A stretch of 64,000 bases of DNA from Terriglobia bacterium (GTDB lineage: Bacteria > Acidobacteriota > Terriglobia > UBA7540), in contig DASTAW010000039.1 of the NCBI GenBank assembly GCA_035712365.1, positions 62,001 to 126,000 on the forward strand, in the 5' to 3' direction. Under the pieces are notes generated by a model, which was not told the DNA's origin, did no database searches, and worked only from the letters and a program-made list of their open reading frames with translations. Numbering within the stretch: position 1 is the first letter of the stretch; every line of letters begins with the position of its first letter. Shown here piece by piece: positions 1 to 64,000 of the stretch. A program made the translations under genes and the position numbers.

Positions 1-109
1 TTATTTCCTTTTAAGCATCATAGGATTGGTGGTGATGGCGCAATGGCCCTGCCTCCGGGGACCGCGCAGACTGCGCCCATCCATCAAAACTCCCGATAAG
101 GAGCCCCGT

Positions 110-700
110 ATGCACGCAAAACTCTGGACTGACCTGTTTATTCCCGGCCTGCCGGTGATCGACAAGGTCCTTCGGGCTGTTATCGTGTACTTATTCCTGG
201 TGGCGGCATTGAAGCTGGCCGGAAGGCGGCAACTGGCGCAACTGAATGCCTTTGACCTGGTTGTCCTTCTGACGATATCCAACACCGTTCAGAACGCCAT
301 CATCGGCAACGATAATTCCGTTACGGGCGGGTTGATCGGCGCCGCGACACTGCTGGGGGTCAATTACCTGGTTGTCCGGTTCGCGTTTGAGTATGACAGG
401 AAGCGCCGCCGCATTCCTGACTCGGGAGTGGTTCTTATCGCAAGCGGCAGGGTTCAGCCGGAATCGTTGAAGAAGGAGTTGATCAGCATGGACGAGCTTA
501 GAGAAGCCGCCAACCGCCAGGGTATCCCATCGCTCGGAGAGATTGAGCGGGCGGTGCTGAACCGGGACGGATCCTTCGCTTTTAAAAAGAAGAAAGACCG
601 TGCGGAAGGCGCCGCCTATCAGGAAATTCTGAACCGGATTGACCATCTTGCCGAACAGATTGGCCGATGGCAGCCCGGCCAAGGGCCTGCGGGAAGTTGA
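110..700 (+). CDS. DUF421 (YetF-like) membrane protein
   Basis: Integral inner-membrane protein of the DUF421/YetF family, whose biochemical role is not settled. The N-terminal 90 residues hold two or three hydrophobic segments (about residues 18-35 and 60-90) around the family-typical stretch LNAFDLVVLLTISNTVQNA. The C-terminal half is soluble and carries the family-like SGRVQPESLKKELISMDEL segment, where the domain normally continues as a small alpha/beta fold. The ATG at 110 is chosen because AAGGAG lies 6 bases upstream; an in-frame upstream extension to 26 has no such site. The protein is 196 residues, normal for the family. It ends 7 bases before the stop of the convergent PilZ gene. 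Confidence 0.85.
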   Translation: MHAKLWTDLFIPGLPVIDKVLRAVIVYLFLVAALKLAGRRQLAQLNAFDLVVLLTISNTVQNAIIGNDNSVTGGLIGAATLLGVNYLVVRFAFEYDRKRRRIPDSGVVLIASGRVQPESLKKELISMDELREAANRQGIPSLGEIERAVLNRDGSFAFKKKKDRAEGAAYQEILNRIDHLAEQIGRWQPGQGPAGS

Positions 701-706
701 CCATGG

Positions 707-1534
707 CTAGCGGCGGACATACTCCGCGCCGTAAAGGGTGACGGCGCCGGTGGGCAGGCCCTGCACGCGAGCGATGCGGGCCGGCAGAAAGATGTTTCCG
801 CCACCCGATGAGTAGGGAATCGCGATCTCGATTTGGCTGTCCTTTGGGTAGGGCCGGCGGCCTTCAAAGCAGAGGCCGCTTCGGGAAACATTGCGCACCC
901 TGACCAGTTCCTCTCCCTCGCCGTTTTGGATGCAGGCTATGGTCCGCACATCGCGGCGCGGATCGCGGCGGTCTTCCTGACCGCTCCTGTCGGAGGATTC
1001 GGGGTCATCTGCCACGCCGGGAAGCGCCTCATAGGATTTTCTCCACAGGCAGGCGTCGGCGCAGCGCCGGCAAAAGCGCGACAAAGTCTCGCTGGATTCA
1101 AGCACTTCCAGCTCAAATCCGTCGAGATAGACCAGTTCGCGCGTACGGCAGGTGAGACATTCAAGAACAATTCTGCCCACTGATCCGGCCGAATCTCCTC
1201 TGGGCGGGAAGTTAATGCCCCAGGGTTGGGCCTCCGGCTCTAATAGCATGATCCCGTAAACGTTCTGCTTTGATTTTCCATTCACACGGGCCACCACGCG
1301 GGCCGATGCTTCCTTGCCTGTTTCAAGGCACCGAAGCGTAATCTCCTGGTCCGGCGCCAGGTTCTGCTTTAGGCGGACGCGCGCGCCAGTCTGGCTGACC
1401 ACTTCGGTCCAGCCTTCGCACAGGAAAATGTCGCCAAAAAGATTGTTTCCGATCACCTCGACCGGCAAAGCAAGACTGATTCTCTCGCTCTGCCGTCCTC
1501 TTTGCTCAATCACAGCTTCTCTTCTTCCCCACAA
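707..1534 (-). CDS. tandem PilZ-domain protein
   Basis: A 275-residue cytoplasmic protein with two PilZ-like beta-barrel regions. The N-terminal one (about residues 15-110) includes RQSERISLALPVEVIG and a conserved VVSQTGARVRL strand. The C-terminal one (about 185-275) starts RREDRRDPRRDVRTIAC and contains VRNVSRSGLCFEG, the RxxxR ... (N/D)xSxxG pattern used to bind cyclic di-GMP. Between them sits a Cys-containing linker (CLTCRT ... CRRCADAC) that could bind a metal. Inference: a c-di-GMP responsive adaptor. The N-terminal copy has a weaker arginine motif and may not bind the nucleotide. It is read away from the secreted protein gene at 1928. Confidence 0.75.
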   Translation of the reverse strand: MWGRREAVIEQRGRQSERISLALPVEVIGNNLFGDIFLCEGWTEVVSQTGARVRLKQNLAPDQEITLRCLETGKEASARVVARVNGKSKQNVYGIMLLEPEAQPWGINFPPRGDSAGSVGRIVLECLTCRTRELVYLDGFELEVLESSETLSRFCRRCADACLWRKSYEALPGVADDPESSDRSGQEDRRDPRRDVRTIACIQNGEGEELVRVRNVSRSGLCFEGRRPYPKDSQIEIAIPYSSGGGNIFLPARIARVQGLPTGAVTLYGAEYVRR

Positions 1535-1927
1535 GCGGGACCTCCAGGTTTATCAATCGCGGCAGCAAGCGCGTTGGCTCGACTCGCGAAGCCACGTCCG
1601 GCCCGGGAGCGCCGTGCGGCCTCGAGGCCGTGCGATTTTGATGTCTTTCTAGTTATCGGCAACGCCAGGCAATGCTTTAGAGCCTTCTTAACGCGGCCTC
1701 CTGGCATCGGCCGGCGGTTTCGGCAGGAAAGCGGAGACGGGCTCTGTACTTGATGACAAGCCACAGCCGCGGGGACCTGCCCCGCCGCCGGGTTTGCCTC
1801 GTGGATGTCTCGCGGAAATCCGTTTAGATTACAAATTGTATGTGTCAGAATGGGCGATTAAAATGAGATAAGGAATTTCCGATTGACAGCAGGGGCCGCG
1901 CGGCGGAACCGGGAAGGGGTGAATGAT
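1535..1927. other. 393-bp divergent intergenic region, no gene seen
   Basis: Lies between the divergent PilZ gene and the secreted-protein gene, so it should carry promoters for both. The segment around 1822-1860 is AT-rich compared with its surroundings, but I cannot pick a convincing -35/-10 pair. No credible coding frame, RNA or repeat was recognised. Confidence 0.4.
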
Positions 1928-2371
1928 ATGGCGAGAGCTACCCGAATCTCCAATGGGCAGGGTTGCCGCTCAGGCGGCCCAAGGACGACCCTTCTCATAA
2001 TCCTCCTGGCTACGTTTGCGGTGCTCGCTGGAGGTCCCCCACGAGCGGCCGGGCAGTCGATTGGCGAATATCCGGGGTCTCCCACCCAAACCCAGCCGCA
2101 GCAATCTCCCACTCCCCAACGCAATCGGCTCCCTTCCGCGGAGCCGCCGGACATCTTCCCCAAACCCGGCGAGAAGCGGAAAAAGGCCATTCTGGATGAT
2201 AACTTCAAGAAGTTGAAGGCGCACGCCCAGGACCTTGCGGACCTCGCCAAGTCACTCCAGGCTGAGATCGAAAAATCCAATGAAAACGTACTCTCCCTGG
2301 AAATCATCAAGAAGGCGGACGAGGCGGAAAAACTGGCCAGAAAGATCAAGAGCGAGGCCAAGGGATTCTAG
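1928..2371 (+). CDS. small secreted coiled-coil protein, unknown function
   Basis: A 147-residue protein of unknown function. Residues about 18-43 form a Sec-type signal peptide (hydrophobic TTLLIILLATFAVLAGG, probable cleavage after a RAAGQ-like stretch). A Pro/Gln/Ser-rich linker follows, then a charged helical C-terminal half beginning near KRKKAILDDNFKKLKAHAQD, which looks like an amphipathic coiled coil. The ATG at 1928 is preceded by GGGAAGGGGTG, a good ribosome binding site; upstream in-frame codons lack one. Likely periplasmic. The gene faces hppA, with a palindromic repeat in the 91-bp gap. Confidence 0.6.
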   Translation: MARATRISNGQGCRSGGPRTTLLIILLATFAVLAGGPPRAAGQSIGEYPGSPTQTQPQQSPTPQRNRLPSAEPPDIFPKPGEKRKKAILDDNFKKLKAHAQDLADLAKSLQAEIEKSNENVLSLEIIKKADEAEKLARKIKSEAKGF

Positions 2372-2407
2372 CGAGGTTTGTCTGCCAGTTCTTTACAATG
2401 CCGCGAT

Positions 2408-2459
2408 GTGGCACGGGCGTCCCGCCCGTGTTAGAACACCGCCAGGATGGCCGTGCCAC
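2408..2459. repeat. GTGGCACGG palindromic element between convergent genes
   Basis: Outer arms GTGGCACGG and CCGTGCCAC enclose two smaller hairpins (CGGGCG/CGCCCG, and GCCAGGATGGC), giving a possible three-way junction. It sits exactly between two convergent genes, where it could act as a bidirectional transcription barrier. The architecture resembles the GTAGCGCC elements at 31140, 45901 and 60770. Confidence 0.65.
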
Positions 2460-2462
2460 GGC

Positions 2463-5093
2463 TTACTGGGCTGCGGCCTGGGCTTTTTCCTTCGCCCCAA
2501 TGCGCATTCCATAGAACGAACGATACACAAAGTAATACGAGATGGCGAAGAACACCGCCGCCAGGAAATGCGTCAATCCCGATCCGCTGGTTGCCGTCAG
2601 CCGGACTGCGAGCTCCACGGCGAGCAGGCCGAACAGGGTCGTGAATTTAATGATCGGATTCAACGCCACCGAGGAGGTGTCCTTAAACGGGTCGCCAACT
2701 GTGTCGCCCACCACGGTCGCGTCGTGCAGGGGCGTCCCTTTTTCTTTCAGTTCCACTTCGACAATTTTCTTTGCGTTGTCCCAGGCGCCGCCTGCGTTGG
2801 CCATAAAGATGGCCTGGTAAAGGCCGAAGATGGCAATCGAGATCAGGTATCCGATAAAGAAGAAAGGATCAAAGAAAGCGAAAGCCAGGGTGACGAAAAA
2901 CACCGAGATAAAGATGTTCAACATGCCGCTCTGCGCGTACTGCGTGCAGATGGCGACCACTTTCTTGCTGTCGCTCGCCGAGGCCCTTTCCACTCCTTCC
3001 AGGCGGATGTTGGCCTTGATGAACTCCACCGCGCGATAGGCGCCGGTGGTGACAGCCTGCGTTGAGGCCCCCGTGAACCAGTAGATGATGGCCCCGCCGG
3101 AAATCAGCCCCAGGACAAACGGCGCGTGGAGCAGCGAAAGCTTGTCCACGTTGGTGGTCAGGCCATTGGTCAGGGCCATGATGGTGGCAAAAATCATGGT
3201 GGTGGCCCCAACCACCGCCGTCCCGATCAGCACAGGCTTGGCCGTGGCCTTGAAGGTGTTGCCGGCGCCATCGTTGGCTTCCAGCATTTCCTTGGCCTGC
3301 TCGAAGTTCACCTCCATGTTGAAATCGCGCTTCACCTCCTGTTCCACATTGGGAACATGCTCGATGAGCGAGAGTTCGTAAACCGACTGCGCGTTATCGG
3401 CGACCGGGCCGTAGGAATCTACGGCAATCGTTACCGGCCCCATTCCCAGGAAGCCGAAAGCCACCAGCCCGAAAGCAAACACCGGCGCGGCCAGCATGAT
3501 GTTTTCAAGGCCGTGCAAGCTGACCCACGAGCCGATGCTCATCAGCACCATCATCGTGAGGCCCAGATAGTAGGCGGAAAAATTGCCCGAAACAAAGCCG
3601 GACAAGATGTCGAGTGAGGCGCCGCCTTCGCGAGCCGAGGTCACCACCTCCTTCACGTGCCGGGCTTCGGTGGAGGTGAACACCTTGACGAGTTCAGGGA
3701 TCACAGCGCCGGCCAGAGTGCCGCAGGAGACGATGGTTGAAAGCTTCCACCACATCGAGGGATCGCCGCCAAGGTCCGGAATGATGAAGGCCGAGCTTAG
3801 GTAGGTCAGGCCGATGGAGGCAATCGAGGTGAGCCAGACCAGCCAGGTGAGGGGCGCTTCAAAATTCATACTGGCGGCCTGCGCGTAACGGGCGCTGGAG
3901 AGTGCTCCGCTTACGTAGTAAGCAGCCGCTGCGGCAACCAGCATCACAACGCGGATGACGAAAATCCAGACCAGGAGCTGCACCTGAATAACGGGGTCTT
4001 TGACGCCCAGAAGGATAAACGTAATCAGCGCCACGCCCGTCACGCCGTAAGTTTCAAACCCGTCAGCGCTGGGGCCCACGGAATCGCCCGCGTTGTCTCC
4101 TGTGCAGTCGGCGATCACGCCCGGGTTGCGCGCGTCGTCCTCCTTGATCTTGAAGACGATCTTCATCAGGTCGGCGCCGATGTCCGCGATCTTGGTGAAG
4201 ATGCCGCCGGCGATTCGCAGCGCCGCCGCGCCCAGCGACTCACCGATGGCGAAGCCGATGAAACACGGGCCGGCGTAATCGCCCGGAACGAACAGCAGAA
4301 TTATCAGCATCATCAGCAGCTCAACGCTGATGAGCATCATCCCCACGCTCATGCCGGCGCGGACGGGAATCTTGTATACCGGATACGGCTTTCCTTCAAG
4401 GCTGGCGAACGCGGTGCGGGAGTTGGCAAACGTATTGACTCGGATGCCGAACCACGCAACACCGTAACTTCCTAAAATTCCCACCACGCTGAACAGCAGA
4501 ATAATGAACACCCGGAACACCCCGTAGTGGAGCAGCACTCCGAAGTAGAGGATGATGATGGCGGCGATAAATATCCACAGGAGGAACAGGAACTTGCCCT
4601 GCTGGACCAAGTAGGTCTTACAGGTTTCCCAGATCAGCGAGGAGATGTCGGCCATGGCGCGGTGCACCGGAAGGTTCTTCAGCCGTTTGTACATGACGAG
4701 GCCGAACAGGAGGCCGAAGAAGCAGAAGAGGATGCCGAAGAGCAGCAGATTGTGTCCGCTGACTCCCAGGAAGTTGACCGTGGTGAAATCAGGAAGCTTG
4801 AGATTGGCTTCGCCAGCGGTCGTCTGTCCCGCCTGGGCAAAAGCGGTGGTTGCGCTGAGCAGCATCAGGGCGGCGCCAGCCATGTAAGCCCTGGCCACTC
4901 GGCGCGGCAGGGACTGGACGCCTGCGAGACCCTGCGCCACGGTCTCAGGCCACCTGCTCTCAATCGCCAGAACGAAACGCGAAAAACAGCGCGAAACACG
5001 CATAAAGAACCTCGGCCAGAACGGTAGTGAGACGGCGATTAGCAGCAGCAGCAGCAGCAGGCTCAACATCGGCAGAATTAATGAAACAGTCAT
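2463..5093 (-). CDS. hppA: membrane-bound proton-translocating pyrophosphatase, divergent type
   Basis: Hydrolyses pyrophosphate and pumps H+ (or Na+) across the membrane. About 16 hydrophobic segments are visible. The substrate-binding region reads DIGADLMKIVFKIKEDDARN followed by ADCTGDNAGDSVGPSADGFE, matching the family DVGADLVGKVE / DNVGDNVGD motifs but diverged, as in the Chlorobium-type clade. Further acidic motifs follow near EGGASLDILSG and in GDTVGDPFKDTSSVALNP at the C-terminus. GNTFKATAK has Lys at the position that usually marks K+-independent enzymes. At 876 residues it is long: about 95 extra N-terminal residues carry a poly-Leu segment and a second hydrophobic stretch ending ATTAFAQA. 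GAAGGAAGTAAA before the ATG at 5093 supports this long start. Confidence 0.93.
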   Translation of the reverse strand: MTVSLILPMLSLLLLLLLIAVSLPFWPRFFMRVSRCFSRFVLAIESRWPETVAQGLAGVQSLPRRVARAYMAGAALMLLSATTAFAQAGQTTAGEANLKLPDFTTVNFLGVSGHNLLLFGILFCFFGLLFGLVMYKRLKNLPVHRAMADISSLIWETCKTYLVQQGKFLFLLWIFIAAIIILYFGVLLHYGVFRVFIILLFSVVGILGSYGVAWFGIRVNTFANSRTAFASLEGKPYPVYKIPVRAGMSVGMMLISVELLMMLIILLFVPGDYAGPCFIGFAIGESLGAAALRIAGGIFTKIADIGADLMKIVFKIKEDDARNPGVIADCTGDNAGDSVGPSADGFETYGVTGVALITFILLGVKDPVIQVQLLVWIFVIRVVMLVAAAAAYYVSGALSSARYAQAASMNFEAPLTWLVWLTSIASIGLTYLSSAFIIPDLGGDPSMWWKLSTIVSCGTLAGAVIPELVKVFTSTEARHVKEVVTSAREGGASLDILSGFVSGNFSAYYLGLTMMVLMSIGSWVSLHGLENIMLAAPVFAFGLVAFGFLGMGPVTIAVDSYGPVADNAQSVYELSLIEHVPNVEQEVKRDFNMEVNFEQAKEMLEANDGAGNTFKATAKPVLIGTAVVGATTMIFATIMALTNGLTTNVDKLSLLHAPFVLGLISGGAIIYWFTGASTQAVTTGAYRAVEFIKANIRLEGVERASASDSKKVVAICTQYAQSGMLNIFISVFFVTLAFAFFDPFFFIGYLISIAIFGLYQAIFMANAGGAWDNAKKIVEVELKEKGTPLHDATVVGDTVGDPFKDTSSVALNPIIKFTTLFGLLAVELAVRLTATSGSGLTHFLAAVFFAISYYFVYRSFYGMRIGAKEKAQAAAQ

Positions 5094-5222
5094 TTTACTT
5101 CCTTCACGTCCGGCCGCATGGCGACTGAGACGGCAATCTCCCGGACAGCCTCAAATTTGGAAACCTAAGAAAAGCTGGGACGGCTACACAGACGGCCTGA
5201 TCGTAAGTTGCTAATCCCTAGA

Positions 5223-5252
5223 CTTATAGCACATGCCAAAAAACCGCGTCAA
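5223..5252 (-). promoter_or_regulatory. probable sigma70-type promoter of hppA
   Basis: On the minus strand TTGACG (5252-5247) is followed after 18 bp by TATAAG (5228-5223), a close match to -35/-10 consensus, about 125 bp upstream of the hppA start. Twelve bases after the -10 is CAACTTAC, also found downstream of the dtd promoter. Confidence 0.6.
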
Positions 5253-5365
5253 GCGGAGCCGTCGTGGCTTGTCGTCGTGGCTCCAAGGAGAGGTTGTTGA
5301 TTGTCGAGATTGCGTGGTTGGTGACGGAAACGATATTTGAGCGGATCTCTCGCCGTCCCAATCGT

Positions 5366-6397
5366 TTACGGATGCGCCGCCCAGGCCATGCCGTCACAAC
5401 CAGGCCCTGCATCAATCTTCTTCTCCACTTTCCAGGTGTGAAGATTGATGACTGCGATCTGCTTGCTGTGGTCGCAGGAGACGAAGGCAACTCCTCCATC
5501 GGGCCGCACCAGCACCTCCTGAGGCGCCGCCGGAACGTCAATGGTGTGAACAACTTTCCAGGTTTTAAGGTCAACTGCGGCAACCTGGTTCTTATTAATC
5601 ACGGCAACTATCAGATAGCGTCCGTCCGGCGTGGGCGCCGTCCCGTAGCCGATGCCCGGAAGTTCCACCCAGTGCGCCACGTTGTGGCTGGCAGTGTCAA
5701 CCACAGCAAGTCGGGGGCTGGTCTGGTCCGATGTAAACGCGTAGCGGTCGTCCATGGAAACGGAAATTCTCTGGGTCTCTTTGCTGATGGGGATGATAGC
5801 CAGCGTCTTTCGCCCGGCGACATCCAGCACCGAAACCGTTCCAGGGCCGACATTCGCGGTGTAAATGCGACGGCCGTCATGGGAAAACGCCAGCATGTGC
5901 GATTCGCGCTGGCCGGTGGGAATGGAGCCCACAACCTTGTTGGTCCTCGGATCGATGATGGTGATGGCGTCGGCCAGTTCCGTGGACACGTAAAGAAGCC
6001 CGTCAGCGGGAGAAAAATGGGCGCAATGGGGGCGCAGCGGACGCTCCAGACTGATGGTTGAAACCACCTTGCGGCTGGCAAGATCGACGACGTCAATGGT
6101 GCGGCCGTCGGTGCCCGGCTTGCCGACGCCGGAATTCCCATAGATGGGAACGTAGGCTGTCTTGCCGTCAGGCGATACGGCAACTTCGTGTGCGGTGAAC
6201 CCGGTCTCGGTGATCGTGGCGATCTGCTTGCCGGCCGCCGGGTCCACAATCGCTAATGTGTTGTTGCCCTTGTTGTCCACCACCAGCAGCCCGCGCGCCG
6301 ATGAGCGGGAGGGCGATCGGCCGGGAGTACCTAGCGCGATGAATGGAAGAAGCACAGCCATGCCTGCAAGTATGGAGGAAAACCGCGTGATCATCAT
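5366..6397 (-). CDS. secreted YVTN-family beta-propeller protein
   Basis: A 343-residue exported protein built of about seven 40-residue YVTN/WD40-like blades, each with a variant of the pattern (T/V)IDxxxxKVxxxI followed by a GxxPxxVAxSPDG strand. Examples are VVDLASRKVVSTISLERPLR and IIDPRTNKVVGSIPTGQRES. The N-terminus MMITRFSSILAGMAVLLPFI is a signal peptide. The start at 6397 is preferred over 6424 because AGAGGG lies 8 bases upstream. Such propellers are usually periplasmic or surface binding modules; the ligand cannot be read from sequence. No partner gene is adjacent on the same strand within 150 bp. Confidence 0.85.
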   Translation of the reverse strand: MMITRFSSILAGMAVLLPFIALGTPGRSPSRSSARGLLVVDNKGNNTLAIVDPAAGKQIATITETGFTAHEVAVSPDGKTAYVPIYGNSGVGKPGTDGRTIDVVDLASRKVVSTISLERPLRPHCAHFSPADGLLYVSTELADAITIIDPRTNKVVGSIPTGQRESHMLAFSHDGRRIYTANVGPGTVSVLDVAGRKTLAIIPISKETQRISVSMDDRYAFTSDQTSPRLAVVDTASHNVAHWVELPGIGYGTAPTPDGRYLIVAVINKNQVAAVDLKTWKVVHTIDVPAAPQEVLVRPDGGVAFVSCDHSKQIAVINLHTWKVEKKIDAGPGCDGMAWAAHP

Positions 6398-6555
6398 GAG
6401 TTTTTCCCTCTTATTCCACGACAAAATTCATTTCTACACTGCCAAATGCCGCAGGAATTCAGTCGCCGACAACTGTTTGTTGGTACGGACAGGAAATTTT
6501 AGACTGCCCCAGATAAAAGCCAGAAACATTCGATGGCAAACAATTCCACGCCGAG

Positions 6556-6939
6556 CTATTCAACCTTCTGCCGCGCTGCCTCGCATTCGGCGCAGGGACA
6601 AAGCTCGCGCAGATAGTCAAACGTATAAATGCCGGTGGAATGCCCGTCGCTCCAGTAAATCTGCAGCGCGTAGCGCCCCACCAGTTCCGCCCTTTCCGGT
6701 TTCAGCGGGCCGGAGCCGAACATCGGCAGCGGGCCCGGGTCCAAGGACGCTACAGGGTTTGAATCCAGGCATGTAGCGCACGGGCAGCGGTCGCGAAGGT
6801 ACCGGTACGAAAATGCGCTGTGATGTCCGTCCGCCCATTCGATCACCACTTCGTTGCCTTCGCCGTGCAGCCGGACCGTCCTGGGAGTTGAGACCACGTC
6901 CTCACTCTGTAATAATCTGCGGAACTTCTTCGCCGGCAC
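6556..6939 (-). CDS. DUF971 domain protein
   Basis: A roughly 127-residue cytoplasmic protein of the DUF971 family (the N-terminal domain of gamma-butyrobetaine hydroxylase-like proteins). Two family hallmarks are visible: IEWADGHHSAFSYRYLRDRC with CPCATC, and YWSDGHSTGIYTFDYLRELC with CPCAEC. The paired CPCxxC motifs suggest metal binding. The reading frame overlaps the end of mrp by 38 bp if it starts at the ATG at 6939; a GTG at 6897 just after the mrp stop is an alternative. DUF971 genes often sit next to mrp/apbC, which points to a role near Fe-S cluster handling (inference). Confidence 0.85.
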   Translation of the reverse strand: MPAKKFRRLLQSEDVVSTPRTVRLHGEGNEVVIEWADGHHSAFSYRYLRDRCPCATCLDSNPVASLDPGPLPMFGSGPLKPERAELVGRYALQIYWSDGHSTGIYTFDYLRELCPCAECEAARQKVE

Positions 6940-7969
6940 GGCCCACCTGTGCCACCAGCGCCCTGGCCACGGCCTGGTAGACCTCGGCCAGTGGCGAATT
7001 CAGATCGAGCGCAATGGGCCGGCCCGCGTCGCTCTGAATCCGGATCGCCGGATCGAGCGGAATCTCGCCGAGAAAGGGGATGCCCAGCCGGTCCGCTGCC
7101 TCTTTCGCCCCGCCGTGACCGAAAATGTCCTCCCGGACGCCGCAATGCGGGCACACATAATAACTCATGTTCTCGACGATTCCAAGAATCGGAATGTTCA
7201 GTTTGTTGAACATGGCGATCGCTTTCCAGGCCACATCGAGCGCCAGATCCTGCGGCGTTGAAACAATGACGGCGCCGGTCAAGGGAATGGTTTGCGAAAG
7301 GCTCAACTGGATGTCGCCTGTCCCCGGCGGCAGGTCCATCACCAGGTAGTCGAGTTCGCCCCAGTTGACGTCGCCAAGAAACTGCTGGATGGTCTTGTGC
7401 AGCATGGGTCCACGCCAGATGATGGCTTCATCGTGGGGCAAAAAGTAGCCCATGGAGATGATCTTGATGCCCCATTCTACCGGCGGCTCGAGCTTGCCTT
7501 CCACCACGTGCGGTTCCTGTTTGCCGCCCATCAGGGAGGGAACGCTGGGGCCGTAAACGTCAGTATCCATCAGGCCGACTTTTGCCCCCTGTCGATTGAG
7601 CGCAACGGCAAGATTGGCCGCCACGGTGGATTTTCCAACACCGCCTTTGCCGCTGGCCACGGCGATGGTGGCCTTCACCCGGGGAATCAGGTTCGATTGC
7701 GTTTTCGGCGGGGCTGCTGACGGGGTGGCGATTTCGACTTCCACCCTCGGTGCGCCAATCGCCTCAACCGCCTTGCGAACGGCAGCGGCGAGCTGGGAAT
7801 TAGCCTTCGGCGAGCCGGCAGTCTTCATCTCAATCACGATCACCGTTCGGTCAGACGCCACCTCGACGTCCTTAACGTATCCCAGCGTAACAATATCCTT
7901 GCGCTGTGCTGCGTCCTCGACGCCCTTCAGCGCCTCCAGCACCTGCTGTGGACTTACTCGATTGCTCAT
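6902..7969 (-). CDS. mrp: Mrp/ApbC-type Fe-S cluster carrier ATPase
   Basis: A 355-residue cytosolic P-loop NTPase that binds and delivers [4Fe-4S] clusters to apoproteins. Residues 1-90 are an MIP18/DUF59 domain (VLEALKGVEDAAQRKDIVTL). The ATPase domain has the deviant Walker A GKGGVGKST near residue 110, the DTDVYGPSVP switch region, DLPPGTGD, and the bridging-cluster motif CPHC near residue 270. Length and domain order are standard. It lies 83 bp downstream of cbs on the same strand and overlaps DUF971, so the three may be co-transcribed, linking cysteine/sulfur metabolism to Fe-S assembly (inference). Confidence 0.95.
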   Translation of the reverse strand: MSNRVSPQQVLEALKGVEDAAQRKDIVTLGYVKDVEVASDRTVIVIEMKTAGSPKANSQLAAAVRKAVEAIGAPRVEVEIATPSAAPPKTQSNLIPRVKATIAVASGKGGVGKSTVAANLAVALNRQGAKVGLMDTDVYGPSVPSLMGGKQEPHVVEGKLEPPVEWGIKIISMGYFLPHDEAIIWRGPMLHKTIQQFLGDVNWGELDYLVMDLPPGTGDIQLSLSQTIPLTGAVIVSTPQDLALDVAWKAIAMFNKLNIPILGIVENMSYYVCPHCGVREDIFGHGGAKEAADRLGIPFLGEIPLDPAIRIQSDAGRPIALDLNSPLAEVYQAVARALVAQVGRAGEEVPQIITE

Positions 7970-8052
7970 GGCTGCCCTCGGCTCTCGTTTTCGTTTGGCT
8001 TAAATAGCATTCTCAGGTGCGGGCAGGGAATTGTCAAACCGCGGCCGGCGCG

Positions 8053-9441
8053 CTACTGCGGCTGCCTCACCAAACGCGCAATGGCGTGAAGAAGGTCGTA
8101 CTTGGTGAGGATTTCGTACCGGTGCTCGCCGAGGTCGATGAAGACCGCCGGGCAGTCGCGGGTGATGCAGGACGTAACCTGGTCAATAACAGCCGAGGGC
8201 GGCAACACCGGGAAGGCCTCGCGCATGGTTTCACGCACCGCGAGTTTTTTGAAATCCTTGCCCTGGAGCGTGAGGTCCAGAATGGCGTCTTCATAGAGGG
8301 CGCCGACGGGCGTGTCATCTTCAAAGACCGGAAGCTGCGAAAAATCGTGGATCTGCATGCGATCGAGCGCCTCGTCGAGCGAGTCCGAAGGCGCCAGTTT
8401 CACAAGCTCCCGCGGCTGGCCCATGGCTGCTTTTGCCTGCACCACGTCCGCTGCGGTCAGCGGAAGTCCCGATTCAAAGTAGCGGTTGTCCCGCATCCAC
8501 TCGTCGTTGTAGACCTTGCTCAGATAGCGCATGCCGGTGTCAGGAATAAAGATCACCACAAAATCTTTCTCGCTGAGAGAAGGCAGGACCTTCATGGCCC
8601 CGGCAACGGCCGTGCCCGCAGAGCCGCCGGCAAAGATGGCCTCCGCGCGGGCCAGCTTGCGCGCCCAGAGGAATGAATCCTTGTCGTTCACCTGGACCAC
8701 GTCGTCAATCACGCTGAAGTCGAGCGCCCTGGGCAGAAAGTCTTCGCCAATCCCCTCCACCTTGTACGTTTCCGCCTGGCGCCGAGTGCCTTTGTGAAAG
8801 AAATCGTGCAGGATCGATCCCATGGGATCGACACCAATAACCCTCACTTCCGGGTTCTGCTTTTTGAGATAGCGACCGATGCCCGTGATGGTCCCACCCG
8901 TTCCCATGCCGGCGACAAAGTGAGTGATGCGCCCTTCGCTGTCTTCCCATATTTCCGGCCCCGTCGAGGCAACGTGGGCGGCCGGATTGGCTGGGTTGTC
9001 ATACTGGTTGGCATGGAAGGAGTTCGGGATCTCCCTGGCGAGCTTTTTGGCAACGGAAGTGTAACTCCGGGGGTCGTCCGGCGCCACGGCCGTGGGGCAC
9101 ACAATGACTTCGGCGCCCATGGCCTTCAACAAGTCGATCTTTTCCTTCGATTGCTTGTCCGTGATGGTGAAGATGGCCTTGTAGCCTTTGATGATGGCCG
9201 CCAGCGCGAGACCCATGCCGGTGTTTCCCGAGGTCCCCTCGATGATGGTGCCGCCGGGCTTCAATCGTCCGCGCATCTCCGCGTCTTCGATCATGGAGAT
9301 ACCGATCCGGTCCTTGACGCTGCCGCCGGGATTCAGGTAGTCGCACTTGGCATAGACCTGGGCCTTGAAGCCGCGTGACAGGCGGTTGAGCTTGATGAGG
9401 GGCGTGCGGCCAATGGCCTCCAGAATGTTGTTATATCGCAT
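8053..9441 (-). CDS. cystathionine beta-synthase-type PLP enzyme with CBS domains
   Basis: A 462-residue enzyme of PLP fold type II that condenses serine (or an activated serine) with homocysteine or sulfide. The catalytic domain covers residues 1-325. The Schiff-base Lys is in NPGGSVKDRIG (about residue 43), the asparagine loop is EGTSGNTGMGLAL, and the phosphate-binding loop is GMGTGGTITGIGRYLK. Residues about 330-460 form a pair of CBS modules (DFSQLPVFEDDTPVGALYED; YEILTKYDLLHAIARL), which regulate many cystathionine beta-synthases. The catalytic domain alone cannot exclude an O-acetylserine sulfhydrylase; the CBS tail favours cystathionine beta-synthase. It heads the cluster with mrp and DUF971. 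Confidence 0.92.
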   Translation of the reverse strand: MRYNNILEAIGRTPLIKLNRLSRGFKAQVYAKCDYLNPGGSVKDRIGISMIEDAEMRGRLKPGGTIIEGTSGNTGMGLALAAIIKGYKAIFTITDKQSKEKIDLLKAMGAEVIVCPTAVAPDDPRSYTSVAKKLAREIPNSFHANQYDNPANPAAHVASTGPEIWEDSEGRITHFVAGMGTGGTITGIGRYLKKQNPEVRVIGVDPMGSILHDFFHKGTRRQAETYKVEGIGEDFLPRALDFSVIDDVVQVNDKDSFLWARKLARAEAIFAGGSAGTAVAGAMKVLPSLSEKDFVVIFIPDTGMRYLSKVYNDEWMRDNRYFESGLPLTAADVVQAKAAMGQPRELVKLAPSDSLDEALDRMQIHDFSQLPVFEDDTPVGALYEDAILDLTLQGKDFKKLAVRETMREAFPVLPPSAVIDQVTSCITRDCPAVFIDLGEHRYEILTKYDLLHAIARLVRQPQ

Positions 9442-9472
9442 ATCAACACTGCTCGATCGAAGGTTTCAAGCT

Positions 9473-9478
9473 ATTATA
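9473..9478 (-). promoter_or_regulatory. possible -10 box (TATAAT) upstream of the cbs-type gene
   Basis: A perfect TATAAT on the minus strand, 32 bp upstream of the 9441 start. No clear -35 hexamer is seen at the expected distance, so this is only a candidate. Confidence 0.35.
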
Positions 9479-9521
9479 ACCCACTCCCTGTGAGGACGCG
9501 CGCGAGCAGTGGCGGGATGAA

Positions 9522-9562
9522 CTCTGCTCCCTCCTGGATTGGAAATTGCGGAGGGAGCAGAG
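9522..9562. repeat. perfect 13-bp inverted repeat
   Basis: CTCTGCTCCCTCC (9522-9534) and GGAGGGAGCAGAG (9550-9562) pair perfectly around a 15-nt loop. It lies between the lipoprotein gene and the cbs-type gene, both on the minus strand, so it could stop or stabilise the lipoprotein transcript. No T-run follows on either strand, so it is not a standard intrinsic terminator. Confidence 0.6.
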
Positions 9563-9617
9563 CGAATTGATCGAAAATGCAGGCGGAAAGCGGGCTAACG
9601 CCAGCGCACGCTGCGTT

Positions 9618-10040
9618 TCAGGACTTTGCCGGTGCGATGCTCTCCACGTGGATGGTGTTCGTGGCGGCGTCGAGAGACCCGGTCACGGTGACTTTCTGGG
9701 CGGCAAACTGCTCGGGCTTTTTCTGATCATCAAGCTCATACGTGGCCTTGGTTGCAGGGTTGTACAGAACATACTTGGCGCCCATCTTGGCGCACTCGAG
9801 GGTACACTCTTTGGCGTTCTTGATTTTTCCGCCCTGTAGCATCTGCTCGTGGCCGCCCATGCCCGCGCACATGCTGTCCATGATTTCACCCGAAAAGGTA
9901 TGCGCCCCCGTTGCGGGCGCTGCGGCCTGGCTCTGGTCCGCTGGCGCGCTTGACTGTGAGCTGGTGTTGGAAGCTTGCTGATTGCAGGCGACTGTGAACA
10001 GAATCAGCGCTCCTGCCAGACTTAATGCAATCTTCTTCAT
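9618..10040 (-). CDS. small lipoprotein, unknown function
   Basis: A 140-residue predicted lipoprotein. The N-terminus MKKIALSLAGALILFTVACN has a lipobox-like FTVAC with Cys at about residue 19. A Ser/Gln/Ala-rich linker follows, then a compact domain with the motif SGEIMDSMCAGMGGHEQML, a conserved-looking pair of Cys (KECTLECAKMGAKYVLY) and a C-terminal beta-rich part (VTVTGSLDAATNTIHVESI). The Cys/His content suggests metal or disulfide chemistry, but I do not recognise an enzyme. The start at 10040 is set by AGGGGTAAAG and the signal sequence; the longer in-frame extension to 10160 lacks both. Confidence 0.7.
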   Translation of the reverse strand: MKKIALSLAGALILFTVACNQQASNTSSQSSAPADQSQAAAPATGAHTFSGEIMDSMCAGMGGHEQMLQGGKIKNAKECTLECAKMGAKYVLYNPATKATYELDDQKKPEQFAAQKVTVTGSLDAATNTIHVESIAPAKS

Positions 10041-10195
10041 CTTTACCCCTATCCTCCCGGCCCTGTTTCCCACCCGGAGGTCGGTGGTCAGGTCTATTCC
10101 GGGCCGATCCTGATTTGATATCCTTACATCCTCTCCCGATCTTTCCGGGGAGTCCAGCATAATTTTCAGCGTGGCAGCGCTTCCTCGCGATCAGC

Positions 10196-11374
10196 CTACT
10201 GGGCCACGCTCTTGATTTTGGCCAGCAGTTCACGCGCCTGGCCCTGCATGGAGTTTTGAATGGCGATGGCGTGCTGCAAAGCAGTCATAGCCTGGCGATG
10301 TTCCGGCGGATAGTTGGCCTCATACGAGTACCCGAGAAAGTAGTACGCCTGGCCTTGCAACTCCGGATTGGCGCTCAGCAGGTTGGCGGCCTGCTGCAGT
10401 TCCCTGATGGCGCCCGCCGTGTGGTGAGAGGCGCCGGTTTTTGCAAGAGCCAGATAGCCGAGCGTCAGGTGAGCCATGCCTTCCTGAGTGCTCTGTTGGG
10501 CCTTGAACGCCTCATCCGGCGCCCCCTCAGGTTTCTTGGCTTCCGGAATCAGCGTCAGGACCCTCCTGGCGTACTCCTCGGCCTTGGCCTGGTTTGTGCG
10601 GCGACGAAGGGCATAATCGTAGGAAACAAGATTGAGGACCTCGCTGTTGTTGGGGTCAGCGGCGATTGATTTTTCGCCGTAATCGTCGGCCTTTTCGGGC
10701 TGGTTGGCCTGTGTGTAGGCGATCGCCAGGCGATAGTTCAATTGCCCCGCTTGCTTCTGCGCAACATCGGGATAGACTTGAGCAAACAGCTCAAGCAGCT
10801 TGATCTGTTGGCTGGGGTCCGTGACGGTGGGCAGAAGCCGGAAGAATGCATAGGCCATGAAATCGGTGTTGCGTTGGGCGCGCTCCAAGGAGCTCTTTGT
10901 CGCGGCTTCATATTGGGCGTCACTTTCCGTGGGGGTCCGGGCAACAACGGATTCCGCCTTGACCTGTGCCGGGGCCTTCATTATCAGGTCAAAGGCCTCA
11001 CTTCCGGCTTTGCCGCTTGCCATATAGGCCTGCAGGAGGTCCTCGATAAAGGACAGGTCCAGGTAACCGGCGGCTACGGCTTTCTGTCCGGCCGCAATGG
11101 CCTGGTCGTACTGCTTGAGCGCGACGTAGTTCTTTGTAAGAAGCTGCTCCGCGCAGGGCACGTAGGTGGAGTCTTGATGCTCCTGGATAAACTTTTCAAG
11201 TGCCGCCCCTTTGGCATTGGGATCGTCGCTCCCGTTCACGGCCAGCATGAGCTGGTCTTCAGGAGAATTGACGACGACTCTGTAGTCCGAGCAACTGTGG
11301 TCCTGCTGTGCGGCGATGGGCACGGACCACACCACGAGGCCCGCGAGCAGGACAGCCTGAAACAAGCTTCGCAT
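10196..11374 (-). CDS. secreted tetratricopeptide-repeat protein
   Basis: A 392-residue periplasmic protein. Residues 1-22 (MRSLFQAVLLAGLVVWSVPI) are a Sec signal peptide. The remainder is all-helical with TPR-type units, for instance LNYRLAIAYTQANQPEKADD with GEKSIAADPNNSEVLNLVSY, and QGQAYYFLGYSYEANYPPEH. Such scaffolds mediate protein-protein contacts; no catalytic domain is present. The downstream lipoprotein gene on the same strand is 155 bp away. Partner unknown. Confidence 0.8.
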   Translation of the reverse strand: MRSLFQAVLLAGLVVWSVPIAAQQDHSCSDYRVVVNSPEDQLMLAVNGSDDPNAKGAALEKFIQEHQDSTYVPCAEQLLTKNYVALKQYDQAIAAGQKAVAAGYLDLSFIEDLLQAYMASGKAGSEAFDLIMKAPAQVKAESVVARTPTESDAQYEAATKSSLERAQRNTDFMAYAFFRLLPTVTDPSQQIKLLELFAQVYPDVAQKQAGQLNYRLAIAYTQANQPEKADDYGEKSIAADPNNSEVLNLVSYDYALRRRTNQAKAEEYARRVLTLIPEAKKPEGAPDEAFKAQQSTQEGMAHLTLGYLALAKTGASHHTAGAIRELQQAANLLSANPELQGQAYYFLGYSYEANYPPEHRQAMTALQHAIAIQNSMQGQARELLAKIKSVAQ

Positions 11375-11408
11375 GGGAACCTCCTGTTAGGATGAATTCC
11401 GTCATCTT

Positions 11409-11603
11409 AGCCGGAATCGGGAGAAACCGAGAGACGGTGCGCACGTAAGGTTCATATTCAGGACTGTATGGTTCCCGGAGTTCCCGCTCTTCCAACGGAT
11501 TGACTATTAAATACAACAGGAGAGCGACGAATGCCAGCAGAAAAATTCCTGCGGCGGCGGTGAGAGGCCCAAAGGCAATTAAGGCCCTGCATAAGGCTGG
11601 CAT
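11409..11603 (-). pseudogene. C-terminal relic of an isoprenylcysteine/phospholipid methyltransferase-like gene
   Basis: On the minus strand a hydrophobic segment (GIFLLAFVALLLYLIV) is followed by NPLEERELREPYSPEYEPYV and RTVSRFLP. This matches the usual C-terminus of ICMT/PEMT-type membrane methyltransferases (E-x-EL ... YEXYxxxVxRFxP). Upstream catalytic parts are absent, and the frame runs on without its own stop into the TPR gene start, so this is most simply a decayed fragment. It fills most of the 335-bp gap between the divergent TPR and cupin genes. Confidence 0.45.
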
Positions 11604-11709
11604 ACCTCGACCCACTGTTAGGCTGGCCCCGGCATATTCTTTCACCAAACCCGAACACCAGAGAGTAAAATGCCTGTTCTGAAGCTTGCGGGTCATCGGA
11701 GGAATGGCT

Positions 11710-12060
11710 ATGCAGTTGTTCGCGTGGGAGTCGATGCGAAAAGAACAGATGAATGCCAGCATCTGGCGCAAGGTGGTGAACGGCGAAAAGATGACGATGG
11801 CGCAGCTCTCGATTGATAAAGGCGGCGTTGTACCTGTCCACCAGCATGAGAATGAGCAGATGAGCTACGTCGTTGAAGGGGCGCTGAAGTTTGACATCGC
11901 CGGGCAGGAGGTGATTGTCCGCAAGGGCGAGATCCTGCACATTCCTTTGAATGTTCCACACGGGGTCGTGGCGCTGGAAGATACGCTTAGTCTCGAGATC
12001 TTCGTTCCGGTCCGCCAGGATTGGATGACGGGCCAGGACGATTACCTGCGCAGGAGCTAG
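11710..12060 (+). CDS. cupin-domain protein
   Basis: A 116-residue single-domain cupin. The metal-binding motif 1 is visible as VHQHENEQMSYVVEGALKF (H-x-H-x4-E-x6-G), and motif 2 as HIPLNVPHGVVAL. Small cupins of this type bind a divalent metal and may act as isomerases, dioxygenases or sensors; substrate unknown. The ATG at 11710 is preferred to the one at 11704 because GGAGGA lies 6 bases before it. It precedes the SDR gene by 102 bp on the same strand, and the two may form one transcription unit. Confidence 0.88.
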   Translation: MQLFAWESMRKEQMNASIWRKVVNGEKMTMAQLSIDKGGVVPVHQHENEQMSYVVEGALKFDIAGQEVIVRKGEILHIPLNVPHGVVALEDTLSLEIFVPVRQDWMTGQDDYLRRS

Positions 12061-12162
12061 GTGAACGCGGTGTCACTGGCGTCCATCGCCGGCGCCGATC
12101 TGCCGGGGAGGGTCCGGTCGGCATGGCCCGCGGCTTTCTCACACAATAACGGAGAATGGGAA

Positions 12163-12954
12163 ATGGATCTGGGACTTAAAGGCCGCGTCGCCATCGTGGC
12201 GGCATCGAGCCAGGGCCTGGGAAGGGCCGTGGCACTTGGCCTCGCGCGCGAAGGCGCAAAGCTGGCCATTTGCTCTCGAGGAGAGTCGAAGATCAACAAG
12301 GCGGCGGAAGATATCCGCCGGGAGACGGGCGTTGATATTCTGGCGCGCGCTGTTGACGTTACGGCGTATGAACAGGTGCGACGCTTTGTGGCGGAAACCC
12401 AGGAACGCTTCGGGCGCGTGGACATCTGCGTGACGAACGCCGGCGGGCCCCCGGCAAAACCTTTCTCCGAGACCAGCGTCGAGGACTGGCAGGCGGGCGT
12501 GAACCTGAACCTGATGAGCACGCTCTACTTTGTGCGCGAAGTGCTGCCCCTGATGCAGAAGCGCAAATGGGGCCGCCTGATCACGATTACTTCCTCGTCA
12601 GTGAAACAACCGATCGACGGTCTTGTGCTTTCCAATTCCGTGCGGTCAGCGGTTAGCGGGCTGGCGAAGACCCTTGCCAACGAATACGGGAAAGACAATA
12701 TTCTGGTCACCAACGTCTGCCCGGGCTATACTCTTACCTCGCGGCTCGATGAACTGTCCGGCAGGCTGGCCAAGGCCGAAGGAGTCGATCCCGGCGAGAT
12801 CCAGCAGCGCTGGGCGCGGCAGGTCCCGCTGGGGCGGCTGGGGAGCCCGGAGGAGTTCGCCAACATGGTGGTTTTTCTTGCCTCGGAGCGCGCCAGTTAC
12901 ATCACAGGCGTTTCCATCGCCGTCGACGGCGGCTTCGTCAAAGGCGTGTATTAA
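12163..12954 (+). CDS. SDR-family oxidoreductase lacking the canonical Tyr-Lys pair
   Basis: A 263-residue Rossmann-fold short-chain dehydrogenase/reductase. The cofactor loop AASSQGLGRAVALGLAREG and the NAGGPP motif (about residue 92) are present, as is the Ser-rich TITSSSVKQPI strand. Where the family has YxxxK, this protein reads LVLSNSVRSAVSGLAKTL, so Tyr is replaced by Leu and Lys by Val, with Arg next to it. The C-terminus has the usual SDR ending ITGVSIAVDGG. The start at 12163 follows GGAG and removes a 34-residue non-conserved extension. Either a different catalytic residue set or a non-reductase role is possible. Confidence 0.85.
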   Translation: MDLGLKGRVAIVAASSQGLGRAVALGLAREGAKLAICSRGESKINKAAEDIRRETGVDILARAVDVTAYEQVRRFVAETQERFGRVDICVTNAGGPPAKPFSETSVEDWQAGVNLNLMSTLYFVREVLPLMQKRKWGRLITITSSSVKQPIDGLVLSNSVRSAVSGLAKTLANEYGKDNILVTNVCPGYTLTSRLDELSGRLAKAEGVDPGEIQQRWARQVPLGRLGSPEEFANMVVFLASERASYITGVSIAVDGGFVKGVY

Positions 12955-13107
12955 GCATAGATCCGCCGCTGGTAATCCTTTTATTTACTTGATTATGCAA
13001 GCCGGAACGCCACGCCCAAAATCCCACCGGCTTGTCGAATCGTTCTCTGACCCGTAGAATAGAGAATCGGGGGAGGGGCAATCAATGTTCGAAAAGGAGG
13101 AACCACC

Positions 13108-13509
13108 TTGCAGCCTTCGACTTCCAGAATCCTCATTGCCTCTCTGATTTGTGCCCTGACGTTTGTGTTTCAGGCTCCTTTGCTGGCGGCGACCCAGGAC
13201 CACATCGTTTCACCCGCGGAGCTTCAGCAGGCTACCGCCTCCGCTGCCCGCTCGCGGCAGCAGAACATCGACAAAGTCGAGAAGTTTTTCTCATCTGCGC
13301 AGGCTGAAAAAGCCCTGAAATCCGCTCACCTCAATGCCGTTCAGGTCAAGAAAGCTGTTCCTACGCTGAACAACCAGGAACTGGCGCGGCTTGCCTCACG
13401 CGCCGATAAAGCACAGAAGGACTTCGCCGCCGGCGCCTTGACCAATCAGCAAATCACATACATCCTGATCGCGCTTGCCACGGCGGTCATTGTTATCATC
13501 GCGACTTGA
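13108..13509 (+). CDS. PA2779-like exported protein with C-terminal membrane segment
   Basis: A 133-residue protein resembling the PA2779 family: signal peptide (SRILIASLICALTFVFQAPL), a helical middle with VEKFFSSAQAEKAL, the NNQELARLASRADK motif, and a C-terminal membrane helix ITYILIALATAVIVIIAT. The start is a TTG at 13108, fixed by AAAAGGAGG 6-7 bases upstream. In Pseudomonas the PA2779 gene neighbours a C39-peptidase/TPR gene (PA2778). Here the same partners follow directly: the C39 peptidase overlaps this gene's stop by 4 bp. The function of the pair is not established. Confidence 0.75.
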   Translation: MQPSTSRILIASLICALTFVFQAPLLAATQDHIVSPAELQQATASAARSRQQNIDKVEKFFSSAQAEKALKSAHLNAVQVKKAVPTLNNQELARLASRADKAQKDFAAGALTNQQITYILIALATAVIVIIAT

Positions 13510-14069
13510 GAGCTATGCGAGGCGTTATGCGGCCGGGCGCGTGGATACCGGCTCTGCTTCCAGCAGTGCTCTCCGGGGCTCTGGCGGCGGGCGCGGGACT
13601 CTGGCTGGACGTTCCCTTCGTCCGGCAGCAGGCCAACGGGTGCGGCGCAGCCTGCATCTCGATGGTGATGCAGTACTGGAGTAAGGATTCATCCGCCGCC
13701 CCCGCCGTTGACGCCGGCCGCATTCAGCAAGCGCTTTACCGCAAGCAAGCCAAAGGCATTTATGCCTCCGACATGGAGCGCTATTTCCGCGAGAATGGAT
13801 TTCGCGTGTTTGCCTTTCGCGGCACGCCGGAAGACCTGAAGCACCATCTGGCCAAAGGACGGCCGCTCATCGTTTGCCTGCAAGACACTGGGCAATCCGG
13901 GCCGCTCCACTACGTCGTGGTGGTTGGGCTTGAAAGCCAGGACGGAGTTATTCTGGTGAATGATCCGGCGCAGCGAAAGCTCTTGAAGATGGACCTCAGG
14001 GATTTTGAGGCGCGATGGCGGCCGATGCACAACTGGACCCTGCTGGCGCTCCCCGAGCCGGCCCATTGA
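13506..14069 (+). CDS. C39-family (PA2778-like) cysteine peptidase
   Basis: An exported papain-fold peptidase of the bacteriocin-processing C39 type. After a hydrophobic leader (WIPALLPAVLSGALAAGAGL) comes VPFVRQQANGCGAACISMVM with the oxyanion Gln and catalytic Cys. HYVVVVGLESQDGVILVNDP then supplies the catalytic His and Asp. At 187 residues it is a single peptidase domain without the ABC transporter of double-glycine exporters. The TTG at 13506 shares a TTGA overlap with the previous stop; ATGs at 13515 and 13527 are alternatives. Probably periplasmic, acting with the neighbouring barrel protein. Confidence 0.85.
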   Translation: MRAMRGVMRPGAWIPALLPAVLSGALAAGAGLWLDVPFVRQQANGCGAACISMVMQYWSKDSSAAPAVDAGRIQQALYRKQAKGIYASDMERYFRENGFRVFAFRGTPEDLKHHLAKGRPLIVCLQDTGQSGPLHYVVVVGLESQDGVILVNDPAQRKLLKMDLRDFEARWRPMHNWTLLALPEPAH

Positions 14070-15781
14070 GAATCAGGCCGGCCATTTTCCTGCTTCTGCT
14101 GGCCCTGCCTCCAGCTTCACACGCTCAGAACGCCTGCCGCAGCGCTGCCGAACTGCAAAAGTTTACGGACCAAAGCGAGTGGAGCCACATCCTGGAGGCG
14201 ACCGGCCAATGCCGAACCGAATCGGCGGATGAGGATTATTATCGCGGCCTGGCCTTCGCCGCGCTGGAGCGATGGACAGAAGCGCAGGCCGCACTTGCAG
14301 CCGGCGAAACGAAATACCCGCAGGACAAGCGTTTCCCGGAGGAGCTTGCCGGCGTTGCCTTCAAGCGGCAGCGCTTCCCGGAGGCGGAACGACACCTTCA
14401 CCGCGCCTTGAAGCTTGACCCGCACGACCGCTACGCCATCAACTTTCTCGGAACTATCTATTTTCTTGGCGGCAACCTGGAAGCCGCCCTCAAATATTGG
14501 AACCGGATCGGCAAGCCCCAAATCAACCAGATCACGACGGACCCGCAACTTCGCATCGACCCGGCCCTGCTCGACCGCGCGTTCACCTGCTCGCCGGCCA
14601 GCGTCCTGACGCTGGAACAATATAGGACCACACTCGAGCGCCTTGGCCAGCTTGGAGTTTTCTCCGCGTATCGGCTTGACCTGGCGCCTGCGGCTGAAGG
14701 CTCGGAAAAGTTTGACCTGACTCTGAGCGTGGTGGAAACGAACGGCTGGGGCCGAAGCAAGGCTGGCACTATGATTTCAGTCTTGCGTGGCCTGCCGTAT
14801 GAGACGGTTTACCCGGAGTTCTACAACCTTCGCCATTCCGCCCTCAACATCCATTCTCTTTTTCGGTGGGACAGTCAAAAGCGCCGCGCTTTTGTTTCTG
14901 TCTCTGCTCCTCTGGCTGGCAATCCCAAGTTTCGCTATCGCTTCTATGCCGACGGCCGCAACGAAAACTGGAACATCTCCCGTACTTTCATTCAGCCGGT
15001 CTTGCCGGTCGCCGCCTTCAACCTGGAAAAGTTGGAACTGGGCGCCGGGTTCGGGTCCATCGCCAGCGGCCGCTGGACGTGGGACCTCGGAATGAGTGTT
15101 TCTGACCGACGCTTTCGCAATCTGCCATCTGGCGCTTCCACTAGAGACCCTGTCTTGACCAATGGCGCTGCGGCGGAAGTCCGGGCGCGCAGCAATTACG
15201 CTCTCATCAGAATCCCGGAAAAGCGGTTCAGGCTTGACTCAGGCGCTCAAGCGGCGGTTGGCAATTTTTATGCCAAGGATTTCGGGCGCTTCGCCACGGT
15301 GCAAGGTTCGCTGGCGGCACACTGGCTTCCGCAGGCCCGCGGTGACGATTTTGAAATCGCGGAGGGATTTTACGCCGGCAAGACTTTTGGGCGAGTTCCT
15401 TTTGACGATCTTTTCATGCTCGGACTGGAGCGGGATAATAATCTGCCGCTCCGCGCGCACATTGGAACCGAAAATGGACAGAAAGGAAACGCGCCGCTGG
15501 GCCGCGACTATCTGCTCTCAAACTGGGAGGTCAACAAGGACCTTTACACCAACGCCTGGATCGAGCTGCGGCTGGCGCCGTTTTTGGATACGGGCAGGGC
15601 CTACGACCGCCAGGACGGCTTTGGCTCCCGCCAGTGGCTCTGGGACACGGGGGCATCGCTCAAGCTGAAGGTGCTGGGCGGTGTCGCCCTCGTATTCACT
15701 TATGGAAAGGACCTGCGCACAGGCAGAAACACTTTCTACTTCACCACCACGCGCGAAGGTGGAGCATCGTTCCTTCCTTAG
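14066..15781 (+). CDS. TPR-POTRA-outer membrane barrel protein
   Basis: A 571-residue outer-membrane protein. A clean signal peptide (MRIRPAIFLLLLALPPASHA) appears if translation starts at the TTG at 14066, which overlaps the peptidase stop as TTGA. Residues about 25-170 are TPR-like (FPEAERHLHRALKLDPHDRY). A single POTRA-like strand-helix unit follows (LERLGQLGVFSAYRLDLAPA ... FDLTLSVVE), then about 350 residues of alternating beta strands typical of an Omp85-type barrel, ending in an aromatic-containing strand. Inference: an outer-membrane assembly or secretion pore coupled to the C39 peptidase. Confidence 0.75.
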   Translation: MRIRPAIFLLLLALPPASHAQNACRSAAELQKFTDQSEWSHILEATGQCRTESADEDYYRGLAFAALERWTEAQAALAAGETKYPQDKRFPEELAGVAFKRQRFPEAERHLHRALKLDPHDRYAINFLGTIYFLGGNLEAALKYWNRIGKPQINQITTDPQLRIDPALLDRAFTCSPASVLTLEQYRTTLERLGQLGVFSAYRLDLAPAAEGSEKFDLTLSVVETNGWGRSKAGTMISVLRGLPYETVYPEFYNLRHSALNIHSLFRWDSQKRRAFVSVSAPLAGNPKFRYRFYADGRNENWNISRTFIQPVLPVAAFNLEKLELGAGFGSIASGRWTWDLGMSVSDRRFRNLPSGASTRDPVLTNGAAAEVRARSNYALIRIPEKRFRLDSGAQAAVGNFYAKDFGRFATVQGSLAAHWLPQARGDDFEIAEGFYAGKTFGRVPFDDLFMLGLERDNNLPLRAHIGTENGQKGNAPLGRDYLLSNWEVNKDLYTNAWIELRLAPFLDTGRAYDRQDGFGSRQWLWDTGASLKLKVLGGVALVFTYGKDLRTGRNTFYFTTTREGGASFLP

Positions 15782-15842
15782 CGCGTTACCCGGACGTTCC
15801 CCTCTGGAAGATTCGGCGGGCAAGAAAGTCCGGGGATTTTTC

Positions 15843-16745
15843 CTATCCCTCATCAGTCGAGCGGACTTTTACGCCCGCAAGTTCTTCAAGGAAGGTTATG
15901 ACGGCGGCGTAATCCAGATCGCCTTTGCCCTGCGCGCGCGCGGAAGCATATACCTCCTTGACGGCCGCGGTTACCGGCATCGGCACGCCCGCCGCGAAGG
16001 CTGCTTCCATGGCCAGCGTAACGTCTTTGTGCATCCACTTGAGAGGGAAGTAGGGCGTAAAATCGCCTTTGAAAATGAACGGCGCCTTGAAGTCCGTCAG
16101 CGCGGCGCGGGCCAGGCTGTTCTGCACGATCTCCATCATCACCTCCGGCCGCACGCCGGATTTTGCAGCCAGCACAAACCCTTCGCAGAAAACTTCAATC
16201 ATGGTGGATTGGATGACGTTCTGCGCCAGCTTGGCGGAAAGGCCCGCCCCATGCGCACCGCAATAGATATGCTTTTTGCCCAGCACTTTCAACAACGGCA
16301 ACGCCCTCTCGAACGTCTCCCGCTCGCCGCCGATCATGAAAGTCAGTTCGCCTTTCTCGGCGCCCTGTTTGCTTCCCGTGACCGGGGCATCCAGGAAGTT
16401 CGCTTTCTTCCCGGCCGTTGCGCAGGCCAGTCTGCGGCTGACCACGGGGCTAATGGTGGCAGAATCGATCACGATGGCGCCGGGCTTCAGCGTCTGGAGA
16501 ACGCCCTCTTTGCCCGCGATGATTTCGTCGGAAGCTGAGGAATCGCTGACGATACTCATTACGAAGTCGGCGTTTCGGGCAGCCTCTGCGGGGGTCGAGG
16601 CCACGCGGGCCCCGGCCCGCTCGAGAGGCTGGGTCTTTTTGTGAGTCCGGTTGTAGACGCTGACCTGATAATCGGCCTTGACCAGATTCAACGCCATGGG
16701 CTCGCCCATGATCCCCAGACCAATGAAGCCAACGGATTCTGCCAT
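15843..16745 (-). CDS. tartronate semialdehyde reductase / beta-hydroxyacid dehydrogenase
   Basis: A 300-residue NAD(P)-dependent beta-hydroxyacid dehydrogenase. Dinucleotide loop VGFIGLGIMGEPMALNLVKA at the N-terminus, substrate motif DAPVTGSKQGAEKGELTFMI, and the catalytic Lys in GAGLSAKLAQNVIQ (about residue 170). The family includes 2-hydroxy-3-oxopropionate reductase and 3-hydroxyisobutyrate dehydrogenase. Location beside a glycerate 2-kinase and a hydroxypyruvate reductase-like gene favours tartronate semialdehyde to glycerate. Convergent with the barrel gene (61-bp gap). Confidence 0.88.
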   Translation of the reverse strand: MAESVGFIGLGIMGEPMALNLVKADYQVSVYNRTHKKTQPLERAGARVASTPAEAARNADFVMSIVSDSSASDEIIAGKEGVLQTLKPGAIVIDSATISPVVSRRLACATAGKKANFLDAPVTGSKQGAEKGELTFMIGGERETFERALPLLKVLGKKHIYCGAHGAGLSAKLAQNVIQSTMIEVFCEGFVLAAKSGVRPEVMMEIVQNSLARAALTDFKAPFIFKGDFTPYFPLKWMHKDVTLAMEAAFAAGVPMPVTAAVKEVYASARAQGKGDLDYAAVITFLEELAGVKVRSTDEG

Positions 16746-16830
16746 CGGATGCCTCCCTCAGATTCGGAACACTTGCAATTTCCATCTTCGTCGATCGCAA
16801 GATTCTGTCTTGCAGGACACGCCTGCAATG

Positions 16831-18183
16831 TTATAAGTCGCCGAAATCCAGCCAAAGACGAACGTCGCGAACGTTGTTGTCGGTGTACCCCGTATCGAGT
16901 GTATCACCGAGAGTGCAGAAGAAATGATAGGCGTCGCTCTCGGCCATGTACCATTCCGCATCGAGTCCCCGCGCCCGGGCCCGGGTGATGGTTTGCCCGT
17001 CGGCGACCGCTCCGCTCGCCGGACTGTTGCCATCGCGGCCGTCGGTCCCGGCACTCAGCACTACCCGGTTCTGATTTTCTATTTTCTGGGCGGCGTATAG
17101 AGCAAATGCCTGGTTGCGTCCACCCATCCCCAAACCCGTCACCTCGCAAGTGACTTCTCCGCCCACCACCAGCGCAACCGGCCGCCCCGGATGCTCCGCG
17201 GCCAGCGCGTCCAGGGCTTCCACATTTCTGTCCGCGACCTCGCGATAATCCCGGTCCCATTCGCCGGAATCGACTTCGCAAATAAAGCCTTCCCGCTCCA
17301 GCGCGGTTTTTGCGGCGTCAACGGCCTCGCGGTTCGAGATCAGGCATACGTATTCAGAGTTTTGGAAGCATGCGTCTCCTGGCTTGGGTGTTTCCCGGAG
17401 TGTGTGTTCCTTGAAGCGTTTGCCAATCGACTGAGGGAGTCTTGGGACCCGAATGTTTTCCTCCGCCAGCCTGTAGCATTCCTCGACCGTGGAGTCGTCG
17501 GGCATGGTGGGTCCCGATGCCACCATCGAAGGCCGATCGTCCGGCACGTCGGAAACATATAAGGTCAACTGCCCGGCGGGATGCGCGGCCTCGGCCAACC
17601 GTCCGCCTTTCACCGCCGAGACGTGCTTGCGCAGGATATTGATCTGCTCGATGGGCAGGCCGCAGTTGACCAGCACCCGGTTGAACTCGACCAGATCTTT
17701 CAGCGACACGTCGGGATCCATGGGCTTTTCAAACAATGCCGACCCGCCACCCGAAATCAGAAAGATCAGCAACGCATCGCGCCCCACTGTGAAGACCAGT
17801 TCGAGCGCGGCATTGGCGGCGGCGATGCTGTCCGGGTTAGGGTATGGATGCCCCCCTTCAAAGTAATGGAAGTTCTTCAGCCTCGACGCCGGAATGGCGG
17901 GCGCGACCACGATGCCGGAAGCGATTCGCCCGCCGAGAATCTCGTCCATTGTCGCGGCCATTCGAACAGCCGCCTTGCCAAGGGCAATCACGTGGGGCGG
18001 CCGCGTGAGCGGGACGACGGTATCTCCGGCAAGAAGGGTCTCGCTGGAGAAAGTCAGCCTTTGCAGCATTGTTTTGTGAAGATCGATGGCGGCGATGACC
18101 TCGTGAAAAACGTGACGGGCAATCGCCTTGCCGCGTTCGTGTGAAGGAGAGGTGGAACCCGGAATTTCATTTTGAACGCTCAT
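16831..18183 (-). CDS. glycerate 2-kinase (MOFRL family)
   Basis: Phosphorylates D-glycerate to 2-phosphoglycerate. The 450-residue protein has the N-terminal DUF4147 kinase domain (ALGKAAVRMAATMDEIL; FLISGGGSALFEKP, the nucleotide-binding Gly loop; VNCGLPIEQINILRKHVSAV) and the C-terminal MOFRL domain with AGTDGRDGNSPASGAVADGQ. The ATG at 18183 gives the normal family length; the longer frame to 18267 adds residues with no similarity. It lies between the beta-hydroxyacid dehydrogenase and the 2-hydroxyacid dehydrogenase, all on the minus strand, forming a glycerate pathway into glycolysis. Confidence 0.93.
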   Translation of the reverse strand: MSVQNEIPGSTSPSHERGKAIARHVFHEVIAAIDLHKTMLQRLTFSSETLLAGDTVVPLTRPPHVIALGKAAVRMAATMDEILGGRIASGIVVAPAIPASRLKNFHYFEGGHPYPNPDSIAAANAALELVFTVGRDALLIFLISGGGSALFEKPMDPDVSLKDLVEFNRVLVNCGLPIEQINILRKHVSAVKGGRLAEAAHPAGQLTLYVSDVPDDRPSMVASGPTMPDDSTVEECYRLAEENIRVPRLPQSIGKRFKEHTLRETPKPGDACFQNSEYVCLISNREAVDAAKTALEREGFICEVDSGEWDRDYREVADRNVEALDALAAEHPGRPVALVVGGEVTCEVTGLGMGGRNQAFALYAAQKIENQNRVVLSAGTDGRDGNSPASGAVADGQTITRARARGLDAEWYMAESDAYHFFCTLGDTLDTGYTDNNVRDVRLWLDFGDL

Positions 18184-18301
18184 CTTGCCCCTGGCGCACC
18201 TTCTCCCTTCTGCTTTCCAACACTCGATGCAAATGTTCATTATTGAGAAGCCGGACGCGGATAGCAAGTGGAGGTTGCACCAGTGCGGCTTGCCGGTGAG
18301 G

Positions 18302-19273
18302 TCATGAATAGATTTCAGGATTCACAACGTTCGCAGGCCGCTCGCCGGCAAGCATGGCCAGAAGATTTTTCACAGCGAGAGTTGCCATCCTGAGGCGCGT
18401 TTCACCCGTGGCGCTGCCGATGTGAGGAGCCAGGACTACATTGTCCAGCTTAATCAGATTCGAATTGACGCGCGGCTCGCTTTCAAAGACGTCCAGCCCC
18501 GCGCCGGCGATCTTTCTGCTGCCGAGGGCCTCTGCAAGAGCCTCCTCGTCCACCACGGACCCGCGCGCTGTGTTAACAAGAATGGCGTTGCTCTTCATCA
18601 GCCTGAGCGCCTTTCCGTCGATGATGTGGCGCGTTTCGGGAGTCAAGGGAACGTGAAGGCTGACGTAATCAGACTCGCGGAGGAGGGTTTCAAGGTCCGC
18701 ATGGACGGCGTGCAATTCGCGCTCGACGCTTTCGGCGGCCGGGCGGCGCGCGCAGTAGAGAATCCGCATGGAAAAGCCGCGCCCTCGGCGCGCCACTGCC
18801 TGGCCGATCCCGCCAAAACCCACCACGCCGAGCGTTTTGTGATGAACGTCCATCCCGTGGAGCAGCCCCCATTGCCAGCGTTCCCACCGGCCCTCGCGAA
18901 CATAACGGTCGGCCTCGATGGCGCGGCGTGCCGTGGCCAGCAGGAGCATGAAAGCAAGATCGGCCGTCGTCTCTTCCAGCGAACCGGCGGTGTTGGTGAT
19001 GGGAATCCGCCGGCGGTTGCAGGCTGCAACGTCAATGTTGTCGTAGCCAACGCCGCAGTTTGAGACGGCCCGCAGCCTCGGAGCCGCCAGCAAAACCTCC
19101 TCACTAAGCCGCGCGGAGTTAACCAGAATTCCTTCTATATCGCAGCACTCTTCAGCAAGCTGAGATGTGGGAATGGCCGCATCTTCAGCATAGCTTCGCA
19201 CCTCGCATGTGCTCGACAGCAGTTCCAGCGCAGACGCAGGCAGCGGGCGCGTGACAAACACTTTTGGCTTCAT
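18302..19273 (-). CDS. D-2-hydroxyacid dehydrogenase (hydroxypyruvate/glyoxylate reductase-like)
   Basis: A 323-residue NAD(P)H-dependent D-2-hydroxyacid dehydrogenase. N-terminal substrate domain with VSNCGVGYDNID, Rossmann loop LGVVGFGGIGQAVARRGRGF, catalytic Arg in VNTARGSVVDEEALAEAL, Glu near DVFESEPRV and catalytic His in LAPHIGSATGETR. Members reduce hydroxypyruvate or glyoxylate; D-3-phosphoglycerate dehydrogenase is less likely because there is no regulatory domain. It is the first gene of the minus-strand glycerate set and ends 118 bp before the kinase start. Confidence 0.88.
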   Translation of the reverse strand: MKPKVFVTRPLPASALELLSSTCEVRSYAEDAAIPTSQLAEECCDIEGILVNSARLSEEVLLAAPRLRAVSNCGVGYDNIDVAACNRRRIPITNTAGSLEETTADLAFMLLLATARRAIEADRYVREGRWERWQWGLLHGMDVHHKTLGVVGFGGIGQAVARRGRGFSMRILYCARRPAAESVERELHAVHADLETLLRESDYVSLHVPLTPETRHIIDGKALRLMKSNAILVNTARGSVVDEEALAEALGSRKIAGAGLDVFESEPRVNSNLIKLDNVVLAPHIGSATGETRLRMATLAVKNLLAMLAGERPANVVNPEIYS

Positions 19274-19452
19274 AATCCCCTTCAGGTTTCAGCAGGGTGG
19301 TCGAGTGGTTTGATAACATGCCGGGCCTGGATCCGTCAACCGGTCGCGCGGGCTGCCGCCGTCAGCGCAAGATTGTGGTGCGGTTTGATGGCTGTGATGT
19401 TTCGTTCCTGATGGCGTGGATTACTTCGTGCCAGATGACGTGCGCGGTTATA

Positions 19453-21003
19453 ATGGACGCCCGGATTGCCATGCCACATCATGCCGACACCGAATCTCTG
19501 CGGGCGCTCCAGTACGAGATCGAAACCTTTATCCAGTCGCTCGCTCATCCCGTGGTGGTTGAAGACGAAGTCGAACTATTCGACCTGGCCTCGGCCAGTT
19601 GGAAGTTGAGCATCCAGTTCGAGAAGCTGCTTTTTGAAGCCTGGAACCCGTCCCGTACGCTGGCGCGCCGGGTTGAGGAAGTTGCCTATCGCGATGGGGA
19701 CCGCTTGGGCGTCTTTGTGCGAAAGCCGCACGCCCGGGAAACGTCAGTGGTTGAATTTCGCGAGCTTCATCCGAAGCAGCGCAAGGGCCGTGACACCGGG
19801 CGGAGTACGTTTCGACAAGAATTCGTCGCCATGCTCAAACAGGAATTTCAGGGCTGGCGGCTGGAAAACATCAGCAACCGTTCTGACCGCGAGCATTCGT
19901 TTTCCACGTGGTACACGCGCGGATTGGCGCGGCAGGGCCGGACCGGCTGCGCTTTCATCGGACTCAGCAAGGCGGAACCACCCGCCGCGGCTGATGCGGC
20001 GATGGCGTTCGGCCTGATCTGGCTCGACTGGCTGCGAAGCCGTTCGGACAGGACCGCCGTGCCCAGGCTTCGTCTTTATTTGCCCAGGGAGGCCGTTGAA
20101 CTGAACGCGCAACGCGCGGCCGCCGTCAACCGTCGGGCCGTACAGCTCGAAGTGTTCGAATGGAACGGCGGAAACGAACGGCCGGCGCTGGTGGATCTTG
20201 AGACCGCCGGTGACGTCACGACGCGGCTTATTCTCCACCGTCCGAATGAAGCTCTGGTCGAACGCCACCGCGAACTTTTGCGCGGCGTGCTGAACGGCGA
20301 CGTTGATCGTCTGACGATGGCTGCGGACACTTCCGGGAGGTTCGTTTCGGCGCGCGTGGCGGGCCTGGAAATTGCGCGCATTGAAGGTGACCTTTCACCG
20401 AAAATCTACTTCGGGCTGGAGGGAAGTGTTCGCAGATTAAACGAAAGCAACCACGATGGCTTTCGGGACTTCGTTTCCCGCGTGCTCGACCGACGCAGCG
20501 CGGGGAGCGAGGATGCCGCCGACGAATTCTACCGGCTGCAGTCAGAGCGCTGGCTGGAAAGCATGCTGGTCAGCGACATCACCCGAATCGATCCCTCGTT
20601 TTCCCCGGAGTTTGTTTATTCGCAGGTGCCGGCATTCTCACGCACCGACCGCGGCGTGATCGACATCCTGTCGGTGACGCGCGACGGCCGGCTGGCGGTG
20701 ATCGAGCTGAAGCTTGAGGAACAGATCAACCTGCCGTTCCAGGCTCTCGATTACTGGCTGCGCGTGGAAAAGCTGCGGCAGGAAGGGAAATTCCAGCAGT
20801 ACGGATATTTTCCGGGCATGGCGCTTGCAGACGCAAAGCCGCTGCTATATTTGGTCGTGCCGGCCTTCAGGTTTCATTCCACAACAACGCGAATGCTTCA
20901 TTACCTGGACGCGTCCGTTACTGTGATGCAGATCGGAATCAACGATCAGTGGCGCCGCGGCATCAAGATACTGTTCAGAAGGGAATTGCGCTCAGGCGTT
21001 TGA
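19453..21003 (+). CDS. uncharacterised protein with C-terminal PD-(D/E)xK-like nuclease fold
   Basis: A 516-residue protein I cannot assign to a named family. The C-terminal 130 residues carry a PD-(D/E)xK signature: RGVIDILSVTRDGRLAVIEL then K, with Asp in VID, the ELK motif and a following Gln (QALDYW). The order D-ExK-Q is common in restriction-like and DUF-type nucleases. The N-terminal 350 residues are mixed alpha/beta, with no transmembrane segment or helicase motif. Start uncertain: ATG 19453 or 19471; a TATAAT sits at 19449, so the transcript may be leaderless or begin further upstream. No methyltransferase or toxin partner is adjacent. Confidence 0.65.
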   Translation: MDARIAMPHHADTESLRALQYEIETFIQSLAHPVVVEDEVELFDLASASWKLSIQFEKLLFEAWNPSRTLARRVEEVAYRDGDRLGVFVRKPHARETSVVEFRELHPKQRKGRDTGRSTFRQEFVAMLKQEFQGWRLENISNRSDREHSFSTWYTRGLARQGRTGCAFIGLSKAEPPAAADAAMAFGLIWLDWLRSRSDRTAVPRLRLYLPREAVELNAQRAAAVNRRAVQLEVFEWNGGNERPALVDLETAGDVTTRLILHRPNEALVERHRELLRGVLNGDVDRLTMAADTSGRFVSARVAGLEIARIEGDLSPKIYFGLEGSVRRLNESNHDGFRDFVSRVLDRRSAGSEDAADEFYRLQSERWLESMLVSDITRIDPSFSPEFVYSQVPAFSRTDRGVIDILSVTRDGRLAVIELKLEEQINLPFQALDYWLRVEKLRQEGKFQQYGYFPGMALADAKPLLYLVVPAFRFHSTTTRMLHYLDASVTVMQIGINDQWRRGIKILFRRELRSGV

Positions 21004-21062
21004 GGTGCGCAGACCGTCGCGCTGCACGCGCCATGAAACGCATCTCGCGAAAGGGATCGGCT

Positions 21063-21512
21063 TCAGAAGGTCCGGTCGGAATCAAGAAGCAGAGTCACCG
21101 GACCGTCGTTGACCAGATCGACCTCCATCATGGCGCGGAATTTGCCGGTTTCAACCTTGACGCCGAGGGCCCGAAGCGAATCGACAAACGCCAGGTAGAG
21201 GGGAAGCGCGGCATCCGGCGCAGCAGCGCCAGCGTAGCTCGGCCGGCGGCCCTTGCGGCAGTCGCCGTAGAGCGTGAACTCAGAGACCGCAAGCACTGAG
21301 CCAGCCGCCTCACGGATGTCGAGGTTCATCCGGCCCGCCTGGTCGTCGAAGATCCTTAGGCGCACGATCTTGTCGGCCATGGCTTTGCCGGCCTCTGGCG
21401 TGTCCTCCCTGGCAATGCCGACCAGCACCACCAGGCCAAGGCCGATCCGCCCGATCACCTTGCCTTCTACACGAACTTCCGCTCTTCTCACCCGCTGCAC
21501 GACCGCCCGCAT
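21063..21512 (-). CDS. dtd: D-aminoacyl-tRNA deacylase
   Basis: Hydrolyses D-amino acids and glycine from mischarged tRNA. The 149-residue length is standard. Family motifs: N-terminal MRAVVQRVRRAEVRVEGKVI, the SQFTL-type motif here as SEFTLYGDCRKGRRPSY, and the Gly-cisPro motif within VNDGPVTLLLDS. The ATG at 21512 has GAAGGAG upstream and matches the universal N-terminus. Convergent with the PD-(D/E)xK-like gene. It is the last recognisable host gene before the phage-like cluster. Confidence 0.95.
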   Translation of the reverse strand: MRAVVQRVRRAEVRVEGKVIGRIGLGLVVLVGIAREDTPEAGKAMADKIVRLRIFDDQAGRMNLDIREAAGSVLAVSEFTLYGDCRKGRRPSYAGAAAPDAALPLYLAFVDSLRALGVKVETGKFRAMMEVDLVNDGPVTLLLDSDRTF

Positions 21513-21706
21513 AGCCGACGCTCCTTCACCGCAGCCGAGCCCATTGTACCGAACCCGCCTGCCTTTGTAATGCCTGCCGAACCGGCGCACCACGGCCGAA
21601 AACCGTGCTGTGCAACTTTTACTCGGTGTACCTTAACTGAGCATTTATTGGAAAAACCTTAGAATCGGCTCTGATCTTAATTTTGTAAGTTGCTGAGCCC
21701 GAGCGG

Positions 21707-21735
21707 CTTATAAACTTTCGTCCCAAACGTCTCAA
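21707..21735 (-). promoter_or_regulatory. probable dtd promoter
   Basis: Minus-strand TTGAGA (21735-21730), a 17-bp spacer and TATAAG (21712-21707). Fourteen bases further on is CAACTTAC, the same box seen after the hppA promoter. It lies 195 bp upstream of the dtd start. Confidence 0.5.
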
Positions 21736-21755
21736 ACGTCCCCATCGTCCCATTT
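21720..21755. repeat. degenerate 9-bp tandem repeat (GTCYCAAAC-type)
   Basis: Four head-to-tail units of the form GTCCCAAAC, GTCTCAAAC, GTCCCCATC, GTCCCATTT. It overlaps the dtd -35 region and lies at the left edge of the phage-like cluster. The 338-bp gap 21513-21850 otherwise holds the dtd promoter and no gene. Confidence 0.6.
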
Positions 21756-21850
21756 TGAGGGGTTAGGCTTGATTTGTGGATGGGACACAGGCTAGGCCAC
21801 AGGGCTTGGCGGCATGAAAAGGGTCCCGCGCGATTTGGGGGAGGTGTGTC

Positions 21851-22579
21851 TTGGAGACGGAAGCGAACATTGTGAACGCGCAGCCGCAGCCCGGCCTGGC
21901 GAGTCCCGCGGCTCCGGCAGTCCCGAGTCTTCCCGCCGAGCGCGGCCTGGTCCAGCGGGTGTTTGAGCGCTGCAATGAGGCGATAGCCGACGCCTGCGGG
22001 CGCTCATCGGTGCCGGAGGAATTTCTGGGCGCGCTGGCGGCGAACGAGAGCGGCGGCGTCGCTGATGCCACGCGTTTCGAGCCCGCGGTTTACCGGCATC
22101 TTGTGGCGGTGGCGCAGGGCCAGTCGCCTTCTTACGGAAGCATCAACGTGACGGACCTCGACCGCGAGGTCAGCCGGCTGCTGCCCGCCAACGACGCCGC
22201 GCTGCATGCGCGTTACATGACGCGGGGATTTGCCGAGATTCACTCCGGCGTGGTGCAGAAAGCGCCGGACGCCGCGCTGCGCGAGCTTGCCACTTCCTGG
22301 GGTTACACGCAGATCATGGGTTACCACATGGTGGGCCGGCCGGGCGGGGTCCGCCAGTTGCTCGATCCGCATTTTCATTTCCGCATGGCGATCTGGCTGC
22401 TGTCGGAGTTTGCCGTCGATTTCCATCTCGACCCCGCGAACGATTTCGCCGGGATGTTCTGCTGCTGGAACACGGGCCGCCCGCACGGCCGCACTTACGA
22501 TCCCGGCTACGTGGCGAAGGGGCTCGGCCGCATGGAGATTTACCGCCAGCTCCGGCAAATCCAGCCGGCCGCGCGATAG
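21851..22579 (+). CDS. lysozyme-fold phage endolysin-like protein
   Basis: A 242-residue protein, first gene of the phage-like cluster. A disordered Pro/Ala-rich N-terminus leads into a lysozyme-like domain: FLGALAANESGGVADATRFE carries the expected catalytic Glu, and ELATSWGYTQIMGYHMVGRP carries the (S/Y)xGxxQIM motif seen in lytic transglycosylases and N-acetylmuramidases. Likely cleaves peptidoglycan for lysis or particle entry. The start is a TTG at 21851, with GGGAGGTG 7 bases upstream. No signal peptide, so it would need a holin; two small membrane proteins follow. Confidence 0.7.
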   Translation: METEANIVNAQPQPGLASPAAPAVPSLPAERGLVQRVFERCNEAIADACGRSSVPEEFLGALAANESGGVADATRFEPAVYRHLVAVAQGQSPSYGSINVTDLDREVSRLLPANDAALHARYMTRGFAEIHSGVVQKAPDAALRELATSWGYTQIMGYHMVGRPGGVRQLLDPHFHFRMAIWLLSEFAVDFHLDPANDFAGMFCCWNTGRPHGRTYDPGYVAKGLGRMEIYRQLRQIQPAAR

Positions 22580-22647
22580 GGCCCAGGCCACCAGCAACAT
22601 GCAGGGCCGGTTTTAACTGTTTGGTTAACACAAAAGGAGGAGCAGAG

Positions 22648-22791
22648 ATGATGCACATCGTGATGTTCCTGGTGGGATTTACGGCAGGGCTAATTTTGGC
22701 CGGAATTTTTGAGCAGCGCGCGGTCAGGGAAATCCTGAACCTTCGCACTTACCTGCGCGCCGAACTCCAGCGGCTGGCGGCAAGGCTGTAA
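22648..22791 (+). CDS. 47-residue single-pass membrane protein
   Basis: A short ORF with a strong ribosome binding site (AAAAGGAGGAG) 5 bases before the ATG. The product has one N-terminal membrane helix (MFLVGFTAGLILAGIF) and a charged helical tail with several Arg. The position after the endolysin gene fits a holin or spanin-type accessory, but sequence alone cannot decide this. Confidence 0.6.
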   Translation: MMHIVMFLVGFTAGLILAGIFEQRAVREILNLRTYLRAELQRLAARL

Positions 22792-22796
22792 GGCAA

Positions 22797-22893
22797 TTAT
22801 GAATTGTGAATTATGAATCAGGCAGCAGATTAGTGATTAGTGAATAGCAGATGCGCTGCAAATCGCCAATCGCCAATCGCCAATCGCAATTCT
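22797..22893. repeat. facing 7-bp degenerate tandem arrays
   Basis: Units of GAATTAT/GTGAATT type and GATTAGT type occur on the left, and four near-identical CAATCGC units on the right. This is the first of the repeat blocks that fill the gaps of the cluster. Confidence 0.65.
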
Positions 22894-22938
22894 TGTTCCC
22901 CGCCCCGGCGGACAGCGGCTGCAGAAGAAGGAAGAACG

Positions 22939-23163
22939 ATGCGTGAATACGTCAGACAGCTCTTTTCTGAATCCGGTGAGGCAAGTTTCGGGCGCACCGG
23001 ATCATTTTTCGGCCTGGTGCTGGGATGTGGCTGGATTTCCTATCTGGTCTGGACCACCCACCATCTTCCGGACCTCGAAGGGCTGACGGTCTTCATTTCC
23101 ACGCTCTACGGACTCAGCAAGACCGGCGAGACCGTGCAGCGCGTGATCGGGAAGAAGAATTGA
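22939..23163 (+). CDS. holin-like small membrane protein
   Basis: A 74-residue protein with one clear hydrophobic segment (SFFGLVLGCGWISYLVW) and a second weaker one (LEGLTVFISTLYGL). The ATG at 22939 is chosen because AAGAAGGAAG precedes it and the upstream frame is repeat sequence. Size, topology and position next to an endolysin suggest a holin (inference). Confidence 0.6.
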   Translation: MREYVRQLFSESGEASFGRTGSFFGLVLGCGWISYLVWTTHHLPDLEGLTVFISTLYGLSKTGETVQRVIGKKN

Positions 23164-23380
23164 ACCATTGGCTCATTGAGTCATTGAACCATTGACTGAT
23201 TTCCTGATTGAGCCATTTGAAGACTGGACATACAGCGCATCGGCGATGGTCTGGGAAACCGGGCGATGAGCCAACAAGATCAGCAATCAGGAAATGAATC
23301 AATCAGCCAATGAACCAATCAGTCAACGAGTAAATCGGGTGAATGAGTCAATCAGGAAATGAATCAATGAGCCAATCATT
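23164..23380. repeat. octamer arrays (ATTGNNTS / SANNCAAT) in facing arms
   Basis: Left arm at about 23164-23215 with units such as ATTGGCTC, ATTGAGTC and ATTGACTG. Right arm at about 23280-23380 carries the reverse-complement type, such as CAATCAGC and CAATGAAC. The arms could pair into a long imperfect hairpin. The right arm overlaps the first codons of the next gene. Confidence 0.8.
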
Positions 23381-24470
23381 CAATTGTCTGATTCGTCGGG
23401 TCCCTGGCCGGTTTTGGTTTGCCGTGGGGGGATGCCTGCTGGCGGCGTTCTGGGTGCAACAGCACGACGCGCGAATTCGCCAGCAGGCGGGGCTTCAGCA
23501 GTTGCGGAACGAAACTTCCGCGCAGGTGGCCGCGCTGCGCCGGCAGGCGGCTGAGGACGTGCGACAGGCCAACGTCACGAACGCCGAGGCCGTGGCGAAA
23601 CTTGAGCAGCGCCGGCAGGAAGCCGAGCAGCAGGACCGGCAACTGGCCGCGCAGCTCGACCGTTTGCGCAAGCAGGCGCAGATCCAGGCTGACGAGGTGG
23701 CCACCCTTCCTATATCGGAAATAGTGACACGGGTGGCCGCCCAGCTTGGGTTGAAGGCGGAAGATGTTGCCGCAGGGGAAGGAGCGTTCGCACGCAAAGG
23801 CGCGAAGGCGCAAAGGAAATTACAAATTATGAATTATGAATTACAGACCCCTCACCCGGTCCCGCCAGGCGCGTCCACCCTCTCCCCTCGGAGAGGGCTT
23901 GCGTCTGCCACGTCTGTGCCGCGTGAGGAGCAAAGCACCGCAGAAAATCGGAGAGGGCCTGGCACCGCACAAGCCGCAGACATCGCAAAAGGCGCGATAT
24001 CTGCGCCACCCATGAATTACGAATTACCGGAAGCTGGGTCTTCCGCAGACATCGCAAAAGGTGCGATATCTGCGCCACCCGGCGTGACGACAGCCGCGGG
24101 AGGGCAGAGCCCTCCCCTACAAAACCAGGCGTCGCTGGCGCTCACTGCTTCCGGGGCGCGCAAGGTTGAAGCGTCGCTGGTGGCGCTCGATGCCTGCCGC
24201 GCGAAGAGCGATATCCAGGCCCGCCAGGTCTCGAATTGCCAGGCCCGGGCCGCGGCCGATGAAGCTGCCATCGCGCGCCTCAACGGTTCAGTGGCCAGCC
24301 TCAACCAGGCCCTCCAGGCGAAGGACAAAGTCCTTGTCGAGCAGCAGAGCGAGTACAAAGCGGAACTGCGCGCCGCCCGAGGCACTTTTCTGGGCCGCCT
24401 GGCCCGCCTGACCGAGCACGTGGCCATCGGCGTAGGGGTGGGCGTGGCGATTGGAGTGGCGGTGAAATGA
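23343..24470 (+). CDS. coiled-coil membrane protein with repeat-derived insert
   Basis: A 375-residue protein. N-terminal membrane anchor (FWFAVGGCLLAAFWV), then a Gln/Arg/Glu-rich coiled coil (about residues 40-125). A central stretch of about 110 residues (149-257) is encoded by repeats: CGCAAAGG units, GAATTAY units, and two GCAGACATCGC palindromes giving two copies of ADIAKGAISAPP. A second coiled coil (about 270-350) and a Gly/Val-rich hydrophobic C-terminus follow. Position suggests a spanin (Rz-like) or Mu lysis-region protein, but no specific family is recognised. The start is uncertain (23343 or 23367) because the repeat arm supplies both ATGs. Confidence 0.55.
   Translation: MSQSGNESMSQSFNCLIRRVPGRFWFAVGGCLLAAFWVQQHDARIRQQAGLQQLRNETSAQVAALRRQAAEDVRQANVTNAEAVAKLEQRRQEAEQQDRQLAAQLDRLRKQAQIQADEVATLPISEIVTRVAAQLGLKAEDVAAGEGAFARKGAKAQRKLQIMNYELQTPHPVPPGASTLSPRRGLASATSVPREEQSTAENRRGPGTAQAADIAKGAISAPPMNYELPEAGSSADIAKGAISAPPGVTTAAGGQSPPLQNQASLALTASGARKVEASLVALDACRAKSDIQARQVSNCQARAAADEAAIARLNGSVASLNQALQAKDKVLVEQQSEYKAELRAARGTFLGRLARLTEHVAIGVGVGVAIGVAVK
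23976..24080. repeat. two GCAGACATCGC palindromes inside a coding region
   Basis: Copies at 23976-24010 and 24045-24080, each with GCAGACATCGC facing GCGATATCTGC around a short A-rich loop. A GAATTAY run lies between them. Both are translated in frame. Confidence 0.8.
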
Positions 24471-24793
24471 TGCCCCAGGACTTTGCGCACATGGCGATGT
24501 GGTGGGGACCGGGCATGCTGCTTCTGCTCGCCCTCAGTTACGGATTCCTGCGCCTGGCGCAGGTGTGGATGGAGCGCACGCTCGACGCCAGACGCCGCCA
24601 GATGGAGGGCCTGTTCGGCATGGCGGAGCAGTATGTGAAGCAGTTCCTCAATGCGCAGTTGGCGCAGGCCGAGGCGCTTTCAAGGCTGGCCTCGAGCGTC
24701 GAGCAGAGCGACTCGCGCGACAGCATGGAACACCAGCAGATCCTGATCGCGCTGCGGGCCATGCACGGCGAGATCAAAGAATTGATTCATTGA
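24467..24793 (+). CDS. membrane-anchored coiled-coil phage protein (DUF2730-like position)
   Basis: A 108-residue protein with one N-terminal membrane helix (MLLLLALSYGFLRLAQVWM) and a long helical tail (AQLAQAEALSRLASSVEQSD). The ATG at 24467 overlaps the previous stop (ATGA), so the two are probably translationally coupled. In Mu-type clusters a small membrane/coiled-coil gene of the DUF2730 type occupies this place upstream of gp27; similarity is by architecture only. Confidence 0.5.
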   Translation: MMPQDFAHMAMWWGPGMLLLLALSYGFLRLAQVWMERTLDARRRQMEGLFGMAEQYVKQFLNAQLAQAEALSRLASSVEQSDSRDSMEHQQILIALRAMHGEIKELIH

Positions 24794-24795
24794 AG

Positions 24796-24952
24796 GATTG
24801 AATCATCGGCTCATTGATTTATTGACTGATTTTCTGATTGCTCCATTGCGCTGCTGGGCAAAGCAGCGCACCGGCGGTTTTAAAGTCAGGCAATCAACAA
24901 AGGAAATCAATAAGTCAGTCAATGGACCAATCAGGAAATGAGTAAATCAAAC
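24796..24952. repeat. octamer facing arrays
   Basis: Left arm (about 24796-24848) with ATTGNNTS units, spacer 24849-24890 containing a GCTGC...GCAGC hairpin, right arm (about 24892-24952) with SANNCAAT units. The whole gap between the two genes is this structure. Confidence 0.8.
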
Positions 24953-24989
24953 AATGAGTAAATCCGGAAATGATGGGGGCGTGAACGGT

Positions 24990-25331
24990 ATGACCAGCAG
25001 CATACGGCAAAAAGAAATCGTCAGAGGCAAGCTTCTTTATTACCTCAAATTGATCTACCCGCGGGCGGCAACACTCCCGCTGCTGCAGGGCGAACTCGAC
25101 ATCTTCGGTTACCCGGTGCCCATTGACGAGCTGGATTTCCACGTCGCCTACCTGGCGGAAAAGGGGCTGGTGAGCACGGAAAACATTCGTGGCTCTGTAC
25201 CGTCCGGTACTGGGCGCGGGTCTCACCCGCGCCGCGGCATCACGCTGGTGAAAATCACCGCCAAAGGGATCGACTACTTCGACGGACGTCTGCCGAAGGA
25301 CGAGGGGGTCTACCTCGAGCCGGAGGGGTGA
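24990..25331 (+). CDS. winged-helix-like phage protein (VpaChn25_0724-like)
   Basis: About 113 residues. The pattern KEIVRGKLLYYLKLIYPRAA ... LDFHVAYLAEKGLVS ... ITLVKITAKGIDYFDGRL fits the small winged-helix protein found upstream of gp27 in Mu-like clusters. About 16 residues (SVPSGTGRGSHPRR region, residues 67-82) are encoded by a palindromic repeat at 25191-25237, located in the wing between two strands. The start is uncertain: ATG 24990 or the GTG at 24981; the upstream ATG at 24954 lies in a repeat arm. Confidence 0.5.
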   Translation: MTSSIRQKEIVRGKLLYYLKLIYPRAATLPLLQGELDIFGYPVPIDELDFHVAYLAEKGLVSTENIRGSVPSGTGRGSHPRRGITLVKITAKGIDYFDGRLPKDEGVYLEPEG

Positions 25332-25339
25332 AAAGGCAG

Positions 25340-25505
25340 TGATGAGTGTCGAGTGATGGTCGGGTGGCGCAGACTCGCGTTGTTTGCGATGTCTGCGACT
25401 CGGCGGCGGGCTTGGAAAGTTCTCTGTGTCCTCTGCGGGTCAAAAGCTTTACCACGGAGAGCACAGAGCGCACAGAGGAAGCAGCGAAGAGCGCGAAGGG
25501 CAGGA
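25340..25505. repeat. mixed repeat block before the gp27-like gene
   Basis: Contains a GCAGAC-type palindrome (25362-25398), then a 9-bp unit array CTCTGTGTC facing CACAGAGCG-type units (about 25418-25475), then a GCGAAGAGC/GCGAAGG run. No gene. Confidence 0.75.
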
Positions 25506-25510
25506 AGTAA

Positions 25511-26440
25511 ATGACCGAACAGACGCGACGAAAAGCTGAAAGGCCCGGCACGATCGCAGATATTACAAACGGCGAGACGTACGGCGAAGGAAAAGCGCTC
25601 ATCCCGCAAGGCGGGACAGAGGCGCAAAGCACATTGCAAATTACGAATTACGAGTTGCCGGAAGGTGGTGAAGTGACCCCTCACCCGGCCGCTGGCGCGT
25701 CCACCCTCTCCCCTCGAGGAGGGCTTGAGCAGGTGCCTTCCGCAGACATCGCAAAGAACGCGACGTCTGCGCCACCCGCCGGGACGCCAGCCCATCTGCC
25801 TGAAGCTCGCCCTGCGCGGGCCGTGAACGACGTGGCAAACCTGCCCGCCGAAATGCGCGAACTGGTGGAACGCATGATGGTGGAAGGCGCCACCTTCGAA
25901 GACATTTGCGATGCGGTGAATGATCGTAACGTTCCGCTCACCCTCCAGGCCGTCCAGAACCTTTACCGCGGCAGCCTCGAATTGCAGAAACGGCGGATCG
26001 AGTTCCAACTGGAGCGGGCACGGGCGCTGACCGAGGCGCTGGGCGACCCCGAATCATCGGACGCGCAACTGGCCTATGCCGCCATGCTGACGGGGCTCCA
26101 AAGCCTGAACCGTAAAGACGGCACCATCAGCGTGAAAGACGCCGTGAAAGGCTCGATGGAACGGCGCAACCTGATTCTGAAGCGCGACCTGCTGCGCAAG
26201 CAGATTGAGCGCGAAGACCTGGAAAAGCGCTTCCGCAGGACGCGACTGTACGCCGAGATGTTGAGGGCGCGGCTCACCAGAATCAAGCTGGTGCAGTTGC
26301 GGCGCGAACTGGCGAAGCATGAGAACAGCGGCACGCTGGGCCGGGTGGCCATGGAAAAAATCCAGGAGATCTATGGCCTGCTTCAGGTCCCCGTGGTCCC
26401 ATCGGATGCGGACCTGGAAAGAGAACAGAACATATTGTGA
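25511..26440 (+). CDS. Mu gp27-like (DUF3486) protein, probable small terminase
   Basis: A 309-residue protein. The core (residues about 100-309) matches the DUF3486/Mu gp27 pattern: LPAEMRELVERMMVEGATFE, a helix-turn-helix-like DICDAVNDRNVPLTLQAVQN, then long helices and a short C-terminal tail. The first 95 residues are unlike the family and are largely encoded by repeats: GAATTAC units give TLQITNYELP, and a GCAGACATCGC copy gives SADIAKNATSAPP. The ATG at 25511 has AGGAAG 4-5 bases upstream. It directly precedes the gp28-like large terminase, as in Mu. Confidence 0.7.
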   Translation: MTEQTRRKAERPGTIADITNGETYGEGKALIPQGGTEAQSTLQITNYELPEGGEVTPHPAAGASTLSPRGGLEQVPSADIAKNATSAPPAGTPAHLPEARPARAVNDVANLPAEMRELVERMMVEGATFEDICDAVNDRNVPLTLQAVQNLYRGSLELQKRRIEFQLERARALTEALGDPESSDAQLAYAAMLTGLQSLNRKDGTISVKDAVKGSMERRNLILKRDLLRKQIEREDLEKRFRRTRLYAEMLRARLTRIKLVQLRRELAKHENSGTLGRVAMEKIQEIYGLLQVPVVPSDADLEREQNIL

Positions 26441-26570
26441 ATTATGAATTGCGCTGGGGGCAATTAAGGATTGGATGATTGGCTCATTTGTTCATTGACT
26501 GATTGAAAGATCCTTCTCTTCAGTCAATGAGTCAATCAGGAAATCAGCCAATGAGCCAATCGGTCAATAA
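26441..26570. repeat. octamer facing arrays before terminase
   Basis: ATTGNNTS units at about 26464-26506, a 14-nt spacer, and SANNCAAT units at about 26521-26570. The right arm contains AGGAAAT, which may serve as ribosome binding site for the terminase. Confidence 0.8.
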
Positions 26571-26574
26571 AAAG

Positions 26575-28275
26575 ATGGCGCGAAACAAAACACAAACCGG
26601 AAAAAAGTCTGAGGCGCAAAAGCCCAAGTCTTCGGGCCGGGCTGAGGTGGCCGGCGCTCCCATTCGTCTGCTGCCTTACCAGCGGCGCTGGCTGGAGGAC
26701 CGTTCGCCGCTGAAGATGGTGGTGAAGGCGCGCCAGATCGGCTACTCATTTGCCGCTACGCTGCAAGCGCTGCTGCGCTGCCTCGAGCGCAAGACCACGT
26801 GGATCTTTCTTTCCAAGGGCGAGCGCCAGTCCAGGCTGCTGATGGAAAAAGTGCAGGAGCACATGCAGAGCTTCGGCATCGTCGCCCAGGCGTTCGAGTC
26901 CAGCTTCTTTGAAGGGGCCAGCCAGAAACAGCTTGAAGTGCGGCTGCCGAACGGGTCGGTGATTTACGGCCTGCCGTCGAACCCGGACACGGCGCGCGGC
27001 TATTCCGGCAACGTGACGCTCGACGAATTCGCTTTCCACGCCGACGCGGCAAAAATCTATTCGGCGCTGTTCCCCACCATCACGCGGGGCTATTCGCTGG
27101 AAGTGATCTCGACGCCCAACGGCCAGCAGGGAAAGTTTTATGAGTTGGCAAAGGCGGCAGGATTGACAGAGCAGGGATTAGGGATTAGGGGTCAGGGATT
27201 AGGGAAGGAAGGGGTTTTCACTAATCCCCAATCCCTAACCCCTAATTCCTTAAGTTGGTCTTCCCACTGGTGCGACGTGTACGAAGCCGTGCGCCAGGGA
27301 TTAAAGATCAATATCGAATTGCTGCGCGCGGCCTCGGACGACGAATCGACTTTCCAGCAGGAATTCTGCTGCCAGTTTGTTTCCACGGCGGAAAACTTTT
27401 TTCCGCCTGAGCTCCTGGCCGCCTGCCTGAGCTCGGAAGCCAGCACCCAGTGGTTAGTGAATAGTGATAAGTGTTTAGAAAAGCCGTTCACTAATCACTA
27501 TCCACTAGCCACTAACCACTTCTTCTTAGGCATCGACATCGGCCGGCATCACGACCGCACGGTTTTCTGGCTGGATGAGGTGACGACCGTTGATCGTCAT
27601 CCTGAGGCCGCTGAAGCGGCCGAAGGATCTGCTTTTGGAAGCAGCAGATTCCTTGCGGAGAAGCAGATTCCTCGCTGGGCTCGGAATGACGGAGGTTCGG
27701 GGCTCGGAATGACGGAGGAACGCGTTCAGGGCGGGACAGAAGAACACCGTTCCATTGCTCGCCTGGTGCGCACGCTCGATCGCGCTCCGTTTGCCGAGCA
27801 ACTCGAGTGCGCGCGTGAACTGCTTCGCCTCGAGCGGGAAGACGGCAGCCCGCTGGTGCGCCGCGCCGCTATTGATGCCACAGGCATGGGAGCGATGCTG
27901 GCGGAAACGCTGGCGGCGGAATTCGGTCCAAGAGTCGAGCCGGTGACGTTTACTTCGGCGGTGAAAGAGGACCTGGCGTACAGGACCAAGCGGCGGATGG
28001 AAAAACAGCTCTCGCTGCTGCCCGACACACGCGAAGTGCGGCGGGCCTTCAGCGCCGTGAAGCGCGTGGTGACGCCGAGCGGCAATCTGCGCTTCGACGC
28101 CGTGCGCACCGCCGCGGGCCACGCCGACGAATTCTGGGCCAAGGCGCTGGCCGACCTGGCGGCAGATTCGGGGCCGGCGTCCGCAGCGGCAGACGCGTAT
28201 CTCGCGGGCGGCGCGGCCATCATCAAACCGGTCGCGTTCTTGGAACTCGATGAGGGATGGGGAGAAGCGTTTTGA
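26575..28275 (+). CDS. Mu gp28-like large terminase with three repeat-encoded inserts
   Basis: DNA-packaging motor, 566 residues from ATG 26575. ATPase: Walker A-like VVKARQIGYSFAATLQA (residues 49-65) and Walker B TLDEFAF (about 147). Nuclease: FFLGIDIGRHHDRTVFW (about 315-331, catalytic Asp) and AAIDATGMG (about 430). Three segments absent from normal terminases are encoded by repeats: residues about 199-225 (GGGATTA arms), 291-317 (AGTGNNT arms) and 340-381 (a GTCATCCTGAG element). They fall between the ATPase and nuclease domains, just before the nuclease, and after its first strand. The frame stays open throughout. Start uncertain; 26503 and 26551 are alternatives. Confidence 0.82.
   Translation: MARNKTQTGKKSEAQKPKSSGRAEVAGAPIRLLPYQRRWLEDRSPLKMVVKARQIGYSFAATLQALLRCLERKTTWIFLSKGERQSRLLMEKVQEHMQSFGIVAQAFESSFFEGASQKQLEVRLPNGSVIYGLPSNPDTARGYSGNVTLDEFAFHADAAKIYSALFPTITRGYSLEVISTPNGQQGKFYELAKAAGLTEQGLGIRGQGLGKEGVFTNPQSLTPNSLSWSSHWCDVYEAVRQGLKINIELLRAASDDESTFQQEFCCQFVSTAENFFPPELLAACLSSEASTQWLVNSDKCLEKPFTNHYPLATNHFFLGIDIGRHHDRTVFWLDEVTTVDRHPEAAEAAEGSAFGSSRFLAEKQIPRWARNDGGSGLGMTEERVQGGTEEHRSIARLVRTLDRAPFAEQLECARELLRLEREDGSPLVRRAAIDATGMGAMLAETLAAEFGPRVEPVTFTSAVKEDLAYRTKRRMEKQLSLLPDTREVRRAFSAVKRVVTPSGNLRFDAVRTAAGHADEFWAKALADLAADSGPASAAADAYLAGGAAIIKPVAFLELDEGWGEAF
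27173..27250. repeat. GGGATTA heptamer arms inside terminase
   Basis: Left arm GGGATTA, GGGATTA, GGGGTCA, GGGATTA; right arm TAATCCC, CAATCCC, TAACCCC, TAATTCC; spacer of about 20 nt. Period exactly 7 in both arms, translated in frame. Confidence 0.85.
27449..27525. repeat. AGTGNNT heptamer arms inside terminase
   Basis: Left arm AGTGGTT, AGTGAAT, AGTGATA, AGTGTTT; right arm CACTAAT, CACTATC, CACTAGC, CACTAAC. Spacer about 13 nt. Translated in frame immediately before the nuclease motif. Confidence 0.85.
27595..27716. repeat. GTCATCCTGAG composite palindrome inside terminase
   Basis: Starts GTCATCCTGAG, contains the hairpins GGCCGCTGAAGCGGCC and CTGCTTTTGGAAGCAG, several AGCAGATTC units, and ends with two CTCGGAATGAC units, which are similar to the reverse complement of the start. 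Translated in frame. Confidence 0.75.
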
Positions 28276-28395
28276 AATTCGAATTGACTGATTGATTCAT
28301 TGAATCATTGGCTCATTGTCTGATTGAAAGGCGTGGATTCCGGTCTCTCAATCAGCAAATCAGTAAATGAGTAAATCAATCAATCGGCAAATCAC
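28276..28395. repeat. octamer facing arrays between terminase and portal
   Basis: The cleanest example: left arm units ATTGACTG, ATTGATTC, ATTGAATC, ATTGGCTC, ATTGTCTG; a 22-nt spacer; right arm units CAATCAGC, AAATCAGT, AAATGAGT, AAATCAAT, CAATCGGC. Every unit keeps the 8-bp period. Confidence 0.88.
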
Positions 28396-28417
28396 AAATT
28401 CTCTGGGGACGTGACTA

Positions 28418-29737
28418 ATGAAACTCGGACCAATTGACATTCAATGGCGAAACGAGAGGCTGGCGGAATCGCAATCGACCGTGCCGCTGGAACGCACCGC
28501 GGCGACGGCTGAAACGCTGCCCGTAGGTTTGCCCGGCACGCCCATCTTCCACGGATTTCTGGAAGACTTTGGCGAATACAATCCGCAGCTTGAAGGGCTG
28601 ACGGCCATCCGCACCTACGAAAAGATGCGGCGCTCGGACGCGCAGGTGGCGGCCACGCTGCTGGCGTGCGAACTGCCCATCCGCGCCGCCAACTGGGACG
28701 TGCTGCCGGCAAGCGGAGACGCGCTCGACCGCGAGATCGCGCAGTTCGTCAAAGACAATCTGTTTGGCGGGCTGGAATACGTTTCGCCCGCGGGCGCGAA
28801 AACCACCCAGTGCTGGGACGAAGTGCTGCGCAACGCGCTGCTGATGCTGGCGATTGGCGCGGCCGCGCACGAGGAGATCTACGCCGTGGATGGCAACCGG
28901 GTGCGGCTGGCGCGCCTGGCCCCGCGGCTGCCCATCACTTTCTACCGCTGGATTACGGATGTGGACGGCGAAACGCTGCTGGCGCTGAACCAGTACGGCT
29001 ACCGGAATTCGAATTTCGAGAGCGTGGAGATTCCGGCGGACCGCCTGGCGGTGTTCACCTTCAACAAGGAGGGCGCCAACTTTTTCGGGCGGTCGATGCT
29101 GCGGCCCGCGTACATGCACTGGTACATCAAGCACAACCTCTACCGCATCGACGCCATCGCCGGCGAACGCAACGGCCTGGGCATTCCCACCATCGAACAA
29201 GGAACCGGCGCCTCAAAAGAAGACCGCCAGGCCGCTGCGTCGTGGGTGACGCAACTCGCCGCGCACGAGAAGACCGGCATCGCGCTGCCCGCCGGATGGA
29301 AACTGACCCTGCAAGGCGTGCAGGGCCAGGTGCGCGACCTGTTCAATTCTATTGAACACCACAACATTGAAATATCCAGAACGGCACTTGCCTTCTTTAT
29401 GAACCTCGGCCAGAGCTCGAAGTCGAGCGGTAACCGCGCGCTGGGCCAGGAAATGACCGACTTCTTCTTCCTGGCCGTGCAGGCGACCGCCGACCAGATT
29501 GCGCGAACGATTACTTCAACCGCTGTCAAGCGGCTGGTGGACTGCAACTGGGACGGAGTGGAGAAGTATCCGTCGCTCCAGGCTTCAAACCTGCGCGCGC
29601 GCAGCCTGGACCAGACGCTCACCGCGCTCAGCCAGCTTGCCACGGCCAAGGTGATGGCTCCCTATCCCGAGCTGGCGCAGCACATCGCGCGCGAATTGGG
29701 ATTGCCGCAGCCGCCGGAGAAGAGCAGTGAACAGTGA
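28418..29737 (+). CDS. Mu gp29-like portal protein (DUF935)
   Basis: A 439-residue portal subunit of the DUF935/Mu gp29 family, forming the DNA channel at the capsid vertex. Family-type features: YEKMRRSDAQVAATLLACEL near residue 70, GAAAHEEIYAVDGNRVRLAR, the strand-rich wing with RWITDVDGETLLALNQYGYR, NNxFGRSMLRP-like FFGRSMLRPAYMHWYIKHNL, and the crown helices near GNRALGQEMTDFFFLAVQAT. No repeat insert. The ATG at 28418 is preceded by GGGGACGTG. Sits immediately after the terminase, the standard order. Confidence 0.85.
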   Translation: MKLGPIDIQWRNERLAESQSTVPLERTAATAETLPVGLPGTPIFHGFLEDFGEYNPQLEGLTAIRTYEKMRRSDAQVAATLLACELPIRAANWDVLPASGDALDREIAQFVKDNLFGGLEYVSPAGAKTTQCWDEVLRNALLMLAIGAAAHEEIYAVDGNRVRLARLAPRLPITFYRWITDVDGETLLALNQYGYRNSNFESVEIPADRLAVFTFNKEGANFFGRSMLRPAYMHWYIKHNLYRIDAIAGERNGLGIPTIEQGTGASKEDRQAAASWVTQLAAHEKTGIALPAGWKLTLQGVQGQVRDLFNSIEHHNIEISRTALAFFMNLGQSSKSSGNRALGQEMTDFFFLAVQATADQIARTITSTAVKRLVDCNWDGVEKYPSLQASNLRARSLDQTLTALSQLATAKVMAPYPELAQHIARELGLPQPPEKSSEQ

Positions 29738-29811
29738 TGAGTGGTTAGTGGATAGTGAGAAGCAAACGACGATTTGAAATGTGAGATTTCAGATTTGAGA
29801 TTGGAGACGAA
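29738..29811. repeat. heptamer array block before the protease gene
   Basis: AGTGGTT/AGTGGAT-type units, followed by GAGATTT-type heptamers (GAGATTT, CAGATTT, GAGATTG) that run into the ribosome binding site of the next gene. Confidence 0.7.
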
Positions 29812-31065
29812 ATGCTGAGCACTTTGGAGCAAACAACAGCGCCGCGGTTCCTGGCCACGCTGGGACCTGCCGCCGGCGACGGGCCGGGGAAGGTCCGAAT
29901 TCCGTTGGCCGTCACGGGAACGTGGGTGCGCGGATCGAACAAATTGTCGATTACGCGCGACGATCTGGAATCGATTGTGCGCAACTTCCGCGAGCGGCAG
30001 AACGGCGAAATCAATGTGGATTACGACCACGCCAGCGAGATGCCAGAAGTGGCCGCGGGTGGCCCCATACCGAGCGCGGGAAGGATTGTTGGCATCGATG
30101 AACCGGAAACGCTCGGGGCGAATAGCGAATCGCGAATGGCGAATGGAAACGACGATTCGCCACTCGCTGCTCGCTACTCGCGCTTTATTCTCTGGGGATG
30201 GTTCGAACCCACTGAACGCGCCCGCACGCTGGTGAGGGACCGCGAGTATCGCTACATCTCGCCGGCCATCGACTGGGGCGCGAAAAACAAACGGACCGGC
30301 AAGCCGCAGGGAGCCACGCTGACTTCGGTGGCGCTCACCAACCGGCCATTCCTGGAAGAAATGCCGCAAATCCGGCTGTCCGATCCGGGCTATCGCCTGG
30401 TGGGGGAGGACCATGAGCAGGGAGCAAGAAGCCAGGAGCAAGGAGCGAGCGGCGAACGATTCGAAGTTTCAGATTCAAGATTCGAGACAGGAGGATCAAT
30501 GAAGAAGGTACAACTTTCCGTCGCGGACGGAAAAATCAAAGTCAATCATCCGGACCTTGCGGACGAGTATTACGCCGATCCGGAAGATGCAGCCCAGGCG
30601 CTCGAGACGCTCGGTGCCCAGCAAGGCGGGATCGAGGCAGCGCCTGGCGGGGCCGCCAGAGACGTGCCGATGGCCCAGGCCGCGGCTGTGATGTCCGAGG
30701 CTGAAGCGCAGGGGAAATCGATTTCCGCCGTGGAAGTGTTCCGTGCGCGGGTGGAGCAGGCCCTCGATGACGCCGTGCGCAGCGGCAAGGTCCTGCCGCG
30801 CCGTCGCGACGACTGGCGGCGCATCGCGCTGGCGGACTTCGGCGCGTTTTCGCGCCTCGTGTCCGAGCAGCCGGCGCGCATTCCGCTGCAGCCGGTGGGC
30901 TTTTCCGGCGGCGTTCCGGAAAACGTGCAGGCGCAGGTGAAGTTCATGGCCGAGCAGCGCATGAAGGAGCGCGGCGTCAGCTATGGCCAGGCGCTTACGG
31001 AAATCGGACGCGAACAGCCTGACCTCATCCATCAGTACCGGCGCTCGGTAAGCGGCGGGGAATAG
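29812..31065 (+). CDS. Mu gpI-like capsid maturation protease with scaffold tail
   Basis: A 417-residue prohead protease/scaffold. The N-terminal 190 residues match Mu gpI: GKVRIPLAVTGTWVRG, RNFRERQNGEINVDYDHASE, FILWGWFEPTERARTLVRD, YRYISPAIDW and ATLTSVALTNRPFLEEMPQI. Two repeat-encoded inserts are present: residues about 102-123 (GCGAATN arms, between the central Asp/His motif and the next strand) and about 200-226 (GGAGCAA-type units), the latter forming the linker to the C-terminal part. The C-terminal 188 residues look like a scaffold. RBS GGAG 5 bases upstream of ATG 29812. Confidence 0.82.
   Translation: MLSTLEQTTAPRFLATLGPAAGDGPGKVRIPLAVTGTWVRGSNKLSITRDDLESIVRNFRERQNGEINVDYDHASEMPEVAAGGPIPSAGRIVGIDEPETLGANSESRMANGNDDSPLAARYSRFILWGWFEPTERARTLVRDREYRYISPAIDWGAKNKRTGKPQGATLTSVALTNRPFLEEMPQIRLSDPGYRLVGEDHEQGARSQEQGASGERFEVSDSRFETGGSMKKVQLSVADGKIKVNHPDLADEYYADPEDAAQALETLGAQQGGIEAAPGGAARDVPMAQAAAVMSEAEAQGKSISAVEVFRARVEQALDDAVRSGKVLPRRRDDWRRIALADFGAFSRLVSEQPARIPLQPVGFSGGVPENVQAQVKFMAEQRMKERGVSYGQALTEIGREQPDLIHQYRRSVSGGE
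30117..30182. repeat. GCGAATN heptamer arms inside the protease gene
   Basis: Left arm GCGAATA, GCGAATC, GCGAATG, GCGAATG; right arm ATTCGCC, ACTCGCT, GCTCGCT, ACTCGCG. Translated in frame. Confidence 0.85.
30499..31065 (+). CDS. nested in-frame scaffold protein
   Basis: An internal ATG at 30499, in the same frame as the protease, has an excellent ribosome binding site (GGAGGATCA). Translation from it gives 188 residues beginning MKKVQLSVADGKIKVNHPDL, rich in Ala/Glu/Gln helices (PMAQAAAVMSEAEAQGKSIS). This is the arrangement of lambda C/Nu3 and Mu I/Z, where a scaffold is made as the C-terminal part of the protease gene. Direct evidence is the start site and composition; the role is inferred from those precedents. 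Confidence 0.65.
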   Translation: MKKVQLSVADGKIKVNHPDLADEYYADPEDAAQALETLGAQQGGIEAAPGGAARDVPMAQAAAVMSEAEAQGKSISAVEVFRARVEQALDDAVRSGKVLPRRRDDWRRIALADFGAFSRLVSEQPARIPLQPVGFSGGVPENVQAQVKFMAEQRMKERGVSYGQALTEIGREQPDLIHQYRRSVSGGE

Positions 31066-31066
31066 C

Positions 31067-31205
31067 AAAGAAGCCGGAAGCCAGGAGCCGGAAGCCGGGA
31101 GCAAGGAGCAGGCTGGCGGCTGAGAGCCGTGAGCAGGTTGTAGCGCCGGTCAATGACCGGCGAAAGCAGGAAAAATCTGCCGCTCACTGAGCGGCGCTAC
31201 AAAAG
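31067..31205. repeat. GRAGCMR heptamers plus GTAGCGCC element
   Basis: About six GAAGCCG/GGAGCAA-type heptamers (31070-31112), then a 61-bp element at 31140-31200 with GTAGCGCC/GGCGCTAC termini. It encloses two hairpins (GCCGGTC/GACCGGC and GCCGCTC/GAGCGGC), so it can fold as a three-way junction. Confidence 0.8.
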
Positions 31206-31213
31206 GAGCAAAA

Positions 31214-31624
31214 ATGGCAGGAGCAACATACGTTCTCGACAAGACTTACAAAATAACCAGCGCGGGAGGGGTCACGCAATATCGCGCCGTGGTGCCGGCA
31301 ACGAACGACGGCGAGTGCAAGTTGCCCACGGGAGCCAATCAGCTTGCCTGGGGCATCACCCAGGAAGCGCAGCCAACCCAGAATGAAAACGTGACCGTGC
31401 GCAAATACGGCATCTCGCGCGCTTATGCAGCCAGCGCCATCAGCAAAGGCGCCTACGTGGAAGTCGCCGACGCAACCGGCGCCCTGCGCGCGTCAGACCT
31501 CACCACCGTTCCCGGCTCGGCAACGCTGCACAACGTTCTGGGCGTTGCGGAGAGCTCGGCCAACGCGGGCGAAGTGCTTTTCGTGTTTCTCTCGCCGGGC
31601 CCGGTTGTGGTACCGGTGAGCTAA
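31214..31624 (+). CDS. capsid decoration-type protein (DUF2190-like)
   Basis: A 136-residue all-beta protein. The N-terminal GATYVLDKTYKITSAGGVTQ and the run QNENVTVRKYGISRAYAASA with ISKGAYVEVADATGALR fit small DUF2190/head-decoration proteins that bind the outside of HK97-type capsids. RBS AAAAGGAG. It lies between the protease/scaffold and the capsid gene, the normal place for a decoration gene. Confidence 0.68.
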   Translation: MAGATYVLDKTYKITSAGGVTQYRAVVPATNDGECKLPTGANQLAWGITQEAQPTQNENVTVRKYGISRAYAASAISKGAYVEVADATGALRASDLTTVPGSATLHNVLGVAESSANAGEVLFVFLSPGPVVVPVS

Positions 31625-31958
31625 CGCGATTGACTGATTGAATCATTTATTCATTGACTCATTGAATCAATGAGCCAATCAGCCAATGAGTCAATTTTCC
31701 TGCGGGTCAGGCCCTGTACCGTCTGGTACAGGGCAGGCCCTGGCGGTCAGCCGCCGGGGTACTACGTTCCACTTTGGGCCGGGCGACCTGCTGACGGGTC
31801 TCCGCGTGGAGGAGTCAGGAGCCAGAAGCCAGAAGCCAAGAATAGGGATCAAGCGAAACCTCACTCCTTGCTTCTTGCTCCTTGCTTCCTGTTTTTTGCT
31901 CCCGGCTCCTTCGTTAAACCCGCGCGCGGAGCGCCAACCCGAGAGTGGATTTTGGAGA
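31625..31958. repeat. long repeat-filled gap before the capsid gene
   Basis: No gene in 340 bp. In order: octamer facing arrays (31627-31697), a GCCCTGTACC/GGTACAGGGC hairpin (about 31710-31735), a GGCGGTCAGCCGCC hairpin, then GAAGCCA-type heptamers (31818-31850) facing TTGCTCC/CTTCCTG-type units (31862-31912). Confidence 0.75.
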
Positions 31959-31964
31959 AATGAC

Positions 31965-32900
31965 ATGCCAGATATTTCGATGGTCCATGTAGACCAGGCT
32001 TTGACCAACGTTTCCATCGCGTATCACAACGCGCAGTTCATTGCCGACCAGGTGTTCCAGCCGATTCCGGTGAGCAAGCAGTCCAACAAGTATTTTATTT
32101 ACTCGAAGGACCGCTTCCGCATCATGGATGACGCACGCCGGCCCGGCGCCCGCGCCAATGAAATCAATTGGACGCTTTCCACCGACACCTACTTTGCCGA
32201 AGGGCACGCGCTGGCGCAGGCCATTCCAGACGAACTGCGCGCCAACGCCGACCAGGCGATCGACGTGGACGTGGACACCACGGAGACCCTCACCGATCTC
32301 ATTTATCTGCAGCGCGAGATCCAGATTGCCTCCGTGGCGACGGACCCAACGGTGGTGACGCAGACCGCGGCGCTTGCCGGCACCAGCCAGTGGTCGGACT
32401 TCACCAACTCCGATCCCATTGCCGCCATCGAGACGCAGAAGGCCACCATCCAGAAGCAGATCGGGCAGCCCCCGAACGCCCTGGTGGTGGGCTACCCGGT
32501 GTTCCTGCAACTGCGGCAGCACCCGAAGATCATCGACCGCTTCAAGTACACGCAGGTGGGAATTTTGCAGCCCGACCACCTGAAATCGGTGTTCAACGTG
32601 GACTTCTTCCTCATCGGCGGAGCCATCAAGAACCTCGCGGCGGAAGGCGATGCGGACAACTTCGACTACATCTGGGGCAAGAACGCGCTGTTGTTTTACA
32701 AGCCCCTGGCGCCGGGCCGCCGCACCGTTTCGCTGGGCTACCAGTTCTCGTGGCTCTTCGGCGCCAACACGGACGGCTTCCTCGTCAAGCGCTATCGCGA
32801 TGAGTCGCGCACGGCGGACGTGGTGGAAGTCCAGCTCTATTACGACTCCAAGGTGGTGGCGCCCAACGCCGCCTACCTCTGGACGTCGGCGGTGGCGTAG
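31965..32900 (+). CDS. major capsid protein
   Basis: A 311-residue major capsid subunit of a Mu/HK97-type head. Long helix-containing N-terminus (MVHVDQALTNVSIAYHNAQF), an extended loop with FRIMDDARRPGARANEINW, the alpha-helical spine TTETLTDLIYLQREIQIASV, and a conserved-type domain ALVVGYPVFLQLRQHPKIID ... IWGKNALLFY near the C-terminus. The start at 31965 is set by TTTGGAG 8 bases upstream. The upstream in-frame region is repeat sequence and should not be included. Confidence 0.78.
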   Translation: MPDISMVHVDQALTNVSIAYHNAQFIADQVFQPIPVSKQSNKYFIYSKDRFRIMDDARRPGARANEINWTLSTDTYFAEGHALAQAIPDELRANADQAIDVDVDTTETLTDLIYLQREIQIASVATDPTVVTQTAALAGTSQWSDFTNSDPIAAIETQKATIQKQIGQPPNALVVGYPVFLQLRQHPKIIDRFKYTQVGILQPDHLKSVFNVDFFLIGGAIKNLAAEGDADNFDYIWGKNALLFYKPLAPGRRTVSLGYQFSWLFGANTDGFLVKRYRDESRTADVVEVQLYYDSKVVAPNAAYLWTSAVA

Positions 32901-33118
32901 GGCCATTGGTGATTGAGTGATTGGTGATTGAACGATTGAACGGCCCAGCGGTGTTTTTCAATCGTAAGTCGCCAATCACCAATCGCAAATGATCGACCCG
33001 CAGTTCGGAGTTCAGGGTTCTGAGTTATGGGTGAATACCAGAAAGGACACTGGCATCGTCAACTCATAACTCATAACCCAGAACCCGTAACTCAGAACGT
33101 GACGGAAAGGAAAGGCGG
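32901..33118. repeat. two repeat blocks between capsid and connector genes
   Basis: First block 32903-32990: ATTGGTG/ATTGAGTG-type units facing CAATCACC-type units. Second block 33003-33100: heptamers AGTTCGG, AGTTCAG, GGTTCTG, AGTTATG facing AACTCAT, AACTCAT, AACCCAG, AACCCGT, AACTCAG. Confidence 0.82.
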
Positions 33119-33120
33119 AA

Positions 33121-33612
33121 ATGAGCTTTACAACCATCGACGCAGTTGCGGCGCACTATCCCGGATTTCAGCGTGGCGTCACCAACCAGAACCCGGCCGA
33201 CACCCAGATCCAGGCCTGGATTGACAATCAGGCGGCGCGCATCACGGCGCTGGCCACGGCGCGCGGCTATGATCTCACCGGCCTGGCCACGGCCAATCCG
33301 CAGGCGCAGGCGCTGGTGGCGCTGATGAATGAGAACGGCGCGGCAGCCGATCTGGGCGATGCGTTGTTCTCAATGCTGGGCCCCGGTCCCGCCCAGGCGG
33401 GACAAGGCTGGGCCAATCCCAACACGCTGCGCAAGAGCTTTGAAAATATGCTGTCCGAACTTGGCCAGGGCGCCTATGACAAGCTCTTTGTCGCCACAGC
33501 GCGCACGGAAGATGTGTATCCCGCATTTGGCGGCGTCGCCGGGCAGGAAACCGACCCGACCGATCCCGAATTGGATAGCAACCTCGCGTTCCGGAAAAAT
33601 GACGTTTACTGA
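33121..33612 (+). CDS. phage head-tail connector-like protein
   Basis: A 163-residue protein after the capsid gene. Helical N-terminal half with TTIDAVAAHYPGFQRGVTNQ and IQAWIDNQAARITALATARG, similar in layout to gp6/gp15-type head-completion connectors, which begin with a short four-helix domain. The C-terminal part is Gly/Pro-rich. Function inferred from position and architecture; no specific family identified with certainty. Confidence 0.55.
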   Translation: MSFTTIDAVAAHYPGFQRGVTNQNPADTQIQAWIDNQAARITALATARGYDLTGLATANPQAQALVALMNENGAAADLGDALFSMLGPGPAQAGQGWANPNTLRKSFENMLSELGQGAYDKLFVATARTEDVYPAFGGVAGQETDPTDPELDSNLAFRKNDVY

Positions 33613-33745
33613 GTTCGGGGTTCTGAGTACTGGGTTATGAGTGAAAAGAAATTACGAATTATGAATTACGAATTACCACGCTTCAGGTGGCGCAGACATC
33701 GCGCTCTGCGCGATGTCTGCGGCCTGACGCAACCACTGGTGAAAA
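33612..33745. repeat. heptamer runs and a GCAGACATCGC palindrome
   Basis: GGTTCTG-type units (33612-33645), GAATTAY units (33650-33678), and a palindrome at about 33690-33722 in which GCAGACATCGC and GCGATGTCTGC pair perfectly. Confidence 0.82.
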
Positions 33746-33982
33746 ATGATTGCATTTAGCGGCTTCGCCAATTCGGAGGCGGCTGAAAACAGCCTGGACC
33801 TTTTGCAGGCGCAGCTCAGTGATCTGTCGCCTGCAATGGAACTGATTGCTGAAGACATTCGCGAGATGGAGGCCGAGCAGTTTGCCAGCAGCGGCGCCAC
33901 GGGTGACACGCCCTGGGCCGCGCTGGCGCCCTCCACCGAGAAGCGCAGGCACGGCGCGGGCCATTGTGCCGCGGGAAGTTGA
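33746..33982 (+). pseudogene. truncated virion-morphogenesis (Mu gpG-like) gene
   Basis: 78 residues. LSPAMELIAEDIREMEAEQF followed by DTPWAALAPSTEKRRHG matches the N-terminal part of phage virion-morphogenesis/tail-completion proteins (family usually about 150 residues, with the W-x-x-L-x-x-x-T motif). After that the frame enters an unrelated AGHCAAGS tail and stops. The C-terminal half is missing and a lysozyme gene begins 16 bp later, so this may be the site of an insertion. Confidence 0.45.
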
Positions 33983-33998
33983 GACGTGAGGTGTCAAG

Positions 33999-34586
33999 TT
34001 GGGAGCATTCTGCAGCAACATCGAATCGCAAGGTGCTGAGGGGCCGCTGGAACGCTTGCAGGCTGCCCTCAGCGAGTTGGACGGCAAGGTCTGGATCGTC
34101 GAAATCGAAGAGGAGTGGCCGCCATATCATCTGAGCACGAAGGGTCTCGACTTCATCAGTCGCCATGAGACATACGGCGGAAAGCCAGCTTTGAAGACGT
34201 ACCTGGACAGCGCCGGCCGCCCGACCATCGGTTACGGGCACCTCGTCAGGCCCGACGAGGGTTTCACCAGCGGTGTTAGTATGGCGCAAGCCCTCGATTT
34301 GCTTAAGGAAGATGTTCAGAAGGCTGTGGACGAGGTTAATGAGGCGTTAAATGTTCCGCTGGCGCAAAACCAGTTCGACGCGCTCGTTGATCTTGCCTAT
34401 AATGCAGGCCCCCGCTCCGTTCAGCCGGGGCTCGAGATGATGAGCTCGGTGAACGACTACGACGTTTCGGAGTCAGATTTCACCCAGTACGACAAAATTA
34501 CCGTGCGCGGACGGACATTCGTGAGCAAGGGACTGCTCAGTCGTCGCATTCAGGAATGGCTTCTGTTCGAAGAAGGAGAGTATTGA
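33999..34586 (+). CDS. T4-type (GH24) lysozyme
   Basis: A 195-residue GH24 muramidase with an N-terminal extension of about 45 residues. Catalytic Glu in DFISRHETYGG, Asp in YLDSAGRP, and Thr in PTIGYGHLV give the E-D-T triad. FDALVDLAYNAGP is the conserved GH24 helix. No signal peptide. The start is a TTG at 33999 after GAGGTG. GC content appears lower than in neighbouring structural genes and there are no repeat inserts, which fits a later-acquired gene. Paired with the secreted protein that follows. Confidence 0.85.
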   Translation: MGAFCSNIESQGAEGPLERLQAALSELDGKVWIVEIEEEWPPYHLSTKGLDFISRHETYGGKPALKTYLDSAGRPTIGYGHLVRPDEGFTSGVSMAQALDLLKEDVQKAVDEVNEALNVPLAQNQFDALVDLAYNAGPRSVQPGLEMMSSVNDYDVSESDFTQYDKITVRGRTFVSKGLLSRRIQEWLLFEEGEY

Positions 34587-34587
34587 G

Positions 34588-35103
34588 ATGAGACACTTTG
34601 CTGTCACTGCTTTATTGATCTGTGCGTTGGCCGTGCCTTCGCCGCTGTTACCCGGTACGAGGCCCAAGCCTCCGACCTCTCCGCCGGCGTGGTTTTGGGG
34701 TTGCTGGGTGGTGACAAAGGCACTGCCAATTACGGCGATTGTCGGCATCGGTCCTAAGAAGGAGAAGGCCATCATTGGGACGAGGATTGTGTTTACTCCT
34801 ACCCGCGCGCGTTCTGGGAAGGCAGTTGTCGAATCGCCTGCTTACAGGGTGACAGAGTTGTCCGCCGACGAATTCTGGAACCTAGGGCGCTACCCGCTCA
34901 GCCAGATCGGGATCCGCGCGCCGCGCGTCACGCAAGTGTCCCTGGATTTGCCCGGTAACATGTCGGACCTGGATTTCCCTGGAAACTATGTCTACTTGAG
35001 GAAGAAGGACATTGTCATTGACGTCGAGAACGTCGCGTTCCTGGCGGTGAAGGCCAAGGCGGGCGACCCGGCATGTGCGTGCAGTTCACGGGAGACAAAG
35101 TGA
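34588..35103 (+). CDS. secreted protein next to lysozyme, possible inhibitor/immunity protein
   Basis: A 171-residue exported protein: signal peptide MRHFAVTALLICALAVPSPL, then a beta-rich domain with GCWVVTKALPITAIVGIGPK, IIGTRIVFTPTRA and RYPLSQIGIRAP. The gene starts one base after the lysozyme stop, with AAGGAG upstream, so the two are co-expressed. A periplasmic partner beside a muramidase lacking a signal suggests an inhibitor that protects the producing cell (inference). I do not recognise a named family. Confidence 0.55.
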   Translation: MRHFAVTALLICALAVPSPLLPGTRPKPPTSPPAWFWGCWVVTKALPITAIVGIGPKKEKAIIGTRIVFTPTRARSGKAVVESPAYRVTELSADEFWNLGRYPLSQIGIRAPRVTQVSLDLPGNMSDLDFPGNYVYLRKKDIVIDVENVAFLAVKAKAGDPACACSSRETK

Positions 35104-35490
35104 AGAAGGAGAGAATCAGAACGCTCGTGGGTGGCGCATACGTCGCGCCGTTTGCGAAGTATGCGGCAACCGCGCCAATGCCGCAACCAAAGCCACTGTG
35201 TGCCTGTGTGGCCCGCAGGTGTTAACACAGAGAGCGCAGAGATCCTCCGGGTCCTCAGTGTTAGAGCTTTTCGAGGCACGGAGCGCGCAGAAATTCTGAT
35301 GTGTGAAGGATGAAGGAAAAGAAATTACGAATTACAAATTACGAGTTGCCGAACCGGGTGGTGGAGATTGGCCAAGTCGCAGACATCGCAAAGAACGCGA
35401 TCCCGCACTGCGGGACGCCACTCGAACGCACCAGGGGTCCTGTAATTCGTAACTCGTAATTAGTAATTGAAGTCACAACTGCGAGAAAAA
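35104..35490. repeat. 387-bp gap made of repeats
   Basis: No gene. Contains a CATACGTCGC/GCGAAGTATG palindrome (about 35128-35165), ACACAGAGA/CTCAGTGTT-type 9-mers (35222-35270), TGAAGGA heptamers (35302-35315), GAATTAC heptamers (35322-35350) facing GTAATTC/AACTCGT-type units (35440-35468), and between them a GCAGACATCGC variant that merges into CCCGCACTGCGGG. Confidence 0.78.
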
Positions 35491-35491
35491 C

Positions 35492-36046
35492 ATGAATCAA
35501 CGTTACCAAGCCACGTTTGCAAAGCCATTGGTTGACCAACTGATCGCCATTTTTCAGCGGGACCAGCAGGCGGCGCTCGACATTGTAAACGCCACGCGGC
35601 CTGCGGGGCGGCCGCTGGGACCTTTCGCAGCCTTTTTGAAGGAGGCCACGCCCATCCAGAACTGGCCGGCGCTGGTGCTGGTGGCGCAGCAGGTGGACTT
35701 TGATCCGGTGAGCGACATCGACTTGCGGAGCGAGACGCTCAGCTTCTACTGCGCGATGGCGCTGGTGGGCGCCGATCCCGAATGGCTGGCGGAGGACGCG
35801 ATGGACACTTTGAGACTGGCGGACCTGGTGCTGGCCTCGGCGCCGCTGGAAGATTTCTACACGCCGCTTCCGATCAGCCACACGACGGTGCCGGGCGGAA
35901 TGACATCGGGGCTCGACCCGGCGGTCTCCAGGATCCTTGACCTGCGCATCACACGGCACAACCTGGGCGCGCTGGTGCAGCGGAGGGGCGGGGCGTTGGC
36001 GCGCGGCCCGCAGATTGAATTCGCCATCGACCTGGAAGAGCAGTGA
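35492..36046 (+). CDS. phage structural protein, unknown role
   Basis: A 184-residue mixed alpha/beta protein with VDQLIAIFQRDQQAALDIVN at the N-terminus, a central LVLVAQQVDFDPVSDIDLRS strand pair and the C-terminal LDLRITRHNLGALVQRRGGA. Its place between connector and tail genes fits a tail-completion/terminator protein, but no family motif confirms this. No signal peptide or membrane helix. Confidence 0.5.
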   Translation: MNQRYQATFAKPLVDQLIAIFQRDQQAALDIVNATRPAGRPLGPFAAFLKEATPIQNWPALVLVAQQVDFDPVSDIDLRSETLSFYCAMALVGADPEWLAEDAMDTLRLADLVLASAPLEDFYTPLPISHTTVPGGMTSGLDPAVSRILDLRITRHNLGALVQRRGGALARGPQIEFAIDLEEQ

Positions 36047-36257
36047 AAATTCTGAAGCATGAAGTGTGAAGGATGAAGGACGAAAGCAATTATGAATGCT
36101 GAATTATGAAAGAGAACACAAATTACGAGTTACCAATTACGAATTACCAAGGGTGTCGGAGATTGGCGAAGCCGCAGACATCGCAAAGAGCGCGGTCCCG
36201 TACTGCGGGACGCCGCCCCGACGGGGAGTGAGCGAGGAAGGGAATTCGGAGGGGAAG
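36047..36257. repeat. heptamer runs and GCAGACATCGC variant before spike 1
   Basis: TGAAGTG/TGAAGGA units (36056-36085), GAATTAY-type units (36092-36148), and a GCAGACATCGC copy with a CCCGTACTGCGGG hairpin (36173-36213). Confidence 0.75.
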
Positions 36258-38420
36258 ATGAAGAGAGCATACATAGTGCTGGCCGCAATCTGTGTAATCT
36301 GCGTAATCTGCGGACCAGCGTGGGCCACCACTGTGACCGGGACCGTGCGCGACTCCGCCGGCAATGCGGTGAGCGGGGCCGCCATCAGTTTCCGCCTGAT
36401 CAATATTGGCCGCGGGAACGTGGCGCGCGATTCCGGAACTTCAATTGTGGCCCCGGCGCTGGTTACGGCAAGCTCGGCCAGCGACGGCACATTTTCCGTT
36501 ACGCTGGTGGGCAATGACCAGATCGCGCCTGCGGGCACGCTCTATGAGGTTGTGATGCGCGGCCCTGGCTTTACTTACGGGCCTTTTGATTACTCCATCA
36601 TCGGCCCGTCGGCCGACCTCAACTCGCTGACTCCGGAAGCTAGTTATCCCAACACGCCAAGCCAGATTGCGGCCTCTCAGCTTTCGCCGCCCGCCGGCTG
36701 CTCCGCCAGCCAGGTCCTCGAATGGACGGGGACGGTGTGGCAGTGCGCGGCCAGTGGATCGGGGGCGCAGCATCAGGTAAACGGAACGAACGTCACTGCG
36801 AACGCGACCATCAACTTTGAAAGCTCCGCGCCTGCCGACGGCCTGACGCTGACATTTGCGAATCCGTCTGCCGGCAATGTGCAACTGGGGCTTTCGGGGA
36901 CTTTGAACGATGCTGGCCTGGCCACCGCCTACTCCGGCATCGGCGCCTGCGGAGCGAATCAGTGGGTGTTCTCGCTCACCCGCGCCGGCGCGCCATCCTG
37001 CTCGCCACCGGCGTTTTCAAATCTGACTGGACAAGCCACGGCAGCACAGCTTCCTCCCACGATCAACGCTTCCGCAATCCAGGACAAGGGCGGCCAGGTT
37101 TTTAATGTCAAGGCGTACGGGGCGGTTGGGAATGGCGTGTTTCTATACAACTGCTCGATCACCACGGGGACGGCGGCGCTGACTTGCACTGCCGGAGCCT
37201 TCTCGGCTGGCGATGTGGGCAAGCTCATCGAGGTTGATGGCGCGGCGGCCTCGTCTGGAAGGCTTCTGACAACCATCTCCGCCGTGACGGATGCGACCCA
37301 CCTGACGCTAGCTGCCAATGCAGGCGCCACGACCTCGACGGCCAACGTGGTTTATGGCACCGATGACGGGCCGGAAATCCAAAGCCTGATCACCACGCTC
37401 AGCGCGTCGGGCGGCGGCACGATGTTCTTCCCCCAGGGCATTTATATTATCAACAATGCCTCAGACGCGAACGGTTTCATATTAGATATTCCATCCAACC
37501 CCCGTCCTACCGGCCCGTGGATTACCTACCAGTTCGAGGGACCTAATTCGATGGCAGTTGCCAGCATCACGACTGGAGTCAATACATCTGGCGCTGTGCT
37601 GTATGGCATGTCCGCCGCCGTGACGGGATTTATTGGGGCCGCGAGTTTCGCCCCATCGTATCCCATGAGCGATGTGTACGTGGTGGTCCGAAACATGGCC
37701 ATCGTCACACCGCCCACCCAGAACTATTCCGCTCTGCATCTTCAGCTTGCCTACAATGCGGATGTGTACGGCTCGGTGGTAAGTCCAAATTACGGGCCGA
37801 AGGCAACCAATAACGTGCCCGTCTACGGCAGCACCGCCAATTATGGAATCTACCTTCCGCAGCAAGCGAATGCCGGCTTTTCGGGGGTGTTTGACTCATC
37901 GATTATGGGCTATTACTACGGCGTCCTAGGGGCTGACCACGCCATCGTTTCACACTGTCTCTTTGATGAAAACAGATACGGCATCAAAGTCAATTCCCGT
38001 TTTTATACCATGTGGCTGGATGATGTGACGATTCAGCACTCGACGATAGGGCTGGACATCGTAGCCGGAAATCAGATTTTCGGCAACGTGATGTTTGAGC
38101 AGAACACCACCGACATAGCTGCGGACAACGGCGCCGTAACCGGCACCGGATTTTTGATAGCAACTGATAGCGTGGCGCTTACCGTTTCCAATCTGTCTCC
38201 ATATCTCCTGTACGTGACGAATGGAGGCCCCCTGAACGCGCCCATCAAATTTGCATCCTATACTTTCGCCACTCTCCCGACGGAGGTTAACGGCCTTCAG
38301 GTTTATTGCTCGGACTGCAAGAACGTGGGAACTGATGCAGCGACATTCGACAGCGTAGCCGTGGCAGGTGGGACCGGCACAACCGTCCTCGGCGAGAATG
38401 GCGCTTGGAGAGTGCATTGA
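36258..38420 (+). CDS. exported pectate-lyase-fold spike protein 1
   Basis: A 720-residue protein. Residues 1-22 (MKRAYIVLAAICVICVICG) form a Sec-type signal peptide whose core is encoded by 9-bp AATCTGYGT units. Residues about 23-130 are a carboxypeptidase-regulatory-like beta sandwich (VTGTVRDSAGNAVSGAAISF). After a linker, residues about 270-700 are a right-handed beta-helix opening with QDKGGQVFNVKAYGAVGNGV, the pectate-lyase superfamily signature common in tailspikes. GGAGGGGAAG precedes ATG 36258. A signal peptide on a phage spike is unusual. A paralogue lies at 47257. Confidence 0.75.
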   Translation: MKRAYIVLAAICVICVICGPAWATTVTGTVRDSAGNAVSGAAISFRLINIGRGNVARDSGTSIVAPALVTASSASDGTFSVTLVGNDQIAPAGTLYEVVMRGPGFTYGPFDYSIIGPSADLNSLTPEASYPNTPSQIAASQLSPPAGCSASQVLEWTGTVWQCAASGSGAQHQVNGTNVTANATINFESSAPADGLTLTFANPSAGNVQLGLSGTLNDAGLATAYSGIGACGANQWVFSLTRAGAPSCSPPAFSNLTGQATAAQLPPTINASAIQDKGGQVFNVKAYGAVGNGVFLYNCSITTGTAALTCTAGAFSAGDVGKLIEVDGAAASSGRLLTTISAVTDATHLTLAANAGATTSTANVVYGTDDGPEIQSLITTLSASGGGTMFFPQGIYIINNASDANGFILDIPSNPRPTGPWITYQFEGPNSMAVASITTGVNTSGAVLYGMSAAVTGFIGAASFAPSYPMSDVYVVVRNMAIVTPPTQNYSALHLQLAYNADVYGSVVSPNYGPKATNNVPVYGSTANYGIYLPQQANAGFSGVFDSSIMGYYYGVLGADHAIVSHCLFDENRYGIKVNSRFYTMWLDDVTIQHSTIGLDIVAGNQIFGNVMFEQNTTDIAADNGAVTGTGFLIATDSVALTVSNLSPYLLYVTNGGPLNAPIKFASYTFATLPTEVNGLQVYCSDCKNVGTDAATFDSVAVAGGTGTTVLGENGAWRVH

Positions 38421-38705
38421 GGCTGGAAGCCGCTTAAGTAGCAAGCGTGAAGGATGAAGGATGAAAGCAACTACGAATTACCAAATCACGGCTGGCGCAG
38501 ACGTCGTAAGGGTGAGGAGACAAGCGTGATGCGTTTCGGGCGCCTGGCTGCCGTGGCGCTGCTCGCAGTCTGTGGAATCTGCGTAATCTGCGGATCGGCT
38601 ATTTAGTGATTGAGTGATCCCGCCTTGCGGGATTAAGCGATCGAAACTTGCTAATTAAAAATCACCCGATCACTCAATTGCCGAATCACAAATGAACGGG
38701 AGGAA
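38421..38705. repeat. repeat-filled gap with a vestigial signal-peptide ORF
   Basis: TGAAGGA and GAATTAC-type heptamers (38445-38480), a partial GCAGAC element (38495-38515), a 25-codon ORF (38529-38606) whose product ends LLAVCGICVICGSAI, then ATTGAGTG-type units facing CAATTGCC/CACTCAAT-type units (38608-38693) around a CCCGCCTTGCGGG hairpin. The ORF resembles the start of spike 1 and looks like a leftover signal sequence. Confidence 0.65.
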
Positions 38706-38708
38706 ATC

Positions 38709-39308
38709 ATGGCAAATGTTGATGCAACAAAAATTCACCAGGGGCCGGGGAGGCTGTGGCTGGGCGTTTCGGTGCCGACCACGGGCAATCGGCTGGTTAT
38801 CGATGCCGGCGGAAATCCCACGGCCGGAACACCGCTGTTTGCGGGCGCAACGGACGGGGCCGCCACCATGGTGCTGACTCCGAAGCTGACGGAGATCACT
38901 GCGGACCAGGTGACTGGACCTGTGGACGTGGTGATGACGGGCGAAGCCGCCTCGATCGAGGTGACGCTGAAGGAATCAGACCTGGCGAAGCTGAAGAATT
39001 ACATTGTCCACGGCAGCTTCTCGACCGGAACCGACAGCTCGCTGCCGGCGGGCTCGCAAAGCTACGAGGAGATCTCATTCGGCGGATTGATGGCGATTCC
39101 CAAAACCTCAGTGGCGGTGATCTCCGCGCGGCGGGATGCGGCGGGAAAATTCGTGGTGACGCAACTCTACCAGGCTTACCAGGCGGAGGCCGTGCAGTTG
39201 CCGTTCCAGCGCGCCAAAGAGACCACCTACAAGATCAAGTTCGAGGGCCTGGTCGATCCCACGCGCTCCGTCGGCGACCAGGTGGGGAAAATCTACAGGC
39301 AGATTTAA
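38709..39308 (+). CDS. major tail tube-like protein
   Basis: A 199-residue beta-rich protein starting MANVDATKIHQGPGRLWLGV, with the alternating-strand pattern LTEITADQVTGPVDVVMTGE and ASIEVTLKESDLAKLKNYIV and a C-terminal YKIKFEGLVDPTRSVGDQVG. This matches the general layout of long-tail tube subunits, which begin with a (T)G-x-G-x-L-(W/Y)-(L/V)-G strand. It precedes the tail-chaperone and tape-measure genes, the conserved order. No sheath gene was seen, so the tail is probably non-contractile. Confidence 0.7.
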   Translation: MANVDATKIHQGPGRLWLGVSVPTTGNRLVIDAGGNPTAGTPLFAGATDGAATMVLTPKLTEITADQVTGPVDVVMTGEAASIEVTLKESDLAKLKNYIVHGSFSTGTDSSLPAGSQSYEEISFGGLMAIPKTSVAVISARRDAAGKFVVTQLYQAYQAEAVQLPFQRAKETTYKIKFEGLVDPTRSVGDQVGKIYRQI

Positions 39309-39398
39309 GGATTGAGGGATTGACGGATTGATTCATTGAAGAAATCCGGCAATGAGCCAATCAGAAAATCAGCCAATCGGCCAATGATTGGAGGTTGC
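39309..39398. repeat. octamer facing arrays before the tail chaperone
   Basis: Units GATTGAGG, GATTGACG, GATTGATT on the left (39311-39338); CAATGAGC, CAATCAGA, AAATCAGC, CAATCGGC on the right (39350-39388). Confidence 0.8.
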
Positions 39399-39887
39399 AT
39401 GCGGAAAGGCAATGGGATCGCTGCAACGGAAACCTGGCGGCGGGCGGCGAAGGAGGACCGCGAATCCCGCGCGGAGCAACTGACCTTACCAAGCGGCGCC
39501 ACGATCCTGGCCGCCCGGCCCGAGCCGCTGGAGTGGGTGATGAGCGGGCGCATCCCGCAGGGACTGTTGGCCGTGGCGCTCGATGATGCGGAGTCGCCGC
39601 AGGGCGGGGGCGACCGCGAACTGACGCGGGAGGAAATCCTTGACCTGGCCGCCTTCGCCGCGCGGCTGGTGGAAGCCAGCGTGGTGGACCCGCCCATCGG
39701 CGACGGGCCGGACGAGATCGCGCTTGACGATATTCCCATCCGCGACCGCGCATTTATCTTTGAGTGGGCCTGTCGCGCGCTCGATGGCAACGCGAACGGC
39801 CCGGCAGACGAGGCGGGGAACAGCGTCGCCCATTCCGCAAAGGAGGGACCCTCCAGCGCTTCGCTGGAGAGGTTTCGTCAGAAGTGA
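39399..39887 (+). CDS. tail assembly chaperone, short form (G-like)
   Basis: 162 residues. Starts MRKGNGIAATETWRRAAKED, with LTLPSGATILAARPEPLEWV and an acidic helical C-terminal half (LTREEILDLAAFAARLVEAS), like gpG-type chaperones that coat the tape measure. TTGGAGG precedes the ATG at 39399. The zero-frame stop is at 39885. Just before it, a +1 frameshift at CCC-T (39849-39852) would fuse the protein to the frame ending at 40095, giving the G-T form. Confidence 0.72.
   Translation: MRKGNGIAATETWRRAAKEDRESRAEQLTLPSGATILAARPEPLEWVMSGRIPQGLLAVALDDAESPQGGGDRELTREEILDLAAFAARLVEASVVDPPIGDGPDEIALDDIPIRDRAFIFEWACRALDGNANGPADEAGNSVAHSAKEGPSSASLERFRQK
39841..39869 (+). promoter_or_regulatory. candidate +1 programmed frameshift signal
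   Basis: Shine-Dalgarno-like AGGAGGG (39841-39847) one to two bases before the slippery CCC-T (39849-39852), followed by a perfect 8-bp hairpin, CTCCAGCG/CGCTGGAG with a 3-nt loop (39851-39869). The SD-plus-slippery-codon arrangement recalls the prfB +1 site. Shifting +1 continues PALRWRGFVRSENFVLLAM, in the frame of the T extension. Confidence 0.6.
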
Positions 39888-40095
39888 AAACTTTGTGCTG
39901 CTGGCGATGGCGGCGGAAAGGTTCGGCTGCCGCCCAAGCTGCCTGGTGGGATTGAACGATCCTGTGCTGGCGCTCGATTTCGATCTGGCGGCAGCGGCCA
40001 AACTGCTGGGCGCCGAACGCGCGGCCGCCAACGCGCTGACCGAGGGCCTTGACGAAGCAGGCGCCAGCCAGCGGGCGAAAAGCGTGCGGTGGTAG
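39849..40095 (+). CDS. tail chaperone T extension reached by frameshift
   Basis: About 81 codons in the +1 frame. The product FVLLAMAAERFGCRPSCLVG ... LNDPVLALDFDLAAAAKLL resembles the T part of G-T chaperones, which typically carries a D-(x)-ALALDFD-like motif. No good independent start is present: the ATG at 39907 and the GTG at 39895 lack a clear ribosome binding site. This supports translation by frameshift. Ends 17 bp before the tape-measure ATG. Confidence 0.62.
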
Positions 40096-40111
40096 GAAGC
40101 TGAGAGGAACC

Positions 40112-40984
40112 ATGGCTACAAACAACGCAGCAGAACTTTTGATTCGCATTGCCGCCGATCCTTCGCAGGCTGAGACGAGCATCCAGTCTTTCCGCTCGAG
40201 CTTCAGCGGGAACCTCGGCGGCATGAGCAGCGACCTCACGCAGTGGTCAAGCAGCGGGACCTCGAGTTTCGGCAGCGTACAGAAATCAATGCAGGGGCTG
40301 ACCAGCAACTTCGGGTTAAGCCTGAACACCCTCAATGCGTCACTGAAACAGAGCGGGCTGGCCGTTGGACAGTGGGGAAGCGGCGTCGGCAGCACGTTTT
40401 CGAGCGCCCTGAGCGCCTCGAACGCGCTTCAAACCAGTTTACTGGGAAGCTTCAAGTCATTTGATTCGGCGCTGGTGCGGAACACCGGCAACGCCAGCGT
40501 CTGGCAAAAAAGCATTGGCCAGGCGTTTGAGAAGGCGGCGCTCACTTCCATCAGCGCAATCGCCAAAGAGGCGGTGGTGCGGGCGATCTACTCAACGGCG
40601 CTCGGCTTCTACATGCTGGCGGTGGGAGACTTTGCGGGCGCAGGCCAGGCGTTTGAAGCGGCAGCAGTGTTCGGCGCGGTGGGAGGGGCCGCGGGGCTGG
40701 CCGCCAAGGCGCTCAGCGGAGCAGCATCGAGCAGCGGCGCGGGGCAGAAAACTTCAACGAGCGGCTCATCGACGCGCAGCCAATCATCTACAGCGCAAGC
40801 GACAGCCGGCGCGCAGAGTTCCGCCCAGAAGCAGCCAACAGTGCAGGTGATTTTCCAGGGACCGGTGTACGGAGGCCAGGCAGGAGTGGACGAACTGGTG
40901 CGGCACATCTCGAAGGCGGTGGTGGAACGCGATGTGAACCTGGTTGCCTATACGGTGGTCCGGCAGCCGGCGAAACGCGCATAG
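40112..40984 (+). CDS. short tape measure protein
   Basis: A 290-residue protein placed where the tape measure always lies, directly after the tail chaperones. Low-complexity Ser/Gly/Ala/Gln helices (SSFSGNLGGMSSDLTQWSSS), a hydrophobic segment (about residues 150-205, FYMLAVGDFAGAGQAFEAAA and AVFGAVGGAAGLAAKAL) and a Ser/Thr/Gln-rich linker are typical. Tape measure length sets tail length at about 1.5 A per residue, so 290 residues imply a tail of only about 40-45 nm. ATG 40112 follows GAGAGGAAC. Confidence 0.7.
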   Translation: MATNNAAELLIRIAADPSQAETSIQSFRSSFSGNLGGMSSDLTQWSSSGTSSFGSVQKSMQGLTSNFGLSLNTLNASLKQSGLAVGQWGSGVGSTFSSALSASNALQTSLLGSFKSFDSALVRNTGNASVWQKSIGQAFEKAALTSISAIAKEAVVRAIYSTALGFYMLAVGDFAGAGQAFEAAAVFGAVGGAAGLAAKALSGAASSSGAGQKTSTSGSSTRSQSSTAQATAGAQSSAQKQPTVQVIFQGPVYGGQAGVDELVRHISKAVVERDVNLVAYTVVRQPAKRA

Positions 40985-41072
40985 AAAGGAGCAAGAAGTC
41001 AGAAGACAGAAGCCAGAAGCCAGAATGAAGGCCGTCTTTCTTCTGTCTCCTGGCTTCTGAATTCTGGTTTGA
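40985..41072. repeat. GAAGCCA heptamer facing arms
   Basis: GAAGCCA/GAAGTCA-type units (40985-41022) face TTCTGTC/GGCTTCT-type units (41038-41065). Confidence 0.8.
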
Positions 41073-41073
41073 T

Positions 41074-41459
41074 ATGGCAAATCCCAAGATTGTTTACACG
41101 CCCGCAGGCGGCGGGGAACAGGTTCTGAATTTCAGTTCGGCGCCGCGGCAGCAGCCGGGCTATTCAAAGAGCGCCGTGCGGCATGACAATATTTCAACGG
41201 CCGGAGTCCGCGAATCCGTGCTGGAACGTATCGACACCTTCCTTGAAATCAACGTCGATTATATCCAGGCCGGGAACGACCTGGCAGGCTGGTCAGCGTT
41301 TCTGGATTTTGCGCTCACGGGCGGGCCCTTCGCGTATTATCCCGACGCTACGCAGCCTGCGTTTATCAACTGCCTTCTGGAAGATCCGATGGGACGGTGG
41401 CGTACGTGGCGCCGGGAATCTACAGCGTGAAGGTGAAGTTCCGTCAGCAGGTGTTGTAG
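41074..41459 (+). pseudogene. distal tail-region gene with a -1 frame disruption
   Basis: Frame 1 runs from ATG 41074 to a stop at 41430 (118 residues: MANPKIVYTPAGGGEQVLNF ... LEDPMGRW). From 41388 the -1 frame continues more convincingly as DGTVAYVAPGIYSVKVKFRQ and stops at 41459, giving a normal beta-strand ending. So a 1-bp indel (real or sequencing error) or a frameshift occurs near 41380-41395. No classical slippery heptamer is visible there. Position after the tape measure suggests a distal tail/baseplate protein. Confidence 0.5.
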
Positions 41460-41550
41460 GTGTTTAACGAATTAGCGATTGACTGATTGAGTGATTGACT
41501 CAATGATGCAGTGGTTAACATATGAATGACTTCAGCGGCTGTTTTCTTAA
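41460..41550. repeat. octamer array, mostly one arm
   Basis: Units GATTGACT, GATTGAGT, GATTGACT (41474-41505) run in one direction, with only a short opposing CAATGATG. Confidence 0.65.
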
Positions 41551-41565
41551 GAGGAGTATAACGAA

Positions 41566-41748
41566 ATGCCGGTGATGACGAACCCGAGCTTTGACTTGAA
41601 CAACGCGGCGCTTGCCAAGCAGCCGCTTTACGTGGTGCAGATTGAAGGCATCATGGACCCATTGACGACCTTCCGGCCGGAAGACATGAGCGTGGGGCAC
41701 ACCGGCTACGGCATGAACCCGTACGGGACCACCGGTTACGGATACTGA
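41566..41748 (+). CDS. 60-residue tail-associated protein
   Basis: Small protein beginning MPVMTNPSFDLNNAALAKQP, with a Tyr/Gly-rich C-terminus (GTTGYGY). AAGAGGAG lies about 10 bases before ATG 41566. No membrane helix. It precedes the large hub gene; role unknown. Confidence 0.55.
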   Translation: MPVMTNPSFDLNNAALAKQPLYVVQIEGIMDPLTTFRPEDMSVGHTGYGMNPYGTTGYGY

Positions 41749-41800
41749 ATTTGATGATTGAGCGATTGACTGATTTGGCGATTGAAAGCTGGGATTCATA
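41749..41800. repeat. single-arm octamer array
   Basis: Units GATTGAGC, GATTGACT, GATTTGGC, GATTGAAA in one orientation; the opposing arm is lost or absent. Confidence 0.65.
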
Positions 41801-41834
41801 AATCTGCTCTGTCGATGAATGTGAGGAGTTACAG

Positions 41835-44800
41835 ATGGCGGAAGTCAGCGATTACTATTCCGGGGACCTCGCAGCGGCGTTGAGCCAGGAGCTTGCCTGG
41901 ATCCAGAGCCAGATTAACGCCAACGTCTCGCCGTTCGCGGGCGCGGCGCTGACGACCGGGACCAGCGCTCCGTTTGTCGAAGGCGCCGTCATCGCAATCA
42001 GAGACTCTTTTTCGGGCCTTGCGCAGGATTCCGTGCCGAACATCGTTCTCGATCCCATTGCCGGCCTCAGCCCGGATGACCAGCCTGGCCCCGATGGTTT
42101 TCCGGTCAACTATTCCCCCACTCCACTCCTCTCGGGCAGCCTGCTCATCAATCTTTTTACGCTTAGCACGGCAGGTGATGTCAGCGGCCGGGCGCTGAAT
42201 CTGAGCCAGCCTCCATCCGCTTACCGGGTGGACGTCTACTCATTCACCGACAGCTTCCATTATCAGGGCTCGGCAACGATAGCACCGGACGGCACGTGGA
42301 CCGTACCGTCGGCGCAGCCGGGAACGGCGATTGCCTTCCTGATGGACGCCGGCACGGCGCAGCCGGCCTCCGGCTCGTCCACGGCTTCGGTTACGGGCTG
42401 GATTGCGCACACCAACATGGGCGTCGGTAAGAAGCTGCGGGACTATTTCGTCCGCGTTACCGTCAGGACGGACCTCGAATCTGTGGTGGAAGACAACATT
42501 CCCATCATCGTTCAGGACTCGACCCACGCGCGTTTCGGGACAAGCCTGACCATGGGTACCGGTACGCTGGTGGCCCATGTGTTCCATCACGATCCGTCGC
42601 TGGGTCCCGTCGACCTTTATTCGACGTTACAACACCTGGCGGCCTATCCGGACCTGCCGCGCGAGGTTGAAGTGCCGCCAGGCGATCCGGACTTCTTCAC
42701 GGCGTCGCAACTGACCAGCTCGAATCTGCCGGCCGTTCAGAACCGCTGCTGGATTTACAGTGCAGCGCTGGCCATCATCAGTTTTTCGGTGGGAGGCCTG
42801 TGGGACGCCGCCGCACGCATCATCACCCAGCTCAACGCGCTCCTCGAAAGTCCCGGCTATCTGCCGACCATCGTTCTCGAAGACGCTCAGGATGGAACAA
42901 CCTCGCGGTGGTCGCTTCAATCGGGGGCGGGGTCGGTGGTCAACGCTCTGGACACTGCCGAACCTCCGGCAGCGTCTGGCGGCTCGAAGATCATCTATTT
43001 CACAGCCGCCGCTGCTCCCGCGAGCTGGAGCTTTACGGGAATCGGTCTGCCCGACGCTATCGATTCACTCGTCGAGTGGCGGTTCAAGACCAATGTTGAT
43101 TTCAAGTTCACCGTGGGCCTCACCAGTTCCAGCGGGCAGGTGACGTCATTCTGCCTGGTTTCGTCGGGGGCCGCCGGATACGATGCGGCGGCGAAATCAG
43201 TGACGGCGGTGGCGCAGCTCCAGCTCAACGCCTGGCAAACGTACCTAGCCGACCTGAACGCCCGGATCGGCCAGTATCTAAGCGGCGAGACCGTGACGTC
43301 GATCACGTCGTTCACGGTTGAACTTGACTCCGCCGGCTATCTGAGCCTGGATGACCTCTCGGCGGGCGCTCCAAAGCCTGCGGGATCACTCATGGTTTCC
43401 TATGACGTATACAACGGCCAGGCCGACCAGACGATCATCCGCAGCGGAGCCATGGCCTGGGTGGCCTACGCTTATGGCACCTACATGGAGCGGACGGGAG
43501 ATTACGAGCGCGCCGCGACGGGCCTGGAAAGCATGCTCAACCTCCTCTTCTTCCTGCAATCCACCGCTGCCGACGCGCGCCAGAACCTGATCGCGGGCGG
43601 GTGGGGAATTTACCAGGACCCCGGCTACCAGTACGTGCCGGGGCAGATTTCAAGTGTGTACACCGACGACAATTTCATCTGCTGGTTTGCCTTTGACAAG
43701 GCGGCGCGGGTGATGCCGGCGGCGGCACAGACCTTGCTGGCGCAGGGATTGGTGACAGCGGACGAATCGGCCCTGCTCAGCGCCGCAGCGAGCAACGCGT
43801 CTACGAAGGCATCGGAAATCAGGAGCGCGATTCTGGGCCCGTTGTGGATTCCGGCATCGGGAAACGTGAAGGGACATTTTGCCCGCGGAGCTTCCATCGC
43901 AGGCCTGGACACCTCCTTGGCGCTGGACTCGGCGAGTTCATGGGCGGCGATGTTCTGCCACGAAATCGGCGATGACTCCAAGGCCGTCGAGTGTCTGAAA
44001 TTTGCTTATGAGACTTTCTTTCTCGCCAACCAGCAGATCGTAACCAGCGCCGTCGCGAATTCCTACAACCAGGCTTACCAGCAACTGACGCCTTTTGACG
44101 GGTTCAAGCCTTTCGCGGACTCGACGGGCGGTTACTCAGGCTCGCCGGCGTCCGTCTCAATGGAGGGAACGCTGGCGGTCCTGGCCGGCCTGATGCGCCT
44201 GAGCGATAACGCCGACCTTGAAACTTACTTCAGCACAAACTACACGGGCGGTCTGCCTTCATTGATCGGGCGGCTGGTGGATAGCATAAAAATCGTTGCA
44301 AGCACCACCAGTTCAGACGGGTTGCTGGCTGGTTCCCTGGCGGCGAGGGCGCTGCCCTGGGAAATCGCCGTTCGCAAGACAATTTCGTCCACCGCCTGGT
44401 TCTGGCTGACGGCGCTGCGCAATGACATTCTGCTGGCCACGTCTTCCGCCGATCTCGGCCGGCATCCCTGCCTGAAGGTGCCGCAGGGAGTCCACCAAAG
44501 CATCCAGCAGTTGCAGGGACAGAGCTCGATTGGCGCCCTTGAAATTGACGCCATCGATGACTCCGGTTTCCTGACTGCGCTGGCGAGCGGCGGCAAACTC
44601 GTAGGCCGCCGGCTGACTCTGAGCGTAGGTTACCCGGGCATGAATTCCTCGGATTTCGTAACCGTCGCCACCCAGGAAATCGAAGGGGTCGAAGTGCTTC
44701 CTGCCGGCGGCGGCTATCGGCTCGATTGCCAGGACCTGAATCGCTACGCGAAGTCGCAAATCTTTACTGTGGGCGATGATGGGAACGCCGTCTCGAACCA

Positions 44801-45812
44801 GCATCCGCGGACGCTCGTGGCCAATCCGATGGACGTGTTGCTGATGGTGGTCCAGAACGAGCTGGGGCTTGGGCAATCGTCCCTGCTGGAACCTTCGACG
44901 TGGAAGCTTTACGATCCCGCGAAGTGGGATCCCGCGAACACCATGAATCCCACGCTGATCAGCCCCAACCCCTATCTCGATGTGGACCAGGCGCTCTTTT
45001 ACCGCAACGGAATTTTTGCAGGGTACCTTTTTGATTTTGAATTCAAACAGCCCGTGGAAGCGAAACAGTTTCTGGAATTCGAGATTTTTCATCCGCTCGG
45101 CGGCTACGCAGTGATTCTGGCAGACGGGCGCATGTCTCCACGGTTTTTCGTTCCGCCGTATTCTTTTGCGGGTCTGGCCTCGCTCGACGAGCGGAACATC
45201 ACGGCGCTCCCGGGCGTCAAGCCGGAACCCCTTATCAACCAGGTGACGTTCCGAATGGACTACGACGGGAACGATTTCCAGACCGAGCTGCTGTTTCTCT
45301 CGTCTCCTTCGTTGCAGCAGTTCGGTCTGGCAGGGGAAGACATCATCGAGTCGAAGGGGATGAGACTCGAACGCGGCGGCGCTGCGCTGGCGAGCATCAC
45401 GGCCAATCGGATTTTCCAGCGCTACGGCGGGATCGACCCTGTATCGGGCTCGCCACGTGGCGGAGCGCCCGCCCTCAGCGTGACCAGCCAGTTTATGAAC
45501 CTGACGATCGAAGCTGGTGACTTTGTCTACTTTTCCCATCCCCTGCTGCCCAATCTTGAAGCCGGGACGCGAGGAATCTACAACCGCATCGTGGAAATAG
45601 TGGATAAACAACCGAACTACACCCAGGGAAACATGGCCTATCAGTTGCTGGACACCGGCTGGATGGGAGCCAAGGTGCTCTCGCGGATTGCTCCGCAGGG
45701 CACGCCCGCATGGAGCGCGGCTTCAAGCGCCGAGCGCGCGCGTTACATGTTTCTTTCGCAGGAAAGTAACGGGGCCTATTCGGATGGCACGCCGGGCAAA
45801 ACGGTCTTCTAG
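41835..45812 (+). CDS. 1325-residue tail hub/baseplate protein with embedded helical-barrel domain
   Basis: The largest gene of the cluster. Residues about 1-340 are beta-rich (structural, AYRVDVYSFTDSFHYQGSAT). Residues about 350-520 contain a carbohydrate-binding-like sandwich. Residues about 530-850 form paired helices with SGAMAWVAYAYGTYMERTGD, TDDNFICWFAFDKAARVMPA and GTLAVLAGLMRLSDNADLET, the look of an (alpha/alpha)6 glycosidase-type barrel. Residues about 880-1300 resemble a tail hub (IGALEIDAIDDSGFLTALAS; MNLTIEAGDFVYFSHPLLPN). Such fusions would join host-surface polysaccharide contact or cleavage to the tail tip. No repeat inserts. Catalytic residues cannot be assigned. Confidence 0.6.
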   Translation: MAEVSDYYSGDLAAALSQELAWIQSQINANVSPFAGAALTTGTSAPFVEGAVIAIRDSFSGLAQDSVPNIVLDPIAGLSPDDQPGPDGFPVNYSPTPLLSGSLLINLFTLSTAGDVSGRALNLSQPPSAYRVDVYSFTDSFHYQGSATIAPDGTWTVPSAQPGTAIAFLMDAGTAQPASGSSTASVTGWIAHTNMGVGKKLRDYFVRVTVRTDLESVVEDNIPIIVQDSTHARFGTSLTMGTGTLVAHVFHHDPSLGPVDLYSTLQHLAAYPDLPREVEVPPGDPDFFTASQLTSSNLPAVQNRCWIYSAALAIISFSVGGLWDAAARIITQLNALLESPGYLPTIVLEDAQDGTTSRWSLQSGAGSVVNALDTAEPPAASGGSKIIYFTAAAAPASWSFTGIGLPDAIDSLVEWRFKTNVDFKFTVGLTSSSGQVTSFCLVSSGAAGYDAAAKSVTAVAQLQLNAWQTYLADLNARIGQYLSGETVTSITSFTVELDSAGYLSLDDLSAGAPKPAGSLMVSYDVYNGQADQTIIRSGAMAWVAYAYGTYMERTGDYERAATGLESMLNLLFFLQSTAADARQNLIAGGWGIYQDPGYQYVPGQISSVYTDDNFICWFAFDKAARVMPAAAQTLLAQGLVTADESALLSAAASNASTKASEIRSAILGPLWIPASGNVKGHFARGASIAGLDTSLALDSASSWAAMFCHEIGDDSKAVECLKFAYETFFLANQQIVTSAVANSYNQAYQQLTPFDGFKPFADSTGGYSGSPASVSMEGTLAVLAGLMRLSDNADLETYFSTNYTGGLPSLIGRLVDSIKIVASTTSSDGLLAGSLAARALPWEIAVRKTISSTAWFWLTALRNDILLATSSADLGRHPCLKVPQGVHQSIQQLQGQSSIGALEIDAIDDSGFLTALASGGKLVGRRLTLSVGYPGMNSSDFVTVATQEIEGVEVLPAGGGYRLDCQDLNRYAKSQIFTVGDDGNAVSNQHPRTLVANPMDVLLMVVQNELGLGQSSLLEPSTWKLYDPAKWDPANTMNPTLISPNPYLDVDQALFYRNGIFAGYLFDFEFKQPVEAKQFLEFEIFHPLGGYAVILADGRMSPRFFVPPYSFAGLASLDERNITALPGVKPEPLINQVTFRMDYDGNDFQTELLFLSSPSLQQFGLAGEDIIESKGMRLERGGAALASITANRIFQRYGGIDPVSGSPRGGAPALSVTSQFMNLTIEAGDFVYFSHPLLPNLEAGTRGIYNRIVEIVDKQPNYTQGNMAYQLLDTGWMGAKVLSRIAPQGTPAWSAASSAERARYMFLSQESNGAYSDGTPGKTVF

Positions 45813-45996
45813 ATTGAATGATTGAGCGATTGAGAAATTGGGTGATTGAAAAATCAGATGCCCTACCGAAGGTTGCATAATCTAGTGGCACGTTGTTTTT
45901 GTAGCGCCGCCGTCTCGGCAGCATTTATCGAGTCCGGTCCCGCTTGGCGGGACTGGCGCTACGCGAAAACGCCACTATATTTTGCAATCCTCAATA
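45813..45996. repeat. octamer array plus GTAGCGCC element with conserved tail
   Basis: GATTGAAT/GATTGAGC-type units (45813-45852), then a 62-bp GTAGCGCC element (45901-45962) with an inner GTCCCGC/GCGGGAC hairpin, and downstream the 13-mer GCAATCCTCAATA (45984-45996) that also follows the copy at 60770. Confidence 0.75.
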
Positions 45997-46020
45997 AGTC
46001 GCCAATAAGGAGAAGAGGCA

Positions 46021-46506
46021 ATGGCACAATTGACGTTCACAACAACTCCGGGATTTGTGGACCTTCCGGACTTGGTGCTCCAGGCGGACCAGCCGCTGAC
46101 CGACTATGATCTCACCAAGATCAACAACAACGCCAAGTTTGCGGCCGTACGGCCTGAAGTTTTTTACGGCTGGTACAAGAACGGCGAGACGGTGACGATT
46201 CCGGTGAGTCCGGTGGATGGGTACGTTTACGCCCGGCAAGAACTGGAATACGAGGTCGCCGCGTGGTGCTCGAGATCCCCGGCAAGCGGCTCCGCCACCA
46301 ACGGAGCACTGCTCAAGCCCGCGCGCGCCAGCGTGAATGACGGGCCGGGCAGCCTGTTCCTGATGGATTTCTGGGTGGAAGAGAAGAACGAAGCGAATCC
46401 CGGCCTGGTCCACTGCGACGTCCACTACTGGGACGGCGGAACCGAGACGCCAACGACGGGCGGGTTTGTAAAGGTGCGAACGATCGCGATGAGATTGAGC
46501 GAATGA
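46021..46506 (+). CDS. tail-region protein, unknown
   Basis: A 161-residue beta-rich protein (MAQLTFTTTPGFVDLPDLVL; VEVFYGWYKNG-like VFYGWYKNGETVTIPVSPVD; LVHCDVHYWDGGTETP). No signal or membrane segment. AAGGAGAAGAGGC precedes the ATG. Lies between the hub gene and the tail-fibre genes; probably a fibre or baseplate accessory. Confidence 0.5.
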   Translation: MAQLTFTTTPGFVDLPDLVLQADQPLTDYDLTKINNNAKFAAVRPEVFYGWYKNGETVTIPVSPVDGYVYARQELEYEVAAWCSRSPASGSATNGALLKPARASVNDGPGSLFLMDFWVEEKNEANPGLVHCDVHYWDGGTETPTTGGFVKVRTIAMRLSE

Positions 46507-46597
46507 CCGATTGAAGGATTGATCGATTGACTGATTGAGTTAATGAATCAGTCTTCTAAATCTTTCAATTAAAAAATCAGCCAATGAGGAAATCAAA
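46507..46597. repeat. octamer facing arrays
   Basis: GATTGAAG, GATTGATC, GATTGACT, GATTGAGT (46509-46540) face CAATTAAA, AAATCAGC, CAATGAGG (46567-46595). Confidence 0.8.
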
Positions 46598-47263
46598 ATG
46601 GCAGTTGTCCGAACAGTCCTACCCCGCAAGGGAATCATCGAGCCCCAGCACGGGGCCAACTACGAAACCGACCTCGATACCAACTGGCAGATCATTGACA
46701 GCCTGTTGCAGGACGCCAATGATGTGCAGACGGCCGTCCAGGCTGCTCCTACGGTGACGGCCTGGGTGTCAGACCGGGGCATCTCCGGGGTGGTCAGCGG
46801 GTTTGCGCTTTCGACTTCTGCAACGCTGACGCCAGGCCTCGCGGCGGGTGCGCTTTACGCCCAGGGATTACGTTATGCACCGGCCTCGGCGCCGGCGCTC
46901 GCGGCCGCTCCGGCAAGCTCGACCAGCTACCTTTTCTATAATTCCACAGGCGGGTCCTACTACAACCTTACCGGCTCCGCCAGCACGCCCGGAGATGCGT
47001 TTATCGGTATTGTGGTGACCAACTCGACTGCCGTGATTTCGGTGACGCCGGCCACGAAGCTGTGGGGACAACTGACGGTAGCTCCCGGCGCGGTAGGAAA
47101 TTTTACCGTGCCGCACCTGCTGGGCCGCGTGCCCGTGGGGGCCTTGGTTCAAATGACATCGAGCGGAGCCATTTGGTTCCAGTCTGCGACGCTGTATGAC
47201 AATACGAATCTCTATCTGGTTGCCTCAGACCCGACGGTGACCGCAAAGGTGCAGATATGGTGA
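46598..47263 (+). CDS. tail fibre-like protein
   Basis: A 221-residue protein: short helical N-terminus (GIIEPQHGANYETDLDTNWQ, IIDSLLQDAND), then a beta-rich Ala/Ser/Thr region (TSYLFYNSTGGSYYNLTGSA) typical of fibre shafts and tips. Its stop overlaps the ATG of spike 2 by 7 bp, implying coupled translation. Confidence 0.6.
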   Translation: MAVVRTVLPRKGIIEPQHGANYETDLDTNWQIIDSLLQDANDVQTAVQAAPTVTAWVSDRGISGVVSGFALSTSATLTPGLAAGALYAQGLRYAPASAPALAAAPASSTSYLFYNSTGGSYYNLTGSASTPGDAFIGIVVTNSTAVISVTPATKLWGQLTVAPGAVGNFTVPHLLGRVPVGALVQMTSSGAIWFQSATLYDNTNLYLVASDPTVTAKVQIW

Positions 47264-49293
47264 AACAAATGAAAATCGGAAATCGGAAGCAGGGAGCAGG
47301 GAGCAAGGAGCAAGAGGCAAGAGCTGTGGCGATCCGCATCGCCTTTCTACTGGCTGGTTGCTTCTGGCTTCTGGCTCCTGCTTTTGCCCAGCAGCCCCAG
47401 GCGCCTGCGGGGACGCCGCTTTACTCCGCCAACGCCAAGTACGTGAATGGCATGGCGCCCGGTTACTGGCCAACCGCAGGCAGTGGATTGACGCTGCAAC
47501 TGAGTGCGGGCACGGCTTATTGCGGCAATCCACCCGCGCCGGTCAGCTATCCCGGCGGATCATTGGCCCTGGCTGCCAGCGCGACGAATTACGTTTACCT
47601 GGATCCTGCGAATAACTGCTCTCCCGCGGCCGCCACGTCCGGCTTTGCGGCAGGACAGGTTCCCATCGCCAAAGTTACGACCGGGGCGACATCGATCAGC
47701 TCGATTACCGATGCCCGCACATGGTTCCAGCCGCAGCCCTGCGTGACCGGTCTCGCAGGGGACCTTCACTGCTCGTCGCTGGGAACGAATCAGAACATTT
47801 CGCTCACTCCCAGCGGAACGGGAGCGTCGGTTATCACCAATCTTCAGGACAAAGGCGGGCAGGTCTTTAACGTGAAGGCATACGGCGCCAAAGGCGATGG
47901 AACGACGGACGACAGCGCCGCCATACAGGCTGCCTATGCAGCCGCAGTGGCCGCGGGAGGGGGCGCCGTCTACTTTCCTGGAACCAGCGCTTGCTACCTG
48001 GTTGACACAGCCATCAACGCGACTGGCGATGGCCACAAGATCGTGTTTGAGGGAGCAGGCGGCCCTGGGTACTCGACTTCCGGAAGCGCCAATGCTTTGA
48101 TCTGCGGGAATACCGGCGGCGCGGTGTTCGACATCACGATGGGGTTCAATCGCACTTTCTTCAACCTTGAAGTGACCGCGCAGAAGGCTGGTCTGAGCAA
48201 CCCAAGTTTGATTGGCATTCTCGCTGGACGGAATACCAGCGGTCAGGCTGGGCAGGATACACACATCGTTAATTGCAGCTTCATGATGCCGCTTCACTTC
48301 AGCGGTATAACGTACTCCTTCGGCTTATACTTTTTCGGTGAGGAGATATCCTTTGTCAGCGATACGTCCATCGCAGCCGATTACCCGATTGTGGTGACGA
48401 GCACCAACAATTTCAGCGTTTCCAGCACCTATGTCACCTTTGGTACCGGCACCTACTCCGAGACCGGCGATTCATTTACCAACGTGGAGCTTTACACTTC
48501 GGGCCTTGGCCCGGCCATTTACCTCTACAACGCTGAGGATATGAGGATTTCGGGTCATAGCTACAACGGAAGTCAAGCGAACCCTTATCCGGCGGGCCTC
48601 TACAACTACGCTATTTATGAGCATAATTGCAAGACTCTTACGATTTCACCCTGGCGCCAGGAAGGCTATCCGGGGTTCATGTATGTGGATAGCGGGCTGC
48701 TCGATAGCTACATTCTCGGCACGCATGGGGCCGCGCCCACGCCAACACTTCACGCAGTTGAGTTCAACGACGCAAATAGCAGTGTTGTTGACGTGGACTT
48801 TGAAATTCACGACCTCATCAACACGTCATCAAATTGGTATTACGATGGCACGGCTGGTTCGCCAACGGGCTTGTGGGCACTGGACAGCGTTCACTTCTAT
48901 TGCGGGAAAGAACCTAATTGCGTAGACATACCCATCGGGAATGGGGCTGGCACCGGCACTCATTACTGGCACAACATTAGCTGGTCGGGGTCAAGCACTA
49001 ACAGTGGTCCGGTTGTCCGGCTTGATGCTGGCGCTTTTACGTTGCCATTGACCGGCGGTTTCACCATTCCAACCAGTGCCGTTCCCGCCAACAGTTGCTC
49101 GACCCTGTCGTTCGTAAGCGCTGCGGGCGCCCCTGCTCTGGCGACAATACAAATGCACCCTCAAACCTGGTACGGACTGCTGGTAACAGCCTCGTGGGGA
49201 ACGGGCGGGTTCTCGCCGATGCTCTGTAACCCCACCAGCTCTTCCATAACTCCAGGCTCCACAATTGGGGCGACGTTCAGGGTCATTCAGTGA
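47257..49293 (+). CDS. exported pectate-lyase-fold spike protein 2
   Basis: 678 residues. The first 46 include a hydrophobic leader (FLLAGCFWLLAPAFAQ). The residues before and within it are encoded by the facing arms of a GGAGCAA/CTTCTGG-type heptamer repeat (47275-47390). Residues about 50-180 are a small adhesin-like beta domain. From about 195, QDKGGQVFNVKAYGAKGDGT with TDDSAAIQAAYAAAVAAGGG is the full pectate-lyase-superfamily signature, followed by a long beta-helix. Shares the QDKGGQVFNVKAYGA module with spike 1. Last gene of the phage-like cluster. Confidence 0.78.
   Translation: MVKQMKIGNRKQGAGSKEQEARAVAIRIAFLLAGCFWLLAPAFAQQPQAPAGTPLYSANAKYVNGMAPGYWPTAGSGLTLQLSAGTAYCGNPPAPVSYPGGSLALAASATNYVYLDPANNCSPAAATSGFAAGQVPIAKVTTGATSISSITDARTWFQPQPCVTGLAGDLHCSSLGTNQNISLTPSGTGASVITNLQDKGGQVFNVKAYGAKGDGTTDDSAAIQAAYAAAVAAGGGAVYFPGTSACYLVDTAINATGDGHKIVFEGAGGPGYSTSGSANALICGNTGGAVFDITMGFNRTFFNLEVTAQKAGLSNPSLIGILAGRNTSGQAGQDTHIVNCSFMMPLHFSGITYSFGLYFFGEEISFVSDTSIAADYPIVVTSTNNFSVSSTYVTFGTGTYSETGDSFTNVELYTSGLGPAIYLYNAEDMRISGHSYNGSQANPYPAGLYNYAIYEHNCKTLTISPWRQEGYPGFMYVDSGLLDSYILGTHGAAPTPTLHAVEFNDANSSVVDVDFEIHDLINTSSNWYYDGTAGSPTGLWALDSVHFYCGKEPNCVDIPIGNGAGTGTHYWHNISWSGSSTNSGPVVRLDAGAFTLPLTGGFTIPTSAVPANSCSTLSFVSAAGAPALATIQMHPQTWYGLLVTASWGTGGFSPMLCNPTSSSITPGSTIGATFRVIQ
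47275..47390. repeat. GRAGCAR heptamer arms encoding the spike 2 leader
   Basis: GAAGCAG, GGAGCAG, GGAGCAA, GGAGCAA, GAGGCAA units (47286-47322) face GGTTGCTT, CTGGCTT and CTGGCTCC-type units (47350-47378). Both arms lie in the coding region. Confidence 0.75.
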
Positions 49294-49408
49294 TTTCGGA
49301 CGGCGCCCGGCCAGCTTCAAAGACAAGAATGCCGTCGGGGTTGCGTTGCAGACGCTGGCCTCAACGATCATTATCTTCCTCTACGTCCGCCGGAAATACT
49401 GGTTGTAG
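49286..49408 (+). pseudogene. possible C-terminal gene fragment at the right cluster edge
   Basis: In a frame different from spike 2, about 40 codons read FKDKNAVGVALQTLASTIII then FLYVRRKYWL and stop at 49408. It has a membrane-like segment and no start of its own. It could be the 3' end of a gene interrupted by the cluster, or chance. The rest of the 285-bp gap 49294-49577 shows nothing recognisable, and no attachment-site repeat was found. Confidence 0.25.
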
Positions 49409-49577
49409 CAAGCATCTCCGCGCGGCGCCCCAGCCGATTCAAGCCTTTCATCGAAATTGACGATTAACGTAGAAATATGTCACTGCGTATTCTGCGTCGG
49501 GACGAGCCAGGGCCTGATTTCGTCGCGGGGTGGCGTTTGTGGCCGGAGGAAGTGCGTTGTAAGCGAGTGTGGTGAAT

Positions 49578-49898
49578 ATGGCCATCAGCACCAAAGCTTC
49601 GATGCGGCGCAGCACCCGGATACAGGTGCGCATTCCAGTGGTTGTCACGGGAACGTTGCCGACCGGAGAATCCTTCACCGAAGAGACTTATGTCGTGACG
49701 GTCAGCAAGTTCGGTGCGCGCCTCAAATGCAGCTATGCTTTGACCCCAGGCATGGAGATCACGGTCAAACCAAAGGCTGGGGATGAGGATGCGCTGTTCC
49801 GTGTGGTGTGGACCGGCGGCAGGTCAGGCAACGCGGGCGAGGTGGGAATCCAGTATGTGAAGCGTACAAACCTTTTCGGTATCACCTTTCCCGATTGA
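49578..49898 (+). CDS. PilZ-domain protein
   Basis: A 106-residue single PilZ domain. MRRSTRIQVRIPVVVTG carries the RxxxR-type c-di-GMP motif and YVVTVSKFGARLKC the second (D/N)xSxxG-like motif, here VSKFGA. The ATG at 49578 is chosen; two GTG codons lie 6-9 bp upstream and the ribosome binding site is weak. It is the first likely host gene after the phage-like cluster. Confidence 0.75.
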   Translation: MAISTKASMRRSTRIQVRIPVVVTGTLPTGESFTEETYVVTVSKFGARLKCSYALTPGMEITVKPKAGDEDALFRVVWTGGRSGNAGEVGIQYVKRTNLFGITFPD

Positions 49899-49992
49899 TC
49901 TGGAGGCCCCTGCTCCGGCGCTCAGCGCAGCGGCACCGGTCATCATCGCTGACGACTGGTATCTCAACCGAATCCGCATTAAAATCTGCTTC

Positions 49993-50382
49993 GTGGACGG
50001 AACTTCCAAAGCCGCAAACCCGACTCGCCTCCGCCTTTTGGTGGCGGCATTCCTCCTGGTGCTTGGCTTTCTGACAATCCCGATCTGCTCTTTGTCGTTT
50101 CAGGGTGAGGACCAACCCCCGCAGGACATCTCATTCTCAGTCAGCGGAGCGATCACAGAACAATCGCCTGGAAAACTTACTGTAGATGGCGGCCAGAACA
50201 TGCTGTTCACGGTCAAGTACGATTCGGCAACGAAGATTGAGCATGAGGATGGCAGCCCTGCCAGACCGGCAGAGCTTCGGGTCGGGACAAAGATTCTGGC
50301 CAAGGGTACTCTGACTGAGGCGGGCGACGTGGTTGCAAAGACGATCACTATTGAATCCGGGTCAAAGGGTCCGCCAAAGTGA
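49993..50382 (+). CDS. secreted DUF5666-like protein
   Basis: A 129-residue exported protein. Leader RLRLLVAAFLLVLGFLTIPI, then a single OB-like beta domain: ISFSVSGAITEQSPGKLTVD, FTVKYDSATKIEHEDG and LRVGTKILAKGTLTEAGDVV with AKTITIES, the alternating pattern of DUF5666-type domains. Start uncertain (GTG at 49993, no clear ribosome binding site). Convergent with the ornithine cyclodeaminase-like gene, 13 bp apart. Confidence 0.65.
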   Translation: MDGTSKAANPTRLRLLVAAFLLVLGFLTIPICSLSFQGEDQPPQDISFSVSGAITEQSPGKLTVDGGQNMLFTVKYDSATKIEHEDGSPARPAELRVGTKILAKGTLTEAGDVVAKTITIESGSKGPPK

Positions 50383-50395
50383 GGATGGAGCTTCA

Positions 50396-51367
50396 CTACC
50401 GCGGTAGGTCCTCCCAGATGGCGAAGGGTTTCCCTTTCTGTTTTTCAAGGGCTGTGCGATAGATAAATCCGGCGGCCATAACGTCCCATATCGCAATTCC
50501 GCACGATTTGAAGACCGTGATTTGCTCGCTGGATCCACGCCCGGGCTTGGTTCCCGCCACGATGTCTTTCAACTCCAGCACGTCGTCCCAACTTTTACCG
50601 GCGGCCGCGAGTCCCTGGACCAGGTCGCCCGCTTCTCCACGAGCCTGCTCGGCGGAGTCAACTGAAATGATTTCGGCCCGGCGCAGCACCGCGTCATCCA
50701 ACTCCCGGCGGTTGATCATGTTGACGCCAATGGCGTTGACGTGGGTTCCCGGGCGAAGCCATTCACCCTTGATGACGGGCTCCTTCGAGGTGGTTGCAGC
50801 GATGATGATGTCACCAAAGCGCACGGCTTCCTCGGTGCTCGCGGCCGGCTCGACCGAGAATTTCAGATAGTCCGTCATCTCTCTGCAGAATTCCACGCGA
50901 TGCGCTTCGCTCCTAGCGAAAACCCGGGCCGCCCGGATTTTACGAACACCGGCGACCGCCTCGAGTTGCGTCCGCGCCTGCCGCCCGGTTCCGATCAGGC
51001 CCACCGTGGAAGCGTCGTGGCGGGCGAGATATTTGGTTGCGACGCCGCTTGCTGCTCCGGTTCGAATGCGGCCCAGATGGTCCGCCTCGATGACGGCGAG
51101 CAGTTCCCCCGTCTTGACGTCGAAGAGCAGGACCAGAAAGCGCGCTGCTCCGGACGTGATGGTGTAAATCTTCATGCCGGCGAGATGACCGTCCGCCAGG
51201 GCCGCTGCCATGTAGTGGAGTGAGAACCCCGGCTGGAAAAGACGTTGACGCGATTGGTTGACAGCATTACCGCTCTGCTGAGCGACAAAGCTGGCTTCGA
51301 CGCACTCAAGCGCCTGCTTCATTGGAAAGAGTTCCTGAACATCGTTTTCTAAGAGAAAAAGTGCCAT
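50396..51367 (-). CDS. ornithine cyclodeaminase / mu-crystallin family protein
   Basis: A 323-residue NAD(P)-binding protein. Family motifs: substrate region AGMKIYTITSGAARFLVLLF, the core ELLAVIEADHLGRIRTGAAS, dinucleotide loop STVGLIGTGRQARTQLEAVA and GTHVNAIGVNMINRRELDDA. Members include ornithine cyclodeaminase, alanine dehydrogenase and ketimine reductases, and SbnB-type enzymes; the exact reaction cannot be read. RBS GGAG 5 bases before ATG 51367. Last gene of a four-gene minus-strand operon. Confidence 0.88.
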   Translation of the reverse strand: MALFLLENDVQELFPMKQALECVEASFVAQQSGNAVNQSRQRLFQPGFSLHYMAAALADGHLAGMKIYTITSGAARFLVLLFDVKTGELLAVIEADHLGRIRTGAASGVATKYLARHDASTVGLIGTGRQARTQLEAVAGVRKIRAARVFARSEAHRVEFCREMTDYLKFSVEPAASTEEAVRFGDIIIAATTSKEPVIKGEWLRPGTHVNAIGVNMINRRELDDAVLRRAEIISVDSAEQARGEAGDLVQGLAAAGKSWDDVLELKDIVAGTKPGRGSSEQITVFKSCGIAIWDVMAAGFIYRTALEKQKGKPFAIWEDLPR

Positions 51368-51383
51368 TATGTCTCCACAGATT

Positions 51384-52358
51384 TCAGTGAAGCCACCGCA
51401 AGAGCGCCCAGACCGCCAGCGCGACAGCCGCGGTCGCGGCGAGGCGGGGAAAAGCCGTGCGCAAAAATGGGACCTTGTATAAGAAAGAGGTCTGCCGCCA
51501 TTTCCTGTTGTGGCTGTCCAACACCGGCTCGACCAGTTCCCACGCGGCTTCGAGAAACAGCCGCTGTGCGGCCTCACCCAATGCTGCGCAGGCGGCTGAA
51601 GGCGTTCCAATATAGCCCAGCCGGTTTCCCCGTTGCAAAGGGTAGTTTCTGCGGATGGCATCGACCAGCTCGAACTTTTGTGCTGGCAAGCCGCGGTACG
51701 TGGATCTCACCAATTCCGGACGGTTCAGCAGGACGAGCGATGTTTCCCACATTCCAGCGTGCGTATCGCCATCGAGCGCTTCTCTCTCAACTGCCGTGAA
51801 CGGGCGACCCAGAGAGTCTTCCAGACGGTGCGCGTACCGGCCACGCATGAACTGCCACAGCACAGGCCCACTGACCGAGATCATGCGCACCCTGTAGCGC
51901 CTGGACACAACAGCCGCAGCTTCTTCAAGGGCCACGAGGTGGCGCAATCCTCCGTGCCCGTTCAGGACCAGAATGTAACGGAAACCGTGGCGGGCCAGAC
52001 TCGCGCCGTAGTCCCTGGTCACGTTACGCACCGTGCGCGCCCGCGCCAGCAGTGTTCCAGCGCGGTCAAATGCAGAGGCGCCGACGGGAATACTCGGGCC
52101 GATCAGGACCGTCCAGCCGGGCTTGGCCTCGCGGATTCGCTCCGCCAGCTTTGCGCAGATCACGCCCGAAGTTATAAGATCGGTCCCGACTGGAAGGTGC
52201 GGGCCGTGTTCTTCCAGAGGGCTGACGTTAAAGAGGACGGCCACCCGGGTGCGGTCCATCGCCTCGAGTTGAGTATAGGTCAATTCCTCCAGGCGAAATA
52301 TACCCTGAGGGCCAGCCGCCCACTCTATTCCGTCGCTGTGCCGGGGGACCTCATCCAT
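51384..52358 (-). CDS. creatininase-family amidohydrolase with C-terminal membrane helix
   Basis: A 324-residue member of the creatininase/MftE family. Metal site residues appear in NVSPLEEHGPHLPVGTDLIT and LVLNGHGGLRHLVALEEAAA, with a later acidic ligand in DGDTHAGMWETSLVL. The C-terminus adds a membrane helix (LAATAAVALAVWALL) not typical of the family, so it is likely tail-anchored with the active site in the cytoplasm. The start at 52358 follows the acyltransferase stop by 10 bp; the longer frame upstream would overlap that gene. Confidence 0.85.
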   Translation of the reverse strand: MDEVPRHSDGIEWAAGPQGIFRLEELTYTQLEAMDRTRVAVLFNVSPLEEHGPHLPVGTDLITSGVICAKLAERIREAKPGWTVLIGPSIPVGASAFDRAGTLLARARTVRNVTRDYGASLARHGFRYILVLNGHGGLRHLVALEEAAAVVSRRYRVRMISVSGPVLWQFMRGRYAHRLEDSLGRPFTAVEREALDGDTHAGMWETSLVLLNRPELVRSTYRGLPAQKFELVDAIRRNYPLQRGNRLGYIGTPSAACAALGEAAQRLFLEAAWELVEPVLDSHNRKWRQTSFLYKVPFLRTAFPRLAATAAVALAVWALLRWLH

Positions 52359-52368
52359 CTGCAGGCCG

Positions 52369-53769
52369 TCAGTCTGCAACGCCTGGTGATCGCACGTTCG
52401 GAATGGTGGAGGGTTGAGTCGAACCCTCGATCTCATGACCGATTTTGCGCAGAACGCTCTCCCTCGCGCGCGCGACGCGTGACAATCGTACGGAGCGGAG
52501 CGCTTTGCGGACCAGCACACGGGCCCTGTGGCGGATGAGCCATCGATAGCGCCACAGATAAGCGCCTGAAACGGGCAGGGTCAGAGCGTAACAGCCCGCG
52601 ACTGCCCTTCCCCACCAGAAGTTGACCACAAAGATCTGAAGCGTATAGGAACTTAAGACCGCGAAGATCCGCTGCAGCCATTCGACCTTGGGGTCCTTCT
52701 GCGGGGAGTTCCTGAACAGACCGCTCACCGCCAGAATCAAGAGCGCCAGAAGATGGTTGGCGAGGCCGTATAGCGCGACTGGGAATCCGAGGACAGTCTC
52801 GACCCATGCCGCCGCCACCCTGCGCTGGGATGATTGCCACGGACCTGAAGCCTGAACGACCAATTCTCCCAATGAGCGTTGTCTGTGCGCTTCACGGTAA
52901 GCGCCCAAAGATTCACGCAAGTCAACCAGCCGCGCCGGGTCGGTCCGGTTCTGCTCAGCAATCCACTTTCTGGCAGAGCCGCTGAGTTCCAGCTCTTCCG
53001 GCTGCTGTTTCCACTCCGGCCGGGACGACCATTGCTGCTTCAGGTATTCGCGCGACAAGTCCTCCAGTTCCCGGCTAAAGTGTTCCAGGTCTGCATCCGC
53101 AAGGCCGAAGATGTTTGCCGCGATCGCGCCCTGGACCGCCTCCGCCAGGTTTTCGGAGGCGGCCGCCATATCTTCACCAACCTTGGGCAGAAAATCCTGC
53201 GCCCGAAGAGGGGTGTCGATACTCATGAGAGCTTCGGGTGCACGGCCTCCTGTGCCGAGAAACCAGTGCACGGGATAGATTCCGGGTTGGACCTGGCTCT
53301 TACTTTGCAAGCCAGCTTCCACGGCCAGCCGGACGGAGAAATCGACCACGGCCAGGCGCTCGCCCCCATTTCGCGCGTACCGCGCGGCGAACAATGCAAT
53401 GGTCCCATGATTTGCCAGAACGCTCAGACAGGAATTCAGCCAGGAATTCTGTTCTTCCCGTGTGCAATCGAACGCCTGGATTTCCAGCGCTCGCGCTGCC
53501 AGTTTGCCAAAGAAACCACGAAGCTCGCTGGATGGAACCAGGCCATGGACCCGGCGATCGAGAGCGCAGATGAGAAGCAAACCAACAGCCAGGGTCCGCG
53601 GATGAGTAATCAGCAGGATGACGGGGCCGCGCCGCTCAATCCTTTCCAGGCCGAGCACTCGAAGCCGGGGGAAAAATAGCCGGAGTCCCAGCCGGAACGC
53701 TGCCCGCATCAGACGATAACCAATCGGAGCATTCTGGGGTCGAGCGTGGATTTGAATTTGTGGTTCCAA
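52369..53769 (-). CDS. divergent PlsC-like acyltransferase
   Basis: A 466-residue membrane-associated protein. The N-terminal 220 residues resemble 1-acylglycerol-3-phosphate acyltransferases: LGLERIERRGPVILLITHPR aligns with the NHPxxxxD block, and SNHGTIALFAARYARNGG with the FPEG block. However, the Asp of the catalytic HxxxxD and the FPEG residues are not present. The C-terminal half has two to three hydrophobic segments (FPVALYGLANHLLALLILAV; GRAVAGCYALTLPVSGAYLW). The start is taken as TTG 53769, with AGAGGA upstream; an ATG at 53709 is an alternative. Second gene of the operon. Confidence 0.62.
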   Translation of the reverse strand: MEPQIQIHARPQNAPIGYRLMRAAFRLGLRLFFPRLRVLGLERIERRGPVILLITHPRTLAVGLLLICALDRRVHGLVPSSELRGFFGKLAARALEIQAFDCTREEQNSWLNSCLSVLANHGTIALFAARYARNGGERLAVVDFSVRLAVEAGLQSKSQVQPGIYPVHWFLGTGGRAPEALMSIDTPLRAQDFLPKVGEDMAAASENLAEAVQGAIAANIFGLADADLEHFSRELEDLSREYLKQQWSSRPEWKQQPEELELSGSARKWIAEQNRTDPARLVDLRESLGAYREAHRQRSLGELVVQASGPWQSSQRRVAAAWVETVLGFPVALYGLANHLLALLILAVSGLFRNSPQKDPKVEWLQRIFAVLSSYTLQIFVVNFWWGRAVAGCYALTLPVSGAYLWRYRWLIRHRARVLVRKALRSVRLSRVARARESVLRKIGHEIEGSTQPSTIPNVRSPGVAD

Positions 53770-53806
53770 AGCCTTTCCTCTCAAAAGGCGTCCGGCTGCC
53801 GGGGCC

Positions 53807-54784
53807 TCAGCGACGGCCCTGCCGCACGGGTATCGCAGTGCTCTCCCAGCCGTCCAACGTACCCACCGGGCGCACGATGGTCTCAAACAAGCCGTAGACG
53901 CTTTGAAACTTGTTTCCTTTGGAATCCATCAGTCGCAGACGAAAATAGGGAACGTTGCCGACGTGCTCTACCCGAATTGGGAAATTGCCGTTGAGACCGC
54001 TCTTGACAAACGATGTGACGTAATGGTGATACCTGCGAGACCACGTGAAGACGCGGATGTGGGTGAAATCGAATTCAACCGATCCCTCGCGGTCAGCCGC
54101 CAGGTACTGGGGGACGCTTGTGTCCCCATCCTGAACGGTGTTCAGCACGAACCAGGCGACCAGATTGAAACTGGCAGCGTACTGCGAGATTCCCTGGGGG
54201 ATATCCAGCGTGACCAGGCGGCCCAGTACCCACCCGGCCCTTGAATCGGCCTGCACCAGATACCATGCGTCGCCCGCCGCGGCGGGTGACGCCGTCTCAT
54301 TTGTTTCACTCCCGGCCGGTCTGTTGGCCACTACGCGACGGTCGTAGATTTCAAGATTCTGGCCTTGCGTCAACATCCCGAGGTCCGGAGCGCCTCGACG
54401 GGGCTCGAGGTGAACGTTTGCCGCCAGAACGGTGTGCCCAGCCGCCTGCACCTGGCGGCCCTTAAGCTCCTGGAGGAGTTTCTGGCCGTCTTCGTAAACA
54501 GTTGCCGGAACCAGTTCTCTGGTGACCACCCAGCCTTCGTTGCCGTTGCCTGTTCGGACCTTGGCCCAGGTGTCTCCTTTTTGCAGCACTTCAAGCCGGT
54601 CGCCGTACTTCAGGACCTCAGCGACCGTGTGGACTGGGGCAGGGGTGTCCAGCACATCAAGCGATGGGGAAGTGACGTATTCCAGCTCCAGGTAATCTCG
54701 GGAAGGGCGAACCGAATGATAGTAAGCTCCACCGATGGCGGCCAAAACGATGGCTGATAGGAAAATGATGGACTTCTTCTTAAT
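53807..54784 (-). CDS. membrane-anchored SH3-domain protein with ATT start
   Basis: About 325 residues. An N-terminal signal anchor KKKSIIFLSAIVLAAIGGAY appears only if translation starts at ATT 54784, which has GGGGGAG 6 bases upstream. The next usable codon, TTG 54745, would cut the anchor in half. Two bacterial SH3-type modules follow (LEVLQKGDTWAKVRTGNGNE and GDAWYLVQADSRAGWVLGRL), and then a beta-rich C-terminal domain (FDFTHIRVFTWSRRYHHYVT; FPIRVEHVGNVPYFRLRLMD). Likely a periplasmic wall-binding or scaffold protein. First gene of the operon (37 bp to the acyltransferase). Confidence 0.75.
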   Translation of the reverse strand: MKKKSIIFLSAIVLAAIGGAYYHSVRPSRDYLELEYVTSPSLDVLDTPAPVHTVAEVLKYGDRLEVLQKGDTWAKVRTGNGNEGWVVTRELVPATVYEDGQKLLQELKGRQVQAAGHTVLAANVHLEPRRGAPDLGMLTQGQNLEIYDRRVVANRPAGSETNETASPAAAGDAWYLVQADSRAGWVLGRLVTLDIPQGISQYAASFNLVAWFVLNTVQDGDTSVPQYLAADREGSVEFDFTHIRVFTWSRRYHHYVTSFVKSGLNGNFPIRVEHVGNVPYFRLRLMDSKGNKFQSVYGLFETIVRPVGTLDGWESTAIPVRQGRR

Positions 54785-55041
54785 GGTTTCTCCCCCAGGT
54801 GAAAAAACTCACCTTGTAGTTTACAACTGCATCCGGCGAAATGTTACGCGTTTTCCTCTCGCATCATCCGGACGGCAGTCCTTGCAGCCATTCGTCCATC
54901 GATCTGGCACGTCAGCCGGCGTTGTGGCCGCACGCAGCGCGAGCGGATAAGGGGCAGTCGGCTGGGCGCGGTGGCGGCAGTGTGGTGTTGACAGAAGAAC
55001 CGCCCGGCGCCTAATGTGACAGTGCCCGGATGCGATAACGC

Positions 55042-55707
55042 ATGCGCAATCTCCCGGAGGCCGCCACGAAGATCCAACGATTGTCTATTCCCGGATCCGC
55101 GGGAAATCTTGAGGCGCTGCTCGAGTTGAATCCGGAGTGGATCCCGCGCCAGCTCGCCATCGTTTGCCATCCACATCCGCTTTATGGCGGATCGATGCAC
55201 AACAAAGTTGTCTTCAGGGCGGCCAAAGCCGCCATCAATATGGGCGTACCCGCGCTGCGTTTCAATTTCCGCGGAGTGGGGCACAGCGAAGGAGAACACG
55301 CCGGCGGCATCGGAGAGCGAGAGGATGCCCGCGCGGCGCTGGATTACCTGACGGGGCGGTTTCCACGGGTCCCCGTTCTGATGATGGGGTTTTCGTTCGG
55401 GTCAGTCGTTGCGCTGTTTGTAGGTTCAGCGGACCTGCGGGTCAACAGCCTGGCAGGAATAGGGCTCCCCATAAACTCTTCGGATTTCAGCTTTCTCCGG
55501 GAAGTCCGAAAGCCTAAATTGATTGTCCAGGGCGCCCAGGACCAGTTTGGCTCCAGGGAAAAGGTGGCGCAACTCTATTCCTCCTTGCAAGAACCTAAAC
55601 GGCTGCGCTTCGTCGAAGGGGCCGACCATTTCCTGACCGGCAAGCTGCAAGACCTGCAGGTGGAGATAGAGGAATTTCTCCAGGGCATTCTAAATCCATT
55701 ACAATAG
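55042..55707 (+). CDS. alpha/beta hydrolase (COG2945-like)
   Basis: A 221-residue cytosolic serine hydrolase. N-terminal VCHPHPLYGGSMHNKVVFRA (family HPHPxxGG motif) and LRFNFRGVGHSEGEHAGGIG, nucleophile elbow MGFSFGSVVAL, acidic residue in VQGAQDQFGS and catalytic His in EGADHFLTG. Length and motif order match small COG2945 hydrolases; substrate unknown. The 257-bp gap before it holds no recognisable feature. Confidence 0.88.
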   Translation: MRNLPEAATKIQRLSIPGSAGNLEALLELNPEWIPRQLAIVCHPHPLYGGSMHNKVVFRAAKAAINMGVPALRFNFRGVGHSEGEHAGGIGEREDARAALDYLTGRFPRVPVLMMGFSFGSVVALFVGSADLRVNSLAGIGLPINSSDFSFLREVRKPKLIVQGAQDQFGSREKVAQLYSSLQEPKRLRFVEGADHFLTGKLQDLQVEIEEFLQGILNPLQ

Positions 55708-55756
55708 GAGCGTTGGCAGCCACGCCCCCGAGTAAATCAACTTTCGAGGTGGATCG

Positions 55757-55912
55757 ATGGACAACCTTGAAGAAGCTGATGCCGGATCATTCTACTGCCC
55801 GTTGTGCAAAATCGAAGTTGAAGATCCGCTGGTGTGCGGTGATTGCGCAGCCGTCATATGCCGCCGGTGCGGGACTCCGCTCGAAAAAATTGACGAATTA
55901 GGAGTTGGCTGA
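55757..55912 (+). CDS. 51-residue zinc-ribbon protein
   Basis: Short ORF with CGAGGTGG upstream of ATG 55757. Product MDNLEEADAGSFYCPLCKIE continues with CGDC and CRRC, giving three CxxC pairs (YCPLC, VCGDC, ICRRC). The pattern is that of a small zinc ribbon or rubredoxin-like fold, possibly an RNA- or protein-binding adaptor. It lies 49 bp after the hydrolase, so the two may be co-transcribed. Confidence 0.65.
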   Translation: MDNLEEADAGSFYCPLCKIEVEDPLVCGDCAAVICRRCGTPLEKIDELGVG

Positions 55913-56028
55913 AGCAGGCCGTCGCGGCCTTTGTTCATCCGCTGCCCCAGGCATTCATTCCCGGAGGGGCCGGGGTCCTGTCAAGTCCCCATCGCCCCTC
56001 GAAGCAATTCACTGGCCTTCTTTTCCCG

Positions 56029-58140
56029 TCAAAAAGCCGCTAATTCTCTCGCTGCTTTCACCACGTCAGCAACCTGGGGCAGCATGGCGTCTTCCAGGAC
56101 GGGATGGTAAGGCACATAGACGTCTTTAGCTGCCACGCGGCGCACAGGCGCGTCCAGAAACTCGAAGAGTTCATCCGCGATGCGGGCGGCGATCTCTGCG
56201 CCATACCCCCAGGAGATGCAGTCCTCGTAAACAATCAGGGCGCGGTTGGTCTTTTTGACGGACGCACTGATGAGTTCCCAGTCATAAGGCTGGAGGGAAC
56301 GCAGGTCCAGAATCTCGGCGCTGACGCCTTCCTTTTCAAGCTCCCTCGAGGCCTGTACAGACCGGTTGACCAGCGCGCCGAAAGTTATAATCGTCAGGTC
56401 GCTTCCTCCGCTTACTAACTCCGCCTTGCCGAACGGAATCATGTAATCAGGGCCGGGATAAGGCGCGCGATTGTACGTCTGCCGGTAAAGATGTTTGGGC
56501 TCGAGAAACAGCACCGGGTCGTCCGAGCGAATGGCCGTGCGCAGCAGTCCGTTGGCATCCAGAGCATTTGAAGGCATCACAACCCGCCAGCCCGGCAGGT
56601 GCGCGAAAATCGATTCGCCCGACTGGCTGTGATAAATGGCGCCGCCGGTCAGGTACCCACCCGTCGGGACCCTCACCACGACTGGGCACGAAAACACGTT
56701 GTTCGACCGCCAGCGCAGCGTCGGAATTTCATTTCGCATCTGCATAAACGCCGGCCAGATGTAGTCGAAAAACTGGACCTCGACCACCGGCTTGAGGCCG
56801 CGCGTGGCCATGCCCATGGCCCTGCCCAGAATGCTGGCTTCTGCGATGGGGGCGTTGTAGCAGCGGGCGGCGCCAAAATGTCGCTGCAGGCCGTGGGTGA
56901 CCTTGAAGACGCCTCCTTTGCCTTTCACCAGGGCGAGGTCGCTTTCGTGGCTGCAGTCGGCAACATCCTCACCGAAGACCACAACCCGCGCATCGCGCGA
57001 CATCTCGTCCCTCATGCAGGCGTTCAGAAGATCCACCATGGTTTTGGGTTCGCCGTGCGATTTTGCAGGATGGTCAAACCTCTCAGAGGTCGGATCAACC
57101 GTGGGCGAATAAACGAAGTCCATCAGGGTTTCCGGATCGGGTGGATCTGCGGCGAGCGCCTTGTCTGCGGCTTCGCGAATCTCACGGTCCACGTCAGCTT
57201 CCAGCGCCTTCAACTCCCCCTCGGTCACCAGGCCCTCTTGAATGAGAAGATGCGCCAGCTTCTGAATGGGGTCCTGCCTGGCTTCCTCCTGCCGGACCTC
57301 CTCCGGCTTATACATCTTTTCGTCGTCAGACATGGAGTGCGAATAGGGCCGGATGACGTGAGCGTGAATCAGCGCCGGCTTTCTTTGCTCGCGCACATAG
57401 GTAACAGCTCTTCCCGCAGCCTCGTAGCTTTCCATGAAATCCGTGCCGTCGCATTCCGCGATCAGGAGGCCGGGAAAAGTCTTGACCAGCGCGGAAATGC
57501 TTCCTCCGGCGGTCTGATCGTCAACCGGAACGGAGATGGCATATCCGTTGTCTTCTATCAGGTAAAGCATGGGAAGCTGGCGCAGGCAGGTGTAATTGAG
57601 GGATTCCCAGAACTCGCCTTCACTGGTTGCGCCTTCGCCCAGGGAAGTGAATGCAATTTCGTCGGTATGAAAGCTCGGTGCCAGTTCGGTGGCTTCGGGG
57701 ACGTGGGAGTAATACTGGTTCGCTTCCGCCGCGCCGACCGCCTGGAGCACTTGGGTCCCGGTGGCGCTGGAGGAAGAGACGATGTGAAGAAGACGCGAGC
57801 TCCAGTGGGAAGGCATCTGCCGCCCGCCCGAGCTCGGATCGTCTTGAGCGCCAACGGTCCCTAAAAGCATATCCAGCGCTGTCAGACCGAGTTCGAGGCA
57901 AAGCGCCCGGTCCCGGTAATACGGGTAAATCCAGTCGGTCCCCGGCTTCAAATGCATGGCGGCTGCTACCTGGATGGCTTCGTGCCCAACGCCGTTGATC
58001 TGAAAATAAGCGCGGTTCTGACGCTTAAGCTGAATTTCCTTGTCATCGATTTTCCGCGCCAGATACATGACGCGGTAGGCGTGGACCAGTGAGTCCTTGG
58101 ATGGCCGGGGTGGCTTATAGGTCGAAGTAACTGTAGCCAT
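56029..58140 (-). CDS. fused 2-oxoacid dehydrogenase E1 (alpha-beta)
   Basis: A 703-residue TPP enzyme that decarboxylates a branched-chain 2-oxoacid or pyruvate and passes the acyl group to an E2 lipoyl domain. Residues about 20-345 are the alpha chain: [38 protein letters not shown] and [10 protein letters not shown] form the TPP/Mg site, and phosphorylation-loop-type [14 protein letters not shown]. Residues about 370-703 are the beta chain: [63 protein letters not shown] 58140 has AAGGAGCGGA upstream. No E2 or E3 gene is adjacent. Confidence 0.92.
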
Positions 58141-58208
58141 TCCGCTCCTTGGGGAAGAAATCCTTCTTAGTAAAGTATATCTTTTCGCCGCCCGCAATCT
58201 CGCCAGAT

Positions 58209-58237
58209 ATTATTAGAATTCGAGAGGGCAATGTCAA
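58209..58237 (-). promoter_or_regulatory. probable promoter of the E1 gene
   Basis: Minus-strand TTGACA (58237-58232), 17-bp spacer, AATAAT (58214-58209), about 70 bp upstream of the E1 start. A perfect -35 with a good -10. Confidence 0.6.
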
Positions 58238-58354
58238 TGACCGGCAACCGGCCATGTCGGGCGAGTTTTCTATTGGGTGTGGATGCACGTCTATGGTAGC
58301 ATGAGCGAATAAAAGGCGAATGACGCACATGATGCTCAGAGCTCAGACAGGCAA

Positions 58355-60763
58355 ATGAAAGTCCCGTCAGAAACCAAGCTGATGCCCCAAGCCAGTGGAA
58401 TTCAAGGCCGATCCGGCGATGCGGCCTCCATCGAGAACGTCGTTCGGGAAATTCAGAGCGGCTTCAAAGGCTCCCGGCGCGAAGGGGGCGTGACGGCCCT
58501 GCGGCATTACCCGGCGCGGGAAGCGCGAGTTGTTCCATTTCCCGATTTTCTTCCCGAGCGCGTGACGAAAGCGCTGAGTTCAAGGGGAGTTGAAAGCCTC
58601 TACTCGCATCAGGCCGCCGCTGCAACCCTGGCCTGGGAAGGCAGGAATATTGTTGTCGTCACCCCTACGGCCTCGGGCAAAACTCTCTGTTACAACCTGC
58701 CGATCCTGAGCGCCCTAGTCGAAAACCCGGATGCGCGGGCGCTTTATCTTTTTCCCACCAAGGCCCTGTCACAGGACCAACTGGTGGAATTGAATCGCTG
58801 GGCTGAAATACTCGGCGATGATCTTCGGACGTTTACCTATGACGGCGACACTCCCCAGGACGCGCGCAGAGCCATTCGGGCCCAGGCCAACCTGGTAATC
58901 ACCAACCCGGACATGCTCCACACAGGCATCCTGCCTCACCACACTAAATGGGAGCGGCTGTTTGAAAATCTGCGATACGTTGTCATTGACGAACTGCACT
59001 ATTACCGCGGCGTTTTCGGCAGCCACCTGGCGAACGTCATCCGGAGGCTCAAGCGCATCGCGGAGTTCTACGGCAGCCGCCCGCAATTTATATGCACCTC
59101 GGCGACCATCGCCAACCCGGCTGAGCTGGCCACACGCATTATCGAGCAGGACGTCGTGCTGGTTGACGAAAACGGAGCGCCCGCGGCTGAAAAATACTTT
59201 GTTCTCTATAATCCGCCAGTGGTCAATCCGCAGCTCGGCATTCGCCGGTCTTACCTGAATGAAACGCGCCGCCTGGCGAAGGTCTTTATGATGCGCGGCC
59301 TGGAAACCATTGTCTTCGCCAATTCACGCCTGGCAACGGAAATCCTGGTGACTTATCTCAAGGAAGATTTTGCCCGGCGTCCGGTGGGGCCGGAAGTTGT
59401 CCGAGGTTACCGGGGCGGCTACTTGCCGCTCGAGCGGCGCGAGATTGAGCGCGACCTTCGCGAAGGGCGTTTGCTGGGCGTGATTGCCACCAACGCGCTG
59501 GAATTGGGAATCGACATCGGAAGCCTCGACGTTGCGGTGATGGCGGGCTATCCGGGAACGATTGCTTCCACCTGGCAGCGTGCCGGCAGGGCAGGCCGCC
59601 GCGAAGGGAGTTCTGCCGCTTTGCTGGTGGCTTCGAGCGCGCCGCTCGACCAGTTTATCGTCCAGAACCCGGACTATTTTTTTGACCACTCACCCGAGCA
59701 CGGCCACGTCAATCCGGACAACCTGCAGATCCTGCTCAACCACTTGAAGTGTGCTGCTTTCGAACTGCCTGTGAAAGAGGATGAGAAATTTGGCGGCCTC
59801 GATCTCAAGATGCTCTGCAAGCATCTTGAGGATCTCGGATTCCTTCACAAGACCAGTGAGGGCTGGCACTGGATCTCCGAGAGCTATCCGGCGGACGCCA
59901 TCAGTCTGCGGTCCGTTTCTTCGGACAATTTTGTCATCGTTGACGTCACCGGCGAGCCACGCGTTATCGGCGAAGTGGATTTTTCCAGCGCGCTCACCAC
60001 GGTGCATGAGAAGGCGATCTACCTCCAGGATGGCCAGCAGTATCACGTGGAGCGGTTGGATTACGATGAGCGCAAGGCCTATGTCCGCCAGTGCGATTCC
60101 GAGTACTACACCGACGCCATTTCCTACACGAAAATCAAGATTTTGGAGCATTTTGATTCCGCGCCCGCCGGGCCTGCATTCAGGAACCACGGCGAGGTCC
60201 AGGTGAATACGCAGGTGGTGGGATTCAAGAAGATCAAATTCCACACCATGCAGAATGTCGGTTCGGGCGAACTGATGCTGCCCGAGCAGGAGATGCACAC
60301 GACGGCGTTCTGGTTGACGCTCCCCCAGGCATTGCTGGACGCCATGCCCTACTCGCGCGATGACCGGATGAACGGCGTGCAGGGGCTTGCCCACGCCTTG
60401 CAGGCGATTGGCACGCTCCTGATGATGTGCGACGCGCGCGATCTGGGCGTGGCGGTTGGTGAGAATCTGGCCGTCGCGGAGGACCTTGCAGCTTTGCCTT
60501 CGAATCAGGGCCGTCCTGCGGTCTACACAAAGATCTTTGAGCCCAACATCTACCTTTACGATAAGTATCCCGGCGGGGTTGGATTCAGCGAACCGTTGTT
60601 CCGGCTGAGCCCGAGCCTGCTTGAAAACACACGGCGCCTGATCCTGAATTGTCCTTGCGAGTCGGGATGTCCTTCGTGTGTGGGTCCCGTGGGTGAAGTG
60701 GGAGAGAAGGGCAAAGAAGTTGCACTGGCGATTTTGAGTGCTGTTTTGCAGGCGTCATCCTGA
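58355..60763 (+). CDS. mrfA: MrfA-type DEXH helicase with DUF1998 zinc domain
   Basis: An 802-residue SF2 helicase of the YprA/MrfA type, which in Bacillus acts in excision of mitomycin C adducts with MrfB. Motif I is VTPTASGKTLCYNLP (about residue 105), motif II VIDELHYYRG (about 212), motif III TSATIANP and motif VI STWQRAGRAGRREG (about 405). A C-terminal DUF1998/MZB domain includes the four-Cys cluster LNCPCESGCPSCVGP (about 768). Length and order match the family. The gene ends about 100 bp before its functional partner, the MrfB-type exonuclease. Confidence 0.88.
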   Translation: MKVPSETKLMPQASGIQGRSGDAASIENVVREIQSGFKGSRREGGVTALRHYPAREARVVPFPDFLPERVTKALSSRGVESLYSHQAAAATLAWEGRNIVVVTPTASGKTLCYNLPILSALVENPDARALYLFPTKALSQDQLVELNRWAEILGDDLRTFTYDGDTPQDARRAIRAQANLVITNPDMLHTGILPHHTKWERLFENLRYVVIDELHYYRGVFGSHLANVIRRLKRIAEFYGSRPQFICTSATIANPAELATRIIEQDVVLVDENGAPAAEKYFVLYNPPVVNPQLGIRRSYLNETRRLAKVFMMRGLETIVFANSRLATEILVTYLKEDFARRPVGPEVVRGYRGGYLPLERREIERDLREGRLLGVIATNALELGIDIGSLDVAVMAGYPGTIASTWQRAGRAGRREGSSAALLVASSAPLDQFIVQNPDYFFDHSPEHGHVNPDNLQILLNHLKCAAFELPVKEDEKFGGLDLKMLCKHLEDLGFLHKTSEGWHWISESYPADAISLRSVSSDNFVIVDVTGEPRVIGEVDFSSALTTVHEKAIYLQDGQQYHVERLDYDERKAYVRQCDSEYYTDAISYTKIKILEHFDSAPAGPAFRNHGEVQVNTQVVGFKKIKFHTMQNVGSGELMLPEQEMHTTAFWLTLPQALLDAMPYSRDDRMNGVQGLAHALQAIGTLLMMCDARDLGVAVGENLAVAEDLAALPSNQGRPAVYTKIFEPNIYLYDKYPGGVGFSEPLFRLSPSLLENTRRLILNCPCESGCPSCVGPVGEVGEKGKEVALAILSAVLQASS

Positions 60764-60769
60764 TCCCGC

Positions 60770-60857
60770 GTAGCGCCGCCGTCCCGGCGGCATTTTTCAA
60801 GGCCGGCAGGATGCCGGCGTTAGGGAAATGTATTACCGTAATATGCAATCCTCAATA
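60770..60857. repeat. GTAGCGCC element with GCAATCCTCAATA tail
   Basis: GTAGCGCC at 60770 encloses GCCG/CGGC and GCCGGC/GCCGGC hairpins with a GGATG loop, and ends near GCGTTAG. The 13-mer GCAATCCTCAATA follows at 60845-60857. It is the only element of the phage-region type in the right flank and lies in the mrfA-mrfB gap. Confidence 0.72.
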
Positions 60858-60864
60858 GGCAGTC

Positions 60865-62175
60865 ATGAATCTGGAAGAAAAACTTCGAGAGCTCAAAAAG
60901 GTGGCCAGCAAGACGGTGCATGAGGACGCGCTCGAGCGCCAGCTTGAATACCTGCAGCGGCTTGAAAAGAAGCCGAGGAAGGTTGCCGCCCTCGAGACGC
61001 CGCTCGGCGTTGAGCATTACATTGACGGCGAGGTTCGCTCTAATGGCCGGGGCGAGTATTTTCTGGCCACTCAGCTCCTGCCTTTTGGCAGGCCATACGG
61101 CAAGTTTTGCGTTGCGGATGTCGCCCACGCAGACCTCGCGCCGCTGGAAATGTTTTTGAAGGGAGAAAATATTCCAGCGGCGTCTTCGGTGGTTTATCTG
61201 GATACGGAAACCACGGGGCTTGCCGGAGGCACGGGCACGTGCGCATTTCTGATTGGGATTGGGGCCGCGGAGGGATCTGGTTTCCGGGTGCGCCAGCTTT
61301 TCCTGCGCGACCTTACGGAAGAGAAGGCGGCCCTGGATGCGCTGGCCGCCGCGCTCGAGCCCTACGAACTCCTGGTGACTTACAACGGCAAGACTTTCGA
61401 TATCCCGCTGCTTGAAACGCGCTACACGCTGGCCCGAATGAAGTCTCCGTTCACGAGAATGGTCCACCTTGATCTGCTGCATCCGGCGCGCCGCTTGTGG
61501 AAACTGCGCCTCGAAAGCTGCCAACTCAAGAACCTGGAGAGGGAGCTGCTGGGCATCGCGCGGAACGGCGATGTGCCAGGCTCCGAAATCCCCCAAATCT
61601 ATTTCGACTATCTCCGCACCAGGAGCGCGCAGGCGCTGCAGCCGGTGTTCTTCCACAACGCGCTCGACATTGTGACGCTTGCCGGGCTTACGGTTGAGGT
61701 GGGACAGGCCATTGCCAGGGCGGGCGACGGCGCCGATTGCGACAGCCTCGATCTGTTCAGCCTCAGCCGTGTGCTCGAACGCGCCGGGGCCTCAGAACTG
61801 GCACGCGCAACCTGCCTCCAGGCGATTGCCCGCGGCCTGCCGGAGTCGGTTGAGCCGCACGCCCTGTGGCATCTCGCTGCCCAGCACAAGAAGGAGCGAA
61901 GTTATGACGCGGCCGTTGAAGTCTGGATGAAGATTTCGGGCCTTGGGTCACGATATACGGTGCAGGCCTGTGAAGAGCTCGCCATCCATTATGAGCATCG
62001 TGTACGTGACGCGAATAAAGCTCTGGAATTTGCCGAAGCGGCCTGGCAGCGCCTTCAGGACACGTCCGGTTCCCACGCCTGGCTGGGGCGTCTCGCGCAC
62101 CGGCGCGAAAGGTTGCTGAGAAAGGCGCAAAAGGAACGTGTTCCCGGCGAGTCCCAGCCTCGGCTGTCTCACTAG
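60865..62175 (+). CDS. mrfB: MrfB-type DEDD exonuclease with TPR tail
   Basis: A 436-residue partner of the MrfA-type helicase. The RNase-H-like exonuclease (about residues 105-290) shows VYLDTETTGLAGG (DxE), VTYNGKTFDIPLLETRY (second Asp motif) and FFHNALDIVTLAGLTV (fourth motif). The C-terminal 140 residues are helical TPR-like repeats. YprB/MrfB in Bacillus degrades DNA during mitomycin adduct repair; the same pairing here supports that role. The ATG at 60865 has AGGCAG upstream. Confidence 0.87.
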   Translation: MNLEEKLRELKKVASKTVHEDALERQLEYLQRLEKKPRKVAALETPLGVEHYIDGEVRSNGRGEYFLATQLLPFGRPYGKFCVADVAHADLAPLEMFLKGENIPAASSVVYLDTETTGLAGGTGTCAFLIGIGAAEGSGFRVRQLFLRDLTEEKAALDALAAALEPYELLVTYNGKTFDIPLLETRYTLARMKSPFTRMVHLDLLHPARRLWKLRLESCQLKNLERELLGIARNGDVPGSEIPQIYFDYLRTRSAQALQPVFFHNALDIVTLAGLTVEVGQAIARAGDGADCDSLDLFSLSRVLERAGASELARATCLQAIARGLPESVEPHALWHLAAQHKKERSYDAAVEVWMKISGLGSRYTVQACEELAIHYEHRVRDANKALEFAEAAWQRLQDTSGSHAWLGRLAHRRERLLRKAQKERVPGESQPRLSH

Positions 62176-62183
62176 CCTCAGAG

Positions 62184-62711
62184 TCATGGTCCTTCGCTGG
62201 TCTTCCCTTTGTACTTAAAGACCTCTTGCTGCCGTTCAACGGTTTCCTGATTGGTCACAGAATTTGTCTTGATGGTTTGCAACTCACCCACAAGCTCCAG
62301 GTAGTCGGGACCGTCCTTCTTGCTCCCTTTTCCGCGCTGAGCGATCCCTGAAAAGCGGTAGTACATCTCGTGGATCTTGCGGGTCCGGAACTCAACATGA
62401 TCGCCGTTGCGCTCGCCGATGGTTATGGGATAGCTCAAAATAGCGTCAGACTCCGATTGCCCCTGGAGCACGTCAATGTATCCTTTGAGCATCTGGTCTT
62501 CCTGCAAAATCGCCAGCGTGTTATAGGGTTGCAGGAATTCGTAATCGCCCGTGATGTCGCTTACCTGGCTTGCCGCCGTTTGGGCCTTCAGGCTACACGA
62601 CGCAGCAAGAGCCATAAGAGAGACGGCCAACCAGGCAGTTTTCTGCACCAGATTCAGCGTCGGCTGGTGGTCCTTCCGCCCCGTTTTACAGTAGAACCTG
62701 CCCACTTGCAA
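62184..62711 (-). CDS. exported protein, unknown function
   Basis: About 175 residues. A leader near WLAVSLMALAASCSLKAQ could be a signal peptide (a Cys is present, but the lipobox is imperfect). The mature part is beta-rich (DITGDYEFLQPYNTLAILQE; YIDVLQGQSESDAILSYPIT; GDHVEFRTRKIHEMYYRFSG), resembling small lipocalin-like or META-like domains. Start uncertain: TTG 62711 or GTG 62705 after CAGGAG. Convergent with mrfB, 8 bp apart. Confidence 0.55.
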   Translation of the reverse strand: MQVGRFYCKTGRKDHQPTLNLVQKTAWLAVSLMALAASCSLKAQTAASQVSDITGDYEFLQPYNTLAILQEDQMLKGYIDVLQGQSESDAILSYPITIGERNGDHVEFRTRKIHEMYYRFSGIAQRGKGSKKDGPDYLELVGELQTIKTNSVTNQETVERQQEVFKYKGKTSEGP

Positions 62712-62861
62712 TCGCTCCTGTCCTGACTGTTTCCTTCCGTGTTTTGCCAGGAAGAAAGTTTAGTCCCGCTTCGTTTACCGGGCAAGCCACAAGCCTCTGC
62801 CGGCGCGTAGGCTGCCAGGTTCACACAAAATATCGTATGGTTCCCAGGCGCCCGCCACTGG

Positions 62862-64000
62862 CTACTGTTTGCTGACTTCGAGGAGCAGATGGTTCGTAAA
62901 ACGCGTGGTGAGCGTAGGGTCCTGGCCGGTCACGGTTCCCAGGTCCTTATCGTGTTCGTAATCGAAAACTTTGTAGCTGCTGTTCTTATCAAGTCCGCGC
63001 AATTCGATCTTACCTTGCCACGGGACTGCGGGATCAGGAGCATAAAAGGCATAGTACATTTCGCCGTCCTTGCTGATGGCGTAGGCTTCCGGGAAGTCAT
63101 ACCCATAGGTGTAGAGGTTCAGGAAAGTGCCGTTTGAAAGCATCTTCTGGTTGTAGATCGAGGTCCATTTCTTCCAGATCGCTTCCTTTTCGGGCGTCAG
63201 ATAAACTTCCTTGAAGTGCGGGCCGGGATTGGGCCAAACAAATTTGGTGCCGACCACCCCGCCGGGTCCAACGGTCGAAGCAAAATCCTTTCCCTTGTCG
63301 ATTTCATCGCCGCCCTTGAAAACGATATCGGTCAATTCAACGTGATCTCCGTAAACGGCAGCCTGCGGGCCAAGAAGGGCCTTATACATCTTGATTCGCC
63401 GCCGCACCTGGACGGAACCTACGGGGTCCGCAGTTACCGCCTGGTCCATATAAGGCAGCCAGGCGAAATTCGGCGGAGTTCCGCAGGAGCAGCTTTGGGT
63501 CACGCTGTCGGGTTTGAGTGCCCGGGTAGCCTCAAAAATCTGTTTGTATATTTCCGCCATCGCGCGGATGGAGTCCTGCGGGGATTTGTGATGGTGCTTG
63601 GGGTTGTAGCACGCCGGGATTGTGTAAACGTTGTCCAGCTTGCTGCCGTCGAATCCCCAATCGCGAATGAATTTTTCCGTCAGTTTCTTGTAGTATTCCT
63701 GGACCGCGGGCACAGCCGGGCAGAGCGCGCCCAGGCCGCGAACCATTTTTGCGGGCTTGCCATTCTTGTCGAGGATCAGCCAGTCAGGATGCTCTTTTAC
63801 GACCTCGGCTGTCTTGTAATGGTGAGACTCGTAACCGCCGGACCCGTCCTCTACGGCAATCGGCAGCCACCAGATCTGCACTGAAATCCCCTGTTGATGA
63901 AACGCACTCACCATCTTCTTGATGGAATCGCCCGGGAAAGTGTCTGGACGCGGGTCCCAGTCGCCATAAGTGTCAAACCAGCGATCGTCCAGCGTGGCCC
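62862..64000 (-). CDS. alpha-galactosidase-like glycoside hydrolase, 5' end outside the window
   Basis: At least 379 residues; the frame is open to the window edge, so the N-terminus is missing. Barrel motifs of the GH27/GH36 clan: DRWFDTYGDWDPRPDTFPGD, ISVQIWWLPIAVEDG, the catalytic-nucleophile strand DWGFDGSKLDNVYTIPACYN, and PNPGPHFKEVYLTPEKEAIW. The C-terminal 80 residues are a beta sandwich (KIELRGLDKNSSYKVFDYEH). Likely cleaves alpha-linked galactosides or related sugars; the exact family needs the missing part. Signal peptide not visible. Confidence 0.75.
   Translation of the reverse strand, partial: ATLDDRWFDTYGDWDPRPDTFPGDSIKKMVSAFHQQGISVQIWWLPIAVEDGSGGYESHHYKTAEVVKEHPDWLILDKNGKPAKMVRGLGALCPAVPAVQEYYKKLTEKFIRDWGFDGSKLDNVYTIPACYNPKHHHKSPQDSIRAMAEIYKQIFEATRALKPDSVTQSCSCGTPPNFAWLPYMDQAVTADPVGSVQVRRRIKMYKALLGPQAAVYGDHVELTDIVFKGGDEIDKGKDFASTVGPGGVVGTKFVWPNPGPHFKEVYLTPEKEAIWKKWTSIYNQKMLSNGTFLNLYTYGYDFPEAYAISKDGEMYYAFYAPDPAVPWQGKIELRGLDKNSSYKVFDYEHDKDLGTVTGQDPTLTTRFTNHLLLEVSKQ

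Follow-up and report, generated by a model that had tools for sequence, protein, structure and literature searches.

Facing arrays of degenerate 7- and 8-bp units occur at high density in the phage-like gene cluster of the window, by which the whole analysed stretch of 64,000 nucleotides is meant. The arms of these arrays have a fixed inward polarity, some lie in frame within terL, and at the same slots of relatives from other genera different unit families are present. The reading that these are convergent palindromes of the STRR or heptamer kind, which turn over as selfish or nearly neutral elements at tolerant sites, has in our estimate about an even chance of being correct.

Arrays in the phage-like cluster

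As judged from its predicted proteins, the cluster is a Mu-like head and packaging cluster (Table 1). The gene order is conserved in the genomes G000, G001, G002 and G008, and no integrase match was obtained among the ORFs scanned, which were a part of all ORFs. Because the portal tree largely tracks the host genera, being genus-coherent with the host except for g4, and because the host flanks of the cluster are syntenic in four genomes, the cluster looks vertically inherited and GTA-like.

From the sequence alone it had been claimed that arrays of 7-, 8- or 9-bp units fill nearly all gaps of the cluster and that the flanking host is nearly free of them. The enrichment is real, with 40 arrays in the 26.7-kb cluster (150 per 100 kb) compared to 14 in 497 kb of host sequence (2.8 per 100 kb), an excess of about 54-fold over the host sample for period-7/8 arrays. 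Host sampling comprised 23 stretches of 20 kb. Across 22601-47400, period-7 segments account for 19.6 and period-8 segments for 11.6 bases/kb, compared to 0.3 bases/kb each in a 400-kb host sample and zero coverage in dinucleotide shuffles. The signal lies in periods 7 and 8, with a minor share of period 9. Rare copies of the cluster's unit families are also present in gaps between ordinary genes of the host, for example beside larC and metG. Nearly all gaps of the cluster are occupied as described, but several arrays are located in frame within genes, namely terL and the Mu-I-like protease; by mechanical ORF calling, 98 elements lie outside long ORFs and 67 inside one. Other palindromic repeats were identified in the same gaps, namely GTAG...CTAC REPIN-like elements and CGCAGACATCGC hairpins.

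Table 1. Predicted genes and repeat elements of the cluster region, in window coordinates
Position	Strand	Feature	Remark
22795..22892		arrays AATTATG, AGTGATT, AATCGCC	upstream of cluster
23159..23222	+	left arm, ATTGRNYS octamers	
23280..23384	-	right arm, reverse complement of ATTGRNYS	
24781..24849	+	left arm, ATTGRNYS	
24891..24964	-	right arm, ATTGRNYS reverse complement	
26469..26511	+	left arm	terS-terL gap
26522..26568	-	right arm	ends just 5' of likely terL ATG 26575
26575..28275	+	terL, terminase large subunit (PF03237, PF17289)	listed ORF opens at TTG 26503
27173..27250		in-frame facing arms GGGATTA / TAATCCC	terL slot 1
27449..27520		in-frame facing arms AGTGATT / CCACTAA	terL slot 2, near start of RNaseH-like part
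28283..28394		facing arms ATTGACTC	terL-portal gap
28418..29737	+	portal protein (Portal_Mu, PF06074)	
29722..29807		arrays AGTGGTTA and GATTTGA	portal-protease gap
29812..31065	+	Mu-like protease/scaffold (PF10123)	
30118..30181		in-frame facing arms GCGAATA	within protease
31070..31110	+	array GAAGCCG	
31140..31200		GTAG...CTAC REPIN-like palindrome	shares gap with GAAGCCG array
31628..31695		facing arms ATTGACTC	spacer almost nil
31810..31903		facing arms AGGAGCC / GCTCCTT	
32905..32990		facing arms, mixed 7/8-mers GATTGGT/GATTGAGT	
32999..33098		facing arms GAGTTCT / AACTCAT	
33609..33676		arrays CTGAGTT and AATTACG	
35323..35468		facing arms AATTACG / GTAATTC	spacer 94
36053..36150		arrays TGAAGGA and AATTACG	
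39302..39385		facing arms GATTGACG / CAATCAGC	
40983..41066		facing arms AGAAGCC / GGCTTCT	orthologous gap in G002: GGCATGT-type arms
41464..41506		array ATTGACTG	
41749..41788	+	array ATTGACTG	
45812..45854	+	array GATTGAGC	
46493..46597		facing arms GATTGACC	orthologous gap in G002: ATCAGCC / GGCTGAT arms
47273..47380		facing arms GGGAGCA / GCTTCTG	5' part of 47257 ORF; counterpart in G002: GAATTAC arms

The described architecture of a left arm, a spacer and a reverse-complement right arm was recovered, since 12 adjacent arm pairs of the same family in the window cluster are facing and 1 is head-to-tail, with none in shuffled sequence. Over 37 contigs, adjacent arms with the same period and related units were facing in 165 cases and direct in 35, the median spacer between facing arms being 14 bp. 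An exact-unit scan of the cluster contigs gave no pairs, the units being degenerate, and profile-based tests were used for polarity and orientation. Of the 165 facing elements, 136 have the G-rich strand directed inward and 29 the opposite way.

Variation within the units is position-specific. The ATTG core is conserved to 88-100% at positions 1-3 and to 80% at position 4, with positions 5-8 free; mutations are concentrated, and the variable positions are common to both arms (r 0.37, p 9e-22). Neighbouring units are slightly more alike than distant ones, with identity falling from 0.80 to 0.67. The order of units is not mirrored between left and right arms (register test, mean z -0.05, p 0.56); thus, the covariation of single pairs that a selected hairpin should show, proposed as a check in the sequence-only reading, is missing, and hairpin-templated repair or base-pair selection was rejected as the main force. 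Between slots the unit order is random (1 shared two-unit run observed, 1.46 expected). No arm has an exact 28-mer in common with another slot of its own genome, which argues against recent copy-and-paste of whole arms.

Unit families at orthologous slots

In many relatives, facing arrays are likewise present in the orthologous gaps and in three loops inside terL, but the unit family is often another one. At one and the same terL slot, GGGATTA was identified in G000, GCGAATA in G002, GGAAATA in G001, GGTGTCA in G021 and CAAGTGG in G022, and loop 1 alone holds at least 13 unit families. The terL arrays are in frame and mostly stop-free, and slot 1 has a length of 39-279 nt in the family compared to 15 nt in nine distant true-phage homologues (L123-L131). 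The idea that arm symmetry is maintained rather than sequence therefore applies at the level of families, which switch at the same slot, but not at the level of unit order. Unit families resemble each other more closely than chance predicts, both inside one genome and inside one slot (0 of 1000 permutations each), with a mean unit similarity of 0.658 for arrays of one slot versus 0.511 for unrelated elements. In L046 and L057, two sequences with 97% identity, the hairpin elements are distinguished by two indels, one of 14 nt (two heptamers) and one of 18 nt, and slot 1 of L040 and G009 contains nested or tripled hairpins. The site of the protease element is empty in G002 and filled by a single family in G000 and G001. 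Array slots also receive REPIN-like and other palindromes.

Together with the unshared 28-mers and the random unit order between slots, these observations are in favour of a turnover of palindromes. The elements would sit in nearly all gaps between cistrons and in a few tolerant in-gene loops of the apparently vertically inherited, GTA-like capsid cluster, each being a non-autonomous, selfish or nearly neutral palindrome. Slippage would add or remove units of 7-8 bp while the free unit positions drift; occasionally a palindrome would be lost cleanly, and another palindromic element would replace it or nest in it at that tolerant site, which may itself attract hairpins. The joint change of both arms would then reflect the turnover of whole palindromes and not the repair of individual base pairs. 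The RNA of the elements would form folds between cistrons, and as a by-product or secondary use it may adjust or insulate the neighbouring genes.

However, the enrichment is specific for one class of repeats. For REPIN-like GTAG elements the cluster exceeds the host only 1.5-fold in density, compared to 54-fold for the arrays. A plain tolerance of any insertion, therefore, fails to explain the hot spot and was rejected. Moreover, neither a target-site duplication nor a clean insertion boundary was found, no mobilising enzyme was identified, and some elements are almost unchanged between the relatives L044 and L055, which suggests constraint.

Rival mechanisms

A tentative alternative, distinctly less probable than palindrome turnover, is that the elements are selected RNA hairpins, in which intercistronic stem-loops would set mRNA stability or the protein ratios of the capsid operon and symmetry would be kept while sequence drifts. 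Folded as RNA, 14 elements have z values between -2.3 and -7.6, and folding is far stronger in the gaps of the G000 cluster than in host gaps (mean z -3.1 versus -0.3, p 3e-6), with a weaker excess in the array-free cluster of G008 (p 0.009). Right arms often end just 5' of the ribosome-binding site. However, the arms show no unit-by-unit register, elements are also present within terL and the protease, host operons do without such arrays, and the cluster is retained almost without arrays in G008, G003 and G016. The hairpins may nevertheless have a role in gene dosage.

An active unit generator is doubtful. Here, a polymerase-like or end-extending activity would extend each 3' end of a break or fork separately by units of 7-8 bp and, much like telomere addition followed by head-to-head fusion, would leave facing arms with the G-rich strand inward. 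The fixed polarity, the concentrated mutations, the lack of mirrored order between arms and the random order between slots are consistent with such an activity, as is the resemblance of the units to draws from one position-specific profile with variable positions common to both arms. However, constraint on each unit would yield the same profile, slippage would equally give the likeness of adjacent units, no match to RVT_1 was obtained in G000, G001 and G002 of the window's own genus, and no candidate enzyme was found. It is improbable that a unit-writing activity repeatedly adds degenerate 7-8 bp units to either side of fixed cluster sites, possibly at terminase-made breaks, and so rewrites the slots with new 'words' while keeping the facing architecture; we know of no such activity in bacteria.

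Mobilisation of REPIN-like elements by RAYT, in which a Y1 transposase would copy them as single-stranded hairpins, appears unlikely. In their spacer and in the fixed polarity of the two facing units the elements look like a REPIN, several Y1_Tnp genes are present in most genomes of the family (10 matches, 9 above the cut-off, in the window's genome), and genomes free of Y1 carry fewer arrays (p 0.003). Y1 transposases are absent from 4 of 31 genomes, 3 of which are very array-poor, but these are just four genomes and G013 among them still has arrays, and no dose relation was observed (rho 0.15). Moreover, the arrays consist of tandem 7-8-mers whose consensus units lack the GTAG motif; separate GTAG elements are located at 31140 and 45901, and true REPIN-like elements show no such concentration in the cluster. 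Two earlier suggestions found no support: template switching by a reverse transcriptase of a mobile element, since RVT_1 is absent in the own genus and array density is not related to RT counts across the family (rho 0.14), and integron-like recombination linkers for gene shuffling, which were rejected in view of the conserved gene order.

Known parallels and significance

To our knowledge, heptamer repeats are scattered over many phyla and have no accepted origin or role. Facing arms with many unit families in one operon had been regarded as unusual. Convergent degenerate heptamers, (GGGANTN)n with positions 1-4 and 6 conserved, have been published for Xanthomonas and Nostoc, with 70-75 convergent pairs per Xanthomonas genome, mostly intergenic (Rehm et al. 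2015, PMC4692102). Like these, the units described here are degenerate, 7 (8) bp long, with a conserved core, convergent and closely spaced. What differs is the presence of many unrelated families with sparse genome-wide copies instead of one genome-wide family, the 54-fold concentration in one prophage-like cluster, the in-frame placement in terL and the switching of whole families at one slot.

Further likenesses are partial. Cyanobacterial STRR and the TAACTGA repeats of Beggiatoaceae are likewise short, largely intergenic 7-mer arrays in scattered phyla, but TAACTGA is reported as a fixed unit in direct repeats with only one indirect repeat (PMC4679880), whereas the cluster arrays have facing arms and degenerate units. 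Several families of Rickettsia palindromic elements are also in frame within protein genes; these are about 150 bp long, have a conserved peptide and lack heptamer arrays (PMC10969869), while here the peptide varies with the unit family. REPINs share the two facing units, the spacer and the multiplication within one genome, but have the GTAG motif and short hairpins (PMC3116915, PMC3733652). Borg repeats, on an extrachromosomal element, are similarly fast-evolving and present in gaps and in frame in genes, with the host nearly free of them; they are perfect and head-to-tail, with in-gene unit lengths divisible by three (PMC9879509), unlike the degenerate (adjacent-unit identity 0.80), facing 7-8 bp units of the cluster. 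The architecture is thus already known, and the density, the placement in a packaging-motor gene and the swapping of words are unusual.

With about 20 orthologous slots and more than 25 genomes, the cluster offers a natural time series of hairpin birth, family change and loss. This series spans gaps as well as an essential-looking motor gene, and slippage, transposition and selection can be tested against each other, in a capsid cluster that is family-wide and possibly domesticated.

The capsid gene cluster

In the cluster, Pfam and PHROGs identified the large terminase (terL), a Mu-type portal, a Mu-I-like protease and a head protein, together with a weakly matching Mu-Gp27-like small terminase and a phage lysozyme which, among the clusters compared, is present in this species only. 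The host flanks are syntenic in the related genomes G001 and G002, and in G008, from another genus, the flanking genes also adjoin the cluster. The portal was found in 28 of the 61 relatives searched; for the terminase, a piece was present in 31 of 39 family genomes. In the portal tree each multi-member genus forms one group, with the exception of genus group g4, and identity to portals of known phages was always below 60% (about 35% for the best among the matches listed). The cluster looks like an old, vertically inherited, family-wide, GTA-like locus. A second, distant phage-like cluster in G001 (contig C47, locus L061), with a portal 47% identical, holds only 10 arrays of tandem degenerate units per 100 kb, which indicates that array richness is not general to phage genes.

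Features of the cluster (window positions)
Feature	Position	Remark
Capsid cluster	22600-49300	
Hairpin CGCAGACATCGC...GCGATGTCTGCG	23975, 24044, 25741, 33691, 35378, 36173	separate from the arrays
REPIN-like palindromes, GTAG...CTAC	31140-31200, 45901-45962	share gaps with arrays
Mu gpG-like gene, phage lysozyme, gene of unknown identity	33747-35103	first gene shortened here, intact in G002 and locus L039; third, like the lysozyme, found in none of the other clusters compared
Two pectate-lyase-like tail-type proteins	36096-38420, 47257-49293	N-terminal coding regions array-derived or repeat-rich

Facing arms at conserved slots

The draft genome comprises 4.67 Mb in 65 contigs (window, C39:62001-126000), and its gene content may point to an acidobacterial host. 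Period-7 segments occupy 19.6 bases, and those of period 8 occupy 11.6, in each kb of 22601-47400; a 400 kb sample of the genome gave 0.3 for either period, and dinucleotide-shuffled sequence gave 0. Array counts were 150 per 100 kb in the cluster versus 2.8 in 497 kb of host sequence, in agreement with the sequence-only reading that the host genes on either side nearly lack them. The left arm followed by a reverse-complement right arm, described there, was also recovered, with 12 facing neighbouring pairs and 1 head-to-tail in the window, and 165 versus 35 when 37 contigs carrying this cluster were taken together.

When orthologous gaps were compared between the window's genome, G002 and G001, as that reading had proposed, facing arms were present at matching places, often with unrelated units. 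The clearest cases of family switching are three loops (slots) inside terL. The families at slot 1 include the 13 words GGGATTA, GCGAATA, GGAAATA, GGTGTCA, ATTGGGTG, AGTGGTA, GAAGTCA, CTGGGGG, GAAACTC, CAAGTGG, AGAAGTC, CGAAGTC and GGGACTC. Almost all terL slot elements are in frame and stop-free; one slot is frameshifted in L040, L117, L118 and one G021 contig. The slots can also hold REPIN-like or other palindromes in place of arrays, and in distant true-phage homologues (L123-L131) slots 1 and 2 measure 15 and 51 nt. In locus L227 (G009), slot 1 holds three tandem in-frame copies of an entire hairpin about 60 bp long. Units in one slot had a similarity of 0.658; the value was 0.534 when slots were compared inside a genome, 0.539 when genomes were compared at a given slot, and 0.511 for all other comparisons, the genome and slot effects each exceeding 1000 permutations. 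The majority of genomes bear arrays; G003, G008, G014, G015, G016, G027 and G030 have at most 15 per 100 kb.

Make-up and origin of the arms

Covariation between left and right arms, suggested earlier as a check, was not seen as mirrored unit order: permuted units fold back no worse (164 elements, mean z -0.05, p 0.56). Between slots unit order is random, with 1 shared two-unit run against 1.46 expected. Neighbouring units resemble each other slightly more than distant ones do (0.80 down to 0.67), and in a pair of contigs with 97% identity such elements show one indel of 14 nt and one of 18 nt. Both are what slippage would give. Together, these observations weigh against the repair of single base pairs, or selection on them, and point to palindrome turnover, with units that are constrained, or written, as words. 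No exact 28-mer was common to an arm and another slot of its genome.

Variable unit positions are common to both arms (mean r 0.37), so that either the units themselves are constrained or their source is profile-driven. Changes within the units show a stronger concentration than random decay would produce, and in the octamer profile ATTG-R-N-Y-S the last position is C or G equally often. Polarity is fixed: in 503 of 542 element pairs, similar units run in the same direction with respect to the spacer, and the G-richer arm is the left one in 136 of 165 elements; as the contigs are related, neither figure is a set of independent counts. Some elements have hardly changed from one relative to another, although their flanks and spacer differ. 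In L044 and L055, unlike at most slots, both arms of a GGGATTA element in the gap before the orthologue of window 31214 are almost identical between the two loci.

We favour, with about even confidence, an STRR-type colonising palindrome, which would undergo slippage and replacement at tolerant sites. Tolerance alone does not explain the hot spot, since REPIN-like elements are only 1.5-fold enriched in the cluster, whereas the CGCAGACATCGC hairpin is about 16-fold denser there than in sampled host sequence. The window's genome carries about nine genes for Y1 transposases. A selected RNA role of the hairpins is rather unlikely; it draws on the strong folding of fourteen elements as RNA (z = -2.3 to -7.6) and on an excess of structure, though a weaker one, that is seen even in the G008 cluster, which is array-free. 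That a dedicated generator writes the units is improbable.

Known parallels to the facing arrays

In Xanthomonas, heptamers of the degenerate form (GGGANTN)n, in which positions 1-4 and 6 are conserved, are reported in about 70 convergent pairs per genome, varying at the same genes between two species (Rehm et al. 2015, PMC4692102); they share their architecture and polarity with the cluster elements. GAATTAY arrays were seen in Cyanobacteria, Bacteroidota, Spirochaetes, Lentisphaerae, Chloroflexi and others, with the partner facing inward in 13 cases and outward in 5; for GGGATTA in viral contigs these were 5 and 0. New here are the number of unit families, the way they are concentrated in a single ancient capsid cluster, the terL slots that stay in frame and the switching of families at fixed slots.
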